Source: Lysobacter silvisoli (GTDB taxonomy: Bacteria > Pseudomonadota > Gammaproteobacteria > Xanthomonadales > Xanthomonadaceae). From it: 64,000 bases of DNA. The DNA lies in contig NZ_QTSU01000001.1 in the NCBI RefSeq assembly GCF_003382365.1, forward strand, positions 1,302,001 to 1,366,000, in the 5' to 3' direction. Positions 1 to 64,000 of this stretch are shown here, piece after piece (positions within the stretch are counted from its first letter, which is position 1; every line of letters starts with the position of its first letter). The notes under the pieces are model-generated. The model saw nothing but the letters and a program-made list of their open reading frames with translations, was not told the DNA's origin and searched no databases. The translations under genes were made by a program, and so were the position numbers.

Positions 1-884
1 ACGCGCATGATGCCCAGGTCGCGCCGGCGCTGGCGCACGCCCAGCGCCATGCCGCTGCTGACCATCAGCATCAGGGCGCAGAAGGTCACCACGACCACCA
101 TCTCGATCATCGACACGATGTCGCCGAACTGTGCGAAGAACTCGTTGTGGAACACCTGGTCGGAGCTGGTGTACGAAGGCCAGGCGCTGGTCTCCAGCGC
201 GGTGTCGATGCGCTGCGAGGCGTCGTCGGCGGTGACGTGCGGCTTGAGCGTGATCACGAAGCTGCCGACGGTGTCCTTCCAGATGTCGCGGTTCTCGTTG
301 AGGAAGTCGTAGTGGGTGACCGCGAAGTTGCGGCTGCCCGCGCCCTTGGTCGAATCGAAGATGCCGGCCACGATGTGATTCCAGGCGCGCTCGCCATGCG
401 GCGGCCGGAACAGCAGGCTCTGCAGCGGAATCGAGTCGCCCTTCTTCCAGCCGAACTTGTCGGCGATGTCGGCGCTGACCAGGATCGCGCGCTTGTCGGT
501 GAGGAAGGTCTTGCGGGTGTCGGCGTCCATGACCATGTCGGGATGGGTGTCCAGCCAGGTCTGCGGCTCCACCGCGAAGCTCATGAACATGTTCGACTGT
601 TCGCGGTAGTACAGGCCGATCCAGGTCGCGTAACTGATCGTCTCCAGCCCCTCGACCTTGCGGATGGTGTCGATCGACGACAGCGGCAGCACCTGCATCG
701 CGCCGGCGTCGCTCATCGCCATCAGCCGGCGCGAGGCGATGGAGTTGTCGCCGCCGTTCATGGAATAGCGCAAGGCGCCGAGGATGCCGAAAGTGCAAAA
801 CGCCAGGGCGACGGCCGCGGTCAGCAACAGCGAGCGCAGCTTGAAAAACCTGTGGTACCGCCAGATGAGGTTCAACTCGTTCAT
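1..884 (-). CDS. ABC transporter permease, FtsX/MacB type (3' end outside window)
   Basis: The first 294 codons of a minus-strand gene are open from ATG at 884 to the window edge. The protein begins MNELNLIWRYHRFFKLRS and has a transmembrane helix at about residues 17-37. A MacB-like periplasmic domain follows (about 40-240, with stretches such as SIASRRLMAMSDAGAM and ILVSADIADKFGWKKGD). A second hydrophobic helix starts near residue 258 and leads into GVRQRRRDLGIMR, typical of FtsX-family permeases. Its ATG overlaps the stop of the upstream SpaB_C gene (ATGA), so it belongs to the RiPP operon. FtsX/MacB permeases work with an ATPase in peptide efflux or envelope resistance, so export of or self-resistance to the product is the likely role. 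A cognate ATPase may lie beyond the left edge. Confidence 0.85.
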   Translation of the reverse strand, partial: MNELNLIWRYHRFFKLRSLLLTAAVALAFCTFGILGALRYSMNGGDNSIASRRLMAMSDAGAMQVLPLSSIDTIRKVEGLETISYATWIGLYYREQSNMFMSFAVEPQTWLDTHPDMVMDADTRKTFLTDKRAILVSADIADKFGWKKGDSIPLQSLLFRPPHGERAWNHIVAGIFDSTKGAGSRNFAVTHYDFLNENRDIWKDTVGSFVITLKPHVTADDASQRIDTALETSAWPSYTSSDQVFHNEFFAQFGDIVSMIEMVVVVTFCALMLMVSSGMALGVRQRRRDLGIMR

Positions 885-1852
885 GCCACCGTGTCCTGTT
901 GCTGCAAAGCGTTAGCGGCACCGCCGAGGATGCGCGCCAGTAGTAGCTCACCTGCCGCCGGCAGGCCCAGGCGGTTGTTCAACATGTGCATCTGCGAGCC
1001 GACGATGCCGAGCACGGCGTTGCGGCACATCGCATCGCCGACGGTCGCGCGGCCGTCGTAGGGCGCCAGCAGCCGCCCTTGCGCATGCAATTCCCTCAGG
1101 TGCAGCGCCAGCTTCTGCACGCCGCGTGCCCAGACCGCATGCGCGCTGCGGCTGTCCCAGCCCGCCGCCGCTTCCCGCTCCAGGCGCAGCAACAGTTGCA
1201 GTTGTTCATCGCTGGCGCGCGGCGCGTCCGCTTCCAGCGCCTCGCGGCCGACCATCGGCGTCCACAGCGCGCCATAGCGCTCGAAATAGCCGCCCAGCGC
1301 CGCCAGATCTTCGCCGCAGGCCAGCACCGCCGCGGCCATCAGCGCGAAGGCCGCCGACAGGCGCGCGCTGCGGCTGCCTTGCGTGGCCTTACACAGGCTC
1401 AGCGCCAGCCGCGAGGACAGCTCGAACAGCCCCTCGTTGGCGGCCATGGCCTGCTCGCCGCCGTAGCGCAGCCATTCGGGCTCGTAGGCGATGGCCGCCA
1501 CGGTGCCCTCGGCGTACCAGGGCAGGTCCTCCGGCGCCACCGGGCGGCCGTCGAAGGCGTGTCCGCGGTAGTACTCCTCGCGTGTGGGGGGCCGGGCCGA
1601 CAGATAAGGCTCGACGCCCTCGGCCAGCACCGCCCGGGCCGCGGCCTCGTCGGCCGCGATCGGGCCGGCCAGACGCACGCGCAGGTGCGGCCCGCCTTCC
1701 CAGTAGCGGATGAAGAACCATTGCCGCAGCGCACCGTCGGCGCTCCAGCGCTGGATCGCCGGCGCCAGGCGCTCGTGCAGATAGCGCTCGCTGGCGACCG
1801 GGTCGGACAGGAACACATGCAGCGAGAGCCAATCGCGCGGCGCGGCGTCCAT
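881..1852 (-). CDS. Stand-alone SpaB_C / thiopeptide-type biosynthesis protein, candidate pyridine-forming enzyme
   Basis: Protein of 323 residues. It starts MDAAPRDWLSLHVFLSDP and contains WFFIRYWEGGPHLRVRLAG, the characteristic N-terminal part of the 'thiopeptide-type bacteriocin biosynthesis' (SpaB C-terminal-like) domain, which fills the whole protein. In thiopeptide pathways the free-standing member of this family (TclM/TbtD type) performs the formal [4+2] cycloaddition between two dehydroalanines, forming the six-membered nitrogen ring and releasing the leader. In lanthipeptide LanB proteins the same fold eliminates glutamate from glutamylated Ser/Thr. The preceding dehydratase already has its own C-terminal domain, so I favour the cyclase role, by inference. 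The ATG overlaps the preceding stop by one base (TGATG at 1850-1854), and the stop overlaps the next ATG. Confidence 0.8.
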   Translation of the reverse strand: MDAAPRDWLSLHVFLSDPVASERYLHERLAPAIQRWSADGALRQWFFIRYWEGGPHLRVRLAGPIAADEAAARAVLAEGVEPYLSARPPTREEYYRGHAFDGRPVAPEDLPWYAEGTVAAIAYEPEWLRYGGEQAMAANEGLFELSSRLALSLCKATQGSRSARLSAAFALMAAAVLACGEDLAALGGYFERYGALWTPMVGREALEADAPRASDEQLQLLLRLEREAAAGWDSRSAHAVWARGVQKLALHLRELHAQGRLLAPYDGRATVGDAMCRNAVLGIVGSQMHMLNNRLGLPAAGELLLARILGGAANALQQQDTVA

Positions 1853-3327
1853 CAGCACAGCTCCATGGTCGGATTGGCCGAGCGCGAGTGCCCGCACAGC
1901 ACCAGGTAGACGGCCTGGCCGCGTAGCGCGAGCTCGGACTCCAGCCGGGCCTCGCGCATCATCTTGGTCGGCCGCGCATACAGGTCGTGGGCGGCGGCGG
2001 CCAGCGAAAAATCCTGCGCCGTCGCTCCGGCGGCCAGGTGGATCTCGCGCAGCGCGGCATCGCCCAGCCGTTCCATCGCCGCGCGCACGTCGGCCTGCAC
2101 GATCAGCACCGCCGTCAAGGTGGCGAAGTTGTACTTGGTGTTGGCGTACGGAAGCATGCGCACCACCGCTTCGCGCAGGTCGCCGCGCCAGGCTTGCGGC
2201 GCCGGCGCGTCGGCATCGATGTCGAGGACGCCCGGCGGCCGACCCGGCTCCTGCCCCAGCCACAGCAGGGAATGGGCCAGCTCAGCGGCCGCGGCGCTGG
2301 ACGGACGCCTGCGGCGGATGGCGCTCCAGGTCGCGATCACCGAAGCGCAGGTGCCGGCGGGCACTTGGGTCAGCACCGAGGACGCCAGGCCGCGATCGTT
2401 GCCGGAACTGCGCCGGCGCATCACGCCCAGCACCCCGCGCCCGCCGACGTCGCCGCGGCGCGCCGCACTCAAGCCCGGGACGGCCGACGCGGCCACGCGC
2501 GCGGGTGTGGCGCCACGGTCGAAGCTGCGCTGGAACAGCCGCAGCCGCGGGAATCGCTGCTCCATCTCCGGGTAGGGCCGCGGCGCGCTGAGACGGGGGT
2601 GTTCGGCCGGCAAGTCTTCGGGCTCGAAGCCCGGGCGCAAGCCGATGGCATACAGCGGAATTTCGAACGGCTGCGAGCACAAGGGCCGGCCGGTCTCGCG
2701 ATCCGGATCGGCGGTTTCGTCGATGCCGAGCAGTTGGGCCAGATGCTGGGCTTGCGCCTGCGCATGACCCGCCTCGAGCACGCAGGGCACATGCGCGAAC
2801 TCGCCGTACTCCTCGGCGTAGCGCCAGGCCCGGCCCACGCACACCAGCGCCGCGGTCCCCTCGCCCATCGCCCCCGCGGCCAGCGGCGGCAGCGCTTGCA
2901 GGCCATGGAACTCGGGCACGTAGGCATGCACCTGCGTGGTTCCGCCGCGGCTGCGCAGCAGGTAGTACTTGAGCGGATAGCGGCCGCGCGAGGACGGCAC
3001 GGCCTTGTGGATCGCCGACTCGCTGTAGGGCTCGTAGCGCAGCGGAGCGGCCAGATAGCGGAAGAACAGCGACCAGCGGACCGGCTCGTCCAGCGCCGGC
3101 ATGCCCGCGCGCGAGCCCGACAGCCACGCATCCAGGTCGCACAGCTCGCGCGGCAGGCCGGCCGAGGGCAGCAGGCGCAGGCTCGCCGGTTCGACCGCGC
3201 TGGCCTGGCGCCGCAACGCTTTCTTGCCCTCGGCGAAGGCCGGCACGATCAGGCGCTCCAAGCGCTGGTGGCCCGAGAGCAACCAGGCTTCCAGCTGATC
3301 CGCGCGTGCCGGGTCGGGAGCGGTCAT
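1852..3327 (-). CDS. Tandem SagB/nitroreductase-type azoline dehydrogenase
   Basis: Protein of 491 residues. SagB-type FMN enzymes oxidise thiazolines/oxazolines to thiazoles/oxazoles in azole-containing RiPPs. Two nitroreductase-like halves are visible. The first (about 55-190) has SSRGRYPLKYYLLRSRGG and VHAYVPEFHGLQAL, which match the SAGALYPLE...HYD region of SagB proteins. The second (about 290-490) begins RRRSSGNDRG and ends with AGATAQDFSLAAAAHDLYA and AVYLVLCGHSRSANP, the usual SagB C-terminal pattern. Thiopeptide and TOMM clusters commonly carry such double-length forms. The start at 3327 overlaps the YcaO stop (ATGA). A second, single-domain SagB protein is encoded at 13589-14464, so one of the two may act on another residue or step. 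Confidence 0.82.
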   Translation of the reverse strand: MTAPDPARADQLEAWLLSGHQRLERLIVPAFAEGKKALRRQASAVEPASLRLLPSAGLPRELCDLDAWLSGSRAGMPALDEPVRWSLFFRYLAAPLRYEPYSESAIHKAVPSSRGRYPLKYYLLRSRGGTTQVHAYVPEFHGLQALPPLAAGAMGEGTAALVCVGRAWRYAEEYGEFAHVPCVLEAGHAQAQAQHLAQLLGIDETADPDRETGRPLCSQPFEIPLYAIGLRPGFEPEDLPAEHPRLSAPRPYPEMEQRFPRLRLFQRSFDRGATPARVAASAVPGLSAARRGDVGGRGVLGVMRRRSSGNDRGLASSVLTQVPAGTCASVIATWSAIRRRRPSSAAAAELAHSLLWLGQEPGRPPGVLDIDADAPAPQAWRGDLREAVVRMLPYANTKYNFATLTAVLIVQADVRAAMERLGDAALREIHLAAGATAQDFSLAAAAHDLYARPTKMMREARLESELALRGQAVYLVLCGHSRSANPTMELC

Positions 3328-5321
3328 GGGAAGTTGTGCGGATAGGGGTTGACGTTGGCCAGCGTGTACGCCGGGGCGGCGATGCCGCGATGGCGGGCGA
3401 ACCGGTCCAGGCGGTCGGTGTCGATGCGCCGGTACTGGTGCCCGAAGGTCACCGGCATCAGGCCCGGCACCAGCACCTTGGCCGCGCTCAACCCCAGTTC
3501 GCGCAATTCGGCGAAGGTCTGGTCCACCACGATGATGTCGGTGGCGATCCCCAGCACCTTGGCGCAGTCCTCTTCCAGCTCCCGGGTTAGGTCCAGATGC
3601 CGCACGTCGGGCAGGCGCTCGCGGCATTCCTGCAAGGTCCGGACCTCGCCTTGGAGCAGGAACAGCAGCCGCTCCAAGGTTTCGTCCAGGCTGTACAGCA
3701 GCACGTGGTCGAACATGTCCTTGACCAGCGCATGGTCTTCGTACATGGCCCGCGCTCGGGCGAAATCCAGGGTCTCGCTCTTGCGGTACACGCCCATCGA
3801 GGTGGTGACTTCGGCCAGCGCGGAGAAGATCGTGTCGCTCCAGCGCCCGCCGCAGGCCGAGGCGCAGTAGGACTTGACCTTGGCGTCGCTGGACGGGTCC
3901 ACGATCATGGCGCCGACCACCGGGATCTGCGCCTCGCTGGTCATGTCGAACAGGTAGACCTCGAAGCCGGCGGCTTCGGAACGGGCGATCAGGGCGGCGC
4001 TGTGGCGGTCGTCGATGCTGCGGTTGTCGATCCGCGCCGGCGCGATCCGCGAATACCAGGTCGAGAAATAGGCGTCGCGCTCGATCACTTCGTGCAGCCC
4101 GCCCAATACCGCTTCCTCGATGCTGCCGCCCAGCGAGCAGCCGTTGGACGAGTCGTAGATGAAGCGGTTGGCCGGCACGCCCGGCCGGCTCTTGATGTTG
4201 TAGTAGCCCAGTTGCTCGGGCACCAGGATGGGCTCGTCGCGACGTAGCGAATGCCCCCAGACCCAGCCGAACTCCAGGTCTTCGGTATAGGTTTCGAAGC
4301 GGAACAAGGGGTTCGCGCGCTGCTCGTCGGTGTGCATCACGAACACCGCCGGATCGACCACGCGGTCGCCGTAGCGCGCGACCATCTGCGCGCGGCTGCC
4401 GCGCAAGGCGACCATGCCGTCGCGCGGCTCGTTGCCGGCGTAGCGCTCCACGCCTTCCAGCAATGCGATCAGCTCGGAAGTCTGGTAGTTGAAGGCGCGG
4501 CCATGGTTGTAATCGGTGGAGCCGCCGCCCGGGAACGGCCGCTCCGAGGTGAACAGCGGCATCAGGTCGGATTGCCAGTTCTGGAACACGTGCTTGATCA
4601 GCCCGCAATGGCGATCCAGGAACATCCGCCGCACGCTGCGCAGCGACAGCTTGTCGTTGGGCGGCCGCCGGTCGCTCGGGTCGAGCTTGATCCGCGACTG
4701 GAACCGCAGCGCCGCCGGTTGCGACGGCGCCGGCCGGATATCGCAGGCCGGGCACTGGCTGACCTGCATATAGCGGTGCCGCGCGATCTCCAGCGCGTCC
4801 ACGCGCAGCGTGTAGTAGTGGCCCGGCGGCAATGCGCTGTCCTGCTGGCCCAGGTCCGCGCCGGCCAGCGACGCCATCAGCTCGGCGACGGCGATGCGCG
4901 CGGCGGGCGACAGCGGCTTGAACGGCGTGGGACGGCGGCCCGACCGCTCGGCCGTATAGGTCTTGCCGGTGGGGTGATTGGTGCGGATCCATTCCTGCAG
5001 GCACTGCAGGCAACGGCCCTGGCCGGGCACGACCACCGGCCCGATCTGCACGGACCCCGGCTCCACGCCGACGAAGAACACCGTGACCCCGGCTTGGACC
5101 AGGCGCCGTTGCAGGTCGATCGCCGACAGCAGATCCAGCCTCTGGTCGAACAGCAGCAGGCATTGGCTGCCCGGCTCGGCTTCGAAATGCTCGGCCCGGG
5201 CCAGATCGGCGAACGCTTCGACGTTCGCGTCCCACAGGCGCGCCACCGCAGCCGGGCCGCCGAGCACGTCCAGGCAGGCCGGATTGGCGACCACATAGCG
5301 ACGGCTGCGGTCGCCGCTCAT
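3324..5321 (-). CDS. TOMM cyclodehydratase: E1-like zinc domain fused to YcaO domain
   Basis: Protein of 665 residues. The N-terminal 230 residues are a reduced E1/C-protein-like domain with two CxxC pairs, C104/C107 (RCLQC) and C190/C193 (QCPAC), that probably hold a structural zinc. The rest is a YcaO domain, recognised by SSNGCSLGGSIEEAVLGGLH followed by EVIERDA, which contains ATP-binding residues of the family. The protein ends PYPHNFP, a variant of the proline-rich C-terminus found in azoline-forming YcaO proteins. YcaO enzymes use ATP to cyclise Cys (or Ser/Thr) onto the preceding amide, here presumably the core cysteines. Fused C-D proteins of this type need a separate ocin-ThiF-like partner to bind the leader; that gene is immediately upstream. 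The ATG at 5321 overlaps the upstream stop. Confidence 0.93.
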   Translation of the reverse strand: MSGDRSRRYVVANPACLDVLGGPAAVARLWDANVEAFADLARAEHFEAEPGSQCLLLFDQRLDLLSAIDLQRRLVQAGVTVFFVGVEPGSVQIGPVVVPGQGRCLQCLQEWIRTNHPTGKTYTAERSGRRPTPFKPLSPAARIAVAELMASLAGADLGQQDSALPPGHYYTLRVDALEIARHRYMQVSQCPACDIRPAPSQPAALRFQSRIKLDPSDRRPPNDKLSLRSVRRMFLDRHCGLIKHVFQNWQSDLMPLFTSERPFPGGGSTDYNHGRAFNYQTSELIALLEGVERYAGNEPRDGMVALRGSRAQMVARYGDRVVDPAVFVMHTDEQRANPLFRFETYTEDLEFGWVWGHSLRRDEPILVPEQLGYYNIKSRPGVPANRFIYDSSNGCSLGGSIEEAVLGGLHEVIERDAYFSTWYSRIAPARIDNRSIDDRHSAALIARSEAAGFEVYLFDMTSEAQIPVVGAMIVDPSSDAKVKSYCASACGGRWSDTIFSALAEVTTSMGVYRKSETLDFARARAMYEDHALVKDMFDHVLLYSLDETLERLLFLLQGEVRTLQECRERLPDVRHLDLTRELEEDCAKVLGIATDIIVVDQTFAELRELGLSAAKVLVPGLMPVTFGHQYRRIDTDRLDRFARHRGIAAPAYTLANVNPYPHNFP

Positions 5322-7129
5322 GCCGCACCCGCCGCGGCGGTCAGGCTGGCATGACCGCAATACACGCCGGGCGGTAGTCCCGGTGCGGCGAACAGGTGGA
5401 AATCGGCCTGCCGCGGCGCGGCGGCCTGCGCCGCGATCAGGGCCGTGCGCCAGTCCGGCACCTGCGTCGCGGCGGCCGGCTCGGGCAGCGCCAGCGGCGG
5501 ATCGAAGCGGTCGCCGTGCAGGCCCTGCAATTGGAACAGGCTGCACGCCTTGCCCAGCGCAAGCTCCACCGCGCCCAGCGGGCTGTCGGCGACCGCGCTG
5601 CACAACGCGGTGTGCTCGTGCGACACGCGGGCGATGAAGGCGTCGCCGGCCGAATTCCACTGCAAGCGCAGGCCGATGCCGTCGGGCGCATGGAAGCGCA
5701 GCAAGGCATGCAGCACGCGCGCCGGGCCGGGCGGCAACTGGGCCAGATCAACCCAGGCCCATTGCTGGGTTCGCGCCATCTCTTCCGAGACCGCGACCGC
5801 CTGGGCGAGCGCGAGACGTTTCCATGCGTCCTCTTCGAAGGCGCAGACCGGCGCCGGCAGGTCCGGCTGGAAGCTGTGCGCCAGCGCGGCGACCGCCTGG
5901 GACAGGCCGTGGACGACAGCGGCCGCATGCTCCAGGCCCCAGCCCACGACGATGCGCTCGCGCCCGGCTTCGGACGCCGAGCGCACGCGCACCGGGTACT
6001 GCATCAACGGAACCTGCTCGATGCGGTCGTCGGCGACCACGCTGAACGGCCCCAGCAAGGGATCCAGCCACGGTTCCAGCGCGAACTTGACCCGCTCGAA
6101 CGGCAGCAGGGCGCGGCCTTCCGGCATCTGGTACTTGCTGGGGTGCACGAACGGAACCGGTGCGCCCTCGCCTCGCGCGGACGCCACCAGCATGCGGTAT
6201 TCGACTTCCAGATCCGCCGACACGATCGCGGCCTGACCGCCGGACGCGGCCGCCTCGATGCCGAAGTAGCGGCAGATCGCCGCCTGCGCGACCACACAGC
6301 CGAGCAAGGCCTTGGCCACGGAACCCAAGGTGGCCGAGTTCGGATCCGGCGGCGGCAACCAGTGCAGCAAATCCGCAATGCCGGGACGGCCGGCTTGCGA
6401 CGCCGGCGCCACCCAGGCGCGGCCGTCGACGATCGCGCCGATCGCGCCGGCGATGCCGCGCTCGCGCATCGTCCGCTCGACCTGGGCCGCCCTGGCCGTG
6501 ATCGCGCCATCGCCGATGTACAGCAGCATGCCGGCCGATTCGATGGGGCTGCCGTCGTCGATCGCCGCACGCAGGGCCAGCCGTGGACCTTGAGCGGACT
6601 CGATCTCGTCGCGCAGTTCGTCCCAGCCCGGGGTCGCCGCGCCATCGAACTGCACGCTCAGGTGGCCGCAGCCGCTGTCGGCCAGCGCCCTGACCGCCGA
6701 CAGCAGCGCCGGTCCGCCTCCGATCACGACCACCTGCGCGTCGCGCCAGCGGCGCAGCGCGGCTTCGACGCCCTGCCCCTGCAGCCGGTCTTCCAGGAAC
6801 TTGCGCAGTTCGTTGCTCGCGGTATGGGCCACGAGCCGGTCGGCCGACGGTTCCTCGGCCTCCACCGCCAGCAGCATGCCGTGCTCGCTCAGCGAGGCCA
6901 GCAACCGGCGGAAGAACTCGGCCAGCTTCGCCGGCGCGCGCTCCAGGATGCTCTCCACCGGATTGCCGGCGTCGATCAGCGCGATCAGCTTTTCGACCAG
7001 CGGATAGGCCGATGCGTCCTTCAGGACGAAGGAGCTATCGCCGGCGTCGAACAGGATGCCGTCGGGCACCAGGCCGAAATAGACATGGTTCTTGAGTTTG
7101 ACGCGGCTACCGGCAACGGTTTGATTCAT
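5318..7129 (-). CDS. Ocin-ThiF-like leader-binding protein (thiazole-containing bacteriocin maturation protein)
   Basis: Protein of 603 residues starting MNQTVAGSRVKLKNHVYFGL. The first 100 residues look like the RiPP-recognition region of 'F' proteins. A degenerate Rossmann segment follows (VVVIGGGPALLSAVRAL, residues 133-149), but no catalytic adenylation signature was seen. This is the pattern of the family annotated as putative thiazole-containing bacteriocin maturation protein. In thiopeptide and F-type azole pathways these proteins bind the leader peptide and activate the fused E1-like/YcaO enzyme encoded next. They are not known to be catalytic. The gene overlaps the LanB stop upstream and the YcaO start downstream, each by 4 nt, so coupled translation is likely. 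The family call is strong; the partner assignment is inferred from adjacency. Confidence 0.85.
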   Translation of the reverse strand: MNQTVAGSRVKLKNHVYFGLVPDGILFDAGDSSFVLKDASAYPLVEKLIALIDAGNPVESILERAPAKLAEFFRRLLASLSEHGMLLAVEAEEPSADRLVAHTASNELRKFLEDRLQGQGVEAALRRWRDAQVVVIGGGPALLSAVRALADSGCGHLSVQFDGAATPGWDELRDEIESAQGPRLALRAAIDDGSPIESAGMLLYIGDGAITARAAQVERTMRERGIAGAIGAIVDGRAWVAPASQAGRPGIADLLHWLPPPDPNSATLGSVAKALLGCVVAQAAICRYFGIEAAASGGQAAIVSADLEVEYRMLVASARGEGAPVPFVHPSKYQMPEGRALLPFERVKFALEPWLDPLLGPFSVVADDRIEQVPLMQYPVRVRSASEAGRERIVVGWGLEHAAAVVHGLSQAVAALAHSFQPDLPAPVCAFEEDAWKRLALAQAVAVSEEMARTQQWAWVDLAQLPPGPARVLHALLRFHAPDGIGLRLQWNSAGDAFIARVSHEHTALCSAVADSPLGAVELALGKACSLFQLQGLHGDRFDPPLALPEPAAATQVPDWRTALIAAQAAAPRQADFHLFAAPGLPPGVYCGHASLTAAAGAA

Positions 7130-10100
7130 GGGCTGGAGCTCTCCATAGCGCGGATCCGCTCGACTTTCTGCCTCCAGTCCTGGCCGAACACGCGTTCGAC
7201 CGAATTCGACAGCACGTGGCAGAGCAGGAATTTCTGGATCGGCGCCACTTCCAGCAGCGGAAGCAGCGCATAGAAGAAGTTGACGTTGATCCGATAGGCC
7301 AGGAACGCCGGCTTCTGCAGCGCCTCCTTTCCGGCCTTGGTGTTGATGAACGCATCGCCGATCTCGGAGATCTGCCGTTGTTCGATGCGCTGGAAGAACT
7401 CGTCGGGCACGTCCTGGCGCATCTGCGTGGCCATGTCCATGAACTGATCGTTCTGACCGACCAGTTCCTGGTAATGCGACTCGACGATGCGCTTGCTGCG
7501 CGCATCGACCTCCGCCAGGGCCCGGACCCAGTCCTCCAGCACCCGGACGAACGGCGCCGGCAGCCCGGTCTCGTCGTAACGACCGGCCACGACCGCGGCC
7601 GTGGCGCGGTCCAGCCTGGCCTGGTGTTTGGCATCGACCTGGTCGAAACGCCCGCGCAGGGCGTTGTCGGTGTCGTAGGCGGCGAAGAAGTAGTCGGCGT
7701 GCGAGCGCATCGACATGTAGCCTTCTTTCGCCCCGGCCTTGGGCGTGTTGGCGGTGGCCGCCAACATCGAATGCAGGGTGATGAAGAAGGCGTCGCGGTC
7801 GGCGTCCTTCAGCCGGTACAGCGCCAGGATCAGCTCGGCGCAGTCGCTGAGCATCAGTTCCTTGCTCTCGGCCACCGCCGGGATCAGCAGGGTCTTGGGC
7901 CGAAGGTAAGGCACCGGCGCGACCGTGTTGTCCTTGAGCAAGGGCAGATAGGGCCCGCTGTCGATCTCGAAGGTGCCGATCCACCTCGAGGTCTTCTCGT
8001 ATTCCTCCGGATCGATCCGCACCTGGCTCGGATGCTCGGCGATCCACCGCTCCACGATCGCCTGGATCGCCGGCAGCACGCGCAGCGCGTAGGACTCCGA
8101 ATCGCAGCGCAGGACCAGGTCGATGTGCGGGCCGAACTTCCAATGCGGCAGGAAGAACGCCCGCTCGACCCCGAAGTCGCGCTTGGCGGTCTCGATCGCT
8201 TCGGCGACCGGGCCCAGAATCAGCGGCCCGCGATCGCCGAAGTAGGCGATACGCAGCGCATGCCAGCGCGCCTCGGGCGCAGGCCGCTCGAGATTGCTGG
8301 TCAGCTCGAAATGCAGTTCCGAGACATGGGTTTCACCCTCGACAGAAGAGGCGTGGTCGTCGAAGTCCGGCAACAGCTCCGTCACCATCAGCGACAGGGT
8401 GTGGCGCTTGAGCATGTTCTGCAGCAGGCGCACGAACCTGGGGTTGCGCAGATCCACATAGAACGGCTTGAGATCCTTGAAATTGATCTCCTTCATCGCC
8501 GAGTAGCGCGAGATCCGCGCGCGCTCGCCGGTACCGGCCAGCAAGGCACGGACGAAGAAGCGCTGCGGCAGGCCATGGGCCTTCTGCCAGTCGCGTATGG
8601 CCAGGTAGAAGCGCGCCGCCGGCATCGACGGGTCCGGACAGGTGGAGTACGCCAGGGTCCAGGACCTGCGCGAGATCACCACATTACCCAAGGCGATCCG
8701 GGGCGAGTACAGCACGTCGCTGCCGCTGGCTTCCTTGGCCTTGGCCAGCGCGTTGGCGGCCAGGAAACACGGGCCTTCGCTGAACGCCAGCGCGATCGTG
8801 CGCTGTACCGCCGGCAGCATCACCGGGGTGAGCAGACCGTGGTACCAGATGTCGATGGCGCGGCCGTCGCGGTCGCGGAACTCCAGGCGATGCTCGGCCG
8901 GGACGTACACCAGATGCAGGTCGGCCAGGGCGAGCTTGCCGGTGTGCGGGTAGGACGGCGCGAACGGCGGAACGACCAGCTCCAGGCCCGACATGGCCGG
9001 GTGCCGGTTGGCGTTGAAGCCGAACACTCCGCCCAGTTCCGCATGGCGTCCGGATTCGGAGCCCTTGCCCAGGTACGCGCGCAGGCGTGCCATGCCGTCG
9101 TCGTCCAGCACTTCGCAGAACCGGGACAGGATGCCGGAGCGCCCGCCGTAGATCTGGTTCAGCACCACGCCGTCGCCGCCGTCGCTCTTGAACGGCTGGA
9201 CCAGGTAGCTGTAGGACGCGCGCCGGTTGCGCATGCCCGGTGGCAGCATCGACACGATGCCGCGCAGCGCCTCGGGCTCCAGACGGATGTCGCGTCCCTG
9301 CCCCAGCTGCTGCCTGAGATGGTCCTCGAACGCGCGCTTGGCGCGGGTCAAGGCCAGCGTGCGCGGCGAACTCGCCGCCACGCCCTCGGCGTCCATCTTG
9401 CCCTCCGACACCAGCGGCGCGTAAGCGGCGTCGAACTCCTCGATGAAGCGCTGCACGTCGGTGCACACGCCCTGCTCGCCGAAGCGCGAAACGAAGTAGT
9501 CGCACAGGCTGGTGTGGACCAGGTAGTTGGCGTCCACGACCCGGTTGAGCTGCTGGATCAGTTCGAACTCTTCCCGGTACGCGTCGATCGCGCCGATCGA
9601 CAGGTCCGCGTCGTCGCCGGCGTAATAGCAGTTCTCGTAGTAAGGCGTGCGGTACAGATAGCCGCCTACCCGAGCGCCCGCGGCCGTGGCCAGGTAATAG
9701 ATCGACGGGTCGATGTCCCGGCTGGCCTGGATCCGGCGCTCGAGATCGTCGCCGCGCATCACCTCCAGGTTCGCGCGCAGGCGCGCGAGCGCCGTGCGGA
9801 AGGCGTCGTCGGTGCCGTCGTCCAGCGCGGCCTCGACGCCCGCGATCCACTCCAGGGTGTCGGTCTGCTCGTGCAGGCCCGTGCGCGCGACCAGGTAGCC
9901 GATCTCGTACAGCTTCCTCACATAGCCTTCGACGGCCGGCGGCGGCAGCTTGGGCGCGAGCGCGCAGATCCGCGCGACCAGCGCCTGCGCAGGCAGGGAG
10001 TCGTCGTCCGATTCCTCCAGCGCATGGCGCACGCAGGCGAGCACCGGATTGGCGTCGAACTTGGCGATGTCCACGCCGGTGCCCCAGATCCGGCCGATGA

Positions 10101-10977
10101 AGTCCTTGCCCGCGCTGACGGTCTGCAGTTCCAGCTTGCCGTCGGCCTCGCGCACCGTCGGATTGAGCGCCAGCGGGAACGCCTGGGTCGCCTTGGCGTA
10201 ATCGCGCAGCCAGCTTTCGACGATGTGGCGCATCAGCGCGGCCTTGGCTTCGACCCGCCGTTCGATCCGGTTGGACAGCCGGCTCTCGCTCGCGCCCTCC
10301 TCGCCCTGCCAGTGCCCCACCCGGTTCAACGTCAGCGACGACAAGGGGCTGGTCTTGGTCGAGGCGCGGGCGAAGAACTGCAGCAGGGAGTCTTCCAGAT
10401 TGCGTGCGGTCTTGGCGTCCGTGGGCGCGGCGCCCTCGCCGTAGTGCTTGTGCAGGCGAGTCAGCAGCTTCTCGTTGTTGTAGCTCAGGGCGAGCTGGAG
10501 ATTCATCGACTCCAGCAGCAGGTGGATGGACTGGGCTCCGTCGGCCAATTCCCGATCGAAAGCCGCGGCGAACGCCTGTTGCGCCGTAGCCAGGGTGGCG
10601 TGGACGCCGTCCAGTTCGACGATGCGGGCGTACAGTTCGGCATCGGCGTACTTACCGCCCGCCTCCAGTTCGGAGGCCTTGGCCGGACGGCCGTTGTGCA
10701 GGGCGCGACGCAGTTCCAGCACCCGCCGCCGGTCGCCGACGTCGAGTACGCTGGGCACGACCAGCGCCAATCGGTCGCACACGTCGGGGGCCAGCGCAGC
10801 CGAACGCTCGCGCAGTTCGGTCAGCTGCGCCCAAGCCCGGTCGGATTCGCCCGTCCAGATCGCGTCCAGCTTGGACGCCGGCTCGCCGGCGACGCGCAGC
10901 ACGTAGTTCGGGTGCACCCACATGGCGGCGACGCCGGTGTCCGACCCGCCGATTGAGACCACTGCCCTGTCGTCCAT
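7126..10977 (-). CDS. LanB-type class I dehydratase with fused C-terminal elimination-like domain
   Basis: Protein of 1283 residues, longer than nisin-type LanB (about 1000). Residues 1-870 are the glutamylation part of class I dehydratases, including RASTKTSPLSSLTL, a strongly conserved LanB stretch, and YLYRTPYYENCYYA. Residues 883-1283 begin with THVSELHFEL and read as a SpaB_C-type domain, although this part is more divergent. The enzyme would glutamylate core Ser residues with Glu-tRNA and eliminate glutamate to give dehydroalanine. In Gram-positive thiopeptide clusters the two activities are usually on separate proteins; here they appear fused. The ATG at 10977 lies 8 nt after the ABC permease stop, with no obvious Shine-Dalgarno sequence. 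The stop overlaps the ocin-ThiF gene. Confidence 0.93.
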   Translation of the reverse strand: MDDRAVVSIGGSDTGVAAMWVHPNYVLRVAGEPASKLDAIWTGESDRAWAQLTELRERSAALAPDVCDRLALVVPSVLDVGDRRRVLELRRALHNGRPAKASELEAGGKYADAELYARIVELDGVHATLATAQQAFAAAFDRELADGAQSIHLLLESMNLQLALSYNNEKLLTRLHKHYGEGAAPTDAKTARNLEDSLLQFFARASTKTSPLSSLTLNRVGHWQGEEGASESRLSNRIERRVEAKAALMRHIVESWLRDYAKATQAFPLALNPTVREADGKLELQTVSAGKDFIGRIWGTGVDIAKFDANPVLACVRHALEESDDDSLPAQALVARICALAPKLPPPAVEGYVRKLYEIGYLVARTGLHEQTDTLEWIAGVEAALDDGTDDAFRTALARLRANLEVMRGDDLERRIQASRDIDPSIYYLATAAGARVGGYLYRTPYYENCYYAGDDADLSIGAIDAYREEFELIQQLNRVVDANYLVHTSLCDYFVSRFGEQGVCTDVQRFIEEFDAAYAPLVSEGKMDAEGVAASSPRTLALTRAKRAFEDHLRQQLGQGRDIRLEPEALRGIVSMLPPGMRNRRASYSYLVQPFKSDGGDGVVLNQIYGGRSGILSRFCEVLDDDGMARLRAYLGKGSESGRHAELGGVFGFNANRHPAMSGLELVVPPFAPSYPHTGKLALADLHLVYVPAEHRLEFRDRDGRAIDIWYHGLLTPVMLPAVQRTIALAFSEGPCFLAANALAKAKEASGSDVLYSPRIALGNVVISRRSWTLAYSTCPDPSMPAARFYLAIRDWQKAHGLPQRFFVRALLAGTGERARISRYSAMKEINFKDLKPFYVDLRNPRFVRLLQNMLKRHTLSLMVTELLPDFDDHASSVEGETHVSELHFELTSNLERPAPEARWHALRIAYFGDRGPLILGPVAEAIETAKRDFGVERAFFLPHWKFGPHIDLVLRCDSESYALRVLPAIQAIVERWIAEHPSQVRIDPEEYEKTSRWIGTFEIDSGPYLPLLKDNTVAPVPYLRPKTLLIPAVAESKELMLSDCAELILALYRLKDADRDAFFITLHSMLAATANTPKAGAKEGYMSMRSHADYFFAAYDTDNALRGRFDQVDAKHQARLDRATAAVVAGRYDETGLPAPFVRVLEDWVRALAEVDARSKRIVESHYQELVGQNDQFMDMATQMRQDVPDEFFQRIEQRQISEIGDAFINTKAGKEALQKPAFLAYRINVNFFYALLPLLEVAPIQKFLLCHVLSNSVERVFGQDWRQKVERIRAMESSSP

Positions 10978-10985
10978 GGCCGCCG

Positions 10986-11737
10986 TCAACGGTAGCTGTT
11001 GCGAAAGATCACCGCGGCGGCGAAGGCGCAGACCGCGCCGAACACCAGCAGCAGCGCGATCGGGAATACCGAAGCCCGGGTGAACAGCTCGTTCTCCCAG
11101 GCCAGCCGCGAGATCTGCACCGCGTAGGTGGTGGGCACGAAGTCGGACAGGGCCTGGGCCCACTGCGGGAACGCATCGCGCGACATGCCCGCCCCGGACA
11201 GGATCAGCAGCGGCTGCATGAACAGCATGCCGGCGGAAAAGGCCCGCTGCGGGGCCGGGAACAGCACGCCGATCAGGATGCCGGCCGGCAGCATCGCGAA
11301 GCCGATCACCAGCATGGGCAGCATCAACTGGATCGGATTGGCCTTGGGCCAGTAGCCGAACATCACCAGGCCCGCCAGCAGCATGACCACGTAGCCGATC
11401 GCGAACAGCAGCATCGCGCGCAGGCAGAAGCCGGCCCAGAGCTCGTACACCTTCACCGGCGTCACCATCAGCCGGTTGAGGAAGCCCATGTGCTTGGCCA
11501 TCGCCACCGACGGCGCGATGTTGAGGAACGAGATCAGCAGGATCAGCACCGCGGTGAAATTCGGGGTATTGGTGTTGTAGTACTTCAGCGACGCCGCTTC
11601 GGAGCCGATCGCGCCGGAGAACGAAGCGAAGAAAATGTAGAAGCCGACCGGGAACACCAGCAGGAAGAAGATCGCGGTCTTGTCGCGCAGGGTGCTTTTC
11701 ACGTCCAGCGCGGTCACGGCATAGATGTTGGCGACGT

Positions 11738-11741
<4 letters not shown>
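10986..11741 (-). CDS. ABC-2 type transporter permease of the RiPP cluster
   Basis: Protein of 251 residues with about six hydrophobic helices, in the ABC-2 layout: an N-terminal helix near residues 23-41 (AIFFLLVFPVGFYIFFASF), a large loop, then five helices. The last helices include LLLVFGAVCAFAAAVIF. ATG at 11741 overlaps the stop of the ATPase gene (ATGA), so the two subunits are translationally coupled. Together they form a two-component exporter or immunity transporter for the cluster product. ABC-2 transporters of this size export antibiotics, peptides and polysaccharides. There is no fused peptidase domain, so this exporter would not itself remove the leader. Confidence 0.88.
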
Positions 11742-12544
<803 letters not shown>

Positions 12545-12575
12545 GGATGGCTCCGCGATCTCGATCGGCTCAAGA

Positions 12576-12611
12576 CCGGACACATCGGCCGATAGGCACC
12601 GATGTGTCCGG
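12576..12611 (-). promoter_or_regulatory. Perfect 13-bp hairpin just upstream of the ABC ATPase gene
   Basis: CCGGACACATCGG (12576-12588) and CCGATGTGTCCGG (12599-12611) are exact inverted repeats around a 10-nt loop. No U-run follows on the minus strand, so it is not a classical intrinsic terminator. Its position between precursor and enzyme genes fits an RNA element that limits read-through or stabilises the upstream precursor transcript. Confidence 0.6.
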
Positions 12612-12637
12612 CCCACTGAACGGTGGAGTGCTGCGAT

Positions 12638-12659
12638 GCCGATTCGCGAACGAATCGGC
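12638..12659 (-). promoter_or_regulatory. Perfect 9-bp hairpin 23 nt after the precursor stop codon
   Basis: GCCGATTCG (12638-12646) and CGAATCGGC (12651-12659) pair perfectly; on the transcribed strand the loop reads UUCG. It begins 23 nt downstream of the precursor TAA and has no U-tract. It is likely a partial terminator or a 3'-end stabiliser, which would let precursor mRNA exceed enzyme mRNA. Confidence 0.6.
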
Positions 12660-12682
12660 GATCGTCAGCGCTTACCGGACAG

Positions 12683-12871
12683 TTACTCCACCGTCGCCAC
12701 GTCGTTGAAGCACGACGAGGAACCGCAGCTCGAGCACGAGCTACAGATGCTGACGGCGCTGGACGCGCCGGTTTCCGGCAGAGCCATCGCTTCCTTCAGG
12801 GTCACAACTTCCATGCCTTCGATGTTCAGGCTGGCCAGATCCAACGAGTCGAAATCGAAATCATTGTTCAT
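12683..12871 (-). CDS. Thiopeptide-type RiPP precursor peptide (62 aa)
   Basis: A short gene with a strong ribosome-binding site (AAGGAGA, 7 nt before ATG at 12871). The leader, about residues 1-36, is acidic and hydrophobic (DFDFDSLDLASLNIEGMEVV) and ends TLKEAMALPETGAS, which closely resembles leaders of actinobacterial thiazolylpeptide precursors. The core is Cys/Ser rich: cysteines at 43, 46, 49 and 54 and ten serines between 37 and 53, in the pattern SICSSCSSCGSSSC. It ends FNDVATVE, an unusually charged tail for a thiopeptide. The four Cys are candidate thiazoles and several Ser candidate dehydroalanines. Ser38/Ser47 and Ser41/Ser51-53 have the spacing (9-12 residues) of the Ser pairs joined in known thiopeptide macrocycles; the sequence alone cannot choose between them. 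Confidence 0.92.
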   Translation of the reverse strand: MNNDFDFDSLDLASLNIEGMEVVTLKEAMALPETGASSAVSICSSCSSCGSSSCFNDVATVE

Positions 12872-12914
12872 GACAACTTCTCCTTACGATTTATCCACTA
12901 CCATGTGGACATAC

Positions 12915-12939
12915 ATTGGGTGGAGTGGAGGCACCCAAT
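12915..12939 (-). promoter_or_regulatory. Inverted repeat upstream of the precursor gene (possible operator or leader hairpin)
   Basis: ATTGGGTG (12915-12922) and CACCCAAT (12932-12939) are exact inverted repeats with a 9-nt spacer, starting 44 nt upstream of the precursor ATG in a relatively A/T-rich 163-nt gap. I could not find a convincing -35/-10 pair. A precursor-specific promoter is nevertheless likely here, and this repeat could be its operator or a 5'-UTR hairpin. Confidence 0.35.
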
Positions 12940-13034
12940 TCCTTGACACGGTTCCTTGCGTGGTCAGCGCTTTCCATTCGGATCCTCGAGCCGGACGCGC
13001 ACGCACAGCGGCGGCATCGCGCTCTCGCGGCCCC

Positions 13035-13559
13035 TTAGATCGAGTAGCGTATTCGGACGCGAATCCGGGTCGCGCCATTCACCTTGATGCGGGATGCATC
13101 GAACTGCGGCGCGGCCTTGGCCAGGTTCGCGTTGTTGCTGAAGCCGATTCCTTCCGCGCCCAGCTCCAGGCGCGAATTGTCGTTCTCGTCGTGATAGAGC
13201 GCGAGCGCGTAGTCGCCTTGCGCCAGGCCCTTGAAGTCCAGCGACACCACGCCGTCGGCGGCCTTGGCGCGCGCGGTACGGGTGCAACCGGACGGGAACG
13301 CCTCGCCTTCCTTGCACAAGGTGCCGATGATGAAGCCGTGATCGCCGCGAACGCCGCTGACGTCCACGCGCAGCGCGTCGCCCTGCCCTGCCTGCGCCGC
13401 GAGCGGTGCCTTTGCGCCGCGCTCGCGCGCGTTGCGCGCCCCGTCTTCGGCGCCGCCCTTCGAGACCTGCCACGCTCCCCAGAGCACCGCGACCGCGACT
13501 ACCGCGCCGATCGCTCCCCGTGCGACTTGCGACCTCACATACGATTTGCCAGTTTCCAA
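13035..13559 (-). CDS. DUF2141 domain protein with N-terminal membrane anchor
   Basis: Protein of 174 residues. An N-terminal hydrophobic segment (about 15-31, AIGAVVAVAVLWGAWQV) precedes a periplasmic DUF2141 domain, recognised by LRVDVSGVRGDHG, ALALYHDENDN and GIGFSNNAN. The function of DUF2141 proteins is unknown. The start is uncertain: I used TTG at 13559, preceded by AGGGAAGTGA, but a GTG seven codons further in (about 13538) is possible. It sits between the second SagB-type gene (29 nt upstream) and the precursor (163 nt downstream), on the same strand. It may therefore be co-transcribed with the sulfur-carrier module, but nothing ties it functionally to peptide maturation. Confidence 0.75.
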   Translation of the reverse strand: METGKSYVRSQVARGAIGAVVAVAVLWGAWQVSKGGAEDGARNARERGAKAPLAAQAGQGDALRVDVSGVRGDHGFIIGTLCKEGEAFPSGCTRTARAKAADGVVSLDFKGLAQGDYALALYHDENDNSRLELGAEGIGFSNNANLAKAAPQFDASRIKVNGATRIRVRIRYSI

Positions 13560-13588
13560 GTCACTTCCCTATGTTGACCGGACGGGCT

Positions 13589-14464
13589 TCAGCTCGTCGC
13601 CTTCCCATGCGACGAACGCTTGCCCACTACGAACCCCAGCACCACGATCTCCCTGGCGCCGTCCGCCCCCACGTATGCCGCTACATCCCCATCGCAGAAT
13701 CCGCCCCAGACGCAGCCAGGCAAGCCGCGCGCCATCGCGGTCAGATGCAGGTTCTGGCTCAGCGCGCCGGCCTCGTTCATCACGAAGCGGTAGCCGCGAT
13801 CCAGGTACTTGGCCATCGAGCGCAACAGCACCGCGGTGACCACGAACACCACGCTGGCCTGTGCCTTGAACTCCGGCTGCAGGTCGAAGCCCGGCATCGC
13901 CGCGCGCGCGTCCTCGCGGCGCAGGCAGGACAGCGCATGGGCGACCGCGTCGTAGTGGTAGACGCCCGGCGCCAGGCCGGTCACGTCCATCACCACCGGA
14001 TAGATTTCCAGCGGGTACAGCGCGCCGGCCGACGGGCAGGCCCGTAGCCGCTGCACCGGGACCGTCTCGCCGAGGCGGCGTTCGCCCAGCACGCCGTAGG
14101 AATACTTGAGGATCGCGGCCAGATCGTCGACACCGACCGCACCGTCGCGCGGCGCAGCGTCGCTGGCCAGGGAACGCCGGCGCAGCAAGGCCTGCTGCAG
14201 CGTCAGCTCGCCCAGCTGCGCCTCCGGCAAGGCGATCGATTCGGCATCGCGATGTTCGTTGCGGCTGCGCGACACGATCTCGCGCAGCGCCGGCTCGCTG
14301 AGGAAGGCGCGGATGCGCGAGGACAAGCCGCGATCCAGCGTCCGGCCCCAGGTGGTGCGCGCATGGAAGGCATCGACGGCCGAGGTATCGTCGCCGGCGA
14401 ACAGCAGTTCGGTGCGGTCGCGGCGCACGCCGTTCGCGCCCGCTGCCCGGGTATCGGCTGGCAT
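13589..14464 (-). CDS. Single-domain SagB/ThcOx-type dehydrogenase
   Basis: Protein of 291 residues. SagB hallmarks are all present: LLRRRSLASD (phosphate-binding region), CPSAGALYPLEIYPVV, GLAPGVYHYDAVAHAL and NEAGALSQNLHLTAMARGL, ending with IVVLGFVVGKR. Members use FMN to oxidise azolines to azoles, or act as free-standing nitroreductase-like enzymes in other pathways. Start ATG at 14464 lies 13 nt after the stop of the E1-rhodanese gene; the frame is open further upstream but there overlaps that gene. Unlike the 491-residue tandem SagB at 1852-3327, this one keeps all the recognisable motifs in a single domain and may be the main catalyst of azoline oxidation. Confidence 0.88.
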   Translation of the reverse strand: MPADTRAAGANGVRRDRTELLFAGDDTSAVDAFHARTTWGRTLDRGLSSRIRAFLSEPALREIVSRSRNEHRDAESIALPEAQLGELTLQQALLRRRSLASDAAPRDGAVGVDDLAAILKYSYGVLGERRLGETVPVQRLRACPSAGALYPLEIYPVVMDVTGLAPGVYHYDAVAHALSCLRREDARAAMPGFDLQPEFKAQASVVFVVTAVLLRSMAKYLDRGYRFVMNEAGALSQNLHLTAMARGLPGCVWGGFCDGDVAAYVGADGAREIVVLGFVVGKRSSHGKATS

Positions 14465-14477
14465 CGTCGCGCTGGCC

Positions 14478-15665
14478 TCAGTAGACCGCATCGGTGCGCT
14501 CGATATCGCGGGTCCAGGCTTCGATGCCGCCGTCCAGGCTGGCCACGTCGCGGAAACCGCGCTCGGCCAGGAAGGCCGCGGCGCGCAGCGAGCGCACCCC
14601 CGACTTGCAGTAGCACACCACCGGCAGGTTCCGGTCCAAGGTGTGGAAGTGCTCCTCGATTTCATCCACCGGCATCAACAGCGAACCGTCGATGCGCACG
14701 ATCTGGTGCTCGTTGAGCGTGCGCACGTCGACCAGTTGCAGCGCATCCGCCTGCCCCAGACGCTGCTGCAGCCATTGCGCGCTGACCCGCTCGATCGGCG
14801 CGGCCTCCGCGTCGCCTGCGCCGTCGCCCAGGCCGGTGCCGCAGAACACCGCGTAGTCGACCAATCCGGTCTGGGTCGGGTAGTCGCCGCAGACGCAGCA
14901 GCCCGGATCGCGACGCAGTTCGAGTTCGCGGAAGCTCATCTCGGTGGCGTCGAAGCGCAGCAGCCGCCCCGCCATGGGCCGGCCGATCCCGGTAATGAGC
15001 TTGATCGTCTCCACCGCCTGCAGCAGGCCCATGGTCCCGGGCAGCACGCCGAACACCCCGCCCTCCGCGCACGAAGGCGCAAAGCCCGGCGGCGGCGGCT
15101 CCGGGTACAGGCAGCGGTAGCACGGGCCGTCGCCGAGGTTGAACACCGACAGCATGCCCTCGAAGCGGAACACCGAGGCGTAGACGTTGGGCTTGCCGCT
15201 GAGCACGCAGGCGTCGTTGATCAGGTAACGCGTGGCGAAGTTGTCGGTGCCGTCGACGACGATGTCGTAGTCGGCCAGCAGCGCCAGGGCGTTATCGGCC
15301 TCGATCCGGCAGCGGTGCTCGACGATCGTGATGTGCGGATTCATCGCCGCCAGGCGCGCGGCGGCGGCTTCGACCTTGGGCCGGCCCACGTCCTGCGCGG
15401 TGTACAGCACCTGGCGCTGCAGATTGCTCACGTCGACCGTGTCGTGTTCGACGATGCCGATCGTGCCCACGCCCGATGCCGCCAGGTACTGCGCGGTAGG
15501 CGAGCCCAGGCCGCCTGCGCCGACCAGCAGCACGCGCGCGGCCTTCAGCCTGCGCTGACCCTCGCTGCCGATCTCCGGAATGATGATGTGCCGGCTGTAG
15601 TGACGGATCTCGTCGCGCGAGAGTTCCGGGCCTGGCTTGAATTCGGGAGTCCTTTCCCTGTTCAT
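14478..15665 (-). CDS. MoeB/ThiF-type adenylyltransferase with C-terminal rhodanese domain
   Basis: Protein of 395 residues. The N-terminal E1-like domain has the nucleotide-binding GAGGLGS at 49-55, the DGTDNFATRYLIND segment, two Cys pairs (CYRC and CVC) for zinc, and CAEGGVFGVLPGTMG with the usual catalytic Cys region. Residues from about 285 form a rhodanese domain with active loop CKSGVRS. Such MoeZ/MoeB-R proteins adenylate the C-terminal GlyGly of a sulfur-carrier protein and transfer persulfide sulfur to make a thiocarboxylate. The carrier gene lies 3 nt upstream. The pair could serve molybdopterin or cysteine synthesis, but its place at the head of the RiPP genes suggests a dedicated sulfur supply. 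Confidence 0.9.
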   Translation of the reverse strand: MNRERTPEFKPGPELSRDEIRHYSRHIIIPEIGSEGQRRLKAARVLLVGAGGLGSPTAQYLAASGVGTIGIVEHDTVDVSNLQRQVLYTAQDVGRPKVEAAAARLAAMNPHITIVEHRCRIEADNALALLADYDIVVDGTDNFATRYLINDACVLSGKPNVYASVFRFEGMLSVFNLGDGPCYRCLYPEPPPPGFAPSCAEGGVFGVLPGTMGLLQAVETIKLITGIGRPMAGRLLRFDATEMSFRELELRRDPGCCVCGDYPTQTGLVDYAVFCGTGLGDGAGDAEAAPIERVSAQWLQQRLGQADALQLVDVRTLNEHQIVRIDGSLLMPVDEIEEHFHTLDRNLPVVCYCKSGVRSLRAAAFLAERGFRDVASLDGGIEAWTRDIERTDAVY

Positions 15666-15668
15666 CGC

Positions 15669-15989
15669 TTATCCCCCAGCGATCGCGGGCAGGATGGTGA
15701 TGACGTCCTGCGGGCGCAGCGGCGTTTGTTCCTGCTGCAGGAAGCGGATGTCCTTGGAGTTGAGGAAGACGTTGATGAAACGGCGCAGTTGCTGATCGCC
15801 GGCGAACATCTGCGTGCGCAGCAGCGGGTATTGGTCCGAGATCAATCGCAGGGCTTGTCCGACCGTTTCAGCCTGGACATCCACGGAGCCGGCCTGGCCG
15901 GTGAAACGTCGCAATCCCGATGGGATCAATACGACTACGTCCGCTAGCGAAGGCGCGCTTGCAGCGGCGCCATCTTCCTTGCGATCCAT
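15669..15989 (-). CDS. MoaD/ThiS family sulfur-carrier protein
   Basis: Protein of 106 residues with the ubiquitin-like fold of MoaD/ThiS/CysO and the diagnostic C-terminal Gly-Gly (ITILPAIAGG). After activation by the neighbouring E1-rhodanese it would carry sulfur as a terminal thiocarboxylate. The central FINVFLNSKDIRFLQQEQTP resembles CysO-type carriers (VFVNDEDIRFLDG-like), so an acceptor such as O-phosphoserine/cysteine synthase is conceivable; none is present in the window. It is the first gene of the minus-strand run that continues into the thiopeptide genes. Confidence 0.88.
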   Translation of the reverse strand: MDRKEDGAAASAPSLADVVVLIPSGLRRFTGQAGSVDVQAETVGQALRLISDQYPLLRTQMFAGDQQLRRFINVFLNSKDIRFLQQEQTPLRPQDVITILPAIAGG

Positions 15990-16412
15990 CCCCGTTCATC
16001 CTTGATGTGCATCCCCTTTTTTCACACTTGCATACCCAAATAGGAAAAGCAATAGCCCAAAGTAAGTCATACCAACGGACAAGAAATGCAAAGCATCGCG
16101 CGGAGATTTTCGTTAGCGAGCGCGCCATACACTCGCGCATTGGCTTGCGTTTTTCGCCTCCCGGTTCGCGGGTAAAGCAGCGGTTTTTCAGTGCGATGGA
16201 CGCGATTTCTTAAAGCCCGTACGAGCGTGAATGCAGCGCCAACGCAACACGAATGCATTCTCCCCCATACGCAGCAGTACATCGGCGGCGAACGGAGCGA
16301 TGCGCCCGACGAACGGTGCGCGGGCGCAGTGCGGTTCCCGTCGTGCCATCGCTTTGCTTAACTGTTGCGTTGCAGCAGCACGAACGATCGGAATTCAACG
16401 TCAGGAAGGGTC
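15990..16412. other. Intergenic region, divergent promoters expected
   Basis: A 423-nt gap between the minus-strand sulfur-carrier gene and the plus-strand DUF7010-like gene. It is clearly richer in A/T than its surroundings, mainly at 16010-16220. Short open frames here show no family features and I leave them uncalled. It must contain the promoter of the first gene of the RiPP-side run, but I could not place -35/-10 boxes with confidence. Confidence 0.5.
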
Positions 16413-16958
16413 ATGTCACTGTCTATCGCTCCATCGCATCAAAGCGAAATGCGCCATGCCTATTACGGCGGCGCGCCGGGAGCGCTGGTATCCGGACTGG
16501 TGTGGATCGCGGCGGCGGCCGTGTGCCACGCGCGCGGTGTCGAACCAGCGGTATGGACGCTGCTGATCGGCGGCGCCCTGATCCACCCCTTGGGCATGGC
16601 CGTCGCCAAGCTCGCGGGACGACCAGCGAGCACCGGCAAAGACAACGCGCTCAACGCGCTGGCGATGGCCTCCACGGTCTGGCTGATCGTGTGCTGCGCG
16701 ATGGCTTACGGTCTGTTCCTGCTCAAGCCCGCGCTGTTCTTCCCGGCGATGATGGCGGTGATCGGCAGCCGCTACCTGGTACTGGCCAGCGTATACGGCC
16801 GCAGGATCTTCTGGGGCTTGGGCATCGCGTTGATCGTGGCCGCGAACGCGGCGCTGTTCGTGGCGATGGCACCGGCGATCGTCGCGGCATTAGGCGGCGC
16901 GATCGAACTCGCGGTCGCGTGCCTGCTGTTTTCCAAGGCCTCCAAGACCGGCGCCTGA
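16413..16958 (+). CDS. DUF7010-like integral membrane protein
   Basis: Protein of 181 residues with five to six hydrophobic helices. It has the pattern of the DUF7010 family: GALVSGLVWIAAAAVC, LLIGGALIHPLGMAVAKLAGR, LFFPAMMAVIGSRYL and ASVYGRRIFWGLGIAL. Function unknown. ATG at 16413 is preceded by AGGAAGGG (16403-16410), which decides the start over the longer frame from 16365. It points away from the RiPP genes, so it probably marks the edge of the cluster. Confidence 0.75.
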   Translation: MSLSIAPSHQSEMRHAYYGGAPGALVSGLVWIAAAAVCHARGVEPAVWTLLIGGALIHPLGMAVAKLAGRPASTGKDNALNALAMASTVWLIVCCAMAYGLFLLKPALFFPAMMAVIGSRYLVLASVYGRRIFWGLGIALIVAANAALFVAMAPAIVAALGGAIELAVACLLFSKASKTGA

Positions 16959-16969
16959 TGGGCTTGCTG

Positions 16970-16993
16970 TGGGAGCGGCGTGAGCCGCGATCC
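16970..16993 (+). repeat. GTAG-type REP unit, single
   Basis: A GTGGGAGCGGCGTGAGCCGC palindrome lying between the convergent DUF7010-like and recJ genes; a diverged copy of the GTAGGAGCGGCGTAAGCCGC element found at eleven other places in the window. Confidence 0.6.
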
Positions 16994-17028
16994 TGCGCCG
17001 CCACGCAAGCCTTGGGCGGCTTAGCGGC

Positions 17029-18750
17029 TCAAGCGTCCGCCGATTCCCGATGCACCACCACCAGCTGGATCGCATCCCCGCCGCGATAATCGTCCGGCTC
17101 CAAACGATAAGCGATGCGCACGCGCGCCGGCGGCGGATTGCCGTGCCAGCCGTTGAACTCGATGGCGTTCAGGCGCCGGCCCTGATGGCCGAGTTCCAAC
17201 TTGAGGTGGCGTTCGCCGACCACGCGCCAAGCCAGTACCGGGAATTCGCCGTCGAACTGGGGTTCGGGAAAGCCCTGTCCCCAAGGCCCGCCGTCGCGCA
17301 GGCATTCGGCGCTGCGGCGGTCGAAGTCGGCCGGGTCCAGTTCGCCGTCGCTGAGCACGTCGGCCTGCAGCAGTTCCGGCGTCAGCAGCGCCTGCGCGCA
17401 AGCCTCGAACGCGGCGCGGAAGGCCTCGAGCGCGTCGCGCCGCAGCGACAGGCCGGCGGCCATGGCGTGGCCGCCGAAGCGTTCGATCAGCTGCGGATGG
17501 CGCGCGGCCACGTCGGCCAGCGCATCGCGGATGTGGAAACCGGGAATCGAGCGCGCCGAGCCGCGCAGCGCGTCGCTGCCGGGCTCGGCCGGGGCGAAGG
17601 CGATCACCGGGCGGTGCACGCGCTCCTTCATTTTCGAGGCGACCAGACCGACCACGCCGGGGTGCCAGTCCGGGTCGTACAGGCAGAGCGCGGCCGGATC
17701 GCGGGTGGCGTCCAGGCTCACGCGCGCGAACGCGGCGGCGGCTTCGTCGGTCATCTGCTGCTGCACCGCGCGGCGCTCGGCGTTGATCTCGTTGAGCGCG
17801 TGGGCGATCTCGCGCGCCTGCGACTCGCTCTCGGTCAGCAGGCATTCGATGCCCAGGGCCATGTCTTCCAGGCGCCCGGCGGCGTTGAGCCGCGGCGCCA
17901 GCGCATAGCCGATGTCGGTGGCGGTGAGCCGGCCGGCATCGCGCTGCGCGACTTCGATCAGCGCGCGCAAACCGGCGCAGCCCTGGCCCGCGCGCAGGCG
18001 GCGCAGGCCGGCGGCGACCAGGGCGCGGTTGTTGGCGTCCAACGGCACCAGATCGGCCACGGTGCCTACCGCGACCAGATCCAGCAGGCTCTGCAGGTCC
18101 GGTCCCTGCCATTCGCAGCGGCCTTGCTCGCGACGGTGGCGGCGCAGCGCCAGCAGCACGTAGAACATCACGCCCACCCCGGCCAGCGCCTTGCTCGGGA
18201 AGGCGTCGCCGTCCAGGTTGGGATCGACGATGGCGTCCGCCGGCGGCAGGCGTTCGCCCGGCAGATGGTGATCGGTGACCAGCACGCGCCAGCCGCGCGC
18301 CTTGGCCGCGGCGATGCCGGCGTGACAGGCGATGCCGTGATCGACGGTGACCAGCAGTTCGGGCTGCAGCGCGGACAGCTCCTCCACCAGCGCCGGCGAC
18401 AGGCCGTAGCCGTGGACGATGCGGTTGGGCACTGCATGCGAGACGCGGCGCGCGCCGAGCATGCGCAGGCCGCGCACGCCGACCGCGCAGGCGGTGGCGC
18501 CGTCGCAATCGAAGTCGCCGACCACCACGATGTGCTGGTCGCGCTCGATCGCCTCGTCCAGCAGGGCCACGGCCGCGTCCAGGCCGCCCATCGCGTCCGG
18601 CGGCAACAGCTGCGCCAGGCGCGGCTGCGCCTGCTCGATCGCGGTCGCGCCACGCGCGGCGTAGACCCGGCGCAGCAGCGGCGGCACGTGCTCGGGCCAG
18701 GCGCCGGGGTCGGCGATGGCGCGGCGGCGCAGGCGGGCGTTGGGCGTCAT
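17029..18750 (-). CDS. recJ: Single-stranded-DNA-specific exonuclease RecJ
   Basis: Protein of 573 residues, the usual length for proteobacterial RecJ. DHH-family metal-binding motifs are visible: DFDCDGATAC (motif I), TVDHGIAC, VTDHHLPGE (the DHH motif) and a C-terminal DHHA1 part with RFGGHAMAAGLSL. RecJ is a 5'-to-3' ssDNA exonuclease in recombination and mismatch repair. ATG at 18750 overlaps the stop of the upstream phosphoglycerate-mutase-like gene (ATGA), so the two are co-translated. A recJ position near greA and carAB is normal in xanthomonads. Confidence 0.97.
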   Translation of the reverse strand: MTPNARLRRRAIADPGAWPEHVPPLLRRVYAARGATAIEQAQPRLAQLLPPDAMGGLDAAVALLDEAIERDQHIVVVGDFDCDGATACAVGVRGLRMLGARRVSHAVPNRIVHGYGLSPALVEELSALQPELLVTVDHGIACHAGIAAAKARGWRVLVTDHHLPGERLPPADAIVDPNLDGDAFPSKALAGVGVMFYVLLALRRHRREQGRCEWQGPDLQSLLDLVAVGTVADLVPLDANNRALVAAGLRRLRAGQGCAGLRALIEVAQRDAGRLTATDIGYALAPRLNAAGRLEDMALGIECLLTESESQAREIAHALNEINAERRAVQQQMTDEAAAAFARVSLDATRDPAALCLYDPDWHPGVVGLVASKMKERVHRPVIAFAPAEPGSDALRGSARSIPGFHIRDALADVAARHPQLIERFGGHAMAAGLSLRRDALEAFRAAFEACAQALLTPELLQADVLSDGELDPADFDRRSAECLRDGGPWGQGFPEPQFDGEFPVLAWRVVGERHLKLELGHQGRRLNAIEFNGWHGNPPPARVRIAYRLEPDDYRGGDAIQLVVVHRESADA

Positions 18751-19694
18751 GGCTGCGGCGAACGCAGCGGCCGGCGCCAGAAGCGCCAGCCTTGGCCGCG
18801 CGCCAGCGCGTAGGCGCTGCCGTCGGCGAAATCCAGTTCGATGCGCGCGAGCTCGCCGGCGTCCAGCTGCGCGCACAGCGGCGCCAGCCAGTCGCGCTGC
18901 AAGGCGTCCAGATCGCGCGAGCGGCGCAGGTCGATCGCGGTGCTGCCCTCGCCCGCCGCCCAACGCGGCGGCAGGCCGGCGACGGCGGCGCCGGCCAGCG
19001 CCCCCAGCGCGGTCAGGGCTTCGTCGTCGCTGCAGATGCGCGCGTAGTCGCTGCGCACGTGGTCGGGCAGCACGCCCGCGCCCCAGAACCACAGCGAGTT
19101 CACCGGCGCCAGGCCAGCGGCGATGCGTTGGGCGTTGCGCGGGTGGTTGTGCAGCAGCACCTGGGCCTCGCTGAGCAGCGCGCGCCAGCGCCGGCCCTCG
19201 GCGCTGGCGTCGGCGGCGTCGGGCAGGTGCTCGAACAGGTCGGCGCCGAGCGCGGTCTCCGGCGAGTCGAACGCCGGCAGGCGCGCGCCGGCCGGCAGGC
19301 GCAGGTACCAGCGCGACGGCGCAGGCGCGTCGATGGGGAAACCGGCGTCGCCGAACAGCGGCTTGAGCGGACGCACGAATTCGGCGGCCTCGGCCGCATC
19401 CAGGTGCAAGGCCTGGCCGTAGGCGAGCAGGCGCGCGCCGTTGATATCCGGCCGCACATAGGCCGGATCGGCGCGCAGCCAGGCCGCGTGGGCGGCGTCG
19501 CCGGCGTCGCGCTGGCGCGTGGCCGCGGCCACCGGCCAGCCGCGCGGCAGCACGTCGAGCACGCGCGCGAGCGCGTCGCCGGTGCGCTGCGACCGGTCCG
19601 CGCGCGCGAGGCGGCGGCCCAGGTCTTCGCTCAGGCGCTGGCCGCCGTAGCGTTCGCGCTCGGGCAGCAGCAGGGTGACGTGGGGGGCGCCCAT
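18747..19694 (-). CDS. Phosphoglycerate-mutase-like protein of Xanthomonadaceae (function uncertain)
   Basis: Protein of 315 residues, MGAPHVTLLLPERERYGGQR at the start. Xanthomonad relatives upstream of recJ are often labelled phosphoglycerate mutase, in reference to the apgM/COG3635-like fold. Segments that stand out are APSRWYLRLPAG, EAQVLLHNHPRN and NSLWFWGAGVLP, the last typical of the family's substrate-binding region. I see no complete catalytic set for a mutase and would not assign a reaction. It overlaps recJ by 4 nt and follows greA by 17 nt, so it is likely part of a greA-recJ transcript. Confidence 0.7.
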   Translation of the reverse strand: MGAPHVTLLLPERERYGGQRLSEDLGRRLARADRSQRTGDALARVLDVLPRGWPVAAATRQRDAGDAAHAAWLRADPAYVRPDINGARLLAYGQALHLDAAEAAEFVRPLKPLFGDAGFPIDAPAPSRWYLRLPAGARLPAFDSPETALGADLFEHLPDAADASAEGRRWRALLSEAQVLLHNHPRNAQRIAAGLAPVNSLWFWGAGVLPDHVRSDYARICSDDEALTALGALAGAAVAGLPPRWAAGEGSTAIDLRRSRDLDALQRDWLAPLCAQLDAGELARIELDFADGSAYALARGQGWRFWRRPLRSPQP

Positions 19695-19711
19695 GCGCGG
19701 CGCGGGCCGGC

Positions 19712-20188
19712 TCAGCCGGCGTAGCTCACGCCGACGATTTCGTACTCGCGGGTGCCGCCCGGCGCCTCGATGACGACGCTGTCGCCCTCGTGCTTGCCGA
19801 TCAGGGCGCGCGCCACCGGCGAGGAGATCGCGATCAGACCCTGTTTGATGTCCGCTTCCAGGTCGCCGACGATCTGGTAGGTGTGCTCTTCGTCGGTGTC
19901 CACGTCGGTCAGTTCGACGGTGGCGCCGAACACGATCTTGGAACCGGCGTTGAGCGTGGCCACGTCGATCAGCTGGGCGTGCGAGAGCTCGGACTCGAGC
20001 TGCTTGATCCGGCCTTCGATGAAACTCTGCTGTTCGCGCGCGGCGTGGTACTCGGCGTTTTCCTTCAGGTCGCCGTGGGCGCGGGCTTCGGCGATCGCAT
20101 TGATCACGGCCGGCCGCTTGACCGACTTCAGCTCATCCAGTTCCGCGCGCAGGCGCTGCGCGCCCTTCACCGTGATCGGTGCTCTCAT
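19712..20188 (-). CDS. greA: Transcription elongation factor GreA
   Basis: Protein of 158 residues, the standard size. The N-terminal coiled-coil arm carries [20 protein letters not shown] with the acidic tip residues (D and E of GDLKENAEY) that enter the RNA polymerase secondary channel; the C-terminal domain contains [20 protein letters not shown]. It stimulates cleavage of backtracked transcripts. ATG at 20188 is preceded by GAGGAAG. The gene lies 149 nt downstream of carB; a strong hairpin at 20302-20329 lies in that gap. Confidence 0.97.
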
Positions 20189-20301
20189 GACTGCTTCCTC
20201 ATGCCGGCCCAGCCGGCGCCATCTTTGTCCAATCGGGATTGTGCCGCGAACGCGGCCGCTTGGCACCCCGTCCGGGGCGCCCCTGCCGCGGCGGCGGCTG
20301 G

Positions 20302-20329
20302 GCGGACGCGGGCCTGGGCCCGCGTCCGC
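20302..20329 (-). terminator. Strong GC hairpin after carB (no U-tract)
   Basis: GCGGACGCGGGCC (20302-20314) pairs perfectly with GGCCCGCGTCCGC (20317-20329), starting 8 nt after the carB stop on the minus strand. There is no downstream T-run, so it may be a partial terminator or a 3'-end stabiliser before greA. Confidence 0.5.
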
Positions 20330-20337
20330 AGCGGGAC

Positions 20338-23586
<3,249 letters not shown>

Positions 23587-23591
23587 TTAGC

Positions 23592-24248
23592 TCACTCGAA
23601 AATCGTGGAAGTCGAAACGTTGCAGGTGGTCATGGCGCCCAGCATCAGCTTGGTCACCAGGCGCGCGCCGATGCTCTTGCCGGCGTCGCTGTTCTGTTCG
23701 GCGCTCTTGCCCGGGTCGAAGGCGTCGCCGATGCCGACCAGCTCGCGCAGCGGCGCGTGCTTGGGCTCGCTGATGAATTCGACGAAGGACAGCATCTGGT
23801 CGGCCTTCATCTTCTTGATCACGTCGGCGGCCTCGACCTTCTGTCCGGTCTGGGCCTCGCTGACGCCGGCATTGATGAAGTCGCCGAACACGCTGGCCGC
23901 ACCGCCTTCGAGCAGCTTGAGGTCGGCGCCGACGCGGCCGGGGTTGGCCTGGGCGTAGGCGGCGACCTCGGCGCGCTTGCTGCGCTGGTAGCCCTGCGAG
24001 GACAGCTCGCGGCGCAGGCAGCCCAGCTGGGCCGGGTCGACCTTGCGGGCCTTGCCCTGCAACGGCCAGGTGGGATCGGCGGCGGCGGCATCGTCGAGGA
24101 TCTTGCCGAAGGGCAGCATCTGCACCAGCACGCCGGTCAGGCGCTCGACCTGGGCGTCGCCGGCGGCCTGCGCCGAGGCGGCCAGCGGCGCCAGCGCGAT
24201 CAGGGCGACGGCGGCGGCGCGGATGCAGGCGATTCGAATCTGGGTCAT
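23592..24248 (-). CDS. Exported protein of unknown function between carA and carB
   Basis: Protein of 218 residues with a clear signal peptide (MTQIRIACIRAAAVALIALA, cleavage after ASAQA). The mature part contains ADPTWPLQGKARKVDPAQLG and CLRRELSSQGYQRSKRAEV, with a second half rich in helix (EAADVIKKMKADQMLSFVEF). It resembles the small helical periplasmic proteins (DUF2059-like) common in this family, but I do not recognise it firmly. GGAG sits 7 nt before ATG at 24248. It ends 5 nt before the carB ATG, so it is co-transcribed with carB. Confidence 0.75.
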   Translation of the reverse strand: MTQIRIACIRAAAVALIALAPLAASAQAAGDAQVERLTGVLVQMLPFGKILDDAAAADPTWPLQGKARKVDPAQLGCLRRELSSQGYQRSKRAEVAAYAQANPGRVGADLKLLEGGAASVFGDFINAGVSEAQTGQKVEAADVIKKMKADQMLSFVEFISEPKHAPLRELVGIGDAFDPGKSAEQNSDAGKSIGARLVTKLMLGAMTTCNVSTSTIFE

Positions 24249-24300
24249 TCCATGTCTCCGTTGGGGTCGCGTCGCAAGTCGTTGGTGGGCAAAGCGCACA

Positions 24301-24744
24301 TCAGTACAGGCGGTCCTGCCAGTCCGAGGGCGGCAGCCAGGTGATGCGGTCGGGCTCGCTCGCATCGATCGCGCCCGCGCGCACGGCCTGCAGCACCGCG
24401 GCGTTCATCGCCGGCCAGTCGGCGGCAGCGGCGCCGATCTGCGCGCCGATGCGGTTGTTGTGCGCGTCCATCGCGCGGCCGCGGTTGCCTTCGCCGCCGC
24501 GTTCCATGACCTGGGTGACCAGGTCCACCAGCCGCGGCGAGGTCGTGTAGGCGACCACCGCGCTGGCCAGGCTGTGCCGGTAGGCGTCGGCCGGGCCGTT
24601 GCGCCCACCCGGCAGGTCCGCGGCGAAGAAGCGCGAGTACACCGCCACCAGCACGAACGCCGGATACACCGCGAGCAGCGCAGCAACGGCCAGCCACCGG
24701 CGCCAGCGGCGCTTGGGCTTGCCCGGCGCGGACGCGGCGGCCAT
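24301..24744 (-). CDS. Small membrane-anchored protein of unknown function
   Basis: Protein of 147 residues with a positively charged N-terminus and one transmembrane helix (about 18-37, LAVAALLAVYPAFVLVAVYS). A periplasmic domain follows with SLASAVVAYTTSPRLVDLVT and GGEGNRGRAMDAHNNRIGAQ. The segment RAMDAHNNRIG followed by WLPPSDW resembles DUF6973-like 'N-R-x-G' proteins, but this is only an impression. It starts within the stop of the preceding gene (TGATG), one of three linked genes between carA and carB. Confidence 0.65.
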   Translation of the reverse strand: MAAASAPGKPKRRWRRWLAVAALLAVYPAFVLVAVYSRFFAADLPGGRNGPADAYRHSLASAVVAYTTSPRLVDLVTQVMERGGEGNRGRAMDAHNNRIGAQIGAAAADWPAMNAAVLQAVRAGAIDASEPDRITWLPPSDWQDRLY

Positions 24745-25319
24745 CACCGCTCCAGCGACACGCCGCAGCGCTGCGCGACCTGGGCCACGAGCTGGTCGAT
24801 CTCGGCCTCGTCGGGCGCGGTGTCGGGGAAATCGCGCTGCAGCACGGCCGCGGCCGGACTCTGCATGAACAGCATCACCTGCTGCAGCTCTTCGGCGTTC
24901 ATGTCCTTGAAGAACTGCACGTCCGGCTGCGGGTTCTGGCCGCTGACCTGGCGGTCGATGCTGGCGTTGACCTGCTGACGCATGCCGGCGAAGAACTTGG
25001 CGCCGCCCTCGGTCTGGCCGAAGCGCGACCACGCGGCGATGGTCTCGCCGTCGCCGAACAGGGTGCGGAAGGAGTCGCGCATCTGCGCCTCGAACGGCGG
25101 CAGCACCTGGTCGCGGATGCAGCCGCGCTCCTGGCCGCTGAGGGTCTTGAACTCCTCGGCCTTGTCGATCTTGCCGGCGATCACGTTGCGGATCGCGGTG
25201 TCGAACCCCAGCAGCTGCTGGATGGTCCGCACCTCCGCGTCGGTGGGCACGGCGGCCGCGGCGGCGCCGGACAGCGCCACGCTCAGGGCCAGCGCGATGC
25301 GCGCCAGCGCCGTGCTCAC
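24744..25319 (-). CDS. Exported helical protein of unknown function
   Basis: Protein of 191 residues starting at GTG 25319, which overlaps the carA stop (GTGA). A signal peptide ([20 protein letters not shown]) precedes a helical domain with [40 protein letters not shown] and [20 protein letters not shown]. This resembles DUF2059-type periplasmic proteins and the first gene of the trio at 23592-24248. Tight overlap with carA implies joint expression. No function can be assigned. Confidence 0.7.
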
Positions 25320-26452
25320 GAGGCGCGCCCCGCGGCGGCCATGCTGGCCACGAAGCGATCGAACAGCGGCGCCACGTCGTGCGGGCCGGGGCTGGCTTCC
25401 GGATGGCCCTGGAAGCTGAAGGCCGGCGCGTCGGTCAGCTCGATGCCCTGATTGCTGCCGTCGAACAAGGAACGATGGATCACCCGCACGTTGGCCGGCA
25501 GGGTGGTCTCGTCGACCGCGAAGCCGTGGTTCTGCGAGGTGATCATGACCCGGCCGCTGTCCAGGTCCTGCACCGGATGGTTGGCGCCGTGGTGGCCGAA
25601 CTTCATCTTCAGCGTCTTCGCGCCCGCGGCCAGGCCCAGCAGCTGGTGGCCCAGGCAGATGCCGAAGGTCGGGATCTTGCGCGCCAGGAACTGCTTGATC
25701 GCGGCGATCGCGTAGTCGCAGGGCTCCGGGTCGCCGGGGCCGTTGGACAGGAATACGCCGTCGGGGTTCAGCGCCAGCACGTCGGCGGCCGCGGTCTGCG
25801 CCGGCACCACGGTCACCTGGCAGCCGCGCTCGGCCAGCATGCGCAGGATGTTGCGCTTCACGCCGAAGTCGTAAGCCACCACGTGGAACTTGGGCTCGGC
25901 CCGGACGAAGGCGTTGGCATCCAGGTCCAGCTGGCCGTCGCGCCATTCGTAGCGCTCGCGGGTGCTCACGTCCTTGGCCAGGTCCATGCCCTTGAGGCCG
26001 GGGAACTTGCGCGCGGCTTCGATGGCGCGGGCCGCGTCGATGCCCTCGCCCGCCATCAGCGCGCCGTTCTGGGCGCCGCGGTCGCGCAGCAGCCGGGTCA
26101 GCTTGCGGGTGTCGATGTCGGCGATGGCGACCACGCCGCGCTCGGCCAGCCACTGCGGCAGCGCGGCCTGGCTGCGCCAGTTGCTGGGGCGCCGCGGCAC
26201 GTCGCGCACGATCAGGCCCGAGGCCCAGACCTGGCCGGCCTCGTCGTCCTGGTCGGTGCAGCCGGTGTTACCCACGTGCGGATAGGTCAGCGTAACCAGC
26301 TGGCGCGCGTAGGACGGGTCGGTGAGGATTTCCTGGTAGCCGGTGATGGCGGTGTTGAATACGACTTCGCCGACGCTGAGGCCGGGCGCGCCTACGGAAA
26401 CGCCCTCGAACACGGTGCCGTCTTCGAGAGCGAGGATTGCGGGTTGGGTCAC
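25316..26452 (-). CDS. carA: Carbamoyl-phosphate synthase small subunit (glutaminase)
   Basis: Protein of 378 residues. N-terminal CPSase domain ([36 protein letters not shown]) and a C-terminal class I glutamine amidotransferase with the catalytic Cys in [13 protein letters not shown] and the His/Glu in [13 protein letters not shown]. It hydrolyses glutamine and channels ammonia to CarB. The gene follows dapB at a distance of 364 nt and ends overlapping the first of three interposed small genes. Confidence 0.98.
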
Positions 26453-26816
26453 GGGGGTCGCCTTGGCTGCCGGGGGTACTGACCCCTCCAGCGCACGCCG
26501 GCAAAACCGGCTTGCAGCAAAGCGCGGACGCGGTGCGGGACCGGTCCGGCGGAAGGGGTTCAGGCGAGCGGGAATTGTACCGGCGCCGGCCGGCGAACGC
26601 CAGCGAAACCGCGCCCGTGGCGTGTACCGGGCGTGGCGACTGTGGGCCGGGCTACGCCGGGAGCCGAGCGCGGCAGGCGGGCCCCTTCGCCGTCGTTCCG
26701 GCGCAAGCGGGAACCCATTTTGCTTTCGATTCGCAGGGCCGGGCCGAGGCTGGGGAGGCCAAGATCCAAACGGGTTCCGGCTTGCGCCGGAATGACGGGG
26801 CCTGGGGTTCCCGACC
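26453..26816. other. 364-nt gap between dapB and carA with a long inverted repeat
   Basis: No gene is supported here. The dapB-proximal half holds the inverted repeat at 26690-26798. The carA-proximal half (26453-26689) should carry the carA promoter and, by analogy with other proteobacteria, possibly pyrimidine/arginine control sites; I could not identify them. Confidence 0.6.
26690..26798. repeat. Dispersed long inverted repeat, copy 1
   Basis: Arms of about 27 nt, CCGTCGTTCCGGCGCAAGCG at 26690 onward and GGGTTCCGGCTTGCGCCGGA at 26772 onward, face each other across 55 nt. The same design recurs at 56925-57037, including the adjoining CCCATTTTG. Each arm also has its own small palindrome (CCGGCGCAAGCCGG). 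It is a REP/BIME-like intergenic element. Confidence 0.8.
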
Positions 26817-27542
26817 CTACAGATTCGGGAACATCAGCTCCGCCAGCCGGTAGCGCCCCGGCGCCTGCCGGGCCAGCTTCAGCGCCGCCTCCAGCGCGCC
26901 GCGGGCGAAGATGTCGCGGTTGGTGGCGCGGTGGATCAGCTCCAGGCGCTCGCCGGCGCTGGCGAACTGCACCAGGTGCTCGCCGACGATGTCGCCCGCG
27001 CGCAGGCTGGCGTAATGCGGCTCGCTGCCGCGGCCGATCGCCACCGCCTGGCCCAGGTGCAGGGCCGTGCCCGAGGGCGCGTCCAGCTTGCGGGTGTGGT
27101 GGGCCTCGATCAGGTCGCAGTCCCAGGCCGGCAGCGCGGCGGCGGCGCGGCGCACCAGTTCGGTCAGCACCGCCACGCCCAGGCTGTAATTGGCCGCCCA
27201 GACCACGGCGATGCCGGCCGAGGCCGCATCGATGGCCTGGTTCTGCGCCGAGGACAGGCCGGTGGTGCCGGAAACCAAGGCACAACCGCGCTGGACGCAC
27301 AGCGCCAGCACCGGGTCGAAGCCTTCGGGCAGGCTGAAATCGATGGCCACGTCGAACTCGGGCACGCCGTTCAGCTCGCTGGCGGCGAACTGCGGCACGC
27401 CCTCGACCACGCGCTGCGCCGGCGATTTGCGCGCCACCGCGGCGGCCACGCTCAGATCGTCGCGTTCGGCGGCCAGGCGCAGCAGGGCCTGGCCCATGCG
27501 CCCGGAGGCGCCGTGGATCAGCAATCGCAGGGGGCTAGTCAT
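26817..27542 (-). CDS. dapB: 4-hydroxy-tetrahydrodipicolinate reductase
   Basis: Protein of 241 residues, slightly shorter than E. coli DapB (273). It has the NAD(P)H-binding glycine motif [10 protein letters not shown] near the N-terminus, IDFSLPEGF, the active-site segment [17 protein letters not shown] and the C-terminal [16 protein letters not shown]. It reduces the dihydrodipicolinate precursor in lysine/diaminopimelate synthesis. ATG at 27542. The location next to carAB is typical of xanthomonads. Confidence 0.97.
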
Positions 27543-27596
27543 GCGCGCAGGCTAACGGCTGGCGCGCGGTTTCGACAAGGCGCGCGATGAACTGCG

Positions 27597-28058
27597 TTAT
27601 GGCGGGTAAGCGTCCTGCAGCGTGCGCTTGAACGACAGCCCGGCCGGCCCGACCAGATCGTCGGCACGCCAGCAGCCGGACGCACCGCTGAATTGCAAGG
27701 TCGCGCTACGCATCTGCGCCGGTTCGGAAGGAGCCAGCAGGAAGCGGTAGCTAACGCGCACCGCACGCTCGCCTATCGCCGTGTACTGCGGATCGCGGGC
27801 CTCGCCGTCTTGCGCGTCCAGCCAGGGGTCCGCGCCCAGGGCGCAGAGTTCGCCCTGCGCGGTGCAGTCGTATTCGCGCTGCAACAGGCGATACAACTCC
27901 GCCGTATACAGGTCGCGCGTGGGCGCCGGATCGTCGTTGAAGAATTCGTAGTGACGTTCGAACCAGGCCCGCGCCGCGGCCAGCGGCGTTGCGCCCAGGC
28001 AGGCTGCCTGCGCCGGCATGGCGCAGCACAGCAAGAGCCCCATCGCGATCGCCTTCAT
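27597..28058 (-). CDS. Small exported protein, possibly DUF3828-like
   Basis: Protein of 153 residues with signal peptide MKAIAMGLLLCCAMPAQA, then a single domain: AARAWFERHYEFFNDDPAPT, LYRLLQREYDCTAQGELCAL and VRVSYRFLLAPSEP. The 'a-W-f..y-f-f...l...l..LL' layout recalls DUF3828, a cystatin-like fold found in secreted and immunity-type proteins; not certain. The start at 28058 is set by GGGGAGGGTAGGG directly upstream. It is the last gene of a four-gene minus-strand cassette with the ankyrin and SUKH genes. Confidence 0.7.
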   Translation of the reverse strand: MKAIAMGLLLCCAMPAQAACLGATPLAAARAWFERHYEFFNDDPAPTRDLYTAELYRLLQREYDCTAQGELCALGADPWLDAQDGEARDPQYTAIGERAVRVSYRFLLAPSEPAQMRSATLQFSGASGCWRADDLVGPAGLSFKRTLQDAYPP

Positions 28059-28071
28059 CCCTACCCTCCCC

Positions 28072-28884
28072 TCATTCCGCCGGCAACAGACGCCCGGGCT
28101 CCTGCCCGCGCTCGCGCATGCGCGCTTGCTCGCTGTCGCGCGACAGCGGCGGCCAGCGCAGGCCGCGCGCGACCAGCCGGTCGCGGATCGCCAGCAGCTT
28201 GCGCTGCGCAGGCGAGCCGTCCTGCTGGCGCACGATCTGGAACTGCAACTGACCGGCGAAGGACACGCCGTTGATGTTGACGAACTCCGGCTCGGCGCCA
28301 CGCTCTAGCAGCCAGTCCACGGTGTCCAGGCGCTGATAGGTCAGCGCATGCATCAGCGCGGTATTGCCCAGGCGGTCGTGGCGGTTAATGCGCGCGCCGC
28401 GCTCCAGCAGCAGCGCGGCGAATTCCGTACCCTGCGCCTCCACCGCGTCGAACAGCAGCGGCCGGTCGCCGGGCGCCGCGTCCGCGTTCAAGCCGGCGTC
28501 GAGCAACGCGCGCAGGTACAGCGGGCTCTTGGCGCGCAGCGACACGCCGGCCGCGCTGCCCAGTTCGGGCACCGGCTGCAGCGGATCGGCGCCAGCGGCG
28601 ACCAGCGCGCCCAGCACCTGCAGGCCGGTGGGCTGCTCGCCGAAGGCGTGCTGCAGGGCGAAGAACAACAGGGTCATGTCCTGCGCGCCGGGACGATTGA
28701 GCGTGGGGACGTCGAGCGCGGCCGCCAGGCGTCGCACCTCGTCCACGCGACCGCGCGCGATCGCCTGAGCCAGCGGCAGTTGCTCGCCGGCGAAGATGCG
28801 CTCGGCGGCCGGCACGCGCGCGCCGGCGACGTTGACGCCCAGCAGCGAGGCGCCCAGCGCGATCAGACCCAGCCAGCGACGCAT
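28072..28884 (-). CDS. Exported ankyrin-repeat protein
   Basis: Protein of 270 residues: signal peptide MRRWLGLIALGASLLGVNVA, then about five degenerate ankyrin repeats. The clearest are at about 150-215: GDRPLLFDAVEAQGTEFAAL followed by LLERGA, and NTALMHALTYQRLDTVDWLL followed by ERGA. I chose ATG at 28884 because AGGAG lies 8 nt upstream. A longer frame from 28929, overlapping the previous gene, is possible but puts 15 residues before the signal peptide. Ankyrin proteins bind other proteins; next to a SUKH-domain gene it may belong to an immunity-type module. Confidence 0.75.
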   Translation of the reverse strand: MRRWLGLIALGASLLGVNVAGARVPAAERIFAGEQLPLAQAIARGRVDEVRRLAAALDVPTLNRPGAQDMTLLFFALQHAFGEQPTGLQVLGALVAAGADPLQPVPELGSAAGVSLRAKSPLYLRALLDAGLNADAAPGDRPLLFDAVEAQGTEFAALLLERGARINRHDRLGNTALMHALTYQRLDTVDWLLERGAEPEFVNINGVSFAGQLQFQIVRQQDGSPAQRKLLAIRDRLVARGLRWPPLSRDSEQARMRERGQEPGRLLPAE

Positions 28885-28921
28885 GCCTTGCGCTCCTGCG
28901 GCCAGCGGCGGCCGTTCGCGC

Positions 28922-29524
28922 TCATTCATACCATCGCCAGGCCTGCAGCAGCGCGTCGGCGCGCGCGGCGTCGGCATCCAAAAACGCGGCCAATGCGTCG
29001 CGCACCTGGGCGCGCGCCTGCGGGCGCAAGGCGCCGTCTTCGTCCAGGGCGTCCTCGCCCAGCGCGGTGTAGGCGTCGGCGACCGTGGCGATCGCGCCCA
29101 AGGCGGTGGCCGCATCCCCGGCGATGAGCCGCGGGTTCCAGTCGCCGCCGGCCAGGTCGAAATAGACCCGGCCGCTGCGCAAGTCGTAAATGAAGGGGTG
29201 GCTGCCCTCGTGCGCGATCACCAGCCATTCGTCCTTCCAGCCGCGCAGGCGCTCGCCGCTGAGCCCGTGCCAGCGGTAGCCGGCCTGGCGCGACCACAGA
29301 TGCTGCAGCGGCGGGATCGAGACCGGGTTGCCGCCGCAGGGCAAGTCCAGGCCGACGGGTCCGATATTGGCGTGATGCACGCCGCCCCACGGCCCGATCT
29401 GTCGATAGAAATCCAGCAAATCCGGCGGCAGCGCGAACTCGCCCTGCCAGTCCGAAGCCGGCTGTGCGCGCAGTTCGCCCCAGCGTTCCAGCAAGGGACG
29501 GATCCAGGCGTAGCCGCGGCTCAC
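28922..29524 (-). CDS. SMI1/KNR4 (SUKH) family protein
   Basis: Protein of 200 residues from GTG 29524, which overlaps the previous stop (GTGA). SUKH features: FALPPDLLDFYRQIGPWGGV near the N-terminus, ERLRGWKDEWLVIAHEGSHP and FIYDLRSGRVYFDLAGGDWN, then a helical tail. SUKH proteins are frequent immunity proteins against nuclease toxins in contact-dependent and type VI systems, but some have housekeeping roles. No toxin gene is visible beside it. Confidence 0.72.
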   Translation of the reverse strand: MSRGYAWIRPLLERWGELRAQPASDWQGEFALPPDLLDFYRQIGPWGGVHHANIGPVGLDLPCGGNPVSIPPLQHLWSRQAGYRWHGLSGERLRGWKDEWLVIAHEGSHPFIYDLRSGRVYFDLAGGDWNPRLIAGDAATALGAIATVADAYTALGEDALDEDGALRPQARAQVRDALAAFLDADAARADALLQAWRWYE

Positions 29525-29853
29525 GCGTCGGCGATCTCGGCCACGCCCCAGCCCTGCGCGGCGGCGTAGCGCTGCAAAGTCTGCATCCACTGCGCGGCCG
29601 CCGCTCCGCCCGTCAGTTCCACGTGCAGGCGCGATTGCGGCAGGGCCGGATCCCAATCGCTGCCGCGCACCCGGCACACCGCGCCGTCGCGGCCGCCCTC
29701 CCAGTAGAAGTCGTAGGACTGGTTGGGACCGTGCCGCTCCTGGAAGCGGTAGCGGCCGATGCCCAGCGCGGCGTAGATGCGGCTGGCACCGGCCTGCAGG
29801 CTGCAGGCGTGGCGGCCCAGGGCCAGGCTCAGCTCAGCCACCGGCGCAGGCAT
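29521..29853 (-). CDS. Hypothetical protein (110 aa), first gene of the ankyrin/SUKH cassette
   Basis: Protein of 110 residues, no signal peptide, with SYDFYWEGGRDGAVCRVRGS and SRLHVELTGGAAAAQWMQTL. The second half looks like an alpha/beta sandwich fragment. I do not recognise a family. It overlaps the SUKH gene by 4 nt, which suggests joint expression and function. Confidence 0.6.
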   Translation of the reverse strand: MPAPVAELSLALGRHACSLQAGASRIYAALGIGRYRFQERHGPNQSYDFYWEGGRDGAVCRVRGSDWDPALPQSRLHVELTGGAAAAQWMQTLQRYAAAQGWGVAEIADA

Positions 29854-29886
29854 GCGCGACCGGCAGCGGCGCGGCTCGCGGCCGGC

Positions 29887-31821
29887 TCACTGGTACACCA
29901 CCTGCGCCTTCAGGTTCGGCAGCACCTTCTTGGCGAAGTCGCGGAACGCGCGGTTGTATTCGGGCGTGCAGGTCGGTCCCGGCGTGGCGTCCTCGATCAC
30001 GCGGTTGGCTTCGAGCACGTTGCCCTTGAGCTGGTAGCGGGCGCTGTAGCGCAATCCGCCCGATTCCACCGCCAGATCCGAAGGCACGGCGATTACCTTC
30101 ATTTCCGCTGGAAATTCGATCCGGTACACCTCTTCCGAGCGTCCGCCGGTGCAAGCGGTTTCCACCTCGGTGCCGACCTCGTCGTTGGCATCGGACACGA
30201 AGCCGATCACCGGCATGGGGTTCATGAAAGGCGACGCCAGCGGGATGGCGCCGGGCACCGGCAGCATCTGCGCGACTTCGAACTCGACGTCGTAGTTCTG
30301 GCGATCGATCAACGGCTTGGGATCGTCCTGGCGGAAGCGACCTTGCGCGACCAGACCCTGCCCCTGGAAGTAATTCTTGACCATATCGCGCGAATGCTCT
30401 TCGGTCATCTCGCGCAGCAAGGCGCGCATCGTGATGGCCGGAATACCGGAAACGTCCACCGCCACCTTGCCCTTCACCGAGCCGTCCGCGGCCACGGTCA
30501 GATGGGTGGTGATGCGCTGGCGGTTGCGGTCGCCGGGAAACACCGGCGCCTGCGCCTTGAGCTCCGGCCGGTCCAAGCGCAGTACCGGCTTGCCAGCGAC
30601 ACTGGGCGGCAGATAGCCGAACGGGATGCCCTTGGCGGTCGCGTCCAGATACAGATCCATCCCCGGCAGGTAATTGATCACGTGATTGACGCTGGACACC
30701 ACCGGCAGGTCCGGCAGCTCGTAGACGCTGCCCGCGTTCACCAGCGCCTGGGTCGCCTCGACCCCCTTGGCGGCGAGCAGGGCCTGCAGCAAGGTCGCGT
30801 GGTCCTTGCAGTCGCCGATGCGGTTGTCCAGCACGAATTCCTGGTCGCGCGGCACCACCGCGCCCAACCCGATGCAGTTGCCCCCGTAATGGATGTTGGT
30901 CGATACCCATTCGTACAGTGCGCGCGCGATGTCGCGCTGGTCGGTCTTGCCGGCGGCGATCTCGTCGGCCAGCTTGCGCACGCGTTCGGTCGGCACGGCC
31001 TTGGGCAGCGCGCGCTGGCCGTAAGCGCGCACGATGTCGCCGTAGCTGGCGAAACTGGAATAAGCGAAGCCGGGGAACTGCTCGACCCGGCGCACGGAAT
31101 AGTCGCGGCGCTTGTTCTTGACCGGCTTTAGGTTCTGGTAGCGCCATTCCAGCAGGCGGCGGTCGCCGCGGGTTTCGTCGCGCACCAGCTTCATCGCGCC
31201 CCAGGCGCGGTGCTGCGCCGCCATGGCCGCAGGCGCGTCTATGCGCACGCGCACGTCGCCCTGGTAGCTGTGCGCATCGAAACTGTCGAGCTCGGAGAAG
31301 TGACCGTCGAACAGCGGCTGTTTGCCGGTCAGGCGGTAGGACAACACCACCGTATCGCCCACGGCGACGTCGGGAAACACCAGGCTGGTAGTGGCCACGT
31401 CGGAGAACGCCGGCTGGCCGCCTTCGCGGCCGTCGTTGGTCTCGACCTGGTAGTTGGACTCGGGCACCGCGATGCGGCGGCCATCGGACTTGAGCGTATA
31501 GGCCTCCAGCACCTTCAATTCCTGGATGCTGGCGCTGTAGCTGATCGACTCGCGCTTGGCGTACTCGATGGCGCGCGGGTCCAGCACCTTGTAGGCCACT
31601 TCGCGCTGTTCGGTGTAGCGGCCGTCGGGCTGTACCGTGTAGTCGATGTAGCGCCGTTCGGTCCGTAGCGGCTGTTCCGGGGCCGCCTCGTCCTGGGCGT
31701 CGGCGGCGGGGCTTGCATCGGCGGGTTTGGCCGCGGCCTGGGCGGATGCCGGGGCCGTGGCGCCGGCCGCGGCCAGCGCAAGACAGATCGCGGCGCACAG
31801 CCGCAGCGTTGCCAGTTGCAT
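29887..31821 (-). CDS. Exported DUF3857 / transglutaminase-like protein
   Basis: Protein of 644 residues with signal peptide MQLATLRLCAAICLALAAAG. A DUF3857 domain covers about 50-240 (TERRYIDYTVQPDGRYTEQR). A transglutaminase core follows with the Cys in NRIGDCKDHATLLQALL, His in NHVINYLP and Asp in LYLDATAKG. The C-terminal part is a beta-rich domain. Family members are periplasmic and of unknown substrate; the intact triad suggests a protease or transglutaminase-like activity. Start ATG 31821 is preceded by AGGGGAACGGG. It follows dnaJ and its terminator, so it has its own promoter. Confidence 0.88.
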   Translation of the reverse strand: MQLATLRLCAAICLALAAAGATAPASAQAAAKPADASPAADAQDEAAPEQPLRTERRYIDYTVQPDGRYTEQREVAYKVLDPRAIEYAKRESISYSASIQELKVLEAYTLKSDGRRIAVPESNYQVETNDGREGGQPAFSDVATTSLVFPDVAVGDTVVLSYRLTGKQPLFDGHFSELDSFDAHSYQGDVRVRIDAPAAMAAQHRAWGAMKLVRDETRGDRRLLEWRYQNLKPVKNKRRDYSVRRVEQFPGFAYSSFASYGDIVRAYGQRALPKAVPTERVRKLADEIAAGKTDQRDIARALYEWVSTNIHYGGNCIGLGAVVPRDQEFVLDNRIGDCKDHATLLQALLAAKGVEATQALVNAGSVYELPDLPVVSSVNHVINYLPGMDLYLDATAKGIPFGYLPPSVAGKPVLRLDRPELKAQAPVFPGDRNRQRITTHLTVAADGSVKGKVAVDVSGIPAITMRALLREMTEEHSRDMVKNYFQGQGLVAQGRFRQDDPKPLIDRQNYDVEFEVAQMLPVPGAIPLASPFMNPMPVIGFVSDANDEVGTEVETACTGGRSEEVYRIEFPAEMKVIAVPSDLAVESGGLRYSARYQLKGNVLEANRVIEDATPGPTCTPEYNRAFRDFAKKVLPNLKAQVVYQ

Positions 31822-31917
31822 CCCGTTCCCCTGTTCCGTGAGTACGCCGCGACGGCGATTGCGCACAGGTTCTACCACAAGCCGGTGCCGCCTTAGCAAC
31901 CGGCCGGGCGCAAGCAC

Positions 31918-31943
31918 AAAAAAGGAGCCATACGGCTCCCTTT
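31918..31943 (-). terminator. Intrinsic terminator after dnaJ
   Basis: On the minus strand GGGAGCC-GTAT-GGCTCC followed by six or more T (complement of 31918-31923). It lies about 30 nt downstream of the dnaJ stop and ends the hrcA-grpE-dnaK-dnaJ unit. Confidence 0.85.
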
Positions 31944-31970
31944 TCGTTTCATGCCTTGCCGCAGCACCGC

Positions 31971-33101
31971 TTATGAGGTCATTCGGTCCCAAAAGCCCTT
32001 CACGCCGTCCAGGAAGGTCGACGAGCGCGGCGAATGGCGGCGCGCGCCCTCGCCGACGAAGGTGGCCTCGAACTTCTCCAGCAACTCGCGCTGCTCGTTG
32101 GTCAGATTGACCGGCGTTTCCACCACCGCGCGGCAGTACAGGTCGCCGGGCTTGCGGCTGCGCACCGACTGCACGCCCTTGTCGCGCAGGCGGAACAGCT
32201 TGCCGCTCTGGGTTTCGGCCGGAATGCGCAGCTCGACCTCGCCGCCCAGGGTGGGCACGCGGATGGTGTCGCCGAGCGCGGCCTGGGAGATGCGGATGGG
32301 CACGTCGCAGTGCAGGTCGTCGCCGTCGCGCTGGAAGATCTCGTGCTCGCGCACGCGCACTTCCACGTACAGGTCGCCCGGCGGCGAACCGGCCGGGCCG
32401 GCCTCGCCTTCGCCGGTCAGGCGGATGCGGTCGCCGTTGTCCACGCCGGCCGGAATCTTGACCTGCAGGGTCTTGGTGCGTTCGACCCGGCCCTGGCCGT
32501 GGCAGTCCTTGCACGGGTCGGCCACGGTCTGGCCGCGGCCGCCGCACTGCGGGCAGGCCTGCTGCATGGAGAAGATGCCGCGCTGGAAGCGCACCTGGCC
32601 GCGGCCGTTGCAGGTGGTGCAGGTTTCCAGCTTGCCGTCGGCCGAACCGGTGCCGTCGCAGGTCTCGCACTCGTCCAGGGTCGGGATTTCGATCTGCTTG
32701 TCCAGACCGCCGACCGCTTCCTCCAGCGACAGTTCCATCACGTAGCCGATGTCGGCGCCGCGGCGCGGAGCGCGCTGGGCGCCGCCTCCGCCGAAGATGT
32801 TGCCGAAAATGTCGCCGAAAATGTCGCCCATGTCGGCGTAGCCCGCGCCGGGACCGGCGCCGCCGCCCATGCCGTGCTCGAACGCGGCGTGGCCGTGCTG
32901 GTCGTAGGCGCGCCGGCGGTTGCCGTCGGACAGCACCTCGTAGGCTTCCTTGCACTCCTTGAACGATTCCTCGGCGGCCTTGTCGCCGGGGTTGCGGTCG
33001 GGGTGGTACTTCATCGCGCAGCGGCGGTAGGCCTTCTTCAGGTCTTCGTCGCTGGCGTTGCGTTGCACGCCCAGCACTTCGTAATAGTCGCGTTTGCTCA
33101 T
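31971..33101 (-). CDS. dnaJ: Chaperone DnaJ
   Basis: Protein of 376 residues with J-domain ([23 protein letters not shown] in KYHPDRNPG), a Gly/Phe-rich linker, and four zinc-finger CxxCxGxG repeats ([40 protein letters not shown]). It delivers substrates to DnaK and stimulates its ATPase. It lies 139 nt after dnaK; the gap contains a 13-bp perfect hairpin. Confidence 0.98.
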
Positions 33102-33178
33102 GGACGTGATCGGTGATTCTTGGTGGGTGGTTCGTAACGGCTAAAGCGGCGGTGCCGGCACTCGGAACTCCGACGACA

Positions 33179-33208
33179 GAAGGAGCGGGGCCCAAGCCCC
33201 GCTCCTTC
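33179..33208 (-). promoter_or_regulatory. 13-bp perfect hairpin between dnaK and dnaJ
   Basis: GAAGGAGCGGGGC (33179-33191) pairs with GCCCCGCTCCTTC (33196-33208) around a 4-nt loop. Between it and the dnaK stop are repeated GATTCGGGATT words. No T-run follows. A candidate processing or attenuation site that could set the DnaK:DnaJ ratio. Confidence 0.55.
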
Positions 33209-33240
33209 CAATCCCGAATCCCTAATCCCGAATCACGGCC

Positions 33241-35151
33241 TTACTTCTTGTCGTCCTTGACCTCGGTGAACTCCGCGTCCACCACGTCTTCGGACTTGGC
33301 GCCGCCGGCCGCGCCCTCGTCGGCGCCCGGCTGCTGCGCCTGGGCCGCGGCGAACAGCGCCTGGGCGGCGTCCTCCAGGGCCTTGGACTTGGCCTCGATC
33401 TGGCCCTTGTCGTCGCCCTTCATCGCCGTTTCCAGCTCGGCGATGGCCGATTCGGCGCGGCCGATCGCCTCGCCCGGCAGCTTCTCGCCGTGCTCCTTGA
33501 TCGTGCTGCGGGCCATGTGGATCAGGCCGTCGGCCTGGTTGCGCGCCTGCACCAGGTCATGGAACTTCTGGTCTTCCTCGCGGTTGGCTTCCGCGTCGGC
33601 GACCATCTTGGCGATCTCCTCCTCGGACAGGCCCGAACCGGCCTTGATCTCGACCTTCTGTTCCTTGCCGGTCTTCTTGTCCTTGGCCGACACGTGCAGG
33701 ATGCCGTTGGCGTCGATGTCGAACGACACCTCCACCTGCGGCATGCCGCGCGGCGCCGGCTCGATGCCGGACAGGTCGAAGCGGGCCAGCGACTTGTTGT
33801 AGCGGGCCTGCTCGCGCTCGCCCTGCAGCACGTGCACGGTCACGGCCGACTGGTTGTCCTCGGCGGTGGAGAAGGTCTGCGAGGCCTTGGTCGGAATGGT
33901 GGTGTTCTTCTCGATGATCTTGGTGAACACGCCGCCCAGGGTTTCGATGCCCAGGCTCAGCGGGGTCACGTCCAGCAGCAGCACGTCCTTGACGTCGCCT
34001 TGCAGCACGCCGCCCTGGATCGCCGCGCCCACGGCCACGGCTTCGTCCGGGTTGACGTCCTTGCGCGGCTCCTTGCCGAAGAATTCGGCCACCGCTTGTC
34101 CAACCTTCGGCATGCGGGTCTGGCCGCCGACCAGGATCACCTCGCTGATGTCGCTGGCGCGCAGGCCGGCGTCGTTCAGAGCGATGCGGCAGGGCTCGAT
34201 GGTCTTCTTGACCAGGTCCTCGACCAGCGATTCCAGCTTGGCCCGGGTCAGCTTGATGTTCAGGTGCTTCGGGCCCGAGGCGTCGGCGGTCACGTACGGC
34301 AGGTTGACCTCGGTCTGCTGCGCGCTGGACAGCTCGATCTTGGCGCGCTCGGCCGCGTCCTTCAGGCGCTGCAGCGCCAGCGGGTCCTTGCGCAGGTCGA
34401 TGCCCTGGTCCTTGAGGAATTCCTCGACCAAGTAGTCGATCACGCGCTTGTCGAAGTCTTCGCCGCCCAGGAAGGTGTCGCCGTTGGTGGACAGCACCTC
34501 GACCTGCATTTCGCCGTCGACCGACGCGATCTCGATGATCGACACGTCGAAGGTGCCGCCGCCCAGGTCGTACACGGCCACCTTGCGGTCGCCGCCCTTC
34601 TTGTCCATGCCGTAGGCCAGCGCGGCCGCGGTGGGCTCGTTGATGATGCGCTTGACGTCCAGGCCGGCGATCTTGCCGGCGTCCTTGGTCGCCTGGCGCT
34701 GGCTGTCGTTGAAGTAGGCCGGCACGGTGATGACCGCCTCGGTGACGGTCTCGCCCAGGTAGGCCTCGGCGGTCTTCTTCATCTTGGCCAGCACTTCGGC
34801 CGAGATCTGCTGCGGCGCCATCTTCTTGCCGTCGGCGGTGGCCACCCAGGCGTCGCCGTTGTCGTGCTGGACGATGCCGTAGGGCACCAGGTCCAGGTCC
34901 TTCTGCACTTCGGCGTCGGTGAACTTGCGGCCGATCAGGCGCTTCACCGCGTAGAAGGTGTTCTTGGGGTTGGTGACGGCCTGGCGCTTGGCCGATGCGC
35001 CGACCAGGACTTCGCTGTCCTTGGTGAAGGCGACGATGGACGGCGTGGTGCGATCGCCTTCCGCGTTCTCGATGACCTTGACGTTGCCGCCTTCCATGAT
35101 CGCCACGCACGAGTTGGTCGTGCCCAGGTCGATGCCGATGATCTTGCCCAT
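33241..35151 (-). CDS. dnaK: Chaperone DnaK (Hsp70)
   Basis: Protein of 636 residues with [20 protein letters not shown], the phosphate-2 loop [16 protein letters not shown], and the substrate-binding domain with [20 protein letters not shown]. It ends in the acidic [13 protein letters not shown] typical of proteobacterial DnaK. ATP-driven chaperone acting with DnaJ and GrpE. It follows grpE by 129 nt; I found no CIRCE element in that gap. Confidence 0.99.
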
Positions 35152-35280
35152 GGTGTTGCTCCCTCGCTAATGCTTGTAGACGTTGGGGCGGGCTGCCGCA
35201 CGGGCGCGCCGCCGATGTTCGCTATCTGGGGCCGGCGCAGGGCGGTTCAAGCGCCGCGGGCCCCTGCCCTAATGACCGCT

Positions 35281-35790
35281 TCAGGCGTCCTGGCTGACCA
35301 CGACCAGGGCCGGGCGCAGCAGGCGCTCGTTGAGCAGCCAACCCTTCTGGTAGACCTGGACCACGTGGCCCGGCGCCACGCCCGGTGCCGGCACCATGCT
35401 CATGGCCTGGTGATGCTCGGGGTTGAAGGGCTGGCCGGCGGGATCCACCGCCACCAGACCGTTGTCGGCGGCCACCTTGAGCAGCTGGCGCAGGGTCAGC
35501 TCCATGCCTTCGCGCAGCGCGCCGGCATCGCCGCCGGCCGCTGCCAGGCCGGCTTCCAGGCTGTCGATCACCGGCAGCAGGTCGCCCAGCAGGCGCTCGT
35601 TGGCGAACTTGCGCGCCATGTCGATGTCGCGGGCCAGGCGCTTGCGCTGGTTGTCGAGTTCGGCGCGCTCGCGCAGCGCCTCGTCGCGCACCTTGGCCAG
35701 CTCGGCGCGCAGGCCGTCGGCCTCGTTGAGTTCGGCCGCGCTGTCGGGGCCGTCTAGGGGGGCGTCGGAATGGGGATCGTGCTGGTTCAT
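35281..35790 (-). CDS. grpE: Nucleotide exchange factor GrpE
   Basis: Protein of 169 residues: an acidic N-terminus, a long coiled coil ([20 protein letters not shown], then [20 protein letters not shown]) and the C-terminal beta domain ([36 protein letters not shown]). It releases ADP from DnaK. I chose ATG 35790 ([11 protein letters not shown]); the frame is open further upstream but the extra residues have no GrpE similarity. Confidence 0.97.
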
Positions 35791-36135
35791 GCTGGGTCCT
35801 GGGCGGTACGTCCGCGACCGGGCAGCTATTGGGGCCCCAACGCCCGCGTTCAAGGGCGCAGGGCCCGACAACGGCATTGATCTGCGCCGAACGTGCGGCA
35901 ACGGCGGCGAGCGGCCGCGATCCGATACGTTTTTGGGACGATGGGTGCCAGTACCACCGAAATGGCGCGCCCGTAGCCACTATCGCCCCGCCTTGGGGTA
36001 GGAGCGGCGTAAGCCGCGACCGCGACCCAACGGCCTGCAGCGCAAGACACCGCTCTGGGCGAAACCCCGGTTGCGGATCCTCTGCGCGCCACCGGTCGCG
36101 GCTCACGCCGCTCCTACCCCAAAGCCAACAAGCAC
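35791..36135. other. 345-nt gap between hrcA and grpE with a REP pair
   Basis: No gene is supported. It contains two oppositely oriented GTAG-type REP units. I found no CIRCE (TTAGCACTC-N9-GAGTGCTAA) or obvious sigma-32 promoter, so the transcript may simply read through from hrcA. Confidence 0.6.
35998..36117. repeat. Facing pair of GTAG-type REP units
   Basis: GTAGGAGCGGCGTAAGCCGC at 35998-36021 and its inverse GGTCGCGGCTCACGCCGCTC at 36094-36117 form an inverted pair with 72 nt between. Each unit is itself a palindrome around GCGGC-GTAA-GCCGC. Confidence 0.85.
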
Positions 36136-37185
36136 TCAGCCATCGGCCTTGAACGCATCCCCCAGCGCATCCGCCGCCGCCTGCACCACCGGAATCACCC
36201 GGTCGTAAGCCATGCGGGTGGGGCCGATCACGCCCAGCACGCCCAGCACGCGGCCGCCGGCGGTGTACGGTGCGGTCACCAGCGACACCCCTTCCAGCGG
36301 CGCCAGCCCGGTTTCCTCGCCGATGAAGATGCGCACGCCCGGCGCATGCACGGTGCGCTCGAGCAACTGCAGGATCTCGCGCTTGCGGGCGAAGGCCTCG
36401 AACAGTTCGCGCAGGCGCTCCAGGTCCGACAGCTCCTGCACGCCCATCAGCCGGGTCTGCCCGGCCAGCACCATGTCGTCGTCCGGCTCCGGCGCCAGCG
36501 CCTGCTCGGCCAGCTCCACCGATTGCGCCAGCAATGCGGCCATCTCCGACTGCGCGCTGCGCAGCTCGTGCAGCAAGGTGGCGCGGATTTCCGCCACCGG
36601 CCGGCCGGCGAAATGGGTGTTCAAGTAATTGGCCACCCGCTCCAGCTCGCTCGCCTCGAACGGCCGCCGGGTCTGCAGGATGCGGTTCTGCACGTCGCTG
36701 TCGGCCAGCACCAGGATCGCCAGCACCCGCTGCGCGTCCAGGGCGACGAAGTCGATGCGCCGGAACGCGAACTGCTCGCGCTTGGGCACGCTGACCACGC
36801 CGACGAAATGGGTCATCGCCGACAGCAGCTCCGAGGCGCTGCCCAGCAGGGCCTGGGTGCCGGTGCCGGCCGGCAGCTCGCTGCGCAGCCGCGCCAGTTC
36901 GCCGTCCGGCAGCGGCCGCACCTGCAGCAGCGAGTCCACGAACAGCCGGTAGCCCTGGGCGGTGGGCACGCGCCCGGCCGAGGTGTGCGGCGCGCTGAGC
37001 AGGCCGGCGTCTTCCAGGTCGGACAGGATGTTGCGGATCGTCGCCGGGCTCACGTCCAGGCCGGCATGGCGCGCCAGCGTCTGCGAACCCACCGGCTCGC
37101 CGCTGTGGATGTAGCGCCCGATCAGCGTGCGCAGCAGCTGCCGCGCGCGCGGGTCCAGGCTCAGGTCGGAAGGGCGGCGGCTCAT
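36136..37185 (-). CDS. hrcA: Heat-inducible transcription repressor HrcA
   Basis: Protein of 349 residues: winged-helix N-terminus (LRTLIGRYIHSGEPVGSQTL, then ATIRNILSDLEDAGLL), a GAF-like middle and C-terminal VLGVIGPTRMAYDRVIPVVQ. HrcA represses chaperone genes through CIRCE. I found no canonical CIRCE in the window, but a CGTGCT-N9-AGCACG inverted repeat lies immediately before its ATG. It is the first gene of the hrcA-grpE-dnaK-dnaJ series. Confidence 0.97.
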   Translation of the reverse strand: MSRRPSDLSLDPRARQLLRTLIGRYIHSGEPVGSQTLARHAGLDVSPATIRNILSDLEDAGLLSAPHTSAGRVPTAQGYRLFVDSLLQVRPLPDGELARLRSELPAGTGTQALLGSASELLSAMTHFVGVVSVPKREQFAFRRIDFVALDAQRVLAILVLADSDVQNRILQTRRPFEASELERVANYLNTHFAGRPVAEIRATLLHELRSAQSEMAALLAQSVELAEQALAPEPDDDMVLAGQTRLMGVQELSDLERLRELFEAFARKREILQLLERTVHAPGVRIFIGEETGLAPLEGVSLVTAPYTAGGRVLGVLGVIGPTRMAYDRVIPVVQAAADALGDAFKADG

Positions 37186-37206
37186 CGTGCTGCCGATATA
37201 AGCACG
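37186..37206 (-). promoter_or_regulatory. Inverted repeat abutting the hrcA start codon
   Basis: CGTGCT (37186-37191) and AGCACG (37201-37206) are perfect 6-bp arms with a 9-nt spacer, the same spacing as CIRCE but with the half-sites in reverse order. The spacer reads TATATCGGC on the coding strand. Possible autoregulatory site; chance remains plausible for 6-bp arms. Confidence 0.3.
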
Positions 37207-37365
37207 CCCGGCGGCGCACGCAAGCGGGTTCGGGCCCGCGGCGGCGGCAGGTAGGAATTTTCCGTCTCAGCCACGGAGACGAATCCGACCCAGATTGGCG
37301 CCCTGCGCCGCTAGCCCGGTCTTGCGCGACCCGGCACAATCGCGGCTCCACAACGCCATCGCCGC

Positions 37366-39033
37366 ATGCTCACCCACCTGTCCCTCAAGCATTTCGTCGT
37401 GGTCAGCGCCGCCGAACTCAGCTTCGGCCCCGGCCTGACCGTGATTTCGGGCGAAACCGGCGCCGGCAAGTCGCTGCTGGTCGACGCCCTGGGCCTGATC
37501 TCCGGCCTGCGCGCCGACAGCGGCGTGGTCCGCCACGGCGCCGACCGCGCCGAGCTGGTGGCCGAGTTCTCGCTGCAGCACTCCGCCGCCGCGGCCGCCT
37601 GGCTGCGCGACAACGAGCTGGACGAGGACGAGGCCTGCCAGGTGCGCCGGGTGATCCGCGCCGACGGCGGCTCGCGCGCCTGGATCAACGGCCGCCCCGC
37701 CACCCTGGGCCAGCTCGCCGACCTGGCCTCGCGCCTGGTCGAGATCCACGGCCAGCACGAACACCAGGCGCTGCTGGCCAAGGGCAGCCAGCTCGCCCTG
37801 CTCGACGCCTACGCCCGCAACGACGGCGCCCGTGCCGCGGTCGACACCGCCGCGCGCGGCTGGACCGCGCTGCTGCGCGAGCGCGAGGCGCTGATCGCCA
37901 AGGGCGACGTGTCCGAGCGCATCGGCTGGCTGGAGCACCAGTACCACGAGCTGGAGCGCGAAACCCTGGAGCCCGAGGCGATCGCGCGCCTGCTCGCCGA
38001 CCACAAGCGCCACGCCCACGCCGCCGGCCTGATCGCCGCCTGCGACGCCGCCTTCGCCCGCCTCGGCGGCGAGGACGGCCCTTCGCTGTCGCGCGCCCTG
38101 CAGCAGGTGCGCGGCGAGCTGCAGCGCGTGGCCGAGCACGAGGCGCGGCTGACCGACGTCGACGCCATGCTCGACGCCGCCGCCATTCAGATCGACGAGG
38201 CCCTGGCCTTGCTGGGCCGCGTGCGCGACGACCTGGACCTGGACCCCTCCGCCTTCGACACCCTGGAACAGCGCCTGGGCCGCCTGCACGAGCTCGCGCG
38301 CAAGCACCGCGTCGCCCCCGAGCAGTTGGCCGCGCACCGCGACGGCCTGGCCGCCGAACTGGAACTGCTGCGCGGCGCCGGCGAACGCCTGGCCCGCCTG
38401 GACGGCGAGATCGCCGCCGCCGCCCAGGCCTGGCGCCGCGCCGCCGACGCCCTCACCGGCTCGCGCCGCGAGGCCGCCACCGCACTGTCGGCCGCCACCA
38501 CCGCCCTGATCGCCGAACTGGGCATGGGCGGCGGCCGCTTCGATATCGCCCTGGAACCCATAGGCGAGGACCGTCCCGACCCGCAGGGCGCCGAACGGGT
38601 GGAATTCCTGGTCGCCGCCAACCCCGGCCAGCCGCCGCGCGCGCTGCGCAAGGTCGCCTCCGGCGGCGAACTCTCGCGCGTGTCGCTGGCCATCGAGGTC
38701 GCGGCCCTGGGCCTGGACGCGGTGCCCAGCATGGTCTTCGACGAGGTCGACTCCGGCATCGGCGGCGCCGTGGCCGAAATCGTCGGCCAGAAACTGCGCG
38801 CCCTGGGCGCCAGCCGCCAAGTCCTGTGCGTGACCCACCTGCCGCAGGTCGCGGCGCAGGGGCATGCGCATTACCGGGTCAGCAAGTCGGCCAGCGACGG
38901 GGTCACCCAGAGCCTGGTCCAGCGCCTGGACCCCAAGCAGCGCGAGGAAGAGCTGGCGCGCATGCTGGGCGGCGTGGAACTGACCAAGGAAGTGCGCGCC
39001 GCGGCCAAGCGCCTGCTGGCCGACGTCGACTGA
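37366..39033 (+). CDS. recN: DNA repair protein RecN
   Basis: Protein of 555 residues with SMC-like ends: Walker A GETGAGKSLLVDAL at the N-terminus, a coiled-coil middle rich in Ala/Arg/Glu, the signature LRKVASGGELSRVSLAIEVA and Walker B VPSMVFDEVDSGIGG. It acts in double-strand break repair, bridging DNA ends. It is divergent from hrcA, with 180 nt between them. I did not find a xanthomonad LexA box (TTAGTAGTAATACTACTAA-like) in that gap. Confidence 0.97.
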   Translation: MLTHLSLKHFVVVSAAELSFGPGLTVISGETGAGKSLLVDALGLISGLRADSGVVRHGADRAELVAEFSLQHSAAAAAWLRDNELDEDEACQVRRVIRADGGSRAWINGRPATLGQLADLASRLVEIHGQHEHQALLAKGSQLALLDAYARNDGARAAVDTAARGWTALLREREALIAKGDVSERIGWLEHQYHELERETLEPEAIARLLADHKRHAHAAGLIAACDAAFARLGGEDGPSLSRALQQVRGELQRVAEHEARLTDVDAMLDAAAIQIDEALALLGRVRDDLDLDPSAFDTLEQRLGRLHELARKHRVAPEQLAAHRDGLAAELELLRGAGERLARLDGEIAAAAQAWRRAADALTGSRREAATALSAATTALIAELGMGGGRFDIALEPIGEDRPDPQGAERVEFLVAANPGQPPRALRKVASGGELSRVSLAIEVAALGLDAVPSMVFDEVDSGIGGAVAEIVGQKLRALGASRQVLCVTHLPQVAAQGHAHYRVSKSASDGVTQSLVQRLDPKQREEELARMLGGVELTKEVRAAAKRLLADVD

Positions 39034-39052
39034 CGGCCGCTTCAGCCTTGGG

Positions 39053-39137
39053 GTAGGAGCGGCGTAAGCCGCGACCACGGATCCCGCTCACGACGAAAAC
39101 TGCGCCTACCCCTGTAGGAGCTGCGCAAGCTGCGACC
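39053..39137 (+). repeat. Two GTAG-type REP units in direct orientation
   Basis: Units at 39053-39076 (GTAGGAGCGGCGTAAGCCGC...) and 39114-39137 (GTAGGAGCTGCGCAAGCTGC...). The second is a compensated variant in which both stem arms changed together (CGGC/GCCG to CTGC/GCAG), evidence that the RNA or DNA hairpin is under selection. Confidence 0.85.
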
Positions 39138-39192
39138 GCGAATCCGCAGCTACGCCGCAACCCTCGTTTCTCTGCTTCCGCCTTTGCTTGTC

Positions 39193-39226
39193 TTCCCCCT
39201 TTGAAAAAAAGGGGGATTGAGGGGGA
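39193..39226 (+). repeat. Short repeat with C-tract/A-tract/G-tract hairpin
   Basis: TTCCCCCTTTGAAAAAAAGG followed by GGGATTGAGGGGGA; the same element occurs inverted at 59250-59282 after the nitronate monooxygenase gene. CCCCCTTT/AAAGGGGG can pair. Confidence 0.7.
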
Positions 39227-39250
39227 TTTGCTTTGGCTGTTGCTCTTGCT

Positions 39251-39612
39251 TAGAAGCAACAGCAACGGCTTCCGTCCGCAAGCGGCCGGGTCACTTTCTT
39301 TTGATAAGCGTCAAAAGAAAGTAACCAAAGAAAAACGCTTCGCCAGAGCTCCCGTGCGAGATCGGAGTTTGCGCCGGGATTTTTCGATGGCACATCCTGT
39401 GCCAGCGAAAAACGGCGCACCTCCTGTGCGCGCCGCCCTCCGGGTCTTCTGTTGGGGCTGCGAGTTCGGCGCCCGAGCGAGGATCAAGAGCATTCGCGCT
39501 TTGCGCTCACCCCCTCACCCTAGCCCTCTCCCGCAAGCGGGAGAGGGGATGCATCCGACGCCGCTGCTCTTAGCCCCTCTCCCGCGTGCGGGAGAGGGGT
39601 TGGGGTGAGGGC
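39251..39612 (+). repeat. 360-bp composite intergenic repeat, copy A
   Basis: Nearly the whole 360 bp recurs inverted at 42241-42597. It contains several palindromes: CACTTTCTTTTGA/TCAAAAGAAAGT, GGCACATCCTGTGCC, GGCGCACCTCCTGTGCGC and two CCCTCTCCCGC-N-GGGAGAGGG hairpins. One frame (FDKRQKKVTKEKRF, then DFSMAHPVPAKNGAPPV) stays open in both copies, but similar frames are a known by-product of this repeat in related genomes, by my recollection. Confidence 0.85.
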
Positions 39613-39664
39613 ACACGAGGTCACCGTCTCGCGCCGAACCCGCCAGCCAAGCGGCGCCCCCAAA

Positions 39665-39696
39665 GAAAACAAAAACGCCGCTGACATCAGCGGCGT
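39665..39696 (-). terminator. Intrinsic terminator after fur
   Basis: A perfect 10-bp stem, ACGCCGCTGA / TCAGCGGCGT (39675-39696), is followed on the minus strand by TTTTTGTTTT. It lies about 48 nt downstream of the fur stop. Confidence 0.85.
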
Positions 39697-39743
39697 CCAG
39701 ATATCCGGGTGCGGGTGCGGGCGGCAGCATCGCCGCCCCGCCC

Positions 39744-40145
39744 TCAGCGCTTCTTGCGCACGTACAGCACCAGCGAATGCTCCTCGATCTCGTAGCCGTG
39801 CTTGGCCGCGATCTTGCGCTGCAATTCCTCGATCTCCACGCTCTCGAACTCGGTGATCTTGCCGGTCTCGATGTCCACCATGTGGTCGTGGTGATGGCCG
39901 CGGTCCAGCTCGTACACCGACTGCCCGGCCTCGAAGTTGTGCTTGAGCACCAGGCCGGCCGACTCGAACTGGGTCAGCACGCGGTAGACCGTGGCCAGGC
40001 CGATGTCCTCGCCCTTTTCCAGCAGCATCCGGTAGATGTCTTCGGCCGTCATGTGGCGCGGCTTGGACTGCTCCAGCAGCTCCAGGATCCGCATGCGCGG
40101 ATGGGTGACCTTGAGCCCGGCGTTGCGCAGATCCTGCGATTCCAT
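39744..40145 (-). CDS. fur: Ferric uptake regulator Fur
   Basis: Protein of 133 residues: winged-helix DNA-binding part (VTHPRMRILELLEQSKPRHM, then GLATVYRVLTQFESAGLV), the regulatory metal site HHHDHMVDIETGKITEFES and a C-terminal tail ending RKKR. It is an Fe2+-dependent repressor of iron-uptake genes. It is divergent from bamE (omlA) with only 184 nt between; in Xanthomonas the fur and omlA promoters are reported to overlap. Confidence 0.98.
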   Translation of the reverse strand: MESQDLRNAGLKVTHPRMRILELLEQSKPRHMTAEDIYRMLLEKGEDIGLATVYRVLTQFESAGLVLKHNFEAGQSVYELDRGHHHDHMVDIETGKITEFESVEIEELQRKIAAKHGYEIEEHSLVLYVRKKR

Positions 40146-40248
40146 CTGGATGTCCCTCGTTGCGTGCTGGGGCGTCCGGCCGCGCCGCGTGCTGCGGTGC
40201 GGGCCGGAACGGCGGATGAACGCGCGGCCGTGCGCGCCGGCCCGCCCA

Positions 40249-40275
40249 TTGTCGGTTCGGGCTTCAGTGTATCAT
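40249..40275 (+). promoter_or_regulatory. Candidate sigma-70 promoter for bamE
   Basis: TTGTCG (40249-40254), 15-nt spacer, TATCAT (40270-40275), 55 nt before the bamE ATG. The -10 matches 5 of 6; the -35 matches 4 of 6 and the spacing is short. It lies in the fur-bamE divergent region. Confidence 0.4.
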
Positions 40276-40329
40276 CGGCCCCTTACCGCTCCGCTCCCTG
40301 CCCGTCGCAGACATAGGTCCCCGCACACG

Positions 40330-40725
40330 ATGCGCAAGCTCCTGCTCGTACTCTCGATTGCCCTGATCACCTCCGGCTGCGGCATCCTCTACAAGCAGCC
40401 GATCTACCAGGGCAACCTGCTGGAAAAGACCGCCGTCGACCAGCTGCAGACCGGCATGAGCAAGCAGCAGGTGCAGTTGCTGCTGGGCAGCCCCTCGATC
40501 GAAGACCCGTTCCACCACAACCGCTGGGACTACACCGCCACCCAGCGCACCGGCCGCCTGGGCCGCACCGACATGAAGAACCTGGTGCTGTTCTTCGAAA
40601 ACGACAGCCTGGTCCGCTGGGAGGGCGACTACTTCCCCGAGCAGGACGAGCAGATCGCCAAGGCCGCGCCCAAGCAGTTCGGCCGCAATCTGGCCAAGGA
40701 AAAGGACAAGAAGCGCCGCCGCTGA
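40330..40725 (+). CDS. bamE: Outer membrane assembly lipoprotein BamE (OmlA/SmpA)
   Basis: Protein of 131 residues: lipoprotein signal MRKLLLVLSIALITSGC with the lipidated Cys at 17, then the SmpA/OmlA domain (YQGNLLEKTAVDQLQTGMSK, QVQLLLGSPSIEDPFHHNRW). It is a BAM-complex component needed for outer-membrane protein insertion. The Lys/Arg-rich C-terminus (KEKDKKRRR) is longer than in E. coli. An intrinsic terminator follows at 40762-40787. Confidence 0.96.
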   Translation: MRKLLLVLSIALITSGCGILYKQPIYQGNLLEKTAVDQLQTGMSKQQVQLLLGSPSIEDPFHHNRWDYTATQRTGRLGRTDMKNLVLFFENDSLVRWEGDYFPEQDEQIAKAAPKQFGRNLAKEKDKKRRR

Positions 40726-40761
40726 GGCGCGCCGGGGCCGCGGCCCCGTCCGAACGAGACG

Positions 40762-40787
40762 ACGCCGGCGCCCGACGCCGGCGTTTT
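40762..40787 (+). terminator. Intrinsic terminator after bamE (could serve both strands)
   Basis: ACGCCGGCG (40762-40770), 5-nt loop, CGCCGGCGT (40776-40784), then TTTCGTTT on the plus strand. It sits between the convergent bamE and rnfH genes. Confidence 0.8.
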
Positions 40788-40834
40788 CGTTTGCGCGGCC
40801 TGGGTCGGGGCGGCTAGCGTGCCCTGCCCCGCCA

Positions 40835-41116
40835 TCAGCCCCTGCGGCTGCCGTCCGCGTCGGCCTTGGCCTGCGCGCGCCGGCGCCGCGCATCCTTGGG
40901 GTCGGCCAGCAGCGGCCGCAGCAGCTCGACGCGGTCGCCGTCGCGCAGCGCCGTCTCCGCCGTGGCGCGCACGCCGTGCAGGGCGTAGGCCACCGTCTCT
41001 TCATCCTGCGCCCAGCCGGCCGCGGCCAGCGCCTGGGCCAGGGTCGCCCCCTCGGGCAGGTCCAACTGGCGCGATTCGTAGCGCCGCGGCCAAGCCCGGA
41101 CCAGCTCGATCTTCAC
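40835..41116 (-). CDS. rnfH: RnfH family ubiquitin-like protein
   Basis: Protein of 93 residues beginning [20 protein letters not shown], with [15 protein letters not shown] and [20 protein letters not shown]. The RPL-DPK-RR ending is the RnfH signature. Its fold is ubiquitin-like and its role is unclear; it is commonly coupled to ratA, as here (4-nt overlap). Confidence 0.95.
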
Positions 41117-41547
41117 GCCTCGTCACCGCGATCGGCCACGCGTACGAAATCGTCGACCATGCGGTCGGCCAGGCTCTGGAAGCCCAGCGCCATGGCCGGG
41201 CCCAGCAGCTTCACCGCCGGCTCGAATTCCAGGGTCAGGGTGACCTTGCAGGCCGACTCGTCCAGGGCGTGGAACTCCCAGCGCCCGCCGAGCTGGCGGA
41301 ACGGACCGTCGACCAGCTTCAGGTCGATGTGGTGCGGCCGCGCCAGGGTGTTGCGGGTAGTGAACCAGGTGCGCAGCGCGCCGAGGCCCAGGTCCAGCCG
41401 CGCGACCATGTGCGATTCGCTGGATTCCAGCACCTGCGCGTTGTCGCACCAATCGAAGCGGCGCGGGTATGCGGCGACGTCGTTGACCAGCGCGAACATG
41501 CGCGCGGCGGAGTGCTCGACCAGGGCGGAACGTCGGATCGTGGTCAT
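41113..41547 (-). CDS. ratA: RatA-type START-domain protein (ubiquinone-binding / ribosome association family)
   Basis: Protein of 144 residues with polyketide cyclase/START fold: [20 protein letters not shown] at the N-terminus, [20 protein letters not shown] and [20 protein letters not shown]. Homologues are described both as a coenzyme Q-binding protein (COQ10 type) and as a ribosome-association toxin. Overlap with rnfH is the conserved arrangement. It is divergent from smpB. Confidence 0.93.
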
Positions 41548-41652
41548 CGGTACGGGCGGCGAACGTGGGCGGGAAGGACGGCGGAGGCGGCGGAACGGGG
41601 ACCGCGGCAGGGTTCCCTATGCCCGCCCCGCCGCTTCTGTGACAATGGCGCG

Positions 41653-42165
41653 ATGGCTAAGAATGCAAACAACAAGGCCGGCAAGGATAAAGGAAAGGGC
41701 GGCGCCGGCGGCACCATCGCGCTGAACAAGCGCTCGCGCCACGACTACCACCTGGAGCAGCGCTACGAGGCCGGCCTGGCCCTGCAGGGCTGGGAGCTCA
41801 AGGCGATCCGCGCCGGCCGCGCCAACATCGGCGACGCCTACGCGATGATCCGCGACGGCGAGATGTACCTGTACGGCTCGCAGATCACCCCGCTGATCTC
41901 CGCCTCCACCCATGTCGTGGCCGAAGAACGCCGCAGCCGCAAGCTGCTCCTGCACCGGCGCGAAATCGACAACCTGATCGGTCGCGTCCAGCGCGACGGC
42001 TACACCGTGGTGCTGACCGCGCTGTACTGGAAGGGCAACAAGGTCAAGGCCGAAATCGCCCTGGCCAAGGGCAAGCAGGCCCACGACAAGCGCGAAGCCA
42101 GCAAGGAACGCGATTGGGCGCGCGAGAAGCAGCGGGTGATGCGGCGGCACAATCGGGACGCTTGA
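41653..42165 (+). CDS. smpB: SsrA-binding protein SmpB
   Basis: Protein of 170 residues. The beta-barrel core has [20 protein letters not shown] and [20 protein letters not shown], and the basic C-terminal tail [20 protein letters not shown] enters the ribosomal mRNA channel. It delivers tmRNA to stalled ribosomes. The N-terminus ([19 protein letters not shown]) is a flexible extension. I chose ATG 41653; the longer open frame upstream overlaps ratA. Its RNA partner, ssrA, lies 15 kb away in this window. Confidence 0.97.
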
Positions 42166-42240
42166 GGCTAGGGACATGCCCTGGCATCGGCGCCTTGCCG
42201 GAATTCGAAGCATGGCGAACGCCGCGATTTGCTGTTGCGC

Positions 42241-42597
42241 GCGCCCTCACCCCAACCCCTCTCCCGCAAGCGGGAGAGGGGCTAAAGCAAAGCGGCGTCG
42301 GATGTGTCCCCTCTCCCGCTTGCGGGAGAGGGCTAGGGTGAGGGGGTGAGCGCAGCGAATGCACTTGATCCTAGCTCGGGCACCGAACTCGCCACACCAA
42401 TAAAAGACCCGGAGGGCGGCGCACAGGAGGTGCGCCGTTTTTCGCTGGCACAGGATGTGCCATCGAAAAATCCCCGCGCCCGCTCCGCTCTCGCACGGGA
42501 GCTCTGGGGAAGCGTTTTTCTTTGGTTACTTTCTTTTGACGCTTATCAAAATAAAGTGACCCGGCCGCTTGCGGACGGAAGCTGTTGCCATTGCTTC
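42241..42597 (-). repeat. 360-bp composite intergenic repeat, copy B (inverted relative to copy A)
   Basis: Reverse complement of 39251-39612 with a modest number of substitutions. All palindromes are preserved (two CCCTCTCCCGC/GCGGGAGAGGG hairpins, GGCACAGGATGTGCC, GCGCACAGGAGGTGCGC, the AAAGTAACCAAAGAAAAACG block). Confidence 0.85.
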
Positions 42598-42634
42598 GAC
42601 CAGCACACCCAAACACCTTCGCGAGCTCGGAGCT

Positions 42635-42951
42635 GATCGCGGCTCACGCCGCTCCTACAGAAGGCGCAGATCCCACAGAGATCGGAGCGTTCGTCGTAAT
42701 CGCGGGGTCGCGGTCGCAGCTCACGCAGCTCCTACCCCAAAGCTGGGAGCAGGCAGCGCCAGGCCTCCGCGAGTTCGGAGCTGGTCGCGGCTCACGCCGC
42801 TCCTACCCCAAGGCGCCAGAGCAGACCCACGCCGACCGAGGGCTTGATCGCGACTGTGGATTCGCGGTCGCAGCTTGCGCAGCTCCTACAGGGGCAATCG
42901 CAGCATTCGCCGTGGTTGCGGATTTGCGGTTGTGGCTCACGCCGCTCCTAC
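42635..42951 (-). repeat. Row of five GTAG-type REP units
   Basis: Units at 42635-42658, 42712-42735, 42783-42807, 42866-42889 and 42928-42951, all ending GCTCCTAC on the plus strand and spaced by about 60-85 nt. Two are of the CGCAGCT/AGCTGCG stem type and three of the CGGCTCACGCCG type, alternating along the row. Confidence 0.8.
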
Positions 42952-42971
42952 CCGGCGGTGGAGCGACGCGC

Positions 42972-45170
42972 TCATTCGCCCGGCAAGGTGAAAGTAAACG
43001 TAGCCCCCTTCCCTTCCACGCCTTCGGCGCGGATCGCGCCGCCGTGGCGTTCGACGATGCGCTTGACCGAAGCCAGGCCGATGCCGTGTCCGGGGAAATC
43101 CTCGTCGGTGTGCAGGCGCTGGAACGGCCGGAACAGCTTGCCCACGTATTCCTGGGCGAAACCGGCGCCGTTGTCGCGCACGTAGTACTCCGGCAGCCCC
43201 TGTGCATTGGCGTGCACGCCGAACTCGATGCGCGCCCGCGCGTTGCCGCGGGTGAACTTCCAGGCATTGCCCAACAGGTTCGACAGCAGGTTGCGCAACA
43301 GCGCCGCGTCGCCCACCACCGACAGCGCCGGCGCGATCGTCACCTCGACGTTGCGCTGCGGGTCGCCCGCGCGCAGTTCCTCGACGATCTCGCCGGCCAG
43401 CTTGGCCAGGTCCACGCGCTCCAGGCGCAGCTCGCTGCGGGTCAGGCGCGACATGTGCAGCAGCGCGTCGATGAGCTCGCCCATGCGCCCGGCCGCCTTG
43501 CGCACCCGGCCCAGGTAGCCGCGGCCGGCCTCGTCCAGCTGCGGCGCGTGCTTCTCCACCAGAATGCGGCTGAAACCCTCGATCGCGCGCAGGGGCGCGC
43601 GCAGGTCGTGCGAGACGCTGTAGGCGAACGCCTCCAGCTCCTGGTTGGCCTGGCTGAGCTCGCGCGTGCGCAGGGCCACGCGCGCCTCCAGGGTGCGGTT
43701 GAGCGCGTGCACGCGCGCTTCCGCGCGCAGGCGCTCGGTCACGTCCTCGACCTGGACCAGGCCGCTGATGTCCTGGCCCACGTTGCCCGGCACCGGCGCA
43801 TAGGTCAGCTGCACCTGCCGCACCAGCCCGTCCTCGCGGTGCAGGCGCCGGGTGGCGCGGTGCACGCCGTCGGTGTCGGTGCGGCCGTGGGCGTGGCCGG
43901 CCAGTTCGGCGTCGTCGGTCTCGAACAGCGCGTCGAAGCGCGTGCCCAGCAACGACTCCTCGCTATTGCCGACGATCGCCACCAGCGCCGGATTGGCCTC
44001 GACGATGCGGCCCTCGCTGTCCAGCAGCGCCTTGCCGATCGCCGAGTAGCGCATCGCGCTGCGGAAACGGGTTTCGCTGCGGCGGTAATCCTCGGTCATG
44101 CGCACCGCGATCTTGCGCGCGCGGTCCTCGGTGCGGGCCAGGGTCAGCGCCACCGCGTACAGCAGCAGCGAGGCGAACAGGCCCAGCGCCAGCATGTTCT
44201 GCAGGCTGGCCAGGCGCGGCGCCGCGCGCGCCTGCGCCGGCGATTCGAAATCGATGCGCCAGTTGCGCCCGTACGCGTCCAGGGTGGTGCTGAGCTTGAA
44301 CGCCGGCGCATTGCGGTCGGTCTCGGCCTCGCCGCGACCGTTGACGCTGGCGTAGAGCAGCCGCGGATAGCCGTCGGTCACGTCGTAGACGCGAAAACGC
44401 TCTTCGCTGAAAGCAGTGCCCATCGAGGCTTCGACGAAGCGCTTCATCCGGAACGGCACGTACACCCAGCCCTGCATCGAGGTGCGGCGCGCGTCCACCG
44501 ACTGCGGCCGGTCGCCGCCGCGGTACACCGGCAGGTACAGCAGCAACCCCAGGCTTTCGTTGGCGTCGTCCTGGATCAGCCGCACCGGGCCGCTGAGCCG
44601 CGCCTGGCCCGATTCCAGCGCCGCCAGCATGGCCGCCGCGCGCGTGGGCTCGGAATACATGTCGTAGCCGATCGCCGCGGCATTGGCCGGTGTGCGCGGC
44701 TCCAGGTACAGGATGGGCCCGTAGTCGCGACGGATACCGCGAGGGCGCACTTCCAGCAGACCGTAGCCGGCCTCGCGCCATTCGGTCTGCAATTCGGGCA
44801 GGCGCGAGCTGCGCACGTAGCCGCCGAAGCCCAGGCCGATCATGGCCGGGAAGCGCCGCGGCAGGTTCATGCCGTCGACGTAGGCCTGCCACTGCTGCGG
44901 CGTGGGCCGCGCGACCGAGCCGAACAGCGACACGCCACCGCGCGCGACCAGTTCGTAATAGATCATGCGCTGGCGCAGCAGGTCGGTCATGACCGCGGTC
45001 TGGGCCACGAACTCGGACTCGGCCGAACGCAGTTCGCGCTCGCGCGCCACCCGCCAGGTCACGAACACCAGGATCAGCGCGCCGATCAGCACCAGCAGGG
45101 CCAGCAGATAGCCGCGGCGCGGCGCCAGGGCGGTCAGGTCGGCGGGTTCCCCCGAAGGTGCGGCACTCAT
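42972..45170 (-). CDS. CHASE-PAS sensor histidine kinase (orphan)
   Basis: Protein of 732 residues. TM helix at about 20-40 (GYLLALLVLIGALILVFVTW), a periplasmic CHASE domain (MNLPRRFPAMIGLGFGGYVR, YLEPRTPANAAAIGYDMYSE), a second TM near 320, a PAS domain (RYSAIGKALLDSEGRIVEAN), coiled coil, H-box YSVSHDLRAPLRAIEGF, N-box NLLSNLLGNAWKFTRG and G-boxes YYVRDNGAGFAQEYVGKLFR and GHGIGLASVKRIVERHGG. The kinase core is phytochrome-like. No response regulator lies nearby. Start 45170 is chosen over 45185 only by position; neither has a clear ribosome-binding site. Confidence 0.92.
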   Translation of the reverse strand: MSAAPSGEPADLTALAPRRGYLLALLVLIGALILVFVTWRVARERELRSAESEFVAQTAVMTDLLRQRMIYYELVARGGVSLFGSVARPTPQQWQAYVDGMNLPRRFPAMIGLGFGGYVRSSRLPELQTEWREAGYGLLEVRPRGIRRDYGPILYLEPRTPANAAAIGYDMYSEPTRAAAMLAALESGQARLSGPVRLIQDDANESLGLLLYLPVYRGGDRPQSVDARRTSMQGWVYVPFRMKRFVEASMGTAFSEERFRVYDVTDGYPRLLYASVNGRGEAETDRNAPAFKLSTTLDAYGRNWRIDFESPAQARAAPRLASLQNMLALGLFASLLLYAVALTLARTEDRARKIAVRMTEDYRRSETRFRSAMRYSAIGKALLDSEGRIVEANPALVAIVGNSEESLLGTRFDALFETDDAELAGHAHGRTDTDGVHRATRRLHREDGLVRQVQLTYAPVPGNVGQDISGLVQVEDVTERLRAEARVHALNRTLEARVALRTRELSQANQELEAFAYSVSHDLRAPLRAIEGFSRILVEKHAPQLDEAGRGYLGRVRKAAGRMGELIDALLHMSRLTRSELRLERVDLAKLAGEIVEELRAGDPQRNVEVTIAPALSVVGDAALLRNLLSNLLGNAWKFTRGNARARIEFGVHANAQGLPEYYVRDNGAGFAQEYVGKLFRPFQRLHTDEDFPGHGIGLASVKRIVERHGGAIRAEGVEGKGATFTFTLPGE

Positions 45171-45216
45171 GCGGCGAGCATACAAGCCGCGACCGTGATG
45201 CGGCAGTTGACGCGGC

Positions 45217-45609
45217 TCAGCGCGAGGCGCCGGTATCGCGCCGCAGCGCCTCCAGCATCAAGGCGTTGACGCAGTCCAGGCGCTCGCCGGCCAGGCGCCG
45301 GCATTGCCGCGCCCAGCGCCGCTGTTCGATGGCGCTGTGGCCGGCGAGCTCCAGCGACTGCGCGTAGGTATCGATCTCACGCGCCAGGCCCAGCAAGGCC
45401 AGGCCGCTGCGCCCGATGCGCCGAGCGGGATCGCGGCGCTGCCGGCGCATCCACAGCGCCAGGGCCAAGGCCGCGGCGGCCACCAGCACCGCCAGGCCGG
45501 CGGCCACCGCCGCGGCCAGCGGCGGCAGCGCACCGCCCTCGCCTGCCGCCTGCACCACGCCCCAGATGGCGCGATCATCGGCGGCGAACAACCGCAACCA
45601 GCGGTTCAT
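45217..45609 (-). CDS. Hypothetical membrane protein (130 aa)
   Basis: Protein of 130 residues with one strong hydrophobic helix (about 30-53, LAAAVAAGLAVLVAAAALAL) followed by a basic cytosolic tail (RRQRRDPARRIGRSG) and a helical C-terminal part with two Cys. It overlaps the upstream Cro-like gene by 4 nt, so it is expressed from the same operator region. No family recognised. Confidence 0.6.
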   Translation of the reverse strand: MNRWLRLFAADDRAIWGVVQAAGEGGALPPLAAAVAAGLAVLVAAAALALALWMRRQRRDPARRIGRSGLALLGLAREIDTYAQSLELAGHSAIEQRRWARQCRRLAGERLDCVNALMLEALRRDTGASR

Positions 45610-45896
45610 CGGCGCCGCCTGGCCGGGGCCGGCAGCGCCATCAGTTCGGCCGGCTCCAGGCGTCCTCCGCAGGCCTCGGCCATGCGCAAGGCTCGGTTGC
45701 GCGTTGAAACGAAGCCTTTTATGCGCATCTGACGCAGCATTTCTGTGGAGATACCCGCGGCCCGGGCCGCAGCGCTCACCGTCGCGAAGCAGGCGATGTA
45801 GCGCAGTATCGGGTTTTGGCCGGAGTTTTCGCGCAAGGCCGGGGTCTGCAACAACCCGGGGCGCGCTCCGGCGGCGATGTCCCTATCGTCGTCCAT
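45606..45896 (-). CDS. Small Cro/YdaS-like helix-turn-helix protein
   Basis: Protein of 96 residues. ILRYIACFATVSAAARAAGI followed by STEMLRQMRIKGFVSTRNRA fits a Cro/YdaS-type helix-turn-helix in which the second helix reads DNA, and AEACGGRLEPAELMAL matches the usual C-terminal 'vTprdL' region of such regulators. Start ATG 45896 is preferred over 45935. It is divergent from a CI-like gene, separated by palindromic sites. Confidence 0.7.
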   Translation of the reverse strand: MDDDRDIAAGARPGLLQTPALRENSGQNPILRYIACFATVSAAARAAGISTEMLRQMRIKGFVSTRNRALRMAEACGGRLEPAELMALPAPARRRR

Positions 45897-45928
45897 GGCG
45901 AAAATATTGCCACTACAAGTTGCTAAAT

Positions 45929-45998
45929 ACAACACCTAAAAGTTGTGATTACAGTCCACAAGATGCGCAACAATGAGTTGCGCTATCCCGCGCGGGAT
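45929..45998. promoter_or_regulatory. Palindromic operator cluster between divergent regulator genes
   Basis: Three inverted repeats lie in 70 nt of A/T-rich DNA: ACAAC-N8-GTTGT (45929-45946), GCGCAAC-N5-GTTGCGC (45965-45983) and the 14-bp palindrome ATCCCGCGCGGGAT (45985-45998). The shared CAAC...GTTG half-site suggests one regulator binding at two or more sites, as in phage CI/Cro switches. Confidence 0.6.
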
Positions 45999-46060
45999 CG
46001 AATGGACACTCCGGTGAAGGACGACCGCAATAGCCTGGCAGGACGCACGGGCGGTATCGC

Positions 46061-46432
46061 ATGAGCCACGCCCCACACGACGAATTCGCCCGCCGCCTGC
46101 ACCAGGCGCTGGACTTCTCCGGTTTCGCCAAGGGCCGCGCCCGCACCGGCGCCCTGGCCTCGTATTACGGCGTGAGCCGCGAGACCGCGCGCAAATGGCT
46201 GATCGGCCTGGCCCTGCCCGAACTGGAGCGCATGCTGTCGATCTCGGTGCAGCAGCACGTGAGCTTCGAATGGCTGGCCACCGGCCGCGGCACCATCGAG
46301 GGCAAGTCGCTGTCGGTGCGCGACCAGACCACCAAGTACTCCGACCCGGACGAACTGCGGCTGATGGGCCTGATGCGCAAGCTCTCGCGCAAGAAGCGCC
46401 GCGCGCTGATCGAATTGCTCGACGGTCATTGA
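46061..46432 (+). CDS. CI-like XRE family transcriptional regulator (no peptidase domain)
   Basis: Protein of 123 residues. The N-terminal DNA-binding domain reads RTGALASYYGVSRETARKWL, a helix-turn-helix of phage-repressor type; the C-terminus has a helical dimerisation part (LRLMGLMRKLSRKKRRALIE). FEWLATGRGT is a hallmark of the CI-like 'helix-turn-helix, WLxxGxG' family. It lacks the S24 peptidase domain, so RecA-stimulated self-cleavage is not expected. It is divergent from the Cro-like gene and no other phage genes are present. Confidence 0.8.
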   Translation: MSHAPHDEFARRLHQALDFSGFAKGRARTGALASYYGVSRETARKWLIGLALPELERMLSISVQQHVSFEWLATGRGTIEGKSLSVRDQTTKYSDPDELRLMGLMRKLSRKKRRALIELLDGH

Positions 46433-46604
46433 TGCGGCCCCCTCGCGGCAGCGCGCGGCGCGGCCGTTAGCCCTTGATACCCGCGATGCGTCGCACCGGT
46501 TGAGACCGGTTGGGCGCATCGCCGCCGCTGCGGCGCGATCGCGTCGCAGGCCGGTGGCATGCTGCGCGCCTGAGCGGCCGATCGTGGCGCCGCAGAGAAA
46601 GCGA

Positions 46605-48047
46605 ATGGGATCCAAGCTGTGCGCCTGGGCGTTGCTGGCCTGCCTGTCGTGGCTGCCCGGCGCCGCTGCCGCCGACGATGGCGCGCTGTCGCGCGCGCTG
46701 ACCCGGCAAATGGAGCTCAACCGCCAGCGCTACGGCGTGGCCGGCCAGGCGGTACTGGTCGCGCATAACGGCCGGGTGCTGTTCCGCGGCAGCGACGGCC
46801 TGGCCGATCGGCAGCGCGGCGAGCGCGCCACGCCCGAGCATGTGTTCGCCTCGTTTTCGCTGAGCAAGCTGTTCGTCAGCACCTTGCTCATGCAACTGGT
46901 CGAGCAAGGCGCCGTGCGTCTGGAGGCGCCGATCCAGACCTACTTGCCCGAACTGCCCCAGCGCTGGCGCCCGATCCCGGTGCGCGACTTCCTGGATCAC
47001 AGCTCCGGCGTGCCGGAGTACTTCGCGCGCGATCCGCGCACCGGGATGCCGGCGCTGCCGTTTCCCAAGGACCTGCCGTCGGCGTTCGCCGCCTTGGCCG
47101 ACACGCCGCTGCAGTTCGCACCCGGCAACGACACGCGGTATACGCAGACCAATTACCTGGTGCTGACCGCGCTGCTGGAACGCCACTACGGCCAGCCCTA
47201 TCCGCAGATCGCGGACGCACGCATCCTGCGCCCGCTCAAGCTGCGCCACACCTGGCTGGGCCCGGACCGTTTGCCTGAGCAAGGCGTGGCCGCGAACTAT
47301 GCCGGCAAGGACGGAGGCCTGCAGCCCGAGACGGACGCGCCCTGGCCCAGCTACGCCTACGGCCACGCGGCGCTCTACACCGACATCGACGACCTGGGCC
47401 GTTTCCTGCAGGCGATGAGCGCGGGCGAACTGGTCGGCAAGGCCACCCTGCAACGGCTGTGGCAGCCGCGCACGCTGGGCGACGGCCGCCGCGGCGGCTT
47501 CGCCGGCGGCTGGGAATACGGCGAAAGCGGCCGCTACCGCGAACTGGGACACGATGGCGGCACCCGCGTGCGCGCGCGCATCGCCTACACCGGCTCGCTG
47601 GACGGCGACGTCTATCTGTTCGTCTACCTGAGCAACGGCAGCGCCCGCAAAGTGTGGTCGCGCGTGCTGCTGGACAGCGCGATGGCCGCGGTCGCGCCGG
47701 ACGCGTTTCCGCGCGAGGCGCTGGGTGAGGCCCTGATCGGCTACGCCTTGCGGGCGCCAGTGCGAGGCGATGCCCAGGCGTTCGCGCAGTTGCTTCGTGC
47801 CGACAGCCCGCTGAGCGCCGCCGACCTGGAACGCAGCGTCAACGCCAGCGGCTACAGCATCCGCGAGAACCTGGGCCCGGACCCCGCGCTGCGCGTGTTC
47901 GAGCTCAACACCCAGCTCTTCCCGGATTCGGCCAATGCCTGGGACAGCCTGGCCGAGACCTATGCGGCCAAGGGCGACGCCGCCCAGGCTAAGGCCGCGT
48001 ACGCGAAAGCGCGGCAGCGGTCGGAACGCGCGAAACCCGGCCACTAG
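46605..48047 (+). CDS. Exported beta-lactamase-family serine hydrolase with C-terminal TPR-like tail
   Basis: Protein of 480 residues with signal peptide (MGSKLCAWALLACLSWLPGA). Class C beta-lactamase/PBP-like domain: SxxK in SFSLSKLFVS (near residue 85), YTQTNYLVL as the second motif and HDGGTR as the third. After residue 400 a helical repeat, LNTQLFPDSANAWDSLAETY, matches the tail often seen in this esterase/peptidase family. It probably acts on peptidoglycan, D-amino peptides or esters in the periplasm. Start ATG 46605 places the signal peptide at the N-terminus. Confidence 0.88.
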   Translation: MGSKLCAWALLACLSWLPGAAAADDGALSRALTRQMELNRQRYGVAGQAVLVAHNGRVLFRGSDGLADRQRGERATPEHVFASFSLSKLFVSTLLMQLVEQGAVRLEAPIQTYLPELPQRWRPIPVRDFLDHSSGVPEYFARDPRTGMPALPFPKDLPSAFAALADTPLQFAPGNDTRYTQTNYLVLTALLERHYGQPYPQIADARILRPLKLRHTWLGPDRLPEQGVAANYAGKDGGLQPETDAPWPSYAYGHAALYTDIDDLGRFLQAMSAGELVGKATLQRLWQPRTLGDGRRGGFAGGWEYGESGRYRELGHDGGTRVRARIAYTGSLDGDVYLFVYLSNGSARKVWSRVLLDSAMAAVAPDAFPREALGEALIGYALRAPVRGDAQAFAQLLRADSPLSAADLERSVNASGYSIRENLGPDPALRVFELNTQLFPDSANAWDSLAETYAAKGDAAQAKAAYAKARQRSERAKPGH

Positions 48048-48066
48048 CGCCGCGCGGGCGCCATGC

Positions 48067-50532
48067 TCATCCCGCCGATAGCAGACGCAACGCCAGCCAC
48101 ACCGGCACGCCCAGGTAGAACGTCACCCGGCCCAGCCATTCCAGCGCATCGCGCAAGGCGCCCGCCTGCGAGTAGCGCAGCGCTACCGCCGGCACGACGA
48201 TGGTCTCGATCGCGATCCGCAGCGCGGCGGCGAACAGCATCAGGCCCAGCGACCACGAGGCCCACCAGATCAGCGCCGCCGTGAGGTAGGCGCCCAAGCC
48301 ATAGCTGTAGTACTCGCCCAAGGGCCCGCCGAAGGCGATGACCTGGTGCAGACGGAACGCGACCAGCGCCGGCAGCAGCGGGAACAGCAGGAACTTCAGC
48401 AGCGGATGATCGAGCCGGCGCCGGCGCGCGTCCGCACGCGCCTGCGCCCATTCGGCCCAGGCGGCGGCGAAGCGCCCTTCCCAGCGCAGCGAGGCACCGG
48501 CGGCAGCGAGCAGGCGCTGCAACGAATACGGCCGGCGCAAGGCCAGTCCGCGCGTCCACAACGGCCCTTCTGCCAGGCGCAGGTCCGCGCCGGCCTGCGG
48601 CAGCGGCAGGCGCCAGGGCCGCAAGGCGGCCAGCGAGGCCAGCGGCAGTTCGATCCGCTGCCGGCGTTGCTCCAGCACCAGTGTCGCGCCTTCGATGCGC
48701 GCCTGCGCCGCGTGCGCGCGCAGGATCGCCCATGCCGCCGCCAGCGGCACCAGTACCGCAATGGCATACCACGCGAGTTGCTTCAGCGACTGCACCTGCA
48801 CGCCGCTGCGCCACAGCATGTCCCAGGCCAGCCACAGCAGACCCGCGCCGGCGCACAGCCGCAGCGCGCCGGCGAGCGCGCGCCAGAACGGCGTGAGCAG
48901 CGCCAGCTCGATAGCCGACTCCGGCGCCGGCACGGCCGCCGCGCGCCGGCGCGCGGCCTGCCACACCGCCAGCGCCACCAGCACCAGCAGGAACGCCGCG
49001 CCCGCCCGCCCCACCCAGTCGCCCCAGCGCACCATCAGCGTGGGCGCCGGATCGCGCGCGCTGACGAAGGCGGTCAGCACCGCCTGGTCGCCCATCGCCG
49101 TGCTCGCCAGTACTTCGCCGGTGTCGTCGACGATGGCGCTGAGCCCGTTGGTGGTCACGCGCACCTGCGGCAGCCGGGTTTCGATGCTGCGGAAGGCCGC
49201 CACCGACAGGTGCAGACGCGCACCCTGCGGATAGGCGGTGAACCAGGAGTCGTTGGACATGCCCAGGATCGCCTGCGCGCCCAGCCGCGCGCCGTCGATG
49301 GCCAGATCGCTGTGCACATCGTCCAGGCAGATCAGCGGCACCACGTTGACCTCGCGCCCGTCCGCGCTGCGCAGCGGCAGCACGCGCGCGCCGTCGCCCG
49401 CGCGCCAGCCGCCGGTCCAGGGCAGCGCGCCGCGCAGCCAGCGGCCGTCGAGCCAGGCCGGCACGTATTCGGTCAGCGGGAACGGATGGGTCTTGCGGTA
49501 GCTGCCCAACCGGCCCTTTCCTGGCTCCAGGAACGTGGCCGCGTTGTACTCGCCCTGCCCGTCCAGGTCGTAGGTGCCGAACACCAGCGGCACCCCGGCC
49601 GCGTCGACGAAGCCCTGGATCTCGCGATCCAGCGCCGCTCCGTCTTCGCTGCGCGGACTGCCGTAGGTGGTGGGATACACGGTTTCCGACCACAGCAGCA
49701 CGTCGGCCTGGTGATCGCGGATCGCCGACCAGGACAAGGCGTAGTGCGTGTCGAGCACGTGCCGGACCACGGCGTAGGCGCCCATTTCCCGGCGCAGCCG
49801 CTCGTAGTCGGTGATGCTGGCCTGGACCATGGCCACGCGCAGCGTCGCCGCCTCGTCGCTGGGCGGCGCCTGCAACGCCGCGCGCCGCGCCAGGCCGTAG
49901 CCCGTCATGCACACCACGATCAGCGCACTCAACGCGATCGGCCGCAGCCACACGCGCGGGCCGCGGCGGCGCTGCTCGATCGCCACGGCGAGCGCCTCGT
50001 TGACGAGCAACAGCAGGAACGTGAGACCCGCCGCGCCACCCAGATCGGCGACCTGGCGCAGCGCTGCCGACGGATACAGGCCGTGCCCTAGCGTGTCGCC
50101 CAACAGCTTGGGCACCAGCCATTCGCAGGCCACCCAGGCCGACGCCGCGGCCAAGGCGCGCAACAAGGGCCCATAGCGGCGCCCGGCCCACTGCCGTACC
50201 AGCGCGTAGGCGATGAATTGCGGTTGCAGCACCGGCGCCAGCACCAGCAAGGCCACGCTGCCCGTGACCGCGCCGATCCCGGTGTAGGCGCCGATGGCCG
50301 CGCCGAACCAATGGAACACCGCGGCCGTGAACGCCACGCAGAGCAGCGCGGCGTTGACCACCACGGTGAGGGGCTTTTGGTCGGCGCCCAGGGTGAGCAG
50401 CCAAGGCACCAAGGCGACGAAGCCCAGCGCCCAGGCGGGTCCGCCCAGTGCGTACAGGCCCAACAGCGCGGCGGTGAGCAAGAGGCCGGCGAGGCTACGC
50501 CAGCGGGACGGGGACAGCCGCTCCTGGGTCAA
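48067..50532 (-). CDS. Lnt-like apolipoprotein N-acyltransferase with extra C-terminal membrane domain
   Basis: Protein of 821 residues; E. coli Lnt has 512. The first 520 residues are Lnt-like: six membrane helices, then a nitrilase domain with the triad visible as Glu near 282 (LLWSETVYPTTY), Lys near 345 (SYRKTHPFPLTEY) and Cys near 400 (PLICLDDVHSD), then a closing TM helix. Residues about 530-821 are an additional part with several more helices and a soluble stretch. The ICLDD around the Cys differs from the ICYE of housekeeping Lnt, so this may be a second, specialised acyltransferase rather than the essential enzyme. Confidence 0.85.
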   Translation of the reverse strand: MTQERLSPSRWRSLAGLLLTAALLGLYALGGPAWALGFVALVPWLLTLGADQKPLTVVVNAALLCVAFTAAVFHWFGAAIGAYTGIGAVTGSVALLVLAPVLQPQFIAYALVRQWAGRRYGPLLRALAAASAWVACEWLVPKLLGDTLGHGLYPSAALRQVADLGGAAGLTFLLLLVNEALAVAIEQRRRGPRVWLRPIALSALIVVCMTGYGLARRAALQAPPSDEAATLRVAMVQASITDYERLRREMGAYAVVRHVLDTHYALSWSAIRDHQADVLLWSETVYPTTYGSPRSEDGAALDREIQGFVDAAGVPLVFGTYDLDGQGEYNAATFLEPGKGRLGSYRKTHPFPLTEYVPAWLDGRWLRGALPWTGGWRAGDGARVLPLRSADGREVNVVPLICLDDVHSDLAIDGARLGAQAILGMSNDSWFTAYPQGARLHLSVAAFRSIETRLPQVRVTTNGLSAIVDDTGEVLASTAMGDQAVLTAFVSARDPAPTLMVRWGDWVGRAGAAFLLVLVALAVWQAARRRAAAVPAPESAIELALLTPFWRALAGALRLCAGAGLLWLAWDMLWRSGVQVQSLKQLAWYAIAVLVPLAAAWAILRAHAAQARIEGATLVLEQRRQRIELPLASLAALRPWRLPLPQAGADLRLAEGPLWTRGLALRRPYSLQRLLAAAGASLRWEGRFAAAWAEWAQARADARRRRLDHPLLKFLLFPLLPALVAFRLHQVIAFGGPLGEYYSYGLGAYLTAALIWWASWSLGLMLFAAALRIAIETIVVPAVALRYSQAGALRDALEWLGRVTFYLGVPVWLALRLLSAG

Positions 50533-50553
50533 GCAACACTCCGTATCGCGGTC

Positions 50554-51231
50554 TTAGCGCGGGGGAATCCGGATCGGCCGCAGCGGCATGCCCGGCGGCG
50601 CGAGTTCCGGCGGCACCACCCGGTCGGGCGGCATGGCGATGGGGCGACCCTTGCGGTCGTAGAGGACGAAGTCGGGCGCGAACATCAGCATCGGCTCGAT
50701 GGGCACGCCTTCGTCGGTGACTTGGTGGTGACGCACATAGCCTTCGGGCAGCGCATAGCCTTCCGGCACGGCCAGTCCCTGCAACGGCGGACTGGTTCCC
50801 GGCGGGTTGAACGCGCCCAGGCCCGTGCGCACGCCGGCCTGCTGCAGGGCCTCGATGACCTGCTTGCCGGTGGGCTCGGGATCGCCGGGCTGGAAGTAGC
50901 TGGCCAGGTCGTCGGGATCGTTGCTGGGCATGTCCTGCGGGTCCTGCAGCGAGGCCTTGCGCAACGAGGGCTGCGCGGAAACGGCGCGGCCGTCGCTCCG
51001 GCTGGCCGCCGCCGTGCGCTGCGCCGCAGCGGCGATCGCCGCAACTCCGTCGCTGCGTTGCTCACGCGCGGACCAACGCGACCAACCCACCGCCGCCACC
51101 GCGATCGCGAACATCGCGCACACGGTCCAGGGCAGCCAGCGGCGGCGCGCCGCCGGCGCCTTGGCGATCACGCGCATACCCTCGCCGTCCGCTCGGGACG
51201 GCGGGGTACGCGCGGGGCGGTGCTCGGCCAC
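50554..51231 (-). CDS. Membrane-anchored Pro-rich protein next to the SGNH hydrolase
   Basis: Protein of 225 residues with one N-terminal TM helix (about 33-48, WTVCAMFAIAVAAVGW) and a periplasmic part rich in Pro (NPPGTSPPLQGLAVPEGYAL, RVVPPELAPPGMPLRPIRIP). No known domain was recognised. It starts 26 nt after the stop of the secreted SGNH hydrolase gene and is probably in its operon. By position and topology it could be a secretion or folding partner, as lipase foldases are to lipases, but it shows no foldase sequence features. Confidence 0.65.
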   Translation of the reverse strand: MAEHRPARTPPSRADGEGMRVIAKAPAARRRWLPWTVCAMFAIAVAAVGWSRWSAREQRSDGVAAIAAAAQRTAAASRSDGRAVSAQPSLRKASLQDPQDMPSNDPDDLASYFQPGDPEPTGKQVIEALQQAGVRTGLGAFNPPGTSPPLQGLAVPEGYALPEGYVRHHQVTDEGVPIEPMLMFAPDFVLYDRKGRPIAMPPDRVVPPELAPPGMPLRPIRIPPR

Positions 51232-51257
51232 GGTACGTCGCTCCGCCTAAACCGGAC

Positions 51258-52346
51258 TCAGGGCGTGGCCGGCTGGTAGACCGACAGCGCCCAACCCATG
51301 CGCTCGTGCCCGTACTGGTTCCAGATCGGGCTGCGGCCGCCGGTGAAGCTGGTGTAGCGCGGTGCGCCGCTGCCGGTGCTGCCGCCCCACAGGCCGGCCG
51401 ACACGGTGCCGCCGGTGTAGGTCGGGTGGGTATCGTCGGACTGGATGTAGTCGTACGAACTGGAGGACGAGACGAAGTGGGTGTTGGCGTCGCGCAAGGT
51501 CGGACGCAGCGTCACCGAGGTCCGGGTGATGTAGCTGGACTCGGTCTCGCCGGCCACGTAGCGCAGCGCGTCGGAGTCGATCTGGCCGTCGCCGTTGCTG
51601 TCGTAGTCCGCGCCCATGTACTGGGCGAAGCTGTCCGCGCACTTGAAGCCCTTCTGGCGCGCGTACTCGCACATCCAGTAGTTCATCTTGGCGATCGCGG
51701 GCAGGAAGCGGTCGCGCATGTTGACCGTCTGACCGGTGCCGGCGTCGCGGCACGAGCTCTGCACATTGTCGGCGTTGTAGCCGGGGTAGTACAGGTTGGA
51801 GATCACCTTGAGCTTGGTGTTGGCGTGCGCGTTGGCGTTGATGTAGTCCATCGCCGCCGACACGTAGGTTTTGCAGGAGTTGATCGCCGCATCCAGGCCG
51901 CTGTAATCGCAGGTGCCGGTTTGCGACTTGAACGCCGAACGCGCCTGCAGGCCGTCGTTGCCGCACATTTCGAAGCTGACCACGCGCGTGGACGCGGCCT
52001 GCATGTACGAACGCTCGGCCACGATCTTGTTCTCGTACACGTCGCGCGCGACCGCACCGGACTTGGCCCGGCGGATGCTTTCGATGTCGGCGTTCCAGCG
52101 CGCCGACAGGTACTCGGCGTCCACGGTCGGCGCCGAATAGCGCGCCGCGTTGCTGATCGAGCCGTTGTAGCCGGCGAAGATCGAATCGCCGTAGGCGACC
52201 ACGCGGTACTTGGTGCTGGTGCCGGCCCGGTCGATGGTCCACGACACGTTCTGGTTGAGGGTGCTGGCCATGGCCGGCGCCGACAGCGCGAGCAGCGCCG
52301 CGGCCGACAGCCACCGCCCCGCCCTGGTGCGGAACAGAGTCTTCAT
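51258..52346 (-). CDS. Secreted SGNH/GDSL hydrolase with calcium-loop motif
   Basis: Protein of 362 residues with signal peptide (MKTLFRTRAGRWLSAAALLA...APAMA). SGNH blocks: YGDSIFAGYNGS (block I, nucleophile Ser), FEMCGNDG (block III, Asn) and SDDTHPTYTGG (block V, Asp and His). An inserted DYDSNGDGQIDSD is a calcium-binding EF-hand/dockerin-like loop. Six or more Cys in the mature part suggest disulfides. It likely acts as an extracellular lipase or esterase. Start 52346 is preceded by AGGGGAATTAAGG. Confidence 0.9.
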   Translation of the reverse strand: MKTLFRTRAGRWLSAAALLALSAPAMASTLNQNVSWTIDRAGTSTKYRVVAYGDSIFAGYNGSISNAARYSAPTVDAEYLSARWNADIESIRRAKSGAVARDVYENKIVAERSYMQAASTRVVSFEMCGNDGLQARSAFKSQTGTCDYSGLDAAINSCKTYVSAAMDYINANAHANTKLKVISNLYYPGYNADNVQSSCRDAGTGQTVNMRDRFLPAIAKMNYWMCEYARQKGFKCADSFAQYMGADYDSNGDGQIDSDALRYVAGETESSYITRTSVTLRPTLRDANTHFVSSSSSYDYIQSDDTHPTYTGGTVSAGLWGGSTGSGAPRYTSFTGGRSPIWNQYGHERMGWALSVYQPATP

Positions 52347-52596
52347 CCTTAATTCCCCTTCGAGATGGTGCGCCACGGACACCGGCTGGTGCCCGACGAA
52401 AAAACGCTAAACCAAGATCACGACAAGGACACCCTCGAACCCGGGGCATCCTTCCCCTGCATCGCCCGCCGGACGCTAGCGTATGGTCCGGGGCTGGCGC
52501 AATGTGCGCTGCAACAGGCGATGCGGATTAGGTCACGTTTCGGTGGCTCGCTGGCCGAACCTGAGACCGCCCAGAACCGGCTTGGCCGGCAGGCGG

Positions 52597-53103
52597 CTAA
52601 GAGCCGGAAGGATGCTTCGGCCGCAATTCCGCAGCTTGGGCAACCTGCTGCTTGACCCACCGCAGCCAGGCATCTGCCGATCCGAATACCTGCTCATTGG
52701 TAGGAGCAAGGGCCGCCCAATAGGGCGTGCCGCCCTTGATCAGCATCAGGTACTCGCCGCCGACACGATACTCCATCGCAAAGCACATGCCGCGACGCCC
52801 AGCCGGCCGCACGAATTCGTAGGGCACGGCGTGATCGTTCCTATCGTCCGCTTTCACCAAGACCCCAGGGAACTCAAGCGGTGCCTTGGGAGCGCTGCCT
52901 TTAACGACACCCAGCAAGCCGAAGCGAACCGTGGCGTCTTCGTGCCTGGAACGCTTTGGCAGAAACGCGTAGCCATCGGCCTTGACGTGATAGATGGCCT
53001 GAGCCTGCTCCACTAAAAGCTCCGGCCGCAGCACCTCCCTCACGCTACAGGCGTGGGTCGGAAGCGCTGCGAACAGAAGAGCGAGGAAAGCAACCGCTTT
53101 CAT
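52597..53103 (-). CDS. Exported protein of unknown function
   Basis: Protein of 168 residues, signal peptide MKAVAFLALLFAALPTHA, then CSVREVLRPELLVEQAQAIY, VRFGLLGVVKGSAPKAPLEF and YRVGGEYLMLIKGGTPYWAA. The Cys directly after the signal and the TVRFxLLxVVKG... layout recall TIMP/netrin-like or 'CSP' exported proteins, but I cannot assign a family. The mature N-terminal Cys is not in a lipobox. Confidence 0.65.
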   Translation of the reverse strand: MKAVAFLALLFAALPTHACSVREVLRPELLVEQAQAIYHVKADGYAFLPKRSRHEDATVRFGLLGVVKGSAPKAPLEFPGVLVKADDRNDHAVPYEFVRPAGRRGMCFAMEYRVGGEYLMLIKGGTPYWAALAPTNEQVFGSADAWLRWVKQQVAQAAELRPKHPSGS

Positions 53104-53115
53104 TGGGTGACTCCA

Positions 53116-53183
53116 GAATATCGATCAACTTTCGCGTCTTCGCCGGCAGATGCTTGCGCGCGGAAAACACCGCGTAGATGCCG
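53116..53183 (-). pseudogene. Fragment of a LysR-type regulator gene (C-terminal end)
   Basis: These 68 nt match 53735-53802 in the neighbouring LysR gene with only a handful of mismatches. On the minus strand they encode GIYAVFSARKHLPAKTRKLI, compared with GIYAVFPTRKHLPAKTRKLI in the intact gene. No LysR sequence flanks it, so it is a relic or a duplicated segment. Confidence 0.75.
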
Positions 53184-53218
53184 AGTTGTTACACGCGCAG
53201 CGAGGCTTGTGATCGCCA

Positions 53219-53572
53219 TCAGGAACCGCAGCTGAGTTCGCCCGTGTACGTCTGCCCGCCCACCAGCAGCTGTGTATGCCGACCTCGTCCCTTGACGGTG
53301 AAGCTGGGAGGCAGGGCCGGGTCGCCAGGATTGGTGTACACGAAGTGGATCGCCTTGGACCGCTCGTCGAACGTCACCACCTTCCATGACTTGTACGGAA
53401 GGGTCGATGGACCGCCGGCGCCATGGATCAGCACCGGGCCGACCCGCTCATACCCCAGGAACTCCACCGAGGGCACAGGCGCGGTGGCAGGCGGATAGAA
53501 GGTGCATTTCGTGCTGGTTGCTGCGGCTGTAGCCGAGGAGAGCAAGAGCAGACCACCGATAACCAACCGCAT
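53219..53572 (-). CDS. Small exported protein of unknown function
   Basis: Protein of 117 residues with signal peptide (MRLVIGGLLLLSSATAAA), then STKCTFYPPATAPVPSVEFL and RHTQLLVGGQTYTGELSCGS. Two Cys near the ends could form a disulfide. ATG 53572 is preceded by GGAGG at 5 nt. No family recognised; it lies between the LysR fragment and the LysR gene. Confidence 0.65.
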   Translation of the reverse strand: MRLVIGGLLLLSSATAAATSTKCTFYPPATAPVPSVEFLGYERVGPVLIHGAGGPSTLPYKSWKVVTFDERSKAIHFVYTNPGDPALPPSFTVKGRGRHTQLLVGGQTYTGELSCGS

Positions 53573-53695
53573 TGGCGCCTCCATGGCGAATGTCCGAGCT
53601 AAACCGTACTCCGACGCGGCATGGATGGGAATGGACGGAAGGCGTGCGGGGCCATGCATGGCTTATATCCGCCGGCCACGGTTCGCACCCGTCGT

Positions 53696-54595
53696 TCAAG
53701 CCTGCCAGGGGGGCATCCGAAACGACTCGACCAGAAAATCGATCAACTTGCGCGTCTTCGCCGGCAGATGCTTGCGCGTGGGAAACACCGCGTAGATGCC
53801 GATCTCGCTGGAGCGGTAGTCGGGCATCACCTCGACCAGATCGCCGCGGCGCAGGTCCGGGCCGACCAGGAAATCCGGCTGCAGGATCACGCCTTGGTGG
53901 GCCAGCGCCGCGAGCCGGCAGGTGTCGCCGTTGTTGGTGTGCATGAAGGGGCGCGTGCGCACGCTGACCTCGCCGTCGGGGCCGGTGAAGACCCATTCGT
54001 CGCGCGTGGCCCAGTAGCTGTAGGAAATGACGCGGTGCTGGGTCAGGTCTTGCGGCTGCGCGATCCGGCCGTGCCGGCGCAGGTAGTCCGGCGAGGCGCA
54101 GGCGACCATGCGCGTGGAGGCCAGCTTGCGGCTGATCAGCTGCGAACTGGGCAGTTGGGTGATGCGCACCGCCAGGTCGTAGCCCTCCTCCACCAGGTCG
54201 ACGACGCGGTCGTTGAGCTGGACGTCAAGCGAGACCTTGGGGTGGCGCTCCAGGAAGCGGCACCACAGCGGCGCCAGGTGCCGCACGCCGAAGGTCAGCG
54301 GCGCGTTGACGCGCAGCATGCCCACCGCCTCGGCCGTGTGCGAAGTGAGTTCGGACTCCAGTTCCTCGACCGAGGCCAGCAGGTCCTTGGCGCGTGCATG
54401 CAGCACCTGGCCGTCCACCGTCAGGGACAGGCGGCGCGTGGTGCGGTGGAGCAGGCGCACGCCCAGGCGCTGCTCCAAGGCCGCGACGTGGCGCGACAAC
54501 GCCGCCTTCGACAGGCCGGTGCTGTCGGCGGCACCGACGAAGCTGCCCGCCTCCACCACGGCCACGAAGCTGCTCATTTCCTGTAGACGGTCCAT
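53696..54595 (-). CDS. LysR-family transcriptional regulator
   Basis: Protein of 299 residues: N-terminal winged helix (MDRLQEMSSFVAVVEAGSFV, LSKAALSRHVAALEQRLGVR, LLHRTTRRLSLTVDG) and the substrate-binding domain (YDLAVRITQLPSSQLISRKL, ACASPDYLRRHGRI). This is the AaeR/DmlR-like subgroup. It is divergent from the dioxygenase operon, with a perfect inverted repeat at 54603-54623 containing a T-N11-A motif, the LysR type of site. It probably controls that operon and itself. Confidence 0.94.
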   Translation of the reverse strand: MDRLQEMSSFVAVVEAGSFVGAADSTGLSKAALSRHVAALEQRLGVRLLHRTTRRLSLTVDGQVLHARAKDLLASVEELESELTSHTAEAVGMLRVNAPLTFGVRHLAPLWCRFLERHPKVSLDVQLNDRVVDLVEEGYDLAVRITQLPSSQLISRKLASTRMVACASPDYLRRHGRIAQPQDLTQHRVISYSYWATRDEWVFTGPDGEVSVRTRPFMHTNNGDTCRLAALAHQGVILQPDFLVGPDLRRGDLVEVMPDYRSSEIGIYAVFPTRKHLPAKTRKLIDFLVESFRMPPWQA

Positions 54596-54602
54596 GCGGC
54601 CT

Positions 54603-54623
54603 TTGTCTCGCAAATCGAGACAA
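54603..54623. promoter_or_regulatory. LysR-type operator candidate
   Basis: TTGTCTCG (54603-54610) and CGAGACAA (54616-54623) are perfect 8-bp arms around CAAAT, and T54608 to A54620 gives T-N11-A. It lies 8 nt upstream of the LysR start codon and about 90 nt before the dioxygenase gene. Confidence 0.6.
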
Positions 54624-54713
54624 TTTGTCAACATAATCCATATTTATCTGCATCTTAGGCGCTAATACAGTGACTCCATCGCCCGGACCGCCCGGGCCAG
54701 ACGGAGCCCCACC

Positions 54714-55526
54714 ATGACCCGCGCCCCTGCTCTTTTCGTCTCCCACGGCTCGCCGATGTTCGCGCTGCAGCCGGGCCAGCTCGGCCCGCGCCTGCGCCGT
54801 CTGGGCACCGGGCTGGAGGGCGTGCGCGCCGTGCTGGTGGTGTCGCCGCATTGGCAGTCGCGCGGCGTGCGGGTGATGACCACGCCGCGCCCGGCGACCG
54901 TCCACGACTTCGGCGGCTTCGCGCCTGAGCTTTACCAATTGCAGTACCCGGCCGCGGGCGCTCCGGCCATCGCGAACGACGCGATTGGCCTGCTGGCGGC
55001 CGCCGGATTCGACGTCGCCGCCGACGCGGCGCGCGGCTACGACCACGGCGCCTGGGTGCCGCTGCGCCATCTGCTGCCGGGTGCCGACCTGCCGGTGTTC
55101 CAGGTCTCGATGCCGCACGACCTGGACACCGCCGGCGCGATGCGCCTGGGCGCCGCGCTGGCGCCGCTGCGCGAACAAGGCGTGCTGATCGTCGGTTCCG
55201 GCAGCCTGACCCACAACCTGCACGAGTTCCGCCGCGACATCCGCGATCCGGAATACGCGCAGCAGTTCGCGTCCTGGGTCGACGAGGCCGTGCTCGCCGG
55301 CGATGCCGCGTCGCTGCTGGATTACCGCCGACGCGCACCGCAGGCGCAACGCGCGCATCCCACCGAGGAGCACTACCTGCCCTTGCTGGTCGCGCTGGGC
55401 GCAAGCCACGGCGGCGAAACGCCGCTGCGCATTCCCGGCGGCATCACCGACGGCGTGCTGTCGATGGATTCCTTCGGCTGGGGCCTGCCGGCGTCGGCGG
55501 GCAGCGGCTTGGCGGAGGCGGCATGA
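54714..55526 (+). CDS. DODA-type extradiol ring-cleavage dioxygenase
   Basis: Protein of 270 residues, class III extradiol dioxygenase (LigB superfamily, YgiD/4,5-DOPA dioxygenase group). Metal ligands: His in FVSHGSPMFAL, His in VVSPHWQSRGV, and the HNLHEFRRD region, with DHGAWVPLRHLLPGAD as a conserved loop. It would open catechol-type rings with Fe or Zn. It overlaps the next gene (ATGA) and is regulated by the divergent LysR gene, by inference. Confidence 0.93.
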   Translation: MTRAPALFVSHGSPMFALQPGQLGPRLRRLGTGLEGVRAVLVVSPHWQSRGVRVMTTPRPATVHDFGGFAPELYQLQYPAAGAPAIANDAIGLLAAAGFDVAADAARGYDHGAWVPLRHLLPGADLPVFQVSMPHDLDTAGAMRLGAALAPLREQGVLIVGSGSLTHNLHEFRRDIRDPEYAQQFASWVDEAVLAGDAASLLDYRRRAPQAQRAHPTEEHYLPLLVALGASHGGETPLRIPGGITDGVLSMDSFGWGLPASAGSGLAEAA

Positions 55527-56215
55527 ACGCGTTGTCGCAGCTGGCCAGCGCCGAGGATTTCGCGCTCGCCTATCGCGTGCGCACGCCGGCGCCGACCCGG
55601 CCCACGGCCTTGCTGGTACTGCTGCACGGCGTGGGCGGTCACGAAACCAATCTGGCCAGCCTGGCCGCCGACGCGCCGGCCGACACGCTGGTGGTCCTGC
55701 CGCGCGGCCGCCTGGAATTGGGCCCGGACCGGTTCGCCTGGTTCCATGTCGCCTTCGCCGCCGACGGTCCGCAGATCGTCGCCAGCGAAGCCGAAGCCAG
55801 CCGCGTGGCGCTGATCCGGTTCGTGGCCCAGCTGCAGGCGGCTTATGGCATCGCCGCCGAGCGCAGCGTCATCGCCGGCTTCAGCCAGGGCGGCATCCTC
55901 GCCGCCAGCGTGGGGCTGAGCGCGCCGGAGCGGGTGCGCGGATTCGCGGTGCTGTCGGGGCGCATCCTGCCGGAACTGGAACCGGTGCTGGCCTCGCGCG
56001 AGCGCTTGTCGCGCCTGCATGCCCTGATCGCGCACGGTCGCGACGATGCCAAGTTGCCCGTGGCCTGGGCGGAGCGCGCCGATGCCCTGCTCGATCGGCT
56101 CGGCGTGCCGCATGCGCTGCGCTTGTATCCGGGCGGCCACGGCATCGCGCCGCAGATGACGGCCGACTTCCATGCCTGGCTGGCGACCCTGCTGCCGCCA
56201 TCGCCTCAGAACTAA
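55523..56215 (+). CDS. Alpha/beta hydrolase, phospholipase/carboxylesterase family
   Basis: Protein of 230 residues. VLLHGVGGHETNLASLA forms the oxyanion region, the nucleophile is in IAGFSQGGILAASVGLS, Asp in IAHGRDDAKLPV and His in YPGGHGIAPQM. It is a small serine esterase; its overlap with the dioxygenase gene suggests action in the same pathway, perhaps on an ester or lactone product. Start ATG 55523 overlaps the upstream stop. Confidence 0.92.
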   Translation: MNALSQLASAEDFALAYRVRTPAPTRPTALLVLLHGVGGHETNLASLAADAPADTLVVLPRGRLELGPDRFAWFHVAFAADGPQIVASEAEASRVALIRFVAQLQAAYGIAAERSVIAGFSQGGILAASVGLSAPERVRGFAVLSGRILPELEPVLASRERLSRLHALIAHGRDDAKLPVAWAERADALLDRLGVPHALRLYPGGHGIAPQMTADFHAWLATLLPPSPQN

Positions 56216-56312
56216 TCCACCACCTAGAAATCGCCTCGATCCGTCTCGGCGAGCGCTCGCCCTCGCGCTGAACGCCGCCGTTCGTGCAGTACCCACCTAG
56301 GAGAAACCCGCC

Positions 56313-56894
56313 ATGACCGCCCTGAAGCAACTCGCCCTGTCGATCTCGCTGGCCACCGTGCTGGTCGCCGGTGCTGCCCACGCGCAAACCCCGTCCAAGC
56401 AATGGCCCGGCACCCGCGACGGCCAGCCCGCCCCCAAGGTCAAGGGCATGCCCGCCGACCTGGCGCGCAACCTGGCCAACTTCGACGACCTGGATTTCAA
56501 GGTCTACACCGGCCAGCAGTGGCAGCACCTGCACAAGTCGCACACCCAGGACGTGATCGTGCACTGGCCCGACGGTCACACCACCCAGGGCATCGACAAG
56601 CACATCGCCGATCTCAAATACATGTGGACCTTCGCGCCGGACAACCGGATCCTGGAACACCCGGTGCGCTTCGGCAGCGCCGACGGCGAATGGACCGCGG
56701 TGACGGGCTGGCTGGAAGGCACCTTCACCCAGCCCATGGTCTTGCCCGACGGCACCACGATCCAGCCCACCGGCAAGGCCTACCGCATCCCGATGGCCAC
56801 GATCGGCCACTGGAACAAGCAGGGCATCATGTTCGAGGAGTACCTGTTCTGGGACAACGGCGAGTTCATGAAGCAGATCGGCTTGGGCAAGTAA
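56313..56894 (+). CDS. Exported SnoaL-like (NTF2-fold) protein
   Basis: Protein of 193 residues with signal peptide (MTALKQLALSISLATVLVAG, cleaved near AAHAQ). The fold is SnoaL/ester-cyclase-like: WQHLHKSHTQDVIVHWPDGH, KHIADLKYMWTFAPDNRILE and YRIPMATIGHWNKQGIMFEE. Family members bind small ligands or act as cyclases or isomerases; the periplasmic location is unusual for a cyclase. It follows the hydrolase by 97 nt and is probably in the LysR-controlled operon. Confidence 0.88.
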   Translation: MTALKQLALSISLATVLVAGAAHAQTPSKQWPGTRDGQPAPKVKGMPADLARNLANFDDLDFKVYTGQQWQHLHKSHTQDVIVHWPDGHTTQGIDKHIADLKYMWTFAPDNRILEHPVRFGSADGEWTAVTGWLEGTFTQPMVLPDGTTIQPTGKAYRIPMATIGHWNKQGIMFEEYLFWDNGEFMKQIGLGK

Positions 56895-56924
56895 CGGGCT
56901 GGCCGTAGACCGCACCATCCCATC

Positions 56925-57037
56925 CCGTCATTCCGGCGCAAGCCGGAACCCATTTTGCCGTTGCGTTTGTAGTTGCGGTTCGCTGAGCAGGTCAGAAGCA
57001 AGATCAAAATGGGTTCCGGCTTACGCCGGAATGACGG
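56925..57037. repeat. Dispersed long inverted repeat, copy 2
   Basis: CCGTCATTCCGGCGCAAGCC at 56925 onward and its inverse ending GCCGGAATGACGG at 57037, with CCCATTTTG / CAAAATGGG adding to both arms (33 nt each, 47 nt apart). It is the same element as 26690-26798. Confidence 0.85.
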
Positions 57038-57080
57038 ATGCGGGGTGGACAGTGAAGCCTGGCTGCAGGTCTCGTCTGCG

Positions 57081-57115
57081 CAAACAAAAAACCCCCGACG
57101 AGTCGGGGGTTTTTT
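57081..57115 (-). terminator. Intrinsic terminator after tmRNA
   Basis: CCCCCGAC (57092-57099) pairs with GTCGGGGG (57102-57109), with A/T runs on both sides (minus strand TTTTTTGTTTG). It ends ssrA and could also stop plus-strand transcripts. Confidence 0.88.
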
Positions 57116-57120
57116 GGGAT

Positions 57121-57474
57121 TGGTGGAGGTGGGCGGAATCGAACCGCCGTCCGAAGGCACTCCATCCCCGGCACTACATGCTTAGCGCTCCGTTAGATCT
57201 CGTCCCCGGACAGCACGGCGCGCAAAGCGCATCCAGGAACCAGCCTGCTTTGAGTTAACCGGCGGCTGACAGGCGGCCACCTCCGGCGATTCCGTGATAG
57301 TGACCCTACGCTGCGAGCACGGACACAAGCAGTTTCGGGGCTTACGCCTTAAGCGGCGAGAGCGTAGTTGTCGTCGTTGGCAACTAAAGTTTTGCCGCTG
57401 GATTTACGAGGAAAGCTGCCCCCTCGGCATGCGCCAGGCGATTTCGCGACCCCCGTCGAAGCCAGTGCACCCCC
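57121..57474 (-). ncRNA. ssrA: Transfer-messenger RNA (tmRNA)
   Basis: A 354-nt tmRNA on the minus strand. The 5' end GGGGGTGCACTGGCTTCGAC pairs with the 3' end CACCTCC-ACCA to make the acceptor stem, and GGCGGTTCGATTCCGCC forms the T arm. The open reading frame encodes the proteolysis tag ANDDNYALAA followed by TAA (E. coli: ANDENYALAA). It rescues stalled ribosomes with SmpB, whose gene is at 41653-42165. A terminator follows. The tag ends ALAA, consistent with ClpXP recognition. Confidence 0.97.
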
Positions 57475-57557
57475 GGGGACAGCTCACGCTGACCCGATCA
57501 GTATAGGGCCGACGGCGGCGTTCACAAGGTGCGGACCGGCCGGGGTGTGCCCGGGGT

Positions 57558-58097
57558 TCATGCGGGCTGCGGGCGCTGCGGCGGCGGATCGTCCGGCGCA
57601 GGCGCTTGCTCGTCCTCTTCCGCGTCCATCCACGGCGCATTGAGCAGCTGCCAGCGCGGCCAGAACCCCAGGCTCAGGGCCTCGCCCTGCTCGGCCAGCG
57701 CCTGCACTTCCTGCAGGCCGATCCGGCGCCGTGGCTGCCTGCGGTCGACGATGGCGCCGTAGCGGTCCTCCGGCCGGGTGTGCGCGTCCACGGCGTAGTG
57801 GCGGGTGTTGTGGGCGATGTGGTTGCGCTGCCGGTTGTAGTCGCGCAGCGCGTCGAGCAGGGTCCGCCCCTGCCTGCGCATCTGTTCGCTGCGTTCGCTC
57901 AGCGTACCCTCCAGCAAATCCAGCAAGTTGGCGTGATTGGGGCTCTTGCGCGCTAGCCTGAGCAGCGCTTCGTCCTGCGTATCGAGGACGGCATTCCAGA
58001 CCTGCCCTTCCAACTGCGCGGCCGCGACCATGACCCGGCCGATGGCCATGGCCCAGGCGTCGCGTTTGGCGGGGGAGAAGATGTCGTACAGGCTCAT
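57558..58097 (-). CDS. HEPN-like hypothetical protein
   Basis: Protein of 179 residues, mostly helical. LDALRDYNRQRNHIAHNTRH contains RNHIAH, which fits the Rx4-6H motif (R-N-x3-H) of HEPN RNases, placed after a long helix as in that fold. Preceding helices are MAIGRVMVAAAQLEGQVWNA and NHANLLDLLEGTLSERSEQM. The C-terminal third is Pro/Asp-rich. HEPN proteins include toxins and immunity-linked RNases, but also non-catalytic members (e.g. AbiV-like or Cthe_2314). No antitoxin gene adjoins it. Start ATG 58097. Confidence 0.6.
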   Translation of the reverse strand: MSLYDIFSPAKRDAWAMAIGRVMVAAAQLEGQVWNAVLDTQDEALLRLARKSPNHANLLDLLEGTLSERSEQMRRQGRTLLDALRDYNRQRNHIAHNTRHYAVDAHTRPEDRYGAIVDRRQPRRRIGLQEVQALAEQGEALSLGFWPRWQLLNAPWMDAEEDEQAPAPDDPPPQRPQPA

Positions 58098-58153
58098 GGG
58101 ACCTCCGCGCGCAACGGCTACGTCGCTGCATACTAAGGGCGTAACCGAGTGCG

Positions 58154-59212
58154 ATGAGGTACCGCGTGTCTCTATCGAGCTTGCTGGGCACCGACCTGCC
58201 CTTGATCCAGGCCCCCATGGCCGGCGTGCAAGACAGCGCCTTGGCGATCGCGGTGAGCCGCGCCGGCGCGCTGGGTTCCTTGCCGGCGGCGATGCTGACG
58301 CCGCAGGTGCTGGCCAAGGAATTGGCCGCGATCGCGGCTGCCAGCGAGCGGCCCTACAACGTCAACTTCTTCTGTCACACCGCACCGCAAGCCGGCGACA
58401 GCGCGGAAGCAGCGTGGCGCGAGGCGCTGGCGCCGTATTACCGGGAGTTCGATATCGATCCGGCCGGCATCGCCGCGGGTCCGGGGCGTCGACCGTTCGA
58501 CGCCGATGCAGTGCAATTGCTGGAGCGGTTCCGGCCGCGCGTGGTGAGCTTCCACTTCGGCCTGCCCGAGCCGGCGCTGATGCAGCGGCTGCGCAGCTGG
58601 GGGGCGATCTTGCTGTCGTCGGCGACCACGGTGGCCGAGGCGCGCTGGCTGCAAGCGCAAGGCGTGGACGCGGTGATCGCGCAGGGGCTGGAAGCCGGCG
58701 GGCATCGCGGGCATTTCCTGGATCAGGATCTAAGCCTGCAGATGGGCACCTACGCGCTGCTGCCGCAGATCGCGCGCGCGGTGCGGGTGCCGGTGATCGC
58801 GGCCGGCGGCATCGCCGACGCCGCGGGCGTGGCGGCCGCGATGCGCCTGGGCGCGGCCGGGGTGCAAGTGGGCACGGCCTACCTGCTCTGCCCGGAGTCG
58901 CGCACCAGTGCCGTACACCGCGCTGCGCTGGCCAGCGAGGCGGCGGCGCATACGGCGCTGACCAACCTGTATACCGGCCGGCCGGCGCGCGGCATCGTGA
59001 CGCGGCTGATGCGCGAGCTGGGGCCGATCAATACGGTCGCGCCGCCGTTCCCCTTGGCCACCTCGGCCGTGGCGCCGTTGCGGGCGGCGGCGGAGGCGCA
59101 AGGTTTGGGGGATTTTTCGCCGTTGTGGGCTGGGCAGAATGTGAGTGGATGTCGTGAGGTGGGGGCCGAAGCGTTGACGCGGGAGTTGGCGTTGGGGTTT
59201 TCGCGCGAATAG
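58154..59212 (+). CDS. Nitronate monooxygenase family protein
   Basis: Protein of 352 residues, TIM barrel FMN enzyme. LGTDLPLIQAPMAGVQDSAL at the start, catalytic His in EAGGHRGHFL, phosphate-binding VPVIAAGGIADAAGVAAAMR and LGAAGVQVGTAYLLCPES. It oxidises alkyl nitronates (e.g. propionate 3-nitronate) to carbonyl compounds. It is divergent from the HEPN-like gene. Confidence 0.94.
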   Translation: MRYRVSLSSLLGTDLPLIQAPMAGVQDSALAIAVSRAGALGSLPAAMLTPQVLAKELAAIAAASERPYNVNFFCHTAPQAGDSAEAAWREALAPYYREFDIDPAGIAAGPGRRPFDADAVQLLERFRPRVVSFHFGLPEPALMQRLRSWGAILLSSATTVAEARWLQAQGVDAVIAQGLEAGGHRGHFLDQDLSLQMGTYALLPQIARAVRVPVIAAGGIADAAGVAAAMRLGAAGVQVGTAYLLCPESRTSAVHRAALASEAAAHTALTNLYTGRPARGIVTRLMRELGPINTVAPPFPLATSAVAPLRAAAEAQGLGDFSPLWAGQNVSGCREVGAEALTRELALGFSRE

Positions 59213-59249
59213 GCCGCTGGGTGCCACGACGGATTGGGGCGAAGAGCAC

Positions 59250-59404
59250 TCCCCCTCAATCCCCTTTTTTCAAAGGGGGAAGTAGAAGGCGGGGTTGCGT
59301 CGTAGTTGGAAGTTCGTGGTCGCAGCTTGCGCAGCTCCTACTCGTAGGCATGCGAAGCGCTCGTCGTAGTTGGAGTTCGCGGTCGCGGCTTACGCCGCTC
59401 CTAC
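59250..59404 (+). repeat. G-tract repeat and two GTAG-type REP units after the nitronate monooxygenase gene
   Basis: CCCCCTCAATCCCCTTTTTT plus CAAAGGGGGA (59251-59280) is the inverse of 39193-39226. REP units follow at 59318-59341 (CGCAGCTTGCGCAGCT type) and 59381-59404 (CGCGGCTTACGCCGCT type). They lie between the convergent monooxygenase and Lhr helicase genes. Confidence 0.8.
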
Positions 59405-59422
59405 CCCAAAGCGGGCTTGGGG

Positions 59423-63880
<4,458 letters not shown>

Positions 63881-64000
63881 GGCGCGGTCGCGGGTGCGGC
63901 GGCGATAGCCACCTGCGTGCCCTACTGGATGGGGGCGGCCGCGGCGATAGCGAAGAGCATAACGCCGCGCCCGCCGCGCCGGGCACTGAACCGTTCAGCG

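Follow-up and report, generated by a model that had tools for sequence, protein, structure and literature searches.

The 64,000-nucleotide stretch of Lysobacter silvisoli DNA analysed here (the window) carries a locus that probably directs the synthesis of a thiopeptide bearing a thioamide. The genes, their families, a fusion of two predicted enzymes and the retention of the set in seven genomes were observed and are best explained by this reading; from it we infer the reactions, their order, a 47-membered ring running from Ser1 to Ser17, and the thioamide with its position. All parts of a thiopeptide pathway are present by family, namely a precursor, cyclodehydratase, dehydrogenase, glutamylation and elimination functions and a pyridine synthase. 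The original prediction that a gammaproteobacterium carries a thiopeptide-class pathway is thus well supported, every enzyme part having been matched by family, and the proposed Xanthomonadaceae source is right in kind, the host being a congener of Lysobacter sp. cf310.

All genes named in that prediction do lie on a single strand, the minus strand, within positions 1..15989 (Table 1), but this extent was too short. The operon leaves the window and reaches G000:C1:1295950 (window position -6050), about 6 kb beyond the window start, adding FtsX2, HlyD, a LolD-type ATPase, YcaO2 and TfuA; from the ABC ATPase to TfuA, neighbouring genes overlap or lie no more than 26 bases apart. Within 1..15989, genes for ThiS, a MoeB-rhodanese and a DUF2141 protein had gone unnamed, the last being found in all seven clusters. 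Scans of positions 10900-17100 returned one promoter-like site against a shuffle mean of 0.8 and three terminator-like sites against a mean of 3.4, no excess in either case. No LanC family member was among the matches listed for the operon proteins. A plasmid origin was rejected, as each of the 12 plasmid records matched (7 of them Streptomyces) was below 60% identity.

Table 1. Features of the locus. Plain coordinates are window positions; those prefixed C1 lie on the contig outside the window.
Feature	Coordinates	Strand	Match or value
ThiS/MoaD-type sulfur carrier, 106 aa, Gly-Gly end	15669..15989	-	PF02597 5e-12
MoeB-type adenylyltransferase with C-terminal rhodanese, 395 aa	14478..15665	-	PF00899 1.1e-83, PF00581 1.4e-18
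SagB-type azoline dehydrogenase 1, 291 aa	13589..14464	-	TIGR03605 5.3e-39
DUF2141 protein, 174 aa, N-terminal hydrophobic stretch	13035..13559	-	PF09912 3.6e-20
Thiopeptide precursor, 62 aa	12683..12871	-	PF19409 (Thiopep_pre), NF033400 (thiazolyl_B)
Double hairpin between genes, 3' of precursor stop	12545..12682	-	MFE -75.0
ABC exporter ATPase, 268 aa	11738..12544	-	PF00005 4.8e-28
ABC-2 type permease, 251 aa	10986..11741	-	PF01061 7.9e-18
Predicted glutamylation domain, tRNA-Glu-dependent, TbtB-like (fusion, N-terminal 901 residues)	8275..10977	-	PF04738 5.1e-17
Predicted [4+2] pyridine synthase domain, TbtD/PbtD-like (fusion, C-terminal 382 residues)	7126..8274	-	NF045556
Ocin-ThiF-like protein, 603 aa	5318..7129	-	TIGR03693 1.1e-4
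Fused E1-like/YcaO cyclodehydratase, 665 aa (predicted azoline formation)	3324..5321	-	PF02624 1e-65
SagB/nitroreductase-type azoline dehydrogenase 2, 491 aa	1852..3327	-	PF00881 6.2e-4
Stand-alone SpaB_C protein, 323 aa	881..1852	-	PF14028 6.2e-41
FtsX/MacB-type permease 1, 387 aa in total, cut by window start	1..884	-	
FtsX2 permease	C1:1301724-1300483	-	
HlyD adaptor	C1:1300486-1299407	-	
LolD-type ATPase	C1:1299380-1298682	-	
YcaO2	C1:1298666-1297332	-	PF02624 2.2e-77
TfuA	C1:1297332-1295950	-	PF07812 1.4e-44

The precursor, described originally as having an ALPETGAS leader end and a Cys/Ser core, was confirmed by both Pfam (PF19409, 1e-11, 44.8 bits, cut-off 23.5) and NCBIfam (NF033400, 2.8e-13, 49.6 bits, cut-off 30). 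Its leader ends in ALPETGA, much as the Laz leader ends in ALPExGA, and is followed by the Ser/Cys-rich core SSAVSICSSCSSCGSSSCFNDVATVE, which is near-invariant across the seven genomes. By analogy with lactazole this core predicts the Ser1 to Ser17 ring, which at 47 members would be larger than any natural thiopeptide ring known to us; rings starting at Ser2 or Ser5 and ending at Ser17 would have 44 or 35 members. The calculated [M+H]+ of a product containing all 26 core residues is about 2237-2382, depending on dehydrations and thioamide. With 4 thiazoles, 1 oxazole, the pyridine and 1 additional Dha it would be 2327.79, or 2343.77 with one thioamide, and every additional dehydrated Ser would lower it by 18.01; the same formula gives the mass of micrococcin P1 correctly. 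The double hairpin downstream of the precursor consists of one stem with a TTCG loop and one long inverted repeat; its z score is -6.2 (100 dinucleotide shuffles), and it may act in mRNA stabilisation or attenuation. The intergenic folds of relatives gave z scores of -2.0 (Massilia), -3.2 (Glaciecola) and -4.0 (Bowmanella).

The fused E1-like/YcaO protein was also as predicted, scoring above cut-off against both TIGR03604 (3.1e-81, 273.2 bits, cut-off 219.25) and TIGR03882 (1.1e-19, 71.2 bits, cut-off 36.9). The gene for its ocin-ThiF-like partner is present, but the assignment is weaker than had been claimed: the protein scores 20.6 bits against TIGR03693, far below the cut-off of 561.9, and its second-ranked match, PbtF, is not significant (E 0.18). 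TIGR03693 is matched by six of seven homologues (best 1.2e-7), and the protein is a probable leader-binding (RRE) partner. Of the two SagB-type dehydrogenases proposed, the first stands, at 133.5 bits against TIGR03605 (cut-off 78.4); it has a clear homologue solely in the cf310 cluster and none in the examined stretches of the other five. The second falls below the Pfam and NCBIfam cut-offs when scored alone. A profile of its six homologues finds the nitroreductase 3eo7 (1.1e-9), and it is present in all seven clusters, the Massilia copy being cut by a contig end.

The 1,283-residue protein at 10977-7126, originally called a LanB-type dehydratase, is by its matches a glutamylation domain fused to a pyridine synthase. 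A seven-sequence profile of its N-terminal part finds PDB 6ec7 (TbtB; 8.9e-38); querying the PDB with the first 902 residues as a single sequence gave no match. Residues 904-1270 match the TbtD/PbtD pyridine-synthase model NF045556 (6.9e-59, 199.8 bits, below the equivalog cut-off of 325), and this C-terminal domain matches TbtD (5.2e-22) and PbtD (6.4e-16) by sequence. Its profile finds TbtD/PbtD at 1.2e-30 and no other LanB-type protein, MibB and NisB included, at E up to 10. The domain retains an S-x-R-S-H-A motif and a Tyr aligned with PbtD Tyr293, and its structural Z score is 32.6 to PbtD versus 19.2 to MadB and 18.9 to MibB. Where NisB has the two arginines of its PH-R-R motif the domain has other residues, and the fusion was not found to have the catalytic Arg/Glu/His set of the elimination domain at the C-terminus of a full-length LanB. 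On the NF045556 match, the TbtD/PbtD matches and the Z scores we reject an ordinary full-length LanB.

A linear, uncyclised product would result if the C-terminal domain were a degenerate elimination domain of the kind seen in ordinary LanB proteins, the peptide then resembling goadsporin in its azoles, dehydroalanines and thioamide. In overall layout the fusion resembles a full-length LanB, Lant_dehydr_C is a further match to its last third (5.3e-12), its N-terminal part also matches the goadsporin protein 9jhq (1.2e-24), and goadsporin-like sets occur among the TfuA clusters described in the accessible text of PMC8120280. The match of the domain to TbtD/PbtD alone among LanB-type proteins, its conserved motif and Tyr and its Z scores nevertheless make a linear product highly improbable. 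A separate SpaB_C protein in the cluster argues the same way, as does Teredinibacter, in which the pyridine-synthase domain is a separate gene. We therefore retain the [4+2] pyridine synthase. In a survey of the class, this enzyme was found in the window genome alone among 369 genomes; these are a sample, so the enzyme is rare rather than absent.

The SpaB_C protein is indeed encoded on its own, and is probably the glutamate-elimination partner predicted from its sequence. It scores above the cut-off of TIGR03891 (5.8e-30, 105.1 bits) and reaches 45.1 bits against NF045556 (7.7e-12). Together with the N-terminal part of the fusion, it supplies the cluster, by profile, with LanB-type glutamylation and elimination domains. 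In the original set of TclI/J/K-L/M/N equivalents this protein stands for TclM, the cycloaddition enzyme, an assignment that we would revise. Were the roles swapped, it would be the pyridine synthase and the fusion a normal two-domain LanB dehydratase; we consider this very unlikely. Its family is TIGR03891 and not NF045556, its profile finds MibB (1.8e-10) and NisB (1.9e-8) well ahead of PbtD and TbtD (about 1e-3), and it retains residues aligned with the NisB catalytic-site positions R784, R786, E823, R826 and H961, while the fusion domain lacks both PH-R-R arginines and carries the pyridine-synthase motif instead. The residue aligned with NisB R826 is missing from 7cww. The predicted fold of the stand-alone protein is, contrary to its sequence, closer to PbtD, and fold alone failed to discriminate between elimination and cyclase roles for it. 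The C-terminal third of the 'LanB' is the better candidate for the [4+2] enzyme.

Absent from the original reading was the thioamide machinery, comprising YcaO2, TfuA, ThiS and MoeB. The ycaO and tfuA ORFs are adjacent, meeting at C1:1297332; such a pair is a hallmark of backbone thioamide formation, which is predicted here. Among NCBIfam models, YcaO2 matches best the one for McrA-glycine thioamidation (4.2e-69, 233.3 bits, cut-off 365). ThiS and an activating enzyme are at hand in all seven clusters, with ThiS homologues at 40-47% in the five non-Lysobacter clusters, and ThiS with MoeB-rhodanese can supply thioamide sulfur. Among MoeB-like stretches elsewhere in the genome, the best reaches 56% over residues 14-281 with one stop codon within the alignment, which suggests that the cluster MoeB-rhodanese is probably a dedicated copy. 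According to the accessible text of PMC13063428, YcaOs that make thioamides outside sulfide-rich habitats tend to rely on TfuA as a hydrolase and on a ThiS homologue in thiocarboxylated form, and ThiS and an activating enzyme accompany some YcaO-TfuA systems. ThiS, rhodanese and MoeB form a single ORF in five of the seven clusters, and in four this ORF is contiguous with YcaO2 and TfuA. Since ThiS is the N-terminal part of these five fusions, either a cut, perhaps made by TfuA, would have to expose its Gly-Gly end or the carrier would act in cis.

The cluster was found in six further genomes, from Lysobacter, Aquimonas, Massilia, Glaciecola, Bowmanella and Teredinibacter. TfuA and ThiS adjoin it in six of the seven and lie on a separate contig in Massilia; SpaB_C and FtsX went unseen there, their place being taken by a gap between contigs. 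More distant loci had TfuA in none of four genomes and ThiS in neither of the two examined. The genome contigs were scanned with two peptide patterns, so distant relatives are under-counted. In three of four congeners some 7 kb separates the two flanks, and this intervening DNA has no blastn match to the cluster; in G001 the stretch spanned one flank only.

This distribution bears on whether YcaO2-TfuA and ThiS-MoeB are simply neighbours with a separate job, such as thioamidation of a cell protein or another sulfur pathway, leaving a thiopeptide that lacks a thioamide. The two pairs do lie at opposite ends of the locus in the window genome, a thioamide is not readable from the core, and some other YcaOs place thioamides in proteins, for instance uL16 or McrA (in the accessible texts of PMC13063428 and PMC5589413). 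Yet YcaO-TfuA, ThiS and MoeB occur in all seven cluster-bearing genomes, and TfuA of this type was found within the genus only in the two of 20 genomes that bear the cluster. Of 19 TfuA loci in 13 other genomes, two have ThiS and none the leader motif. With the tight gene spacing from the ABC ATPase to TfuA, these observations make a separate job unlikely, and we favour a role for both pairs in modifying the thiopeptide.

The predicted ABC exporter and FtsX permease were both found. The darobactin exporter is made of DarB, DarC and DarD, and the cluster resembles it in having an HlyD adaptor, an FtsX-type permease and a LolD-type ATPase that matches the DarD model at 201.3 bits. That score is under the DarD cut-off of 375 bits, with LolD and FtsE models scoring slightly higher, and the L. 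silvisoli cluster differs in having two different FtsX permeases.

In the proposed pathway, the E1-like/YcaO protein would form azolines from core Cys and some Ser residues while the ocin-ThiF-like protein holds the leader, and the SagB-type dehydrogenases would oxidise these to azoles. The N-terminal part of the fusion would glutamylate Ser residues with Glu-tRNA, and the stand-alone SpaB_C protein would eliminate glutamate to give dehydroalanines. Two of these would then be joined by the C-terminal part of the fusion in a [4+2] cycloaddition that makes the pyridine, completes the ring and frees the leader. YcaO2 and TfuA would replace one or more backbone oxygens with sulfur drawn from a thiocarboxylate that MoeB-rhodanese installs on ThiS. 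Export would proceed through the ABC-2 exporter, the two-FtsX/HlyD/LolD pump, or both.

Thiopeptides are potent protein-synthesis inhibitors and, to our knowledge, have been studied almost wholly from Gram-positive producers. We propose, tentatively, a Gram-negative family of thioamidated 47-membered-ring thiopeptides in which one polypeptide starts dehydration and closes the ring, a separate protein eliminates, and ThiS-rhodanese-MoeB, fused in five of seven clusters, works with a cleaved Gly-Gly end or as a carrier in cis. Such a family, equipped with a multi-part pump of its own, would reveal how thiopeptides are made and exported across two membranes. In the openly searchable literature we found neither an earlier description of the glutamylation/pyridine-synthase fusion nor a ThiS-rhodanese-MoeB fusion beside YcaO-TfuA. 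The joining of two key enzymes in one protein may be a new arrangement, and the coupling of the first dehydration step to ring closure is a natural experiment on substrate hand-over between enzymes that also offers a simple construct for testing; the ThiS-rhodanese-MoeB fusion beside YcaO-TfuA opens the origin of thioamide sulfur to direct testing. Real Gram-negative thiopeptide loci can moreover be told more easily from YcaO-only labels with the whole gene set in view. A reported Massilia 'thiopeptide' cluster has as core genes an NTF2-like and an OsmC/YcaO protein in the accessible text of PMC7988111.

The original expectation that the cluster is likely undescribed holds in part. A study using antiSMASH/RiPPER (Malit et al. 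2021, PMC8120280) had already described proteobacterial TfuA clusters whose precursors are thiopeptide-like; the accessible text names Rhizobium and Herbaspirillum, describes split dehydratases, and lists MoeB (Fig. 4) and ThiS (Fig. 5) in its legends. Its main text names none of the six genera found here, nor does it contain 'rhodanese' or 'pyridine'. The actinomycete thioamidated thiopeptides saalfelduracin, thiopeptin and Sch 18640 likewise combine thiopeptide machinery with YcaO-TfuA (accessible texts of PMC8120280 and PMC9231227), and their producers are actinobacterial. Archaeal ycaO-tfuA loci for McrA thioamidation similarly have moaD and moeB near some of them, but their target is a protein rather than a RiPP, and the accessible text of PMC5589413 mentions no thiopeptide genes.

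Lactazole (Laz, Streptomyces) shares Ser-Ser-Ser-Cys at the pyridine site, a motif it requires for ring closure and leader loss, according to the accessible text of PMC7210931. The five Laz enzymes listed there include no YcaO-TfuA pair; LazF joins elimination to a dehydrogenase and LazC is separate, whereas in the L. silvisoli cluster the fusion partner of the pyridine synthase is the glutamylation enzyme. The lactazole ring is 32-membered, or 62-membered after a 10-residue insertion, compared with the 47 predicted here. Domain by domain, the nearest solved structures are the thiomuracin/GE2270 enzymes TbtB, TbtD and PbtD. The solved structures of TbtD and PbtD are of single proteins, unlike the fused domain, and a Streptomyces plasmid has three separate annotations for its dehydratase, its pyridine synthase and its elimination-type protein.

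The window spans C1:1302001-1366000 of genome G000, and the downstream end of the cluster lies beyond it. A YcaO search of the window's genome (4.54 Mb, seven contigs) found two YcaO genes, one within the window and the other 3.6-4.6 kb ahead of the window start. All cluster genes lie on the minus strand. Read in the direction of transcription, ThiS, MoeB-rhodanese, SagB-type dehydrogenase 1, a DUF2141 protein and the precursor are followed by the ATPase and permease of an ABC-2 exporter, a 1,283-aa fusion of glutamylation and pyridine-synthase domains, the ocin-ThiF-like protein, the fused E1-like/YcaO cyclodehydratase (E1-YcaO) and dehydrogenase 2. The stand-alone SpaB_C protein and FtsX1 come next and, beyond the window, FtsX2, HlyD, a LolD-type ATPase, the second YcaO (YcaO2) and TfuA. 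From the ABC ATPase through TfuA, the coordinates place neighbouring genes overlapping or at most 26 bases apart, as in an operon.

Coordinates of the features discussed (minus positions precede the window start)
Feature	Location	Strand
Precursor (62 aa)	window 12871-12683	-
Double hairpin	window 12545-12682	-
DUF2141 protein	window 13035-13559	-
TfuA, end	C1:1295950	-
1.4 kb inside trypsin-like-domain ORF	L003:12373-13768 (window -7627..-6232)	
ThiS-rhodanese-MoeB ORF	L012:8154-9578	
ThiS-rhodanese-MoeB ORF	L061:9506-10909	
ThiS-rhodanese-MoeB ORF	L062:6321-7751	
ThiS-rhodanese-MoeB ORF	L063:3996-5426	
ThiS-rhodanese-MoeB ORF	L064:6415-7842	
G106 set without TfuA	L013:14142-21888	
ThiS/YcaO-TfuA locus, L088	G500:C4:2073981-2088340	

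An alignment of the fusion, used to scan 84,980 species genomes, returned nine loci. The precursor type and gene set are common to seven genomes: the window's own, Lysobacter sp. cf310 (its nearest cluster-bearing relative, of the same genus), Aquimonas voraii, Massilia arenosa, Glaciecola sp. MH2013, Bowmanella dokdonensis and Teredinibacter waterburyi. Both parts of the fusion share one open frame in six of them; in Teredinibacter a stop and a new start make them separate genes. The Massilia set is split over two contigs, and its SpaB_C and FtsX genes, which were not seen, fall in the gap; dehydrogenase 1 can be recognised clearly in the two Lysobacter clusters alone. Within the genus, this TfuA occurs in 2 of 20 genomes, and 4 of the 149 genomes searched (window's counted) match the dehydratase, the G106 match covering its N-terminal part only in this search. 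In a tree, the protein of Massilia, a betaproteobacterium, groups with the Lysobacter pair at support 100/99, and that of Aquimonas, from the window's own family, falls outside this group, which suggests horizontal transfer.

The DUF2141 protein is present in all seven clusters and directly upstream of the precursor in six; in Teredinibacter its gene lies about 1 kb away on the opposite strand. It may serve in immunity or as a periplasmic binding protein. A strong double hairpin (z -6.2) directly follows the precursor stop; among the other genomes computed, weaker hairpins occur in Massilia (z -2.0), Glaciecola (z -3.2) and Bowmanella (z -4.0).

The more distant loci belong to Sphingomonas oligophenolica, G106, Metabacillus and Aliibacillus, and whole-genome searches found TfuA in none of the four. 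G106, from another family of the window's order, and the alphaproteobacterium S. oligophenolica (L021) each carry a thiopeptide-type set without TfuA, with dehydratase and pyridine-synthase-like portions that occupy different reading frames; the G106 core peptide is SCRTVIYSCSCSVSPT.

TfuA itself is clear (PF07812, 1.4e-44), and the model that best fits the adjoining YcaO is McrA thioamidation, with a score under that model's cut-off. Every one of the seven clusters comes with ThiS and MoeB-rhodanese. In five they form a single ThiS-rhodanese-MoeB ORF of 467-476 aa with all three Pfam domains, and this ORF is contiguous with YcaO2 and TfuA in four of the seven clusters. The two Lysobacter genomes have ThiS as a separate gene, the window ORF stopping immediately after Gly-Gly. 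Every fused ORF carries Gly-Gly inside the protein, at residues 89-90; either the protein is cleaved there or the carrier acts without a free end. A thiocarboxylate on ThiS and a hydrolase role for TfuA have been stated (PMC13063428, citing Liu 2021), and moaD and moeB have been noted near archaeal ycaO-tfuA (PMC5589413).

As a control, TfuA was searched in 398 genomes of the phylum and found in 14, window genome counted; 19 loci in the 13 others were read to about 7 kb on each side. All 19 had a YcaO gene no more than about 1 kb from TfuA, a MoeB-like gene was present at three and ThiS at two, and within these stretches none had the thiopeptide leader motif. Locus L088, from the window's class, combines ThiS, MoeB-rhodanese and YcaO-TfuA with SagB-like and E1-YcaO-like stretches; the stretch read contains no thiopeptide leader motif, and its product is perhaps an azole and thioamide peptide of another kind.

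The leader ends in ALPETGA in all seven genomes, and the cores share the consensus SS[AVG][VI]S[IS][CST][SN]SCS[ST]CGS[ST]S, followed by Cys in five genomes, Thr-Cys in Aquimonas and Ser-Cys in Teredinibacter. Residues S1, S2, S5, S9, C10, S11, C13, G14, S15 and S17 are invariant (n=7). Lactazole requires S1, S10, S11, S12 and C13, and its pyridine arises from S1 and S12 (PMC7210931). The analogous pyridine here would come from S1 and S17; S15 would then be Dha, S16 an oxazole and the ring 47-membered. Such a size is not forbidden, since the Laz enzymes are reported to tolerate rings of up to 62 members (PMC7210931). Computed alternatives starting at S2 or S5 have 44 or 35 members.

Past ThiS lie a plus-strand DUF7010 gene and recJ, and past TfuA a plus-strand ORF whose product matches a trypsin-like domain (PF13365, 9.9e-8). 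A 1.4-kb stretch inside this ORF shows 89-94% identity to its counterparts in three congeners, exceeding the 78-80% of the neighbouring gene, and had no match in an Rfam search. In three of four congeners read (L106, L107, L108) the two cluster flanks are about 7 kb apart, and blastn of the DNA between them gave no match to the cluster; the fourth stretch covered one flank. With this other DNA at the same spot, the cluster may occupy a variable site.

The class of thioamidated thiopeptides is already known, and proteobacterial TfuA clusters whose precursors resemble those of thiopeptides have been published (PMC8120280). Within the searchable literature, including the main text of that paper, we found no description of such a cluster in Lysobacter, of the glutamylation/pyridine-synthase fusion, or of a ThiS-rhodanese-MoeB fusion adjoining YcaO-TfuA. 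Judged by its genes, the window cluster appears to be a variant of the thioamidated-thiopeptide type, with predicted chemistry.

What the first reader, a model, noticed from the sequence alone, without database searches (positions are those of the whole stretch)
1..15989. A thiopeptide-type RiPP cluster in a gammaproteobacterium
Seen: precursor with ALPETGAS leader end and a Cys/Ser core, LanB-type dehydratase, ocin-ThiF-like protein, fused E1-like/YcaO, SagB-type dehydrogenases, a stand-alone SpaB_C protein, ABC exporter and FtsX permease, all on one strand. Known: this set (TclI/J/K-L/M/N equivalents) defines thiopeptide/pyritide pathways, mostly described from Gram-positive bacteria. Inference: the host makes a thiazole- and dehydroalanine-containing, probably macrocyclic peptide. 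A Xanthomonadaceae source, the fused dehydratase and the partner genes make it likely to be undescribed.
Basis: partly seen in the sequence, partly recalled or inferred. Interest (0 to 1): 0.92.

Follow-up and report, generated by a model that had tools for sequence, protein, structure and literature searches.

The report
Predicted thioamidated thiopeptide gene cluster
A Gram-negative bacterium carries what looks like a full gene set for a thiopeptide-type peptide, with two of its enzymes fused into one and a probable private sulfur-delivery line for swapping oxygen for sulfur in the peptide backbone; relatives of the set lie in several other Gram-negative bacteria.

Summary
One minus-strand run of genes encodes a 62-aa thiopeptide-type precursor and recognisable equivalents of the six thiomuracin-type enzymes TbtB to TbtG (E and F only by weak matches). 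The "LanB" is a TbtB-TbtD fusion. The stand-alone SpaB_C protein looks like the elimination partner (TbtC-like), not the pyridine synthase. The run continues about 6 kb past the window edge with MacB-type export genes and a thioamide-type YcaO next to TfuA. At the other end lie ThiS, ending in -GG, and a MoeZ-type E1-rhodanese. Best reading: an azole- and Dha-containing, pyridine-closed, thioamidated thiopeptide, with sulfur passing rhodanese, E1, ThiS-COSH, TfuA, YcaO. Seven other fetched genomes hold the core set; TfuA is in six of them. TbtB and TbtD are separate genes in two of the eight. In five, ThiS is fused ahead of rhodanese and E1, so its GG is internal, and all five carry a JAMM peptidase right there. 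The two Lysobacters, with free ThiS-GG, have none there. Thioamidated thiopeptide-like clusters in Proteobacteria were already flagged in print (PMC8120280), so this is a new variant of a known kind. Product, ring size and activity are untested.

The parts
15669..15989 (-). ThiS/MoaD-like sulfur-carrier protein, ends ...LPAIAGG (free GG)
   Evidence: PF02597 5e-12; C-terminus read
14478..15665 (-). MoeZ-type protein: ThiF/E1 adenylating domain plus C-terminal rhodanese
   Evidence: PF00899 1.1e-83, PF00581 1.4e-18; MoeZ/MoeB models
13589..14464 (-). SagB-type FMN peptide dehydrogenase 1 (in the fetched stretches found only in the two Lysobacters)
   Evidence: TIGR03605 132.7 bits, cut-off 78.4; start chosen; loci
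13035..13559 (-). DUF2141 protein with an N-terminal hydrophobic stretch (start codon uncertain); linked to the cluster in 8 of 8 genomes; role unknown
   Evidence: PF09912 3.6e-20
12683..12871 (-). Thiopeptide precursor, 62 aa; leader ends ALPETGA, core SSAVSICSSCSSCGSSSCFNDVATVE
   Evidence: NF033400 49.6 bits, cut-off 30; leave-window-out HMM E 5.9e-32
11738..12544 (-). ABC transporter ATPase (DrrA-like)
   Evidence: PF00005; start chosen
10986..11741 (-). ABC-2 type permease partner (export or self-protection, inferred)
   Evidence: PF01061 8.1e-17; start chosen
7126..10977 (-). TbtB-TbtD fusion, 1283 aa: glutamylating LanB N-terminal domain plus [4+2] pyridine-synthase-like C-terminal domain
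   Evidence: PF04738; NF045556 199.8 bits, below its cut-off of 325; 6ec7 1.7e-35 and TbtD 1.9e-29 with profile A1
5318..7129 (-). ocin-ThiF-like partner with N-terminal RRE-like stretch (TbtF-like)
   Evidence: TIGR03693 weak, 20.6 bits; PbtF chain 8t19 E 0.0049 with profile A4
3324..5321 (-). E1-like/YcaO cyclodehydratase (TbtG-like)
   Evidence: TIGR03604 272.6 bits and TIGR03882 71.1 bits, both over cut-off
1852..3327 (-). SagB-like FMN dehydrogenase 2 (TbtE-like), divergent
   Evidence: PF00881 and TIGR03605 weak, under cut-off; nitroreductase 3eo7 E 2.5e-9 with profile A3
881..1852 (-). Stand-alone SpaB_C elimination protein (TbtC-like)
   Evidence: PF14028 1.9e-40, TIGR03891 103 bits, cut-off 48.45; 5ehk and NisB C-terminal domains; invariant RYGG and HMxNNRL in 7 of 7 aligned
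1..884 (-). MacB/FtsX-type permease 1 (gene runs on past the window edge); beyond it in L003: permease 2, HlyD adaptor, LolD-type ATPase, thioamide-type YcaO (L003 14666-13332), TfuA (about L003 13332-11950)
   Evidence: PF02687/PF12704; outer genes; L003 base 18001 = window base 1

Best explanation
This is a biosynthetic cluster for a thiopeptide that also carries a backbone thioamide. Inferred order: the ocin-ThiF/RRE protein binds the leader. The E1-YcaO enzyme cyclises Cys (and perhaps some Ser/Thr), and the SagB-type enzymes oxidise the rings to azoles. The LanB half of the fusion glutamylates Ser, and the stand-alone SpaB_C removes glutamate to give Dha. The TbtD half joins two Dha residues into a six-membered nitrogen ring and expels the leader. 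By the leader-core register I predict Ser1 plus Ser11 (Cys10 before it), a 29-membered ring as I recall for thiomuracin. A second YcaO with TfuA installs the thioamide. Its sulfur comes from a dedicated relay: rhodanese to E1 to ThiS thiocarboxylate to TfuA (hydrolysis) to YcaO. In relatives where ThiS is made as the front part of a ThiS-rhodanese-E1 protein, a JAMM peptidase should first cut behind the GG. The product leaves through the MacB-type pump, whose outer-membrane partner would be encoded elsewhere. Shown: gene content, homology, domain boundaries, conservation and co-occurrence. Inferred: every reaction, ring size, thioamide site, export and bioactivity.
For: Precursor family with leader ...ALPETGA and ten core positions (S1, S2, S5, S9, C10, S11, C13, G14, S15, S17) identical in 9 of 9 precursors from 8 genomes. 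NF033400 is passed by the window precursor and by 8 of 9 scanned from other loci; Sphingomonas misses by 0.3 bit. Fusion halves match 6ec7 and TbtD/PbtD, and the halves are separate adjacent genes in Teredinibacter and Alteromonas. SpaB_C aligns with 5ehk and NisB at WFFIRY...HLRLR and YxPExxRYGG. The second YcaO's best model is the McrA thioglycine one (233.3 bits, below its cut-off of 365), and TfuA matches solved TfuA 6xp8 at 3.6e-28. TfuA is found in 7 of the 8 genomes, and all 7 also have ThiS, E1 and rhodanese in the cluster stretches (in Massilia on a second contig that carries the exporter end). Alteromonas has no TfuA and no ThiS/E1 in the stretches fetched. JAMM genes lie next to, or within, the fused ThiS gene in 5 of 5; in the two Lysobacter genomes and Alteromonas none passes the Pfam cut-off, and tblastn finds none in their fetched stretches. 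PMC8153245 and PMC13063428 (passages) tell of TfuA hydrolysing thiocarboxylated ThiS to feed YcaO; PMC9576775 (passage) says ThiF and ThiS homologues sometimes go with YcaO-TfuA in RiPP clusters; PMC9247985 (passage) gives leader loss with ring closure.
Against: The pyridine-synthase model is below its equivalog cut-off (199.8 of 325), as are the thioamide YcaO (233.3 of 365) and TfuA (153 of 235.2) models. The HMxNNRL stretch of SpaB_C aligns with 5ehk and NisB only at 0.3 and 2.6 bits. Core position 2 is Ser, not the Cys that I recall as usual after the first Ser of thiopeptides, so the Ser1-Ser11 register is a guess. Alteromonas a30 keeps the same core without TfuA, so the thioamide is not essential to the family. 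The Lysobacter E1 is no closer to the fused E1s (54-63%) than to the genome's own housekeeping MoeB (57%), so the Lysobacter relay is probably a separate recruitment. The two Lysobacters count as one event. ThiS-rhodanese-E1 proteins are common and not special to this cluster (113 of the 120 listed). JAMM genes over cut-off also occur away from clusters (a second one in Aquimonas, one in Sphingomonas). No product is known.
Confidence: 0.74

Rival explanations
1. A linear azole- and Dha-containing peptide (goadsporin-like): the C-terminal half of the fusion is only an elimination-type or accessory domain and no pyridine ring is made.
For: PF14028 covers both SpaB_C and the fusion's C-terminal half; the TbtD model is below its curated cut-off; the goadsporin biosynthetic protein 9jhq also matches the N-terminal half.
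Against: The C-terminal half matches solved TbtD and PbtD and brings up no NisB or 5ehk at the thresholds used, it is a separate TbtD-sized gene in two relatives, and the elimination role is already filled by SpaB_C. The precursor matches thiopeptide models.
Confidence: 0.12
2. Thiopeptide, but the ThiS/MoeZ and YcaO-TfuA genes serve something else (another protein substrate or cofactor synthesis) and merely sit in the operon.
For: A YcaO enzyme thioamidates the ribosomal protein uL16 in Pseudomonadota (PMC13063428, passages); Alteromonas has the core genes without TfuA.
Against: [quoted passage not shown] In 7 of 8 genomes both YcaO-TfuA and ThiS, E1 and rhodanese lie with this cluster. The genome's other ThiS matches over cut-off lie outside the cluster, the strongest at C1:378657 and C1:2434704.
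Confidence: 0.12
3. A pyritide (pyridine-closed peptide without azoles).
For: TbtD-like synthase and LanB pair present; Ser-rich core.
Against: A TOMM-type E1-YcaO and a SagB dehydrogenase are present, both over cut-off, with an RRE-like partner and Cys10 and Cys13 invariant in 9 of 9 precursors.
Confidence: 0.02

Closest known systems
Thiomuracin/GE37468-type thiopeptide pathway (tbt/pbt)
   Same: Precursor register GA|S1...C10-S11 (TbtA core recalled) and equivalents of TbtB, C, D, E, F, G
   Different: TbtB and TbtD fused; Ser at core position 2; extra core and tail after S11; MacB-type export genes; YcaO-TfuA and ThiS relay added; 26.6 bits with the thiomuracin precursor model, cut-off 29
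Thioamidated thiopeptides (thiopeptin, saalfelduracin, Sch 18640; named in PMC8120280, section 13)
   Same: Thiopeptide set plus TfuA-YcaO
   Different: No sequence of those clusters was compared here; PMC8120280 says the TfuA-YcaO thioamidated RiPPs then known came from Actinobacteria (passage)
Proteobacterial TfuA-linked thiopeptide-like clusters of PMC8120280 (Rhizobium, Herbaspirillum and others)
   Same: Thiopeptide-type precursor plus TfuA-YcaO in Proteobacteria; ThiS annotated in a figure legend
   Different: The paper's main text does not contain the word Lysobacter; supplements could not be read, so overlap with this family is open; the JAMM link and the TbtB-TbtD fusion are not in the two sections read
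JAB/ThiS/E1-rhodanese sulfur-transfer operons (PDTC, quinolobactin; Iyer et al. 2006, PMC1779556, passages)
   Same: Same four functions; that paper suggested JAB may free ThiS or MoaD where it is fused to other proteins
   Different: Here the relay sits with TfuA-YcaO and a thiopeptide instead of siderophore genes

Membership tests
Thiopeptide (RiPP class) | Cys/Ser/Thr-rich core behind a thiopeptide-type leader | tested here: met
   NF033400 over cut-off; 8 of 9 relatives over it
Thiopeptide (RiPP class) | YcaO cyclodehydratase with ocin-ThiF/RRE partner and azoline dehydrogenase | tested here: met
   TIGR03604 and TIGR03605 (SagB1) over cut-off; ocin-ThiF and SagB2 only by weak profile and chain matches
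Thiopeptide (RiPP class) | Split LanB: glutamylating domain and separate eliminating domain | tested here: met
   6ec7 match for the first; 5ehk and NisB C-terminal domain matches for the second
Thiopeptide (RiPP class) | [4+2] pyridine synthase (TbtD/PbtD/TclM) | tested here: inconclusive
   Clear homology to TbtD/PbtD, but 199.8 bits against the NF045556 equivalog cut-off of 325
Thiopeptide (RiPP class) | Six-membered nitrogen heterocycle in the product | not testable with these tools
   Needs the product
TfuA-YcaO thioamidated RiPP | Adjacent TfuA and thioamide-type YcaO | tested here: met
   PF07812 3.8e-44, 6xp8 3.6e-28; YcaO best model McrA-type, 233.3 bits, below its cut-off of 365
TfuA-YcaO thioamidated RiPP | Thioamide in the product | not testable with these tools
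   Needs MS
Pyritide | No azole-forming enzymes | tested here: not met
   E1-YcaO and SagB1 over cut-off
Class I lanthipeptide | LanC cyclase with full-length LanB | tested here: not met
   No LanC family in the Pfam and NCBIfam answers for the cluster proteins scanned; the LanB C-terminal half matches TbtD instead of NisB

The most novel reading that the evidence does not exclude
A Gram-negative clade of thioamidated thiopeptides carries its own sulfur factory. In most members it is made as one protein, with a ubiquitin-like carrier fused to rhodanese and E1 (and, in Teredinibacter, JAMM too), which the JAMM peptidase must cut to expose the carrier's GG before it can be thiocarboxylated and drained by TfuA. 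In Lysobacter this has been replaced by an independently recruited free ThiS plus MoeZ, without a JAMM. Glutamylation and pyridine closure are yoked in one TbtB-TbtD polypeptide.
Probability: 0.5. Interest if true: 0.74.

Novelty: new variant of a known kind. Interest (0 to 1): 0.62.

Why it matters
Thiopeptides are best known from Gram-positive bacteria (recalled). A conserved Gram-negative family with its own export genes raises the question of how such peptides leave, and spare, a cell with an outer membrane. The linked ThiS relay makes testable a question left open in PMC8153245 (passage read): whether bacterial RiPP TfuA proteins drain ThiS thiocarboxylate as the archaeal one does. The TbtB-TbtD fusion offers one polypeptide in which to study the order of dehydration and ring closure.

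Tried and rejected
EF-Tu-based self-resistance: the genome has two full EF-Tu genes with the same score. The one aligned (L060) looks ordinary and keeps Gly at the two sites that I recall for GE2270 resistance. No other resistance gene was looked for, so export is only the default guess. A shared origin of the Lysobacter E1-rhodanese with the fused relays was considered and not supported. Defence-type E1 systems: MoeZ matches PADLOC E1-E2 models in part of the E1 domain, and ThiS, the E1-YcaO and the fusion match none. The promoter and terminator scan of 12400-16500 was uninformative (one promoter-like site, on the other strand; three terminator-like sites against 2.4 expected). Breadth: the fusion profile finds 4 of 395 genomes of the family, the window's own counted and one of the others weak with an internal stop, and only the window's own of 369 drawn from the class, so the trait is patchy. 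In the tree the three split rows group together, but with weak support (53/58) and long branches, so a single fusion event is allowed, not shown. Structure prediction and fold search were not run.
Full report
WHAT IS THERE. The window is bases 1302001-1366000 of contig 1 of a 4.54-Mb genome. Handle G015, listed in the same genus as the window's genome, has its fusion gene at the same place and with the same identity (73.4%) as the record of Lysobacter sp. cf310 (L005, L015), so I take the host to be a Lysobacter. The finding's genes are all present on the minus strand. Gap sizes are 3, 13 and 29 bases from ThiS to the DUF2141 gene, 163 and 138 around the precursor, and then overlaps of 1-4 bases apart from one 8-base gap. 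The run goes on to the left of the window (L003): a second MacB-type permease, HlyD adaptor, LolD-type ATPase, a second YcaO and TfuA. Beyond TfuA comes a convergent gene that looks by eye like a secreted trypsin-like protease (no family search run), which I take as the border. The YcaO search of the genome gave two matches, both here.

PRECURSOR. The 62-aa peptide at 12871-12683 ends in core SSAVSICSSCSSCGSSSCFNDVATVE. NF033400 gives 49.6 bits (cut-off 30), the thiomuracin/GE37468 model 26.6 (cut-off 29), TIGR03892 19.6 (cut-off 25). An HMM from eight precursors of seven other loci finds only this one among 871 frames of the window. Across the nine precursors ten core positions are invariant: S1, S2, S5, S9, C10, S11, C13, G14, S15, S17. 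A search of the large protein set gave 30 candidates, 30 of 30 at E up to 0.001 and all with PF19409 precomputed; seven bear a source's name with "thiazolylpeptide-type bacteriocin", Bowmanella and Sandaracinobacteroides among them. The core register GA|S1...C10-S11 is the one I recall for thiomuracin TbtA, whose ring closes between S1 and S11. That analogy is recalled, and position 2 differs.

ENZYMES. The 1283-aa protein is a fusion. As a 19-row profile its N-terminal part matches solved 6ec7 (1.7e-35; TbtB by recall) and the goadsporin protein 9jhq (1e-29), and its C-terminal part matches TbtD 5wa3 (1.9e-29) and PbtD 5w98 (7.9e-25). NF045556 gives 199.8 bits, under its cut-off of 325, so I call it TbtD-like. 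In Teredinibacter waterburyi and Alteromonas a30 the two halves are separate neighbouring genes (L009 9986-12694 and 12715-13875; L010 9941-12652 and 12661-13818). In the other six of eight genomes they are fused. The stand-alone SpaB_C, as a 7-row profile, matches 5ehk (9.3e-12; MibB by recall), TsrE 7cww (2e-11), NisB (2.9e-9) and 9g04 (1e-6), and less well TbtD (3.5e-4) and PbtD (1.3e-3). It aligns well at the WFFIRY...HLRLR and YxPExxRYGG stretches and only weakly (0.3 and 2.6 bits) at HMxNNRL. So elimination most likely is the separate protein and ring closure rides on the glutamylating enzyme. The ocin-ThiF-like protein has an N-terminal stretch matching the PbtF chain 8t19 (E 0.0049). 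The E1-YcaO passes TIGR03604 and TIGR03882, and SagB1 passes TIGR03605. SagB2 is a weak match.

THIOAMIDE AND SULFUR. The second YcaO fits the McrA-glycine thioamidation model best (233.3 bits, cut-off 365) and TfuA fits its partner model at 153 bits (cut-off 235.2), both under those equivalog cut-offs. PF07812 is 3.8e-44, and solved TfuA 6xp8 is matched at 3.6e-28. At the other end of the run lie ThiS, ending ...LPAIAGG, and MoeZ (E1 then rhodanese). PMC8153245 (passages) says the archaeal TfuA hydrolyses thiocarboxylated ThiS to supply its YcaO and that the bacterial RiPP case remains to be determined. PMC13063428 (passages) says thioamide-forming YcaO enzymes outside sulfide-rich settings tend to use a thiocarboxylated ThiS homologue and TfuA. 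PMC9576775 (passage) says YcaO-TfuA in RiPPs sometimes work with ThiF and ThiS homologues, so that link is known. PMC5589413 (passages) notes rhodanese-domain genes near ycaO-tfuA.

COMPARATIVE ANATOMY. Eight genomes hold the core set in the same order: the window, Lysobacter cf310, Massilia arenosa, Glaciecola MH2013, Bowmanella dokdonensis, Aquimonas voraii, Teredinibacter waterburyi and Alteromonas a30. In Massilia the first contig ends inside SagB2 and a second one starts in HlyD, so SpaB_C and the permeases were not seen there. Sphingomonas, Metabacillus and Aliibacillus hits (L011-L013) lie on short contigs and were left out of these counts. TfuA is in 7 of the 8 (handles G067 and G399 give the same place and are counted once), not in Alteromonas. 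In Glaciecola, Bowmanella, Aquimonas, Massilia and Teredinibacter the ThiS domain is fused ahead of rhodanese and E1 in one frame, with the GG internal (Pfam check of four of these frames, Aquimonas not scanned). In all five a JAMM gene with the HSHP...D motif lies directly before it, and in Teredinibacter it is part of the same frame. In the two Lysobacters ThiS is free and ends in GG. Their only JAMM matches are one sub-cut-off hit each, on another contig, and tblastn finds none in their fetched stretches. Alteromonas has no TfuA and no JAMM match in the genome, and no ThiS/E1 in the stretches fetched. JAMM genes over cut-off also occur away from clusters, a second one in Aquimonas and one in Sphingomonas. 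The pattern is what one expects if JAMM is needed to free the carrier; Iyer et al. [quoted passage not shown] The two Lysobacters are close kin and count as one event. E1 identity is 54-63% between Lysobacter and the fused E1s and 57% with the genome's housekeeping MoeB, which argues for separate recruitment in Lysobacter. ThiS-rhodanese-E1 proteins are common: of the 120 best rows listed for the Glaciecola protein, 113 have all three domains and 14 of the 120 also a JAB domain (7994 of 7999 scored candidates pass 1e-60, but only 120 are listed and their neighbours were not seen).

DISTRIBUTION. 4 of 395 genomes drawn from the family match the fusion profile: the window's own, two others, and one weak match with an internal stop. 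Of 369 drawn from the class only the own genome matches. The set is rare and patchy, as for a mobile pathway; transfer is an inference.

LITERATURE. Ten searches used. PMC8120280 (sections 12 and 13 read, other passages) reports thiopeptide-like precursors in TfuA clusters of Proteobacteria and putative thiopeptide clusters mostly with an extra C-terminal dehydratase domain. PMC7329324 (passages) counted thiopeptide clusters among shipworm symbionts, Teredinibacter waterburyi Bs02 being one of the strains; which strain has which cluster was not in the passages. So the general kind is known; I saw no account of this family's fusion or JAMM link in those searches. Most subscription papers, the Schwalen 2018 survey among them, could not be read.

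VERDICT. A real, intact-looking thiopeptide cluster with a thioamide branch; a new variant of a known kind. How it works is inferred from homology and co-occurrence; nothing biochemical has been shown.

Noticed in passing
window 13035-13559: A DUF2141 protein is linked to the cluster in 8 of 8 genomes, even where it has moved (beside YcaO-TfuA in Teredinibacter L009, after the exporter in Alteromonas L052); its role in the pathway is unknown.
   Followed up: partly
L032 12416-14401 (-): Teredinibacter waterburyi encodes JAMM, ThiS-like, rhodanese and E1 domains in one open frame; 14 of the 120 proteins listed have that make-up, one named as from a Planctomycetota bacterium.
   Followed up: partly
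L010 7196-7417 and 7773-7991: Alteromonas a30 has two different precursors of the family in front of one enzyme set, without a TfuA match in the genome.
   Followed up: partly
L011 425-580: Sphingomonas oligophenolica carries a shorter precursor (AIPETGASCCYGSSSCSGS...) beside split TbtB- and TbtD-like genes on a 6.7-kb contig.
   Followed up: no
L003 10264-11772 (+): A gene that looks by eye like a secreted trypsin-like protease lies convergent to TfuA at the end of the cluster; probably unrelated.
   Followed up: no
window 40913-41095 (-): A second, weak ThiS-family match (26.9 bits, over the Pfam cut-off) inside the window, away from the cluster.
   Followed up: no
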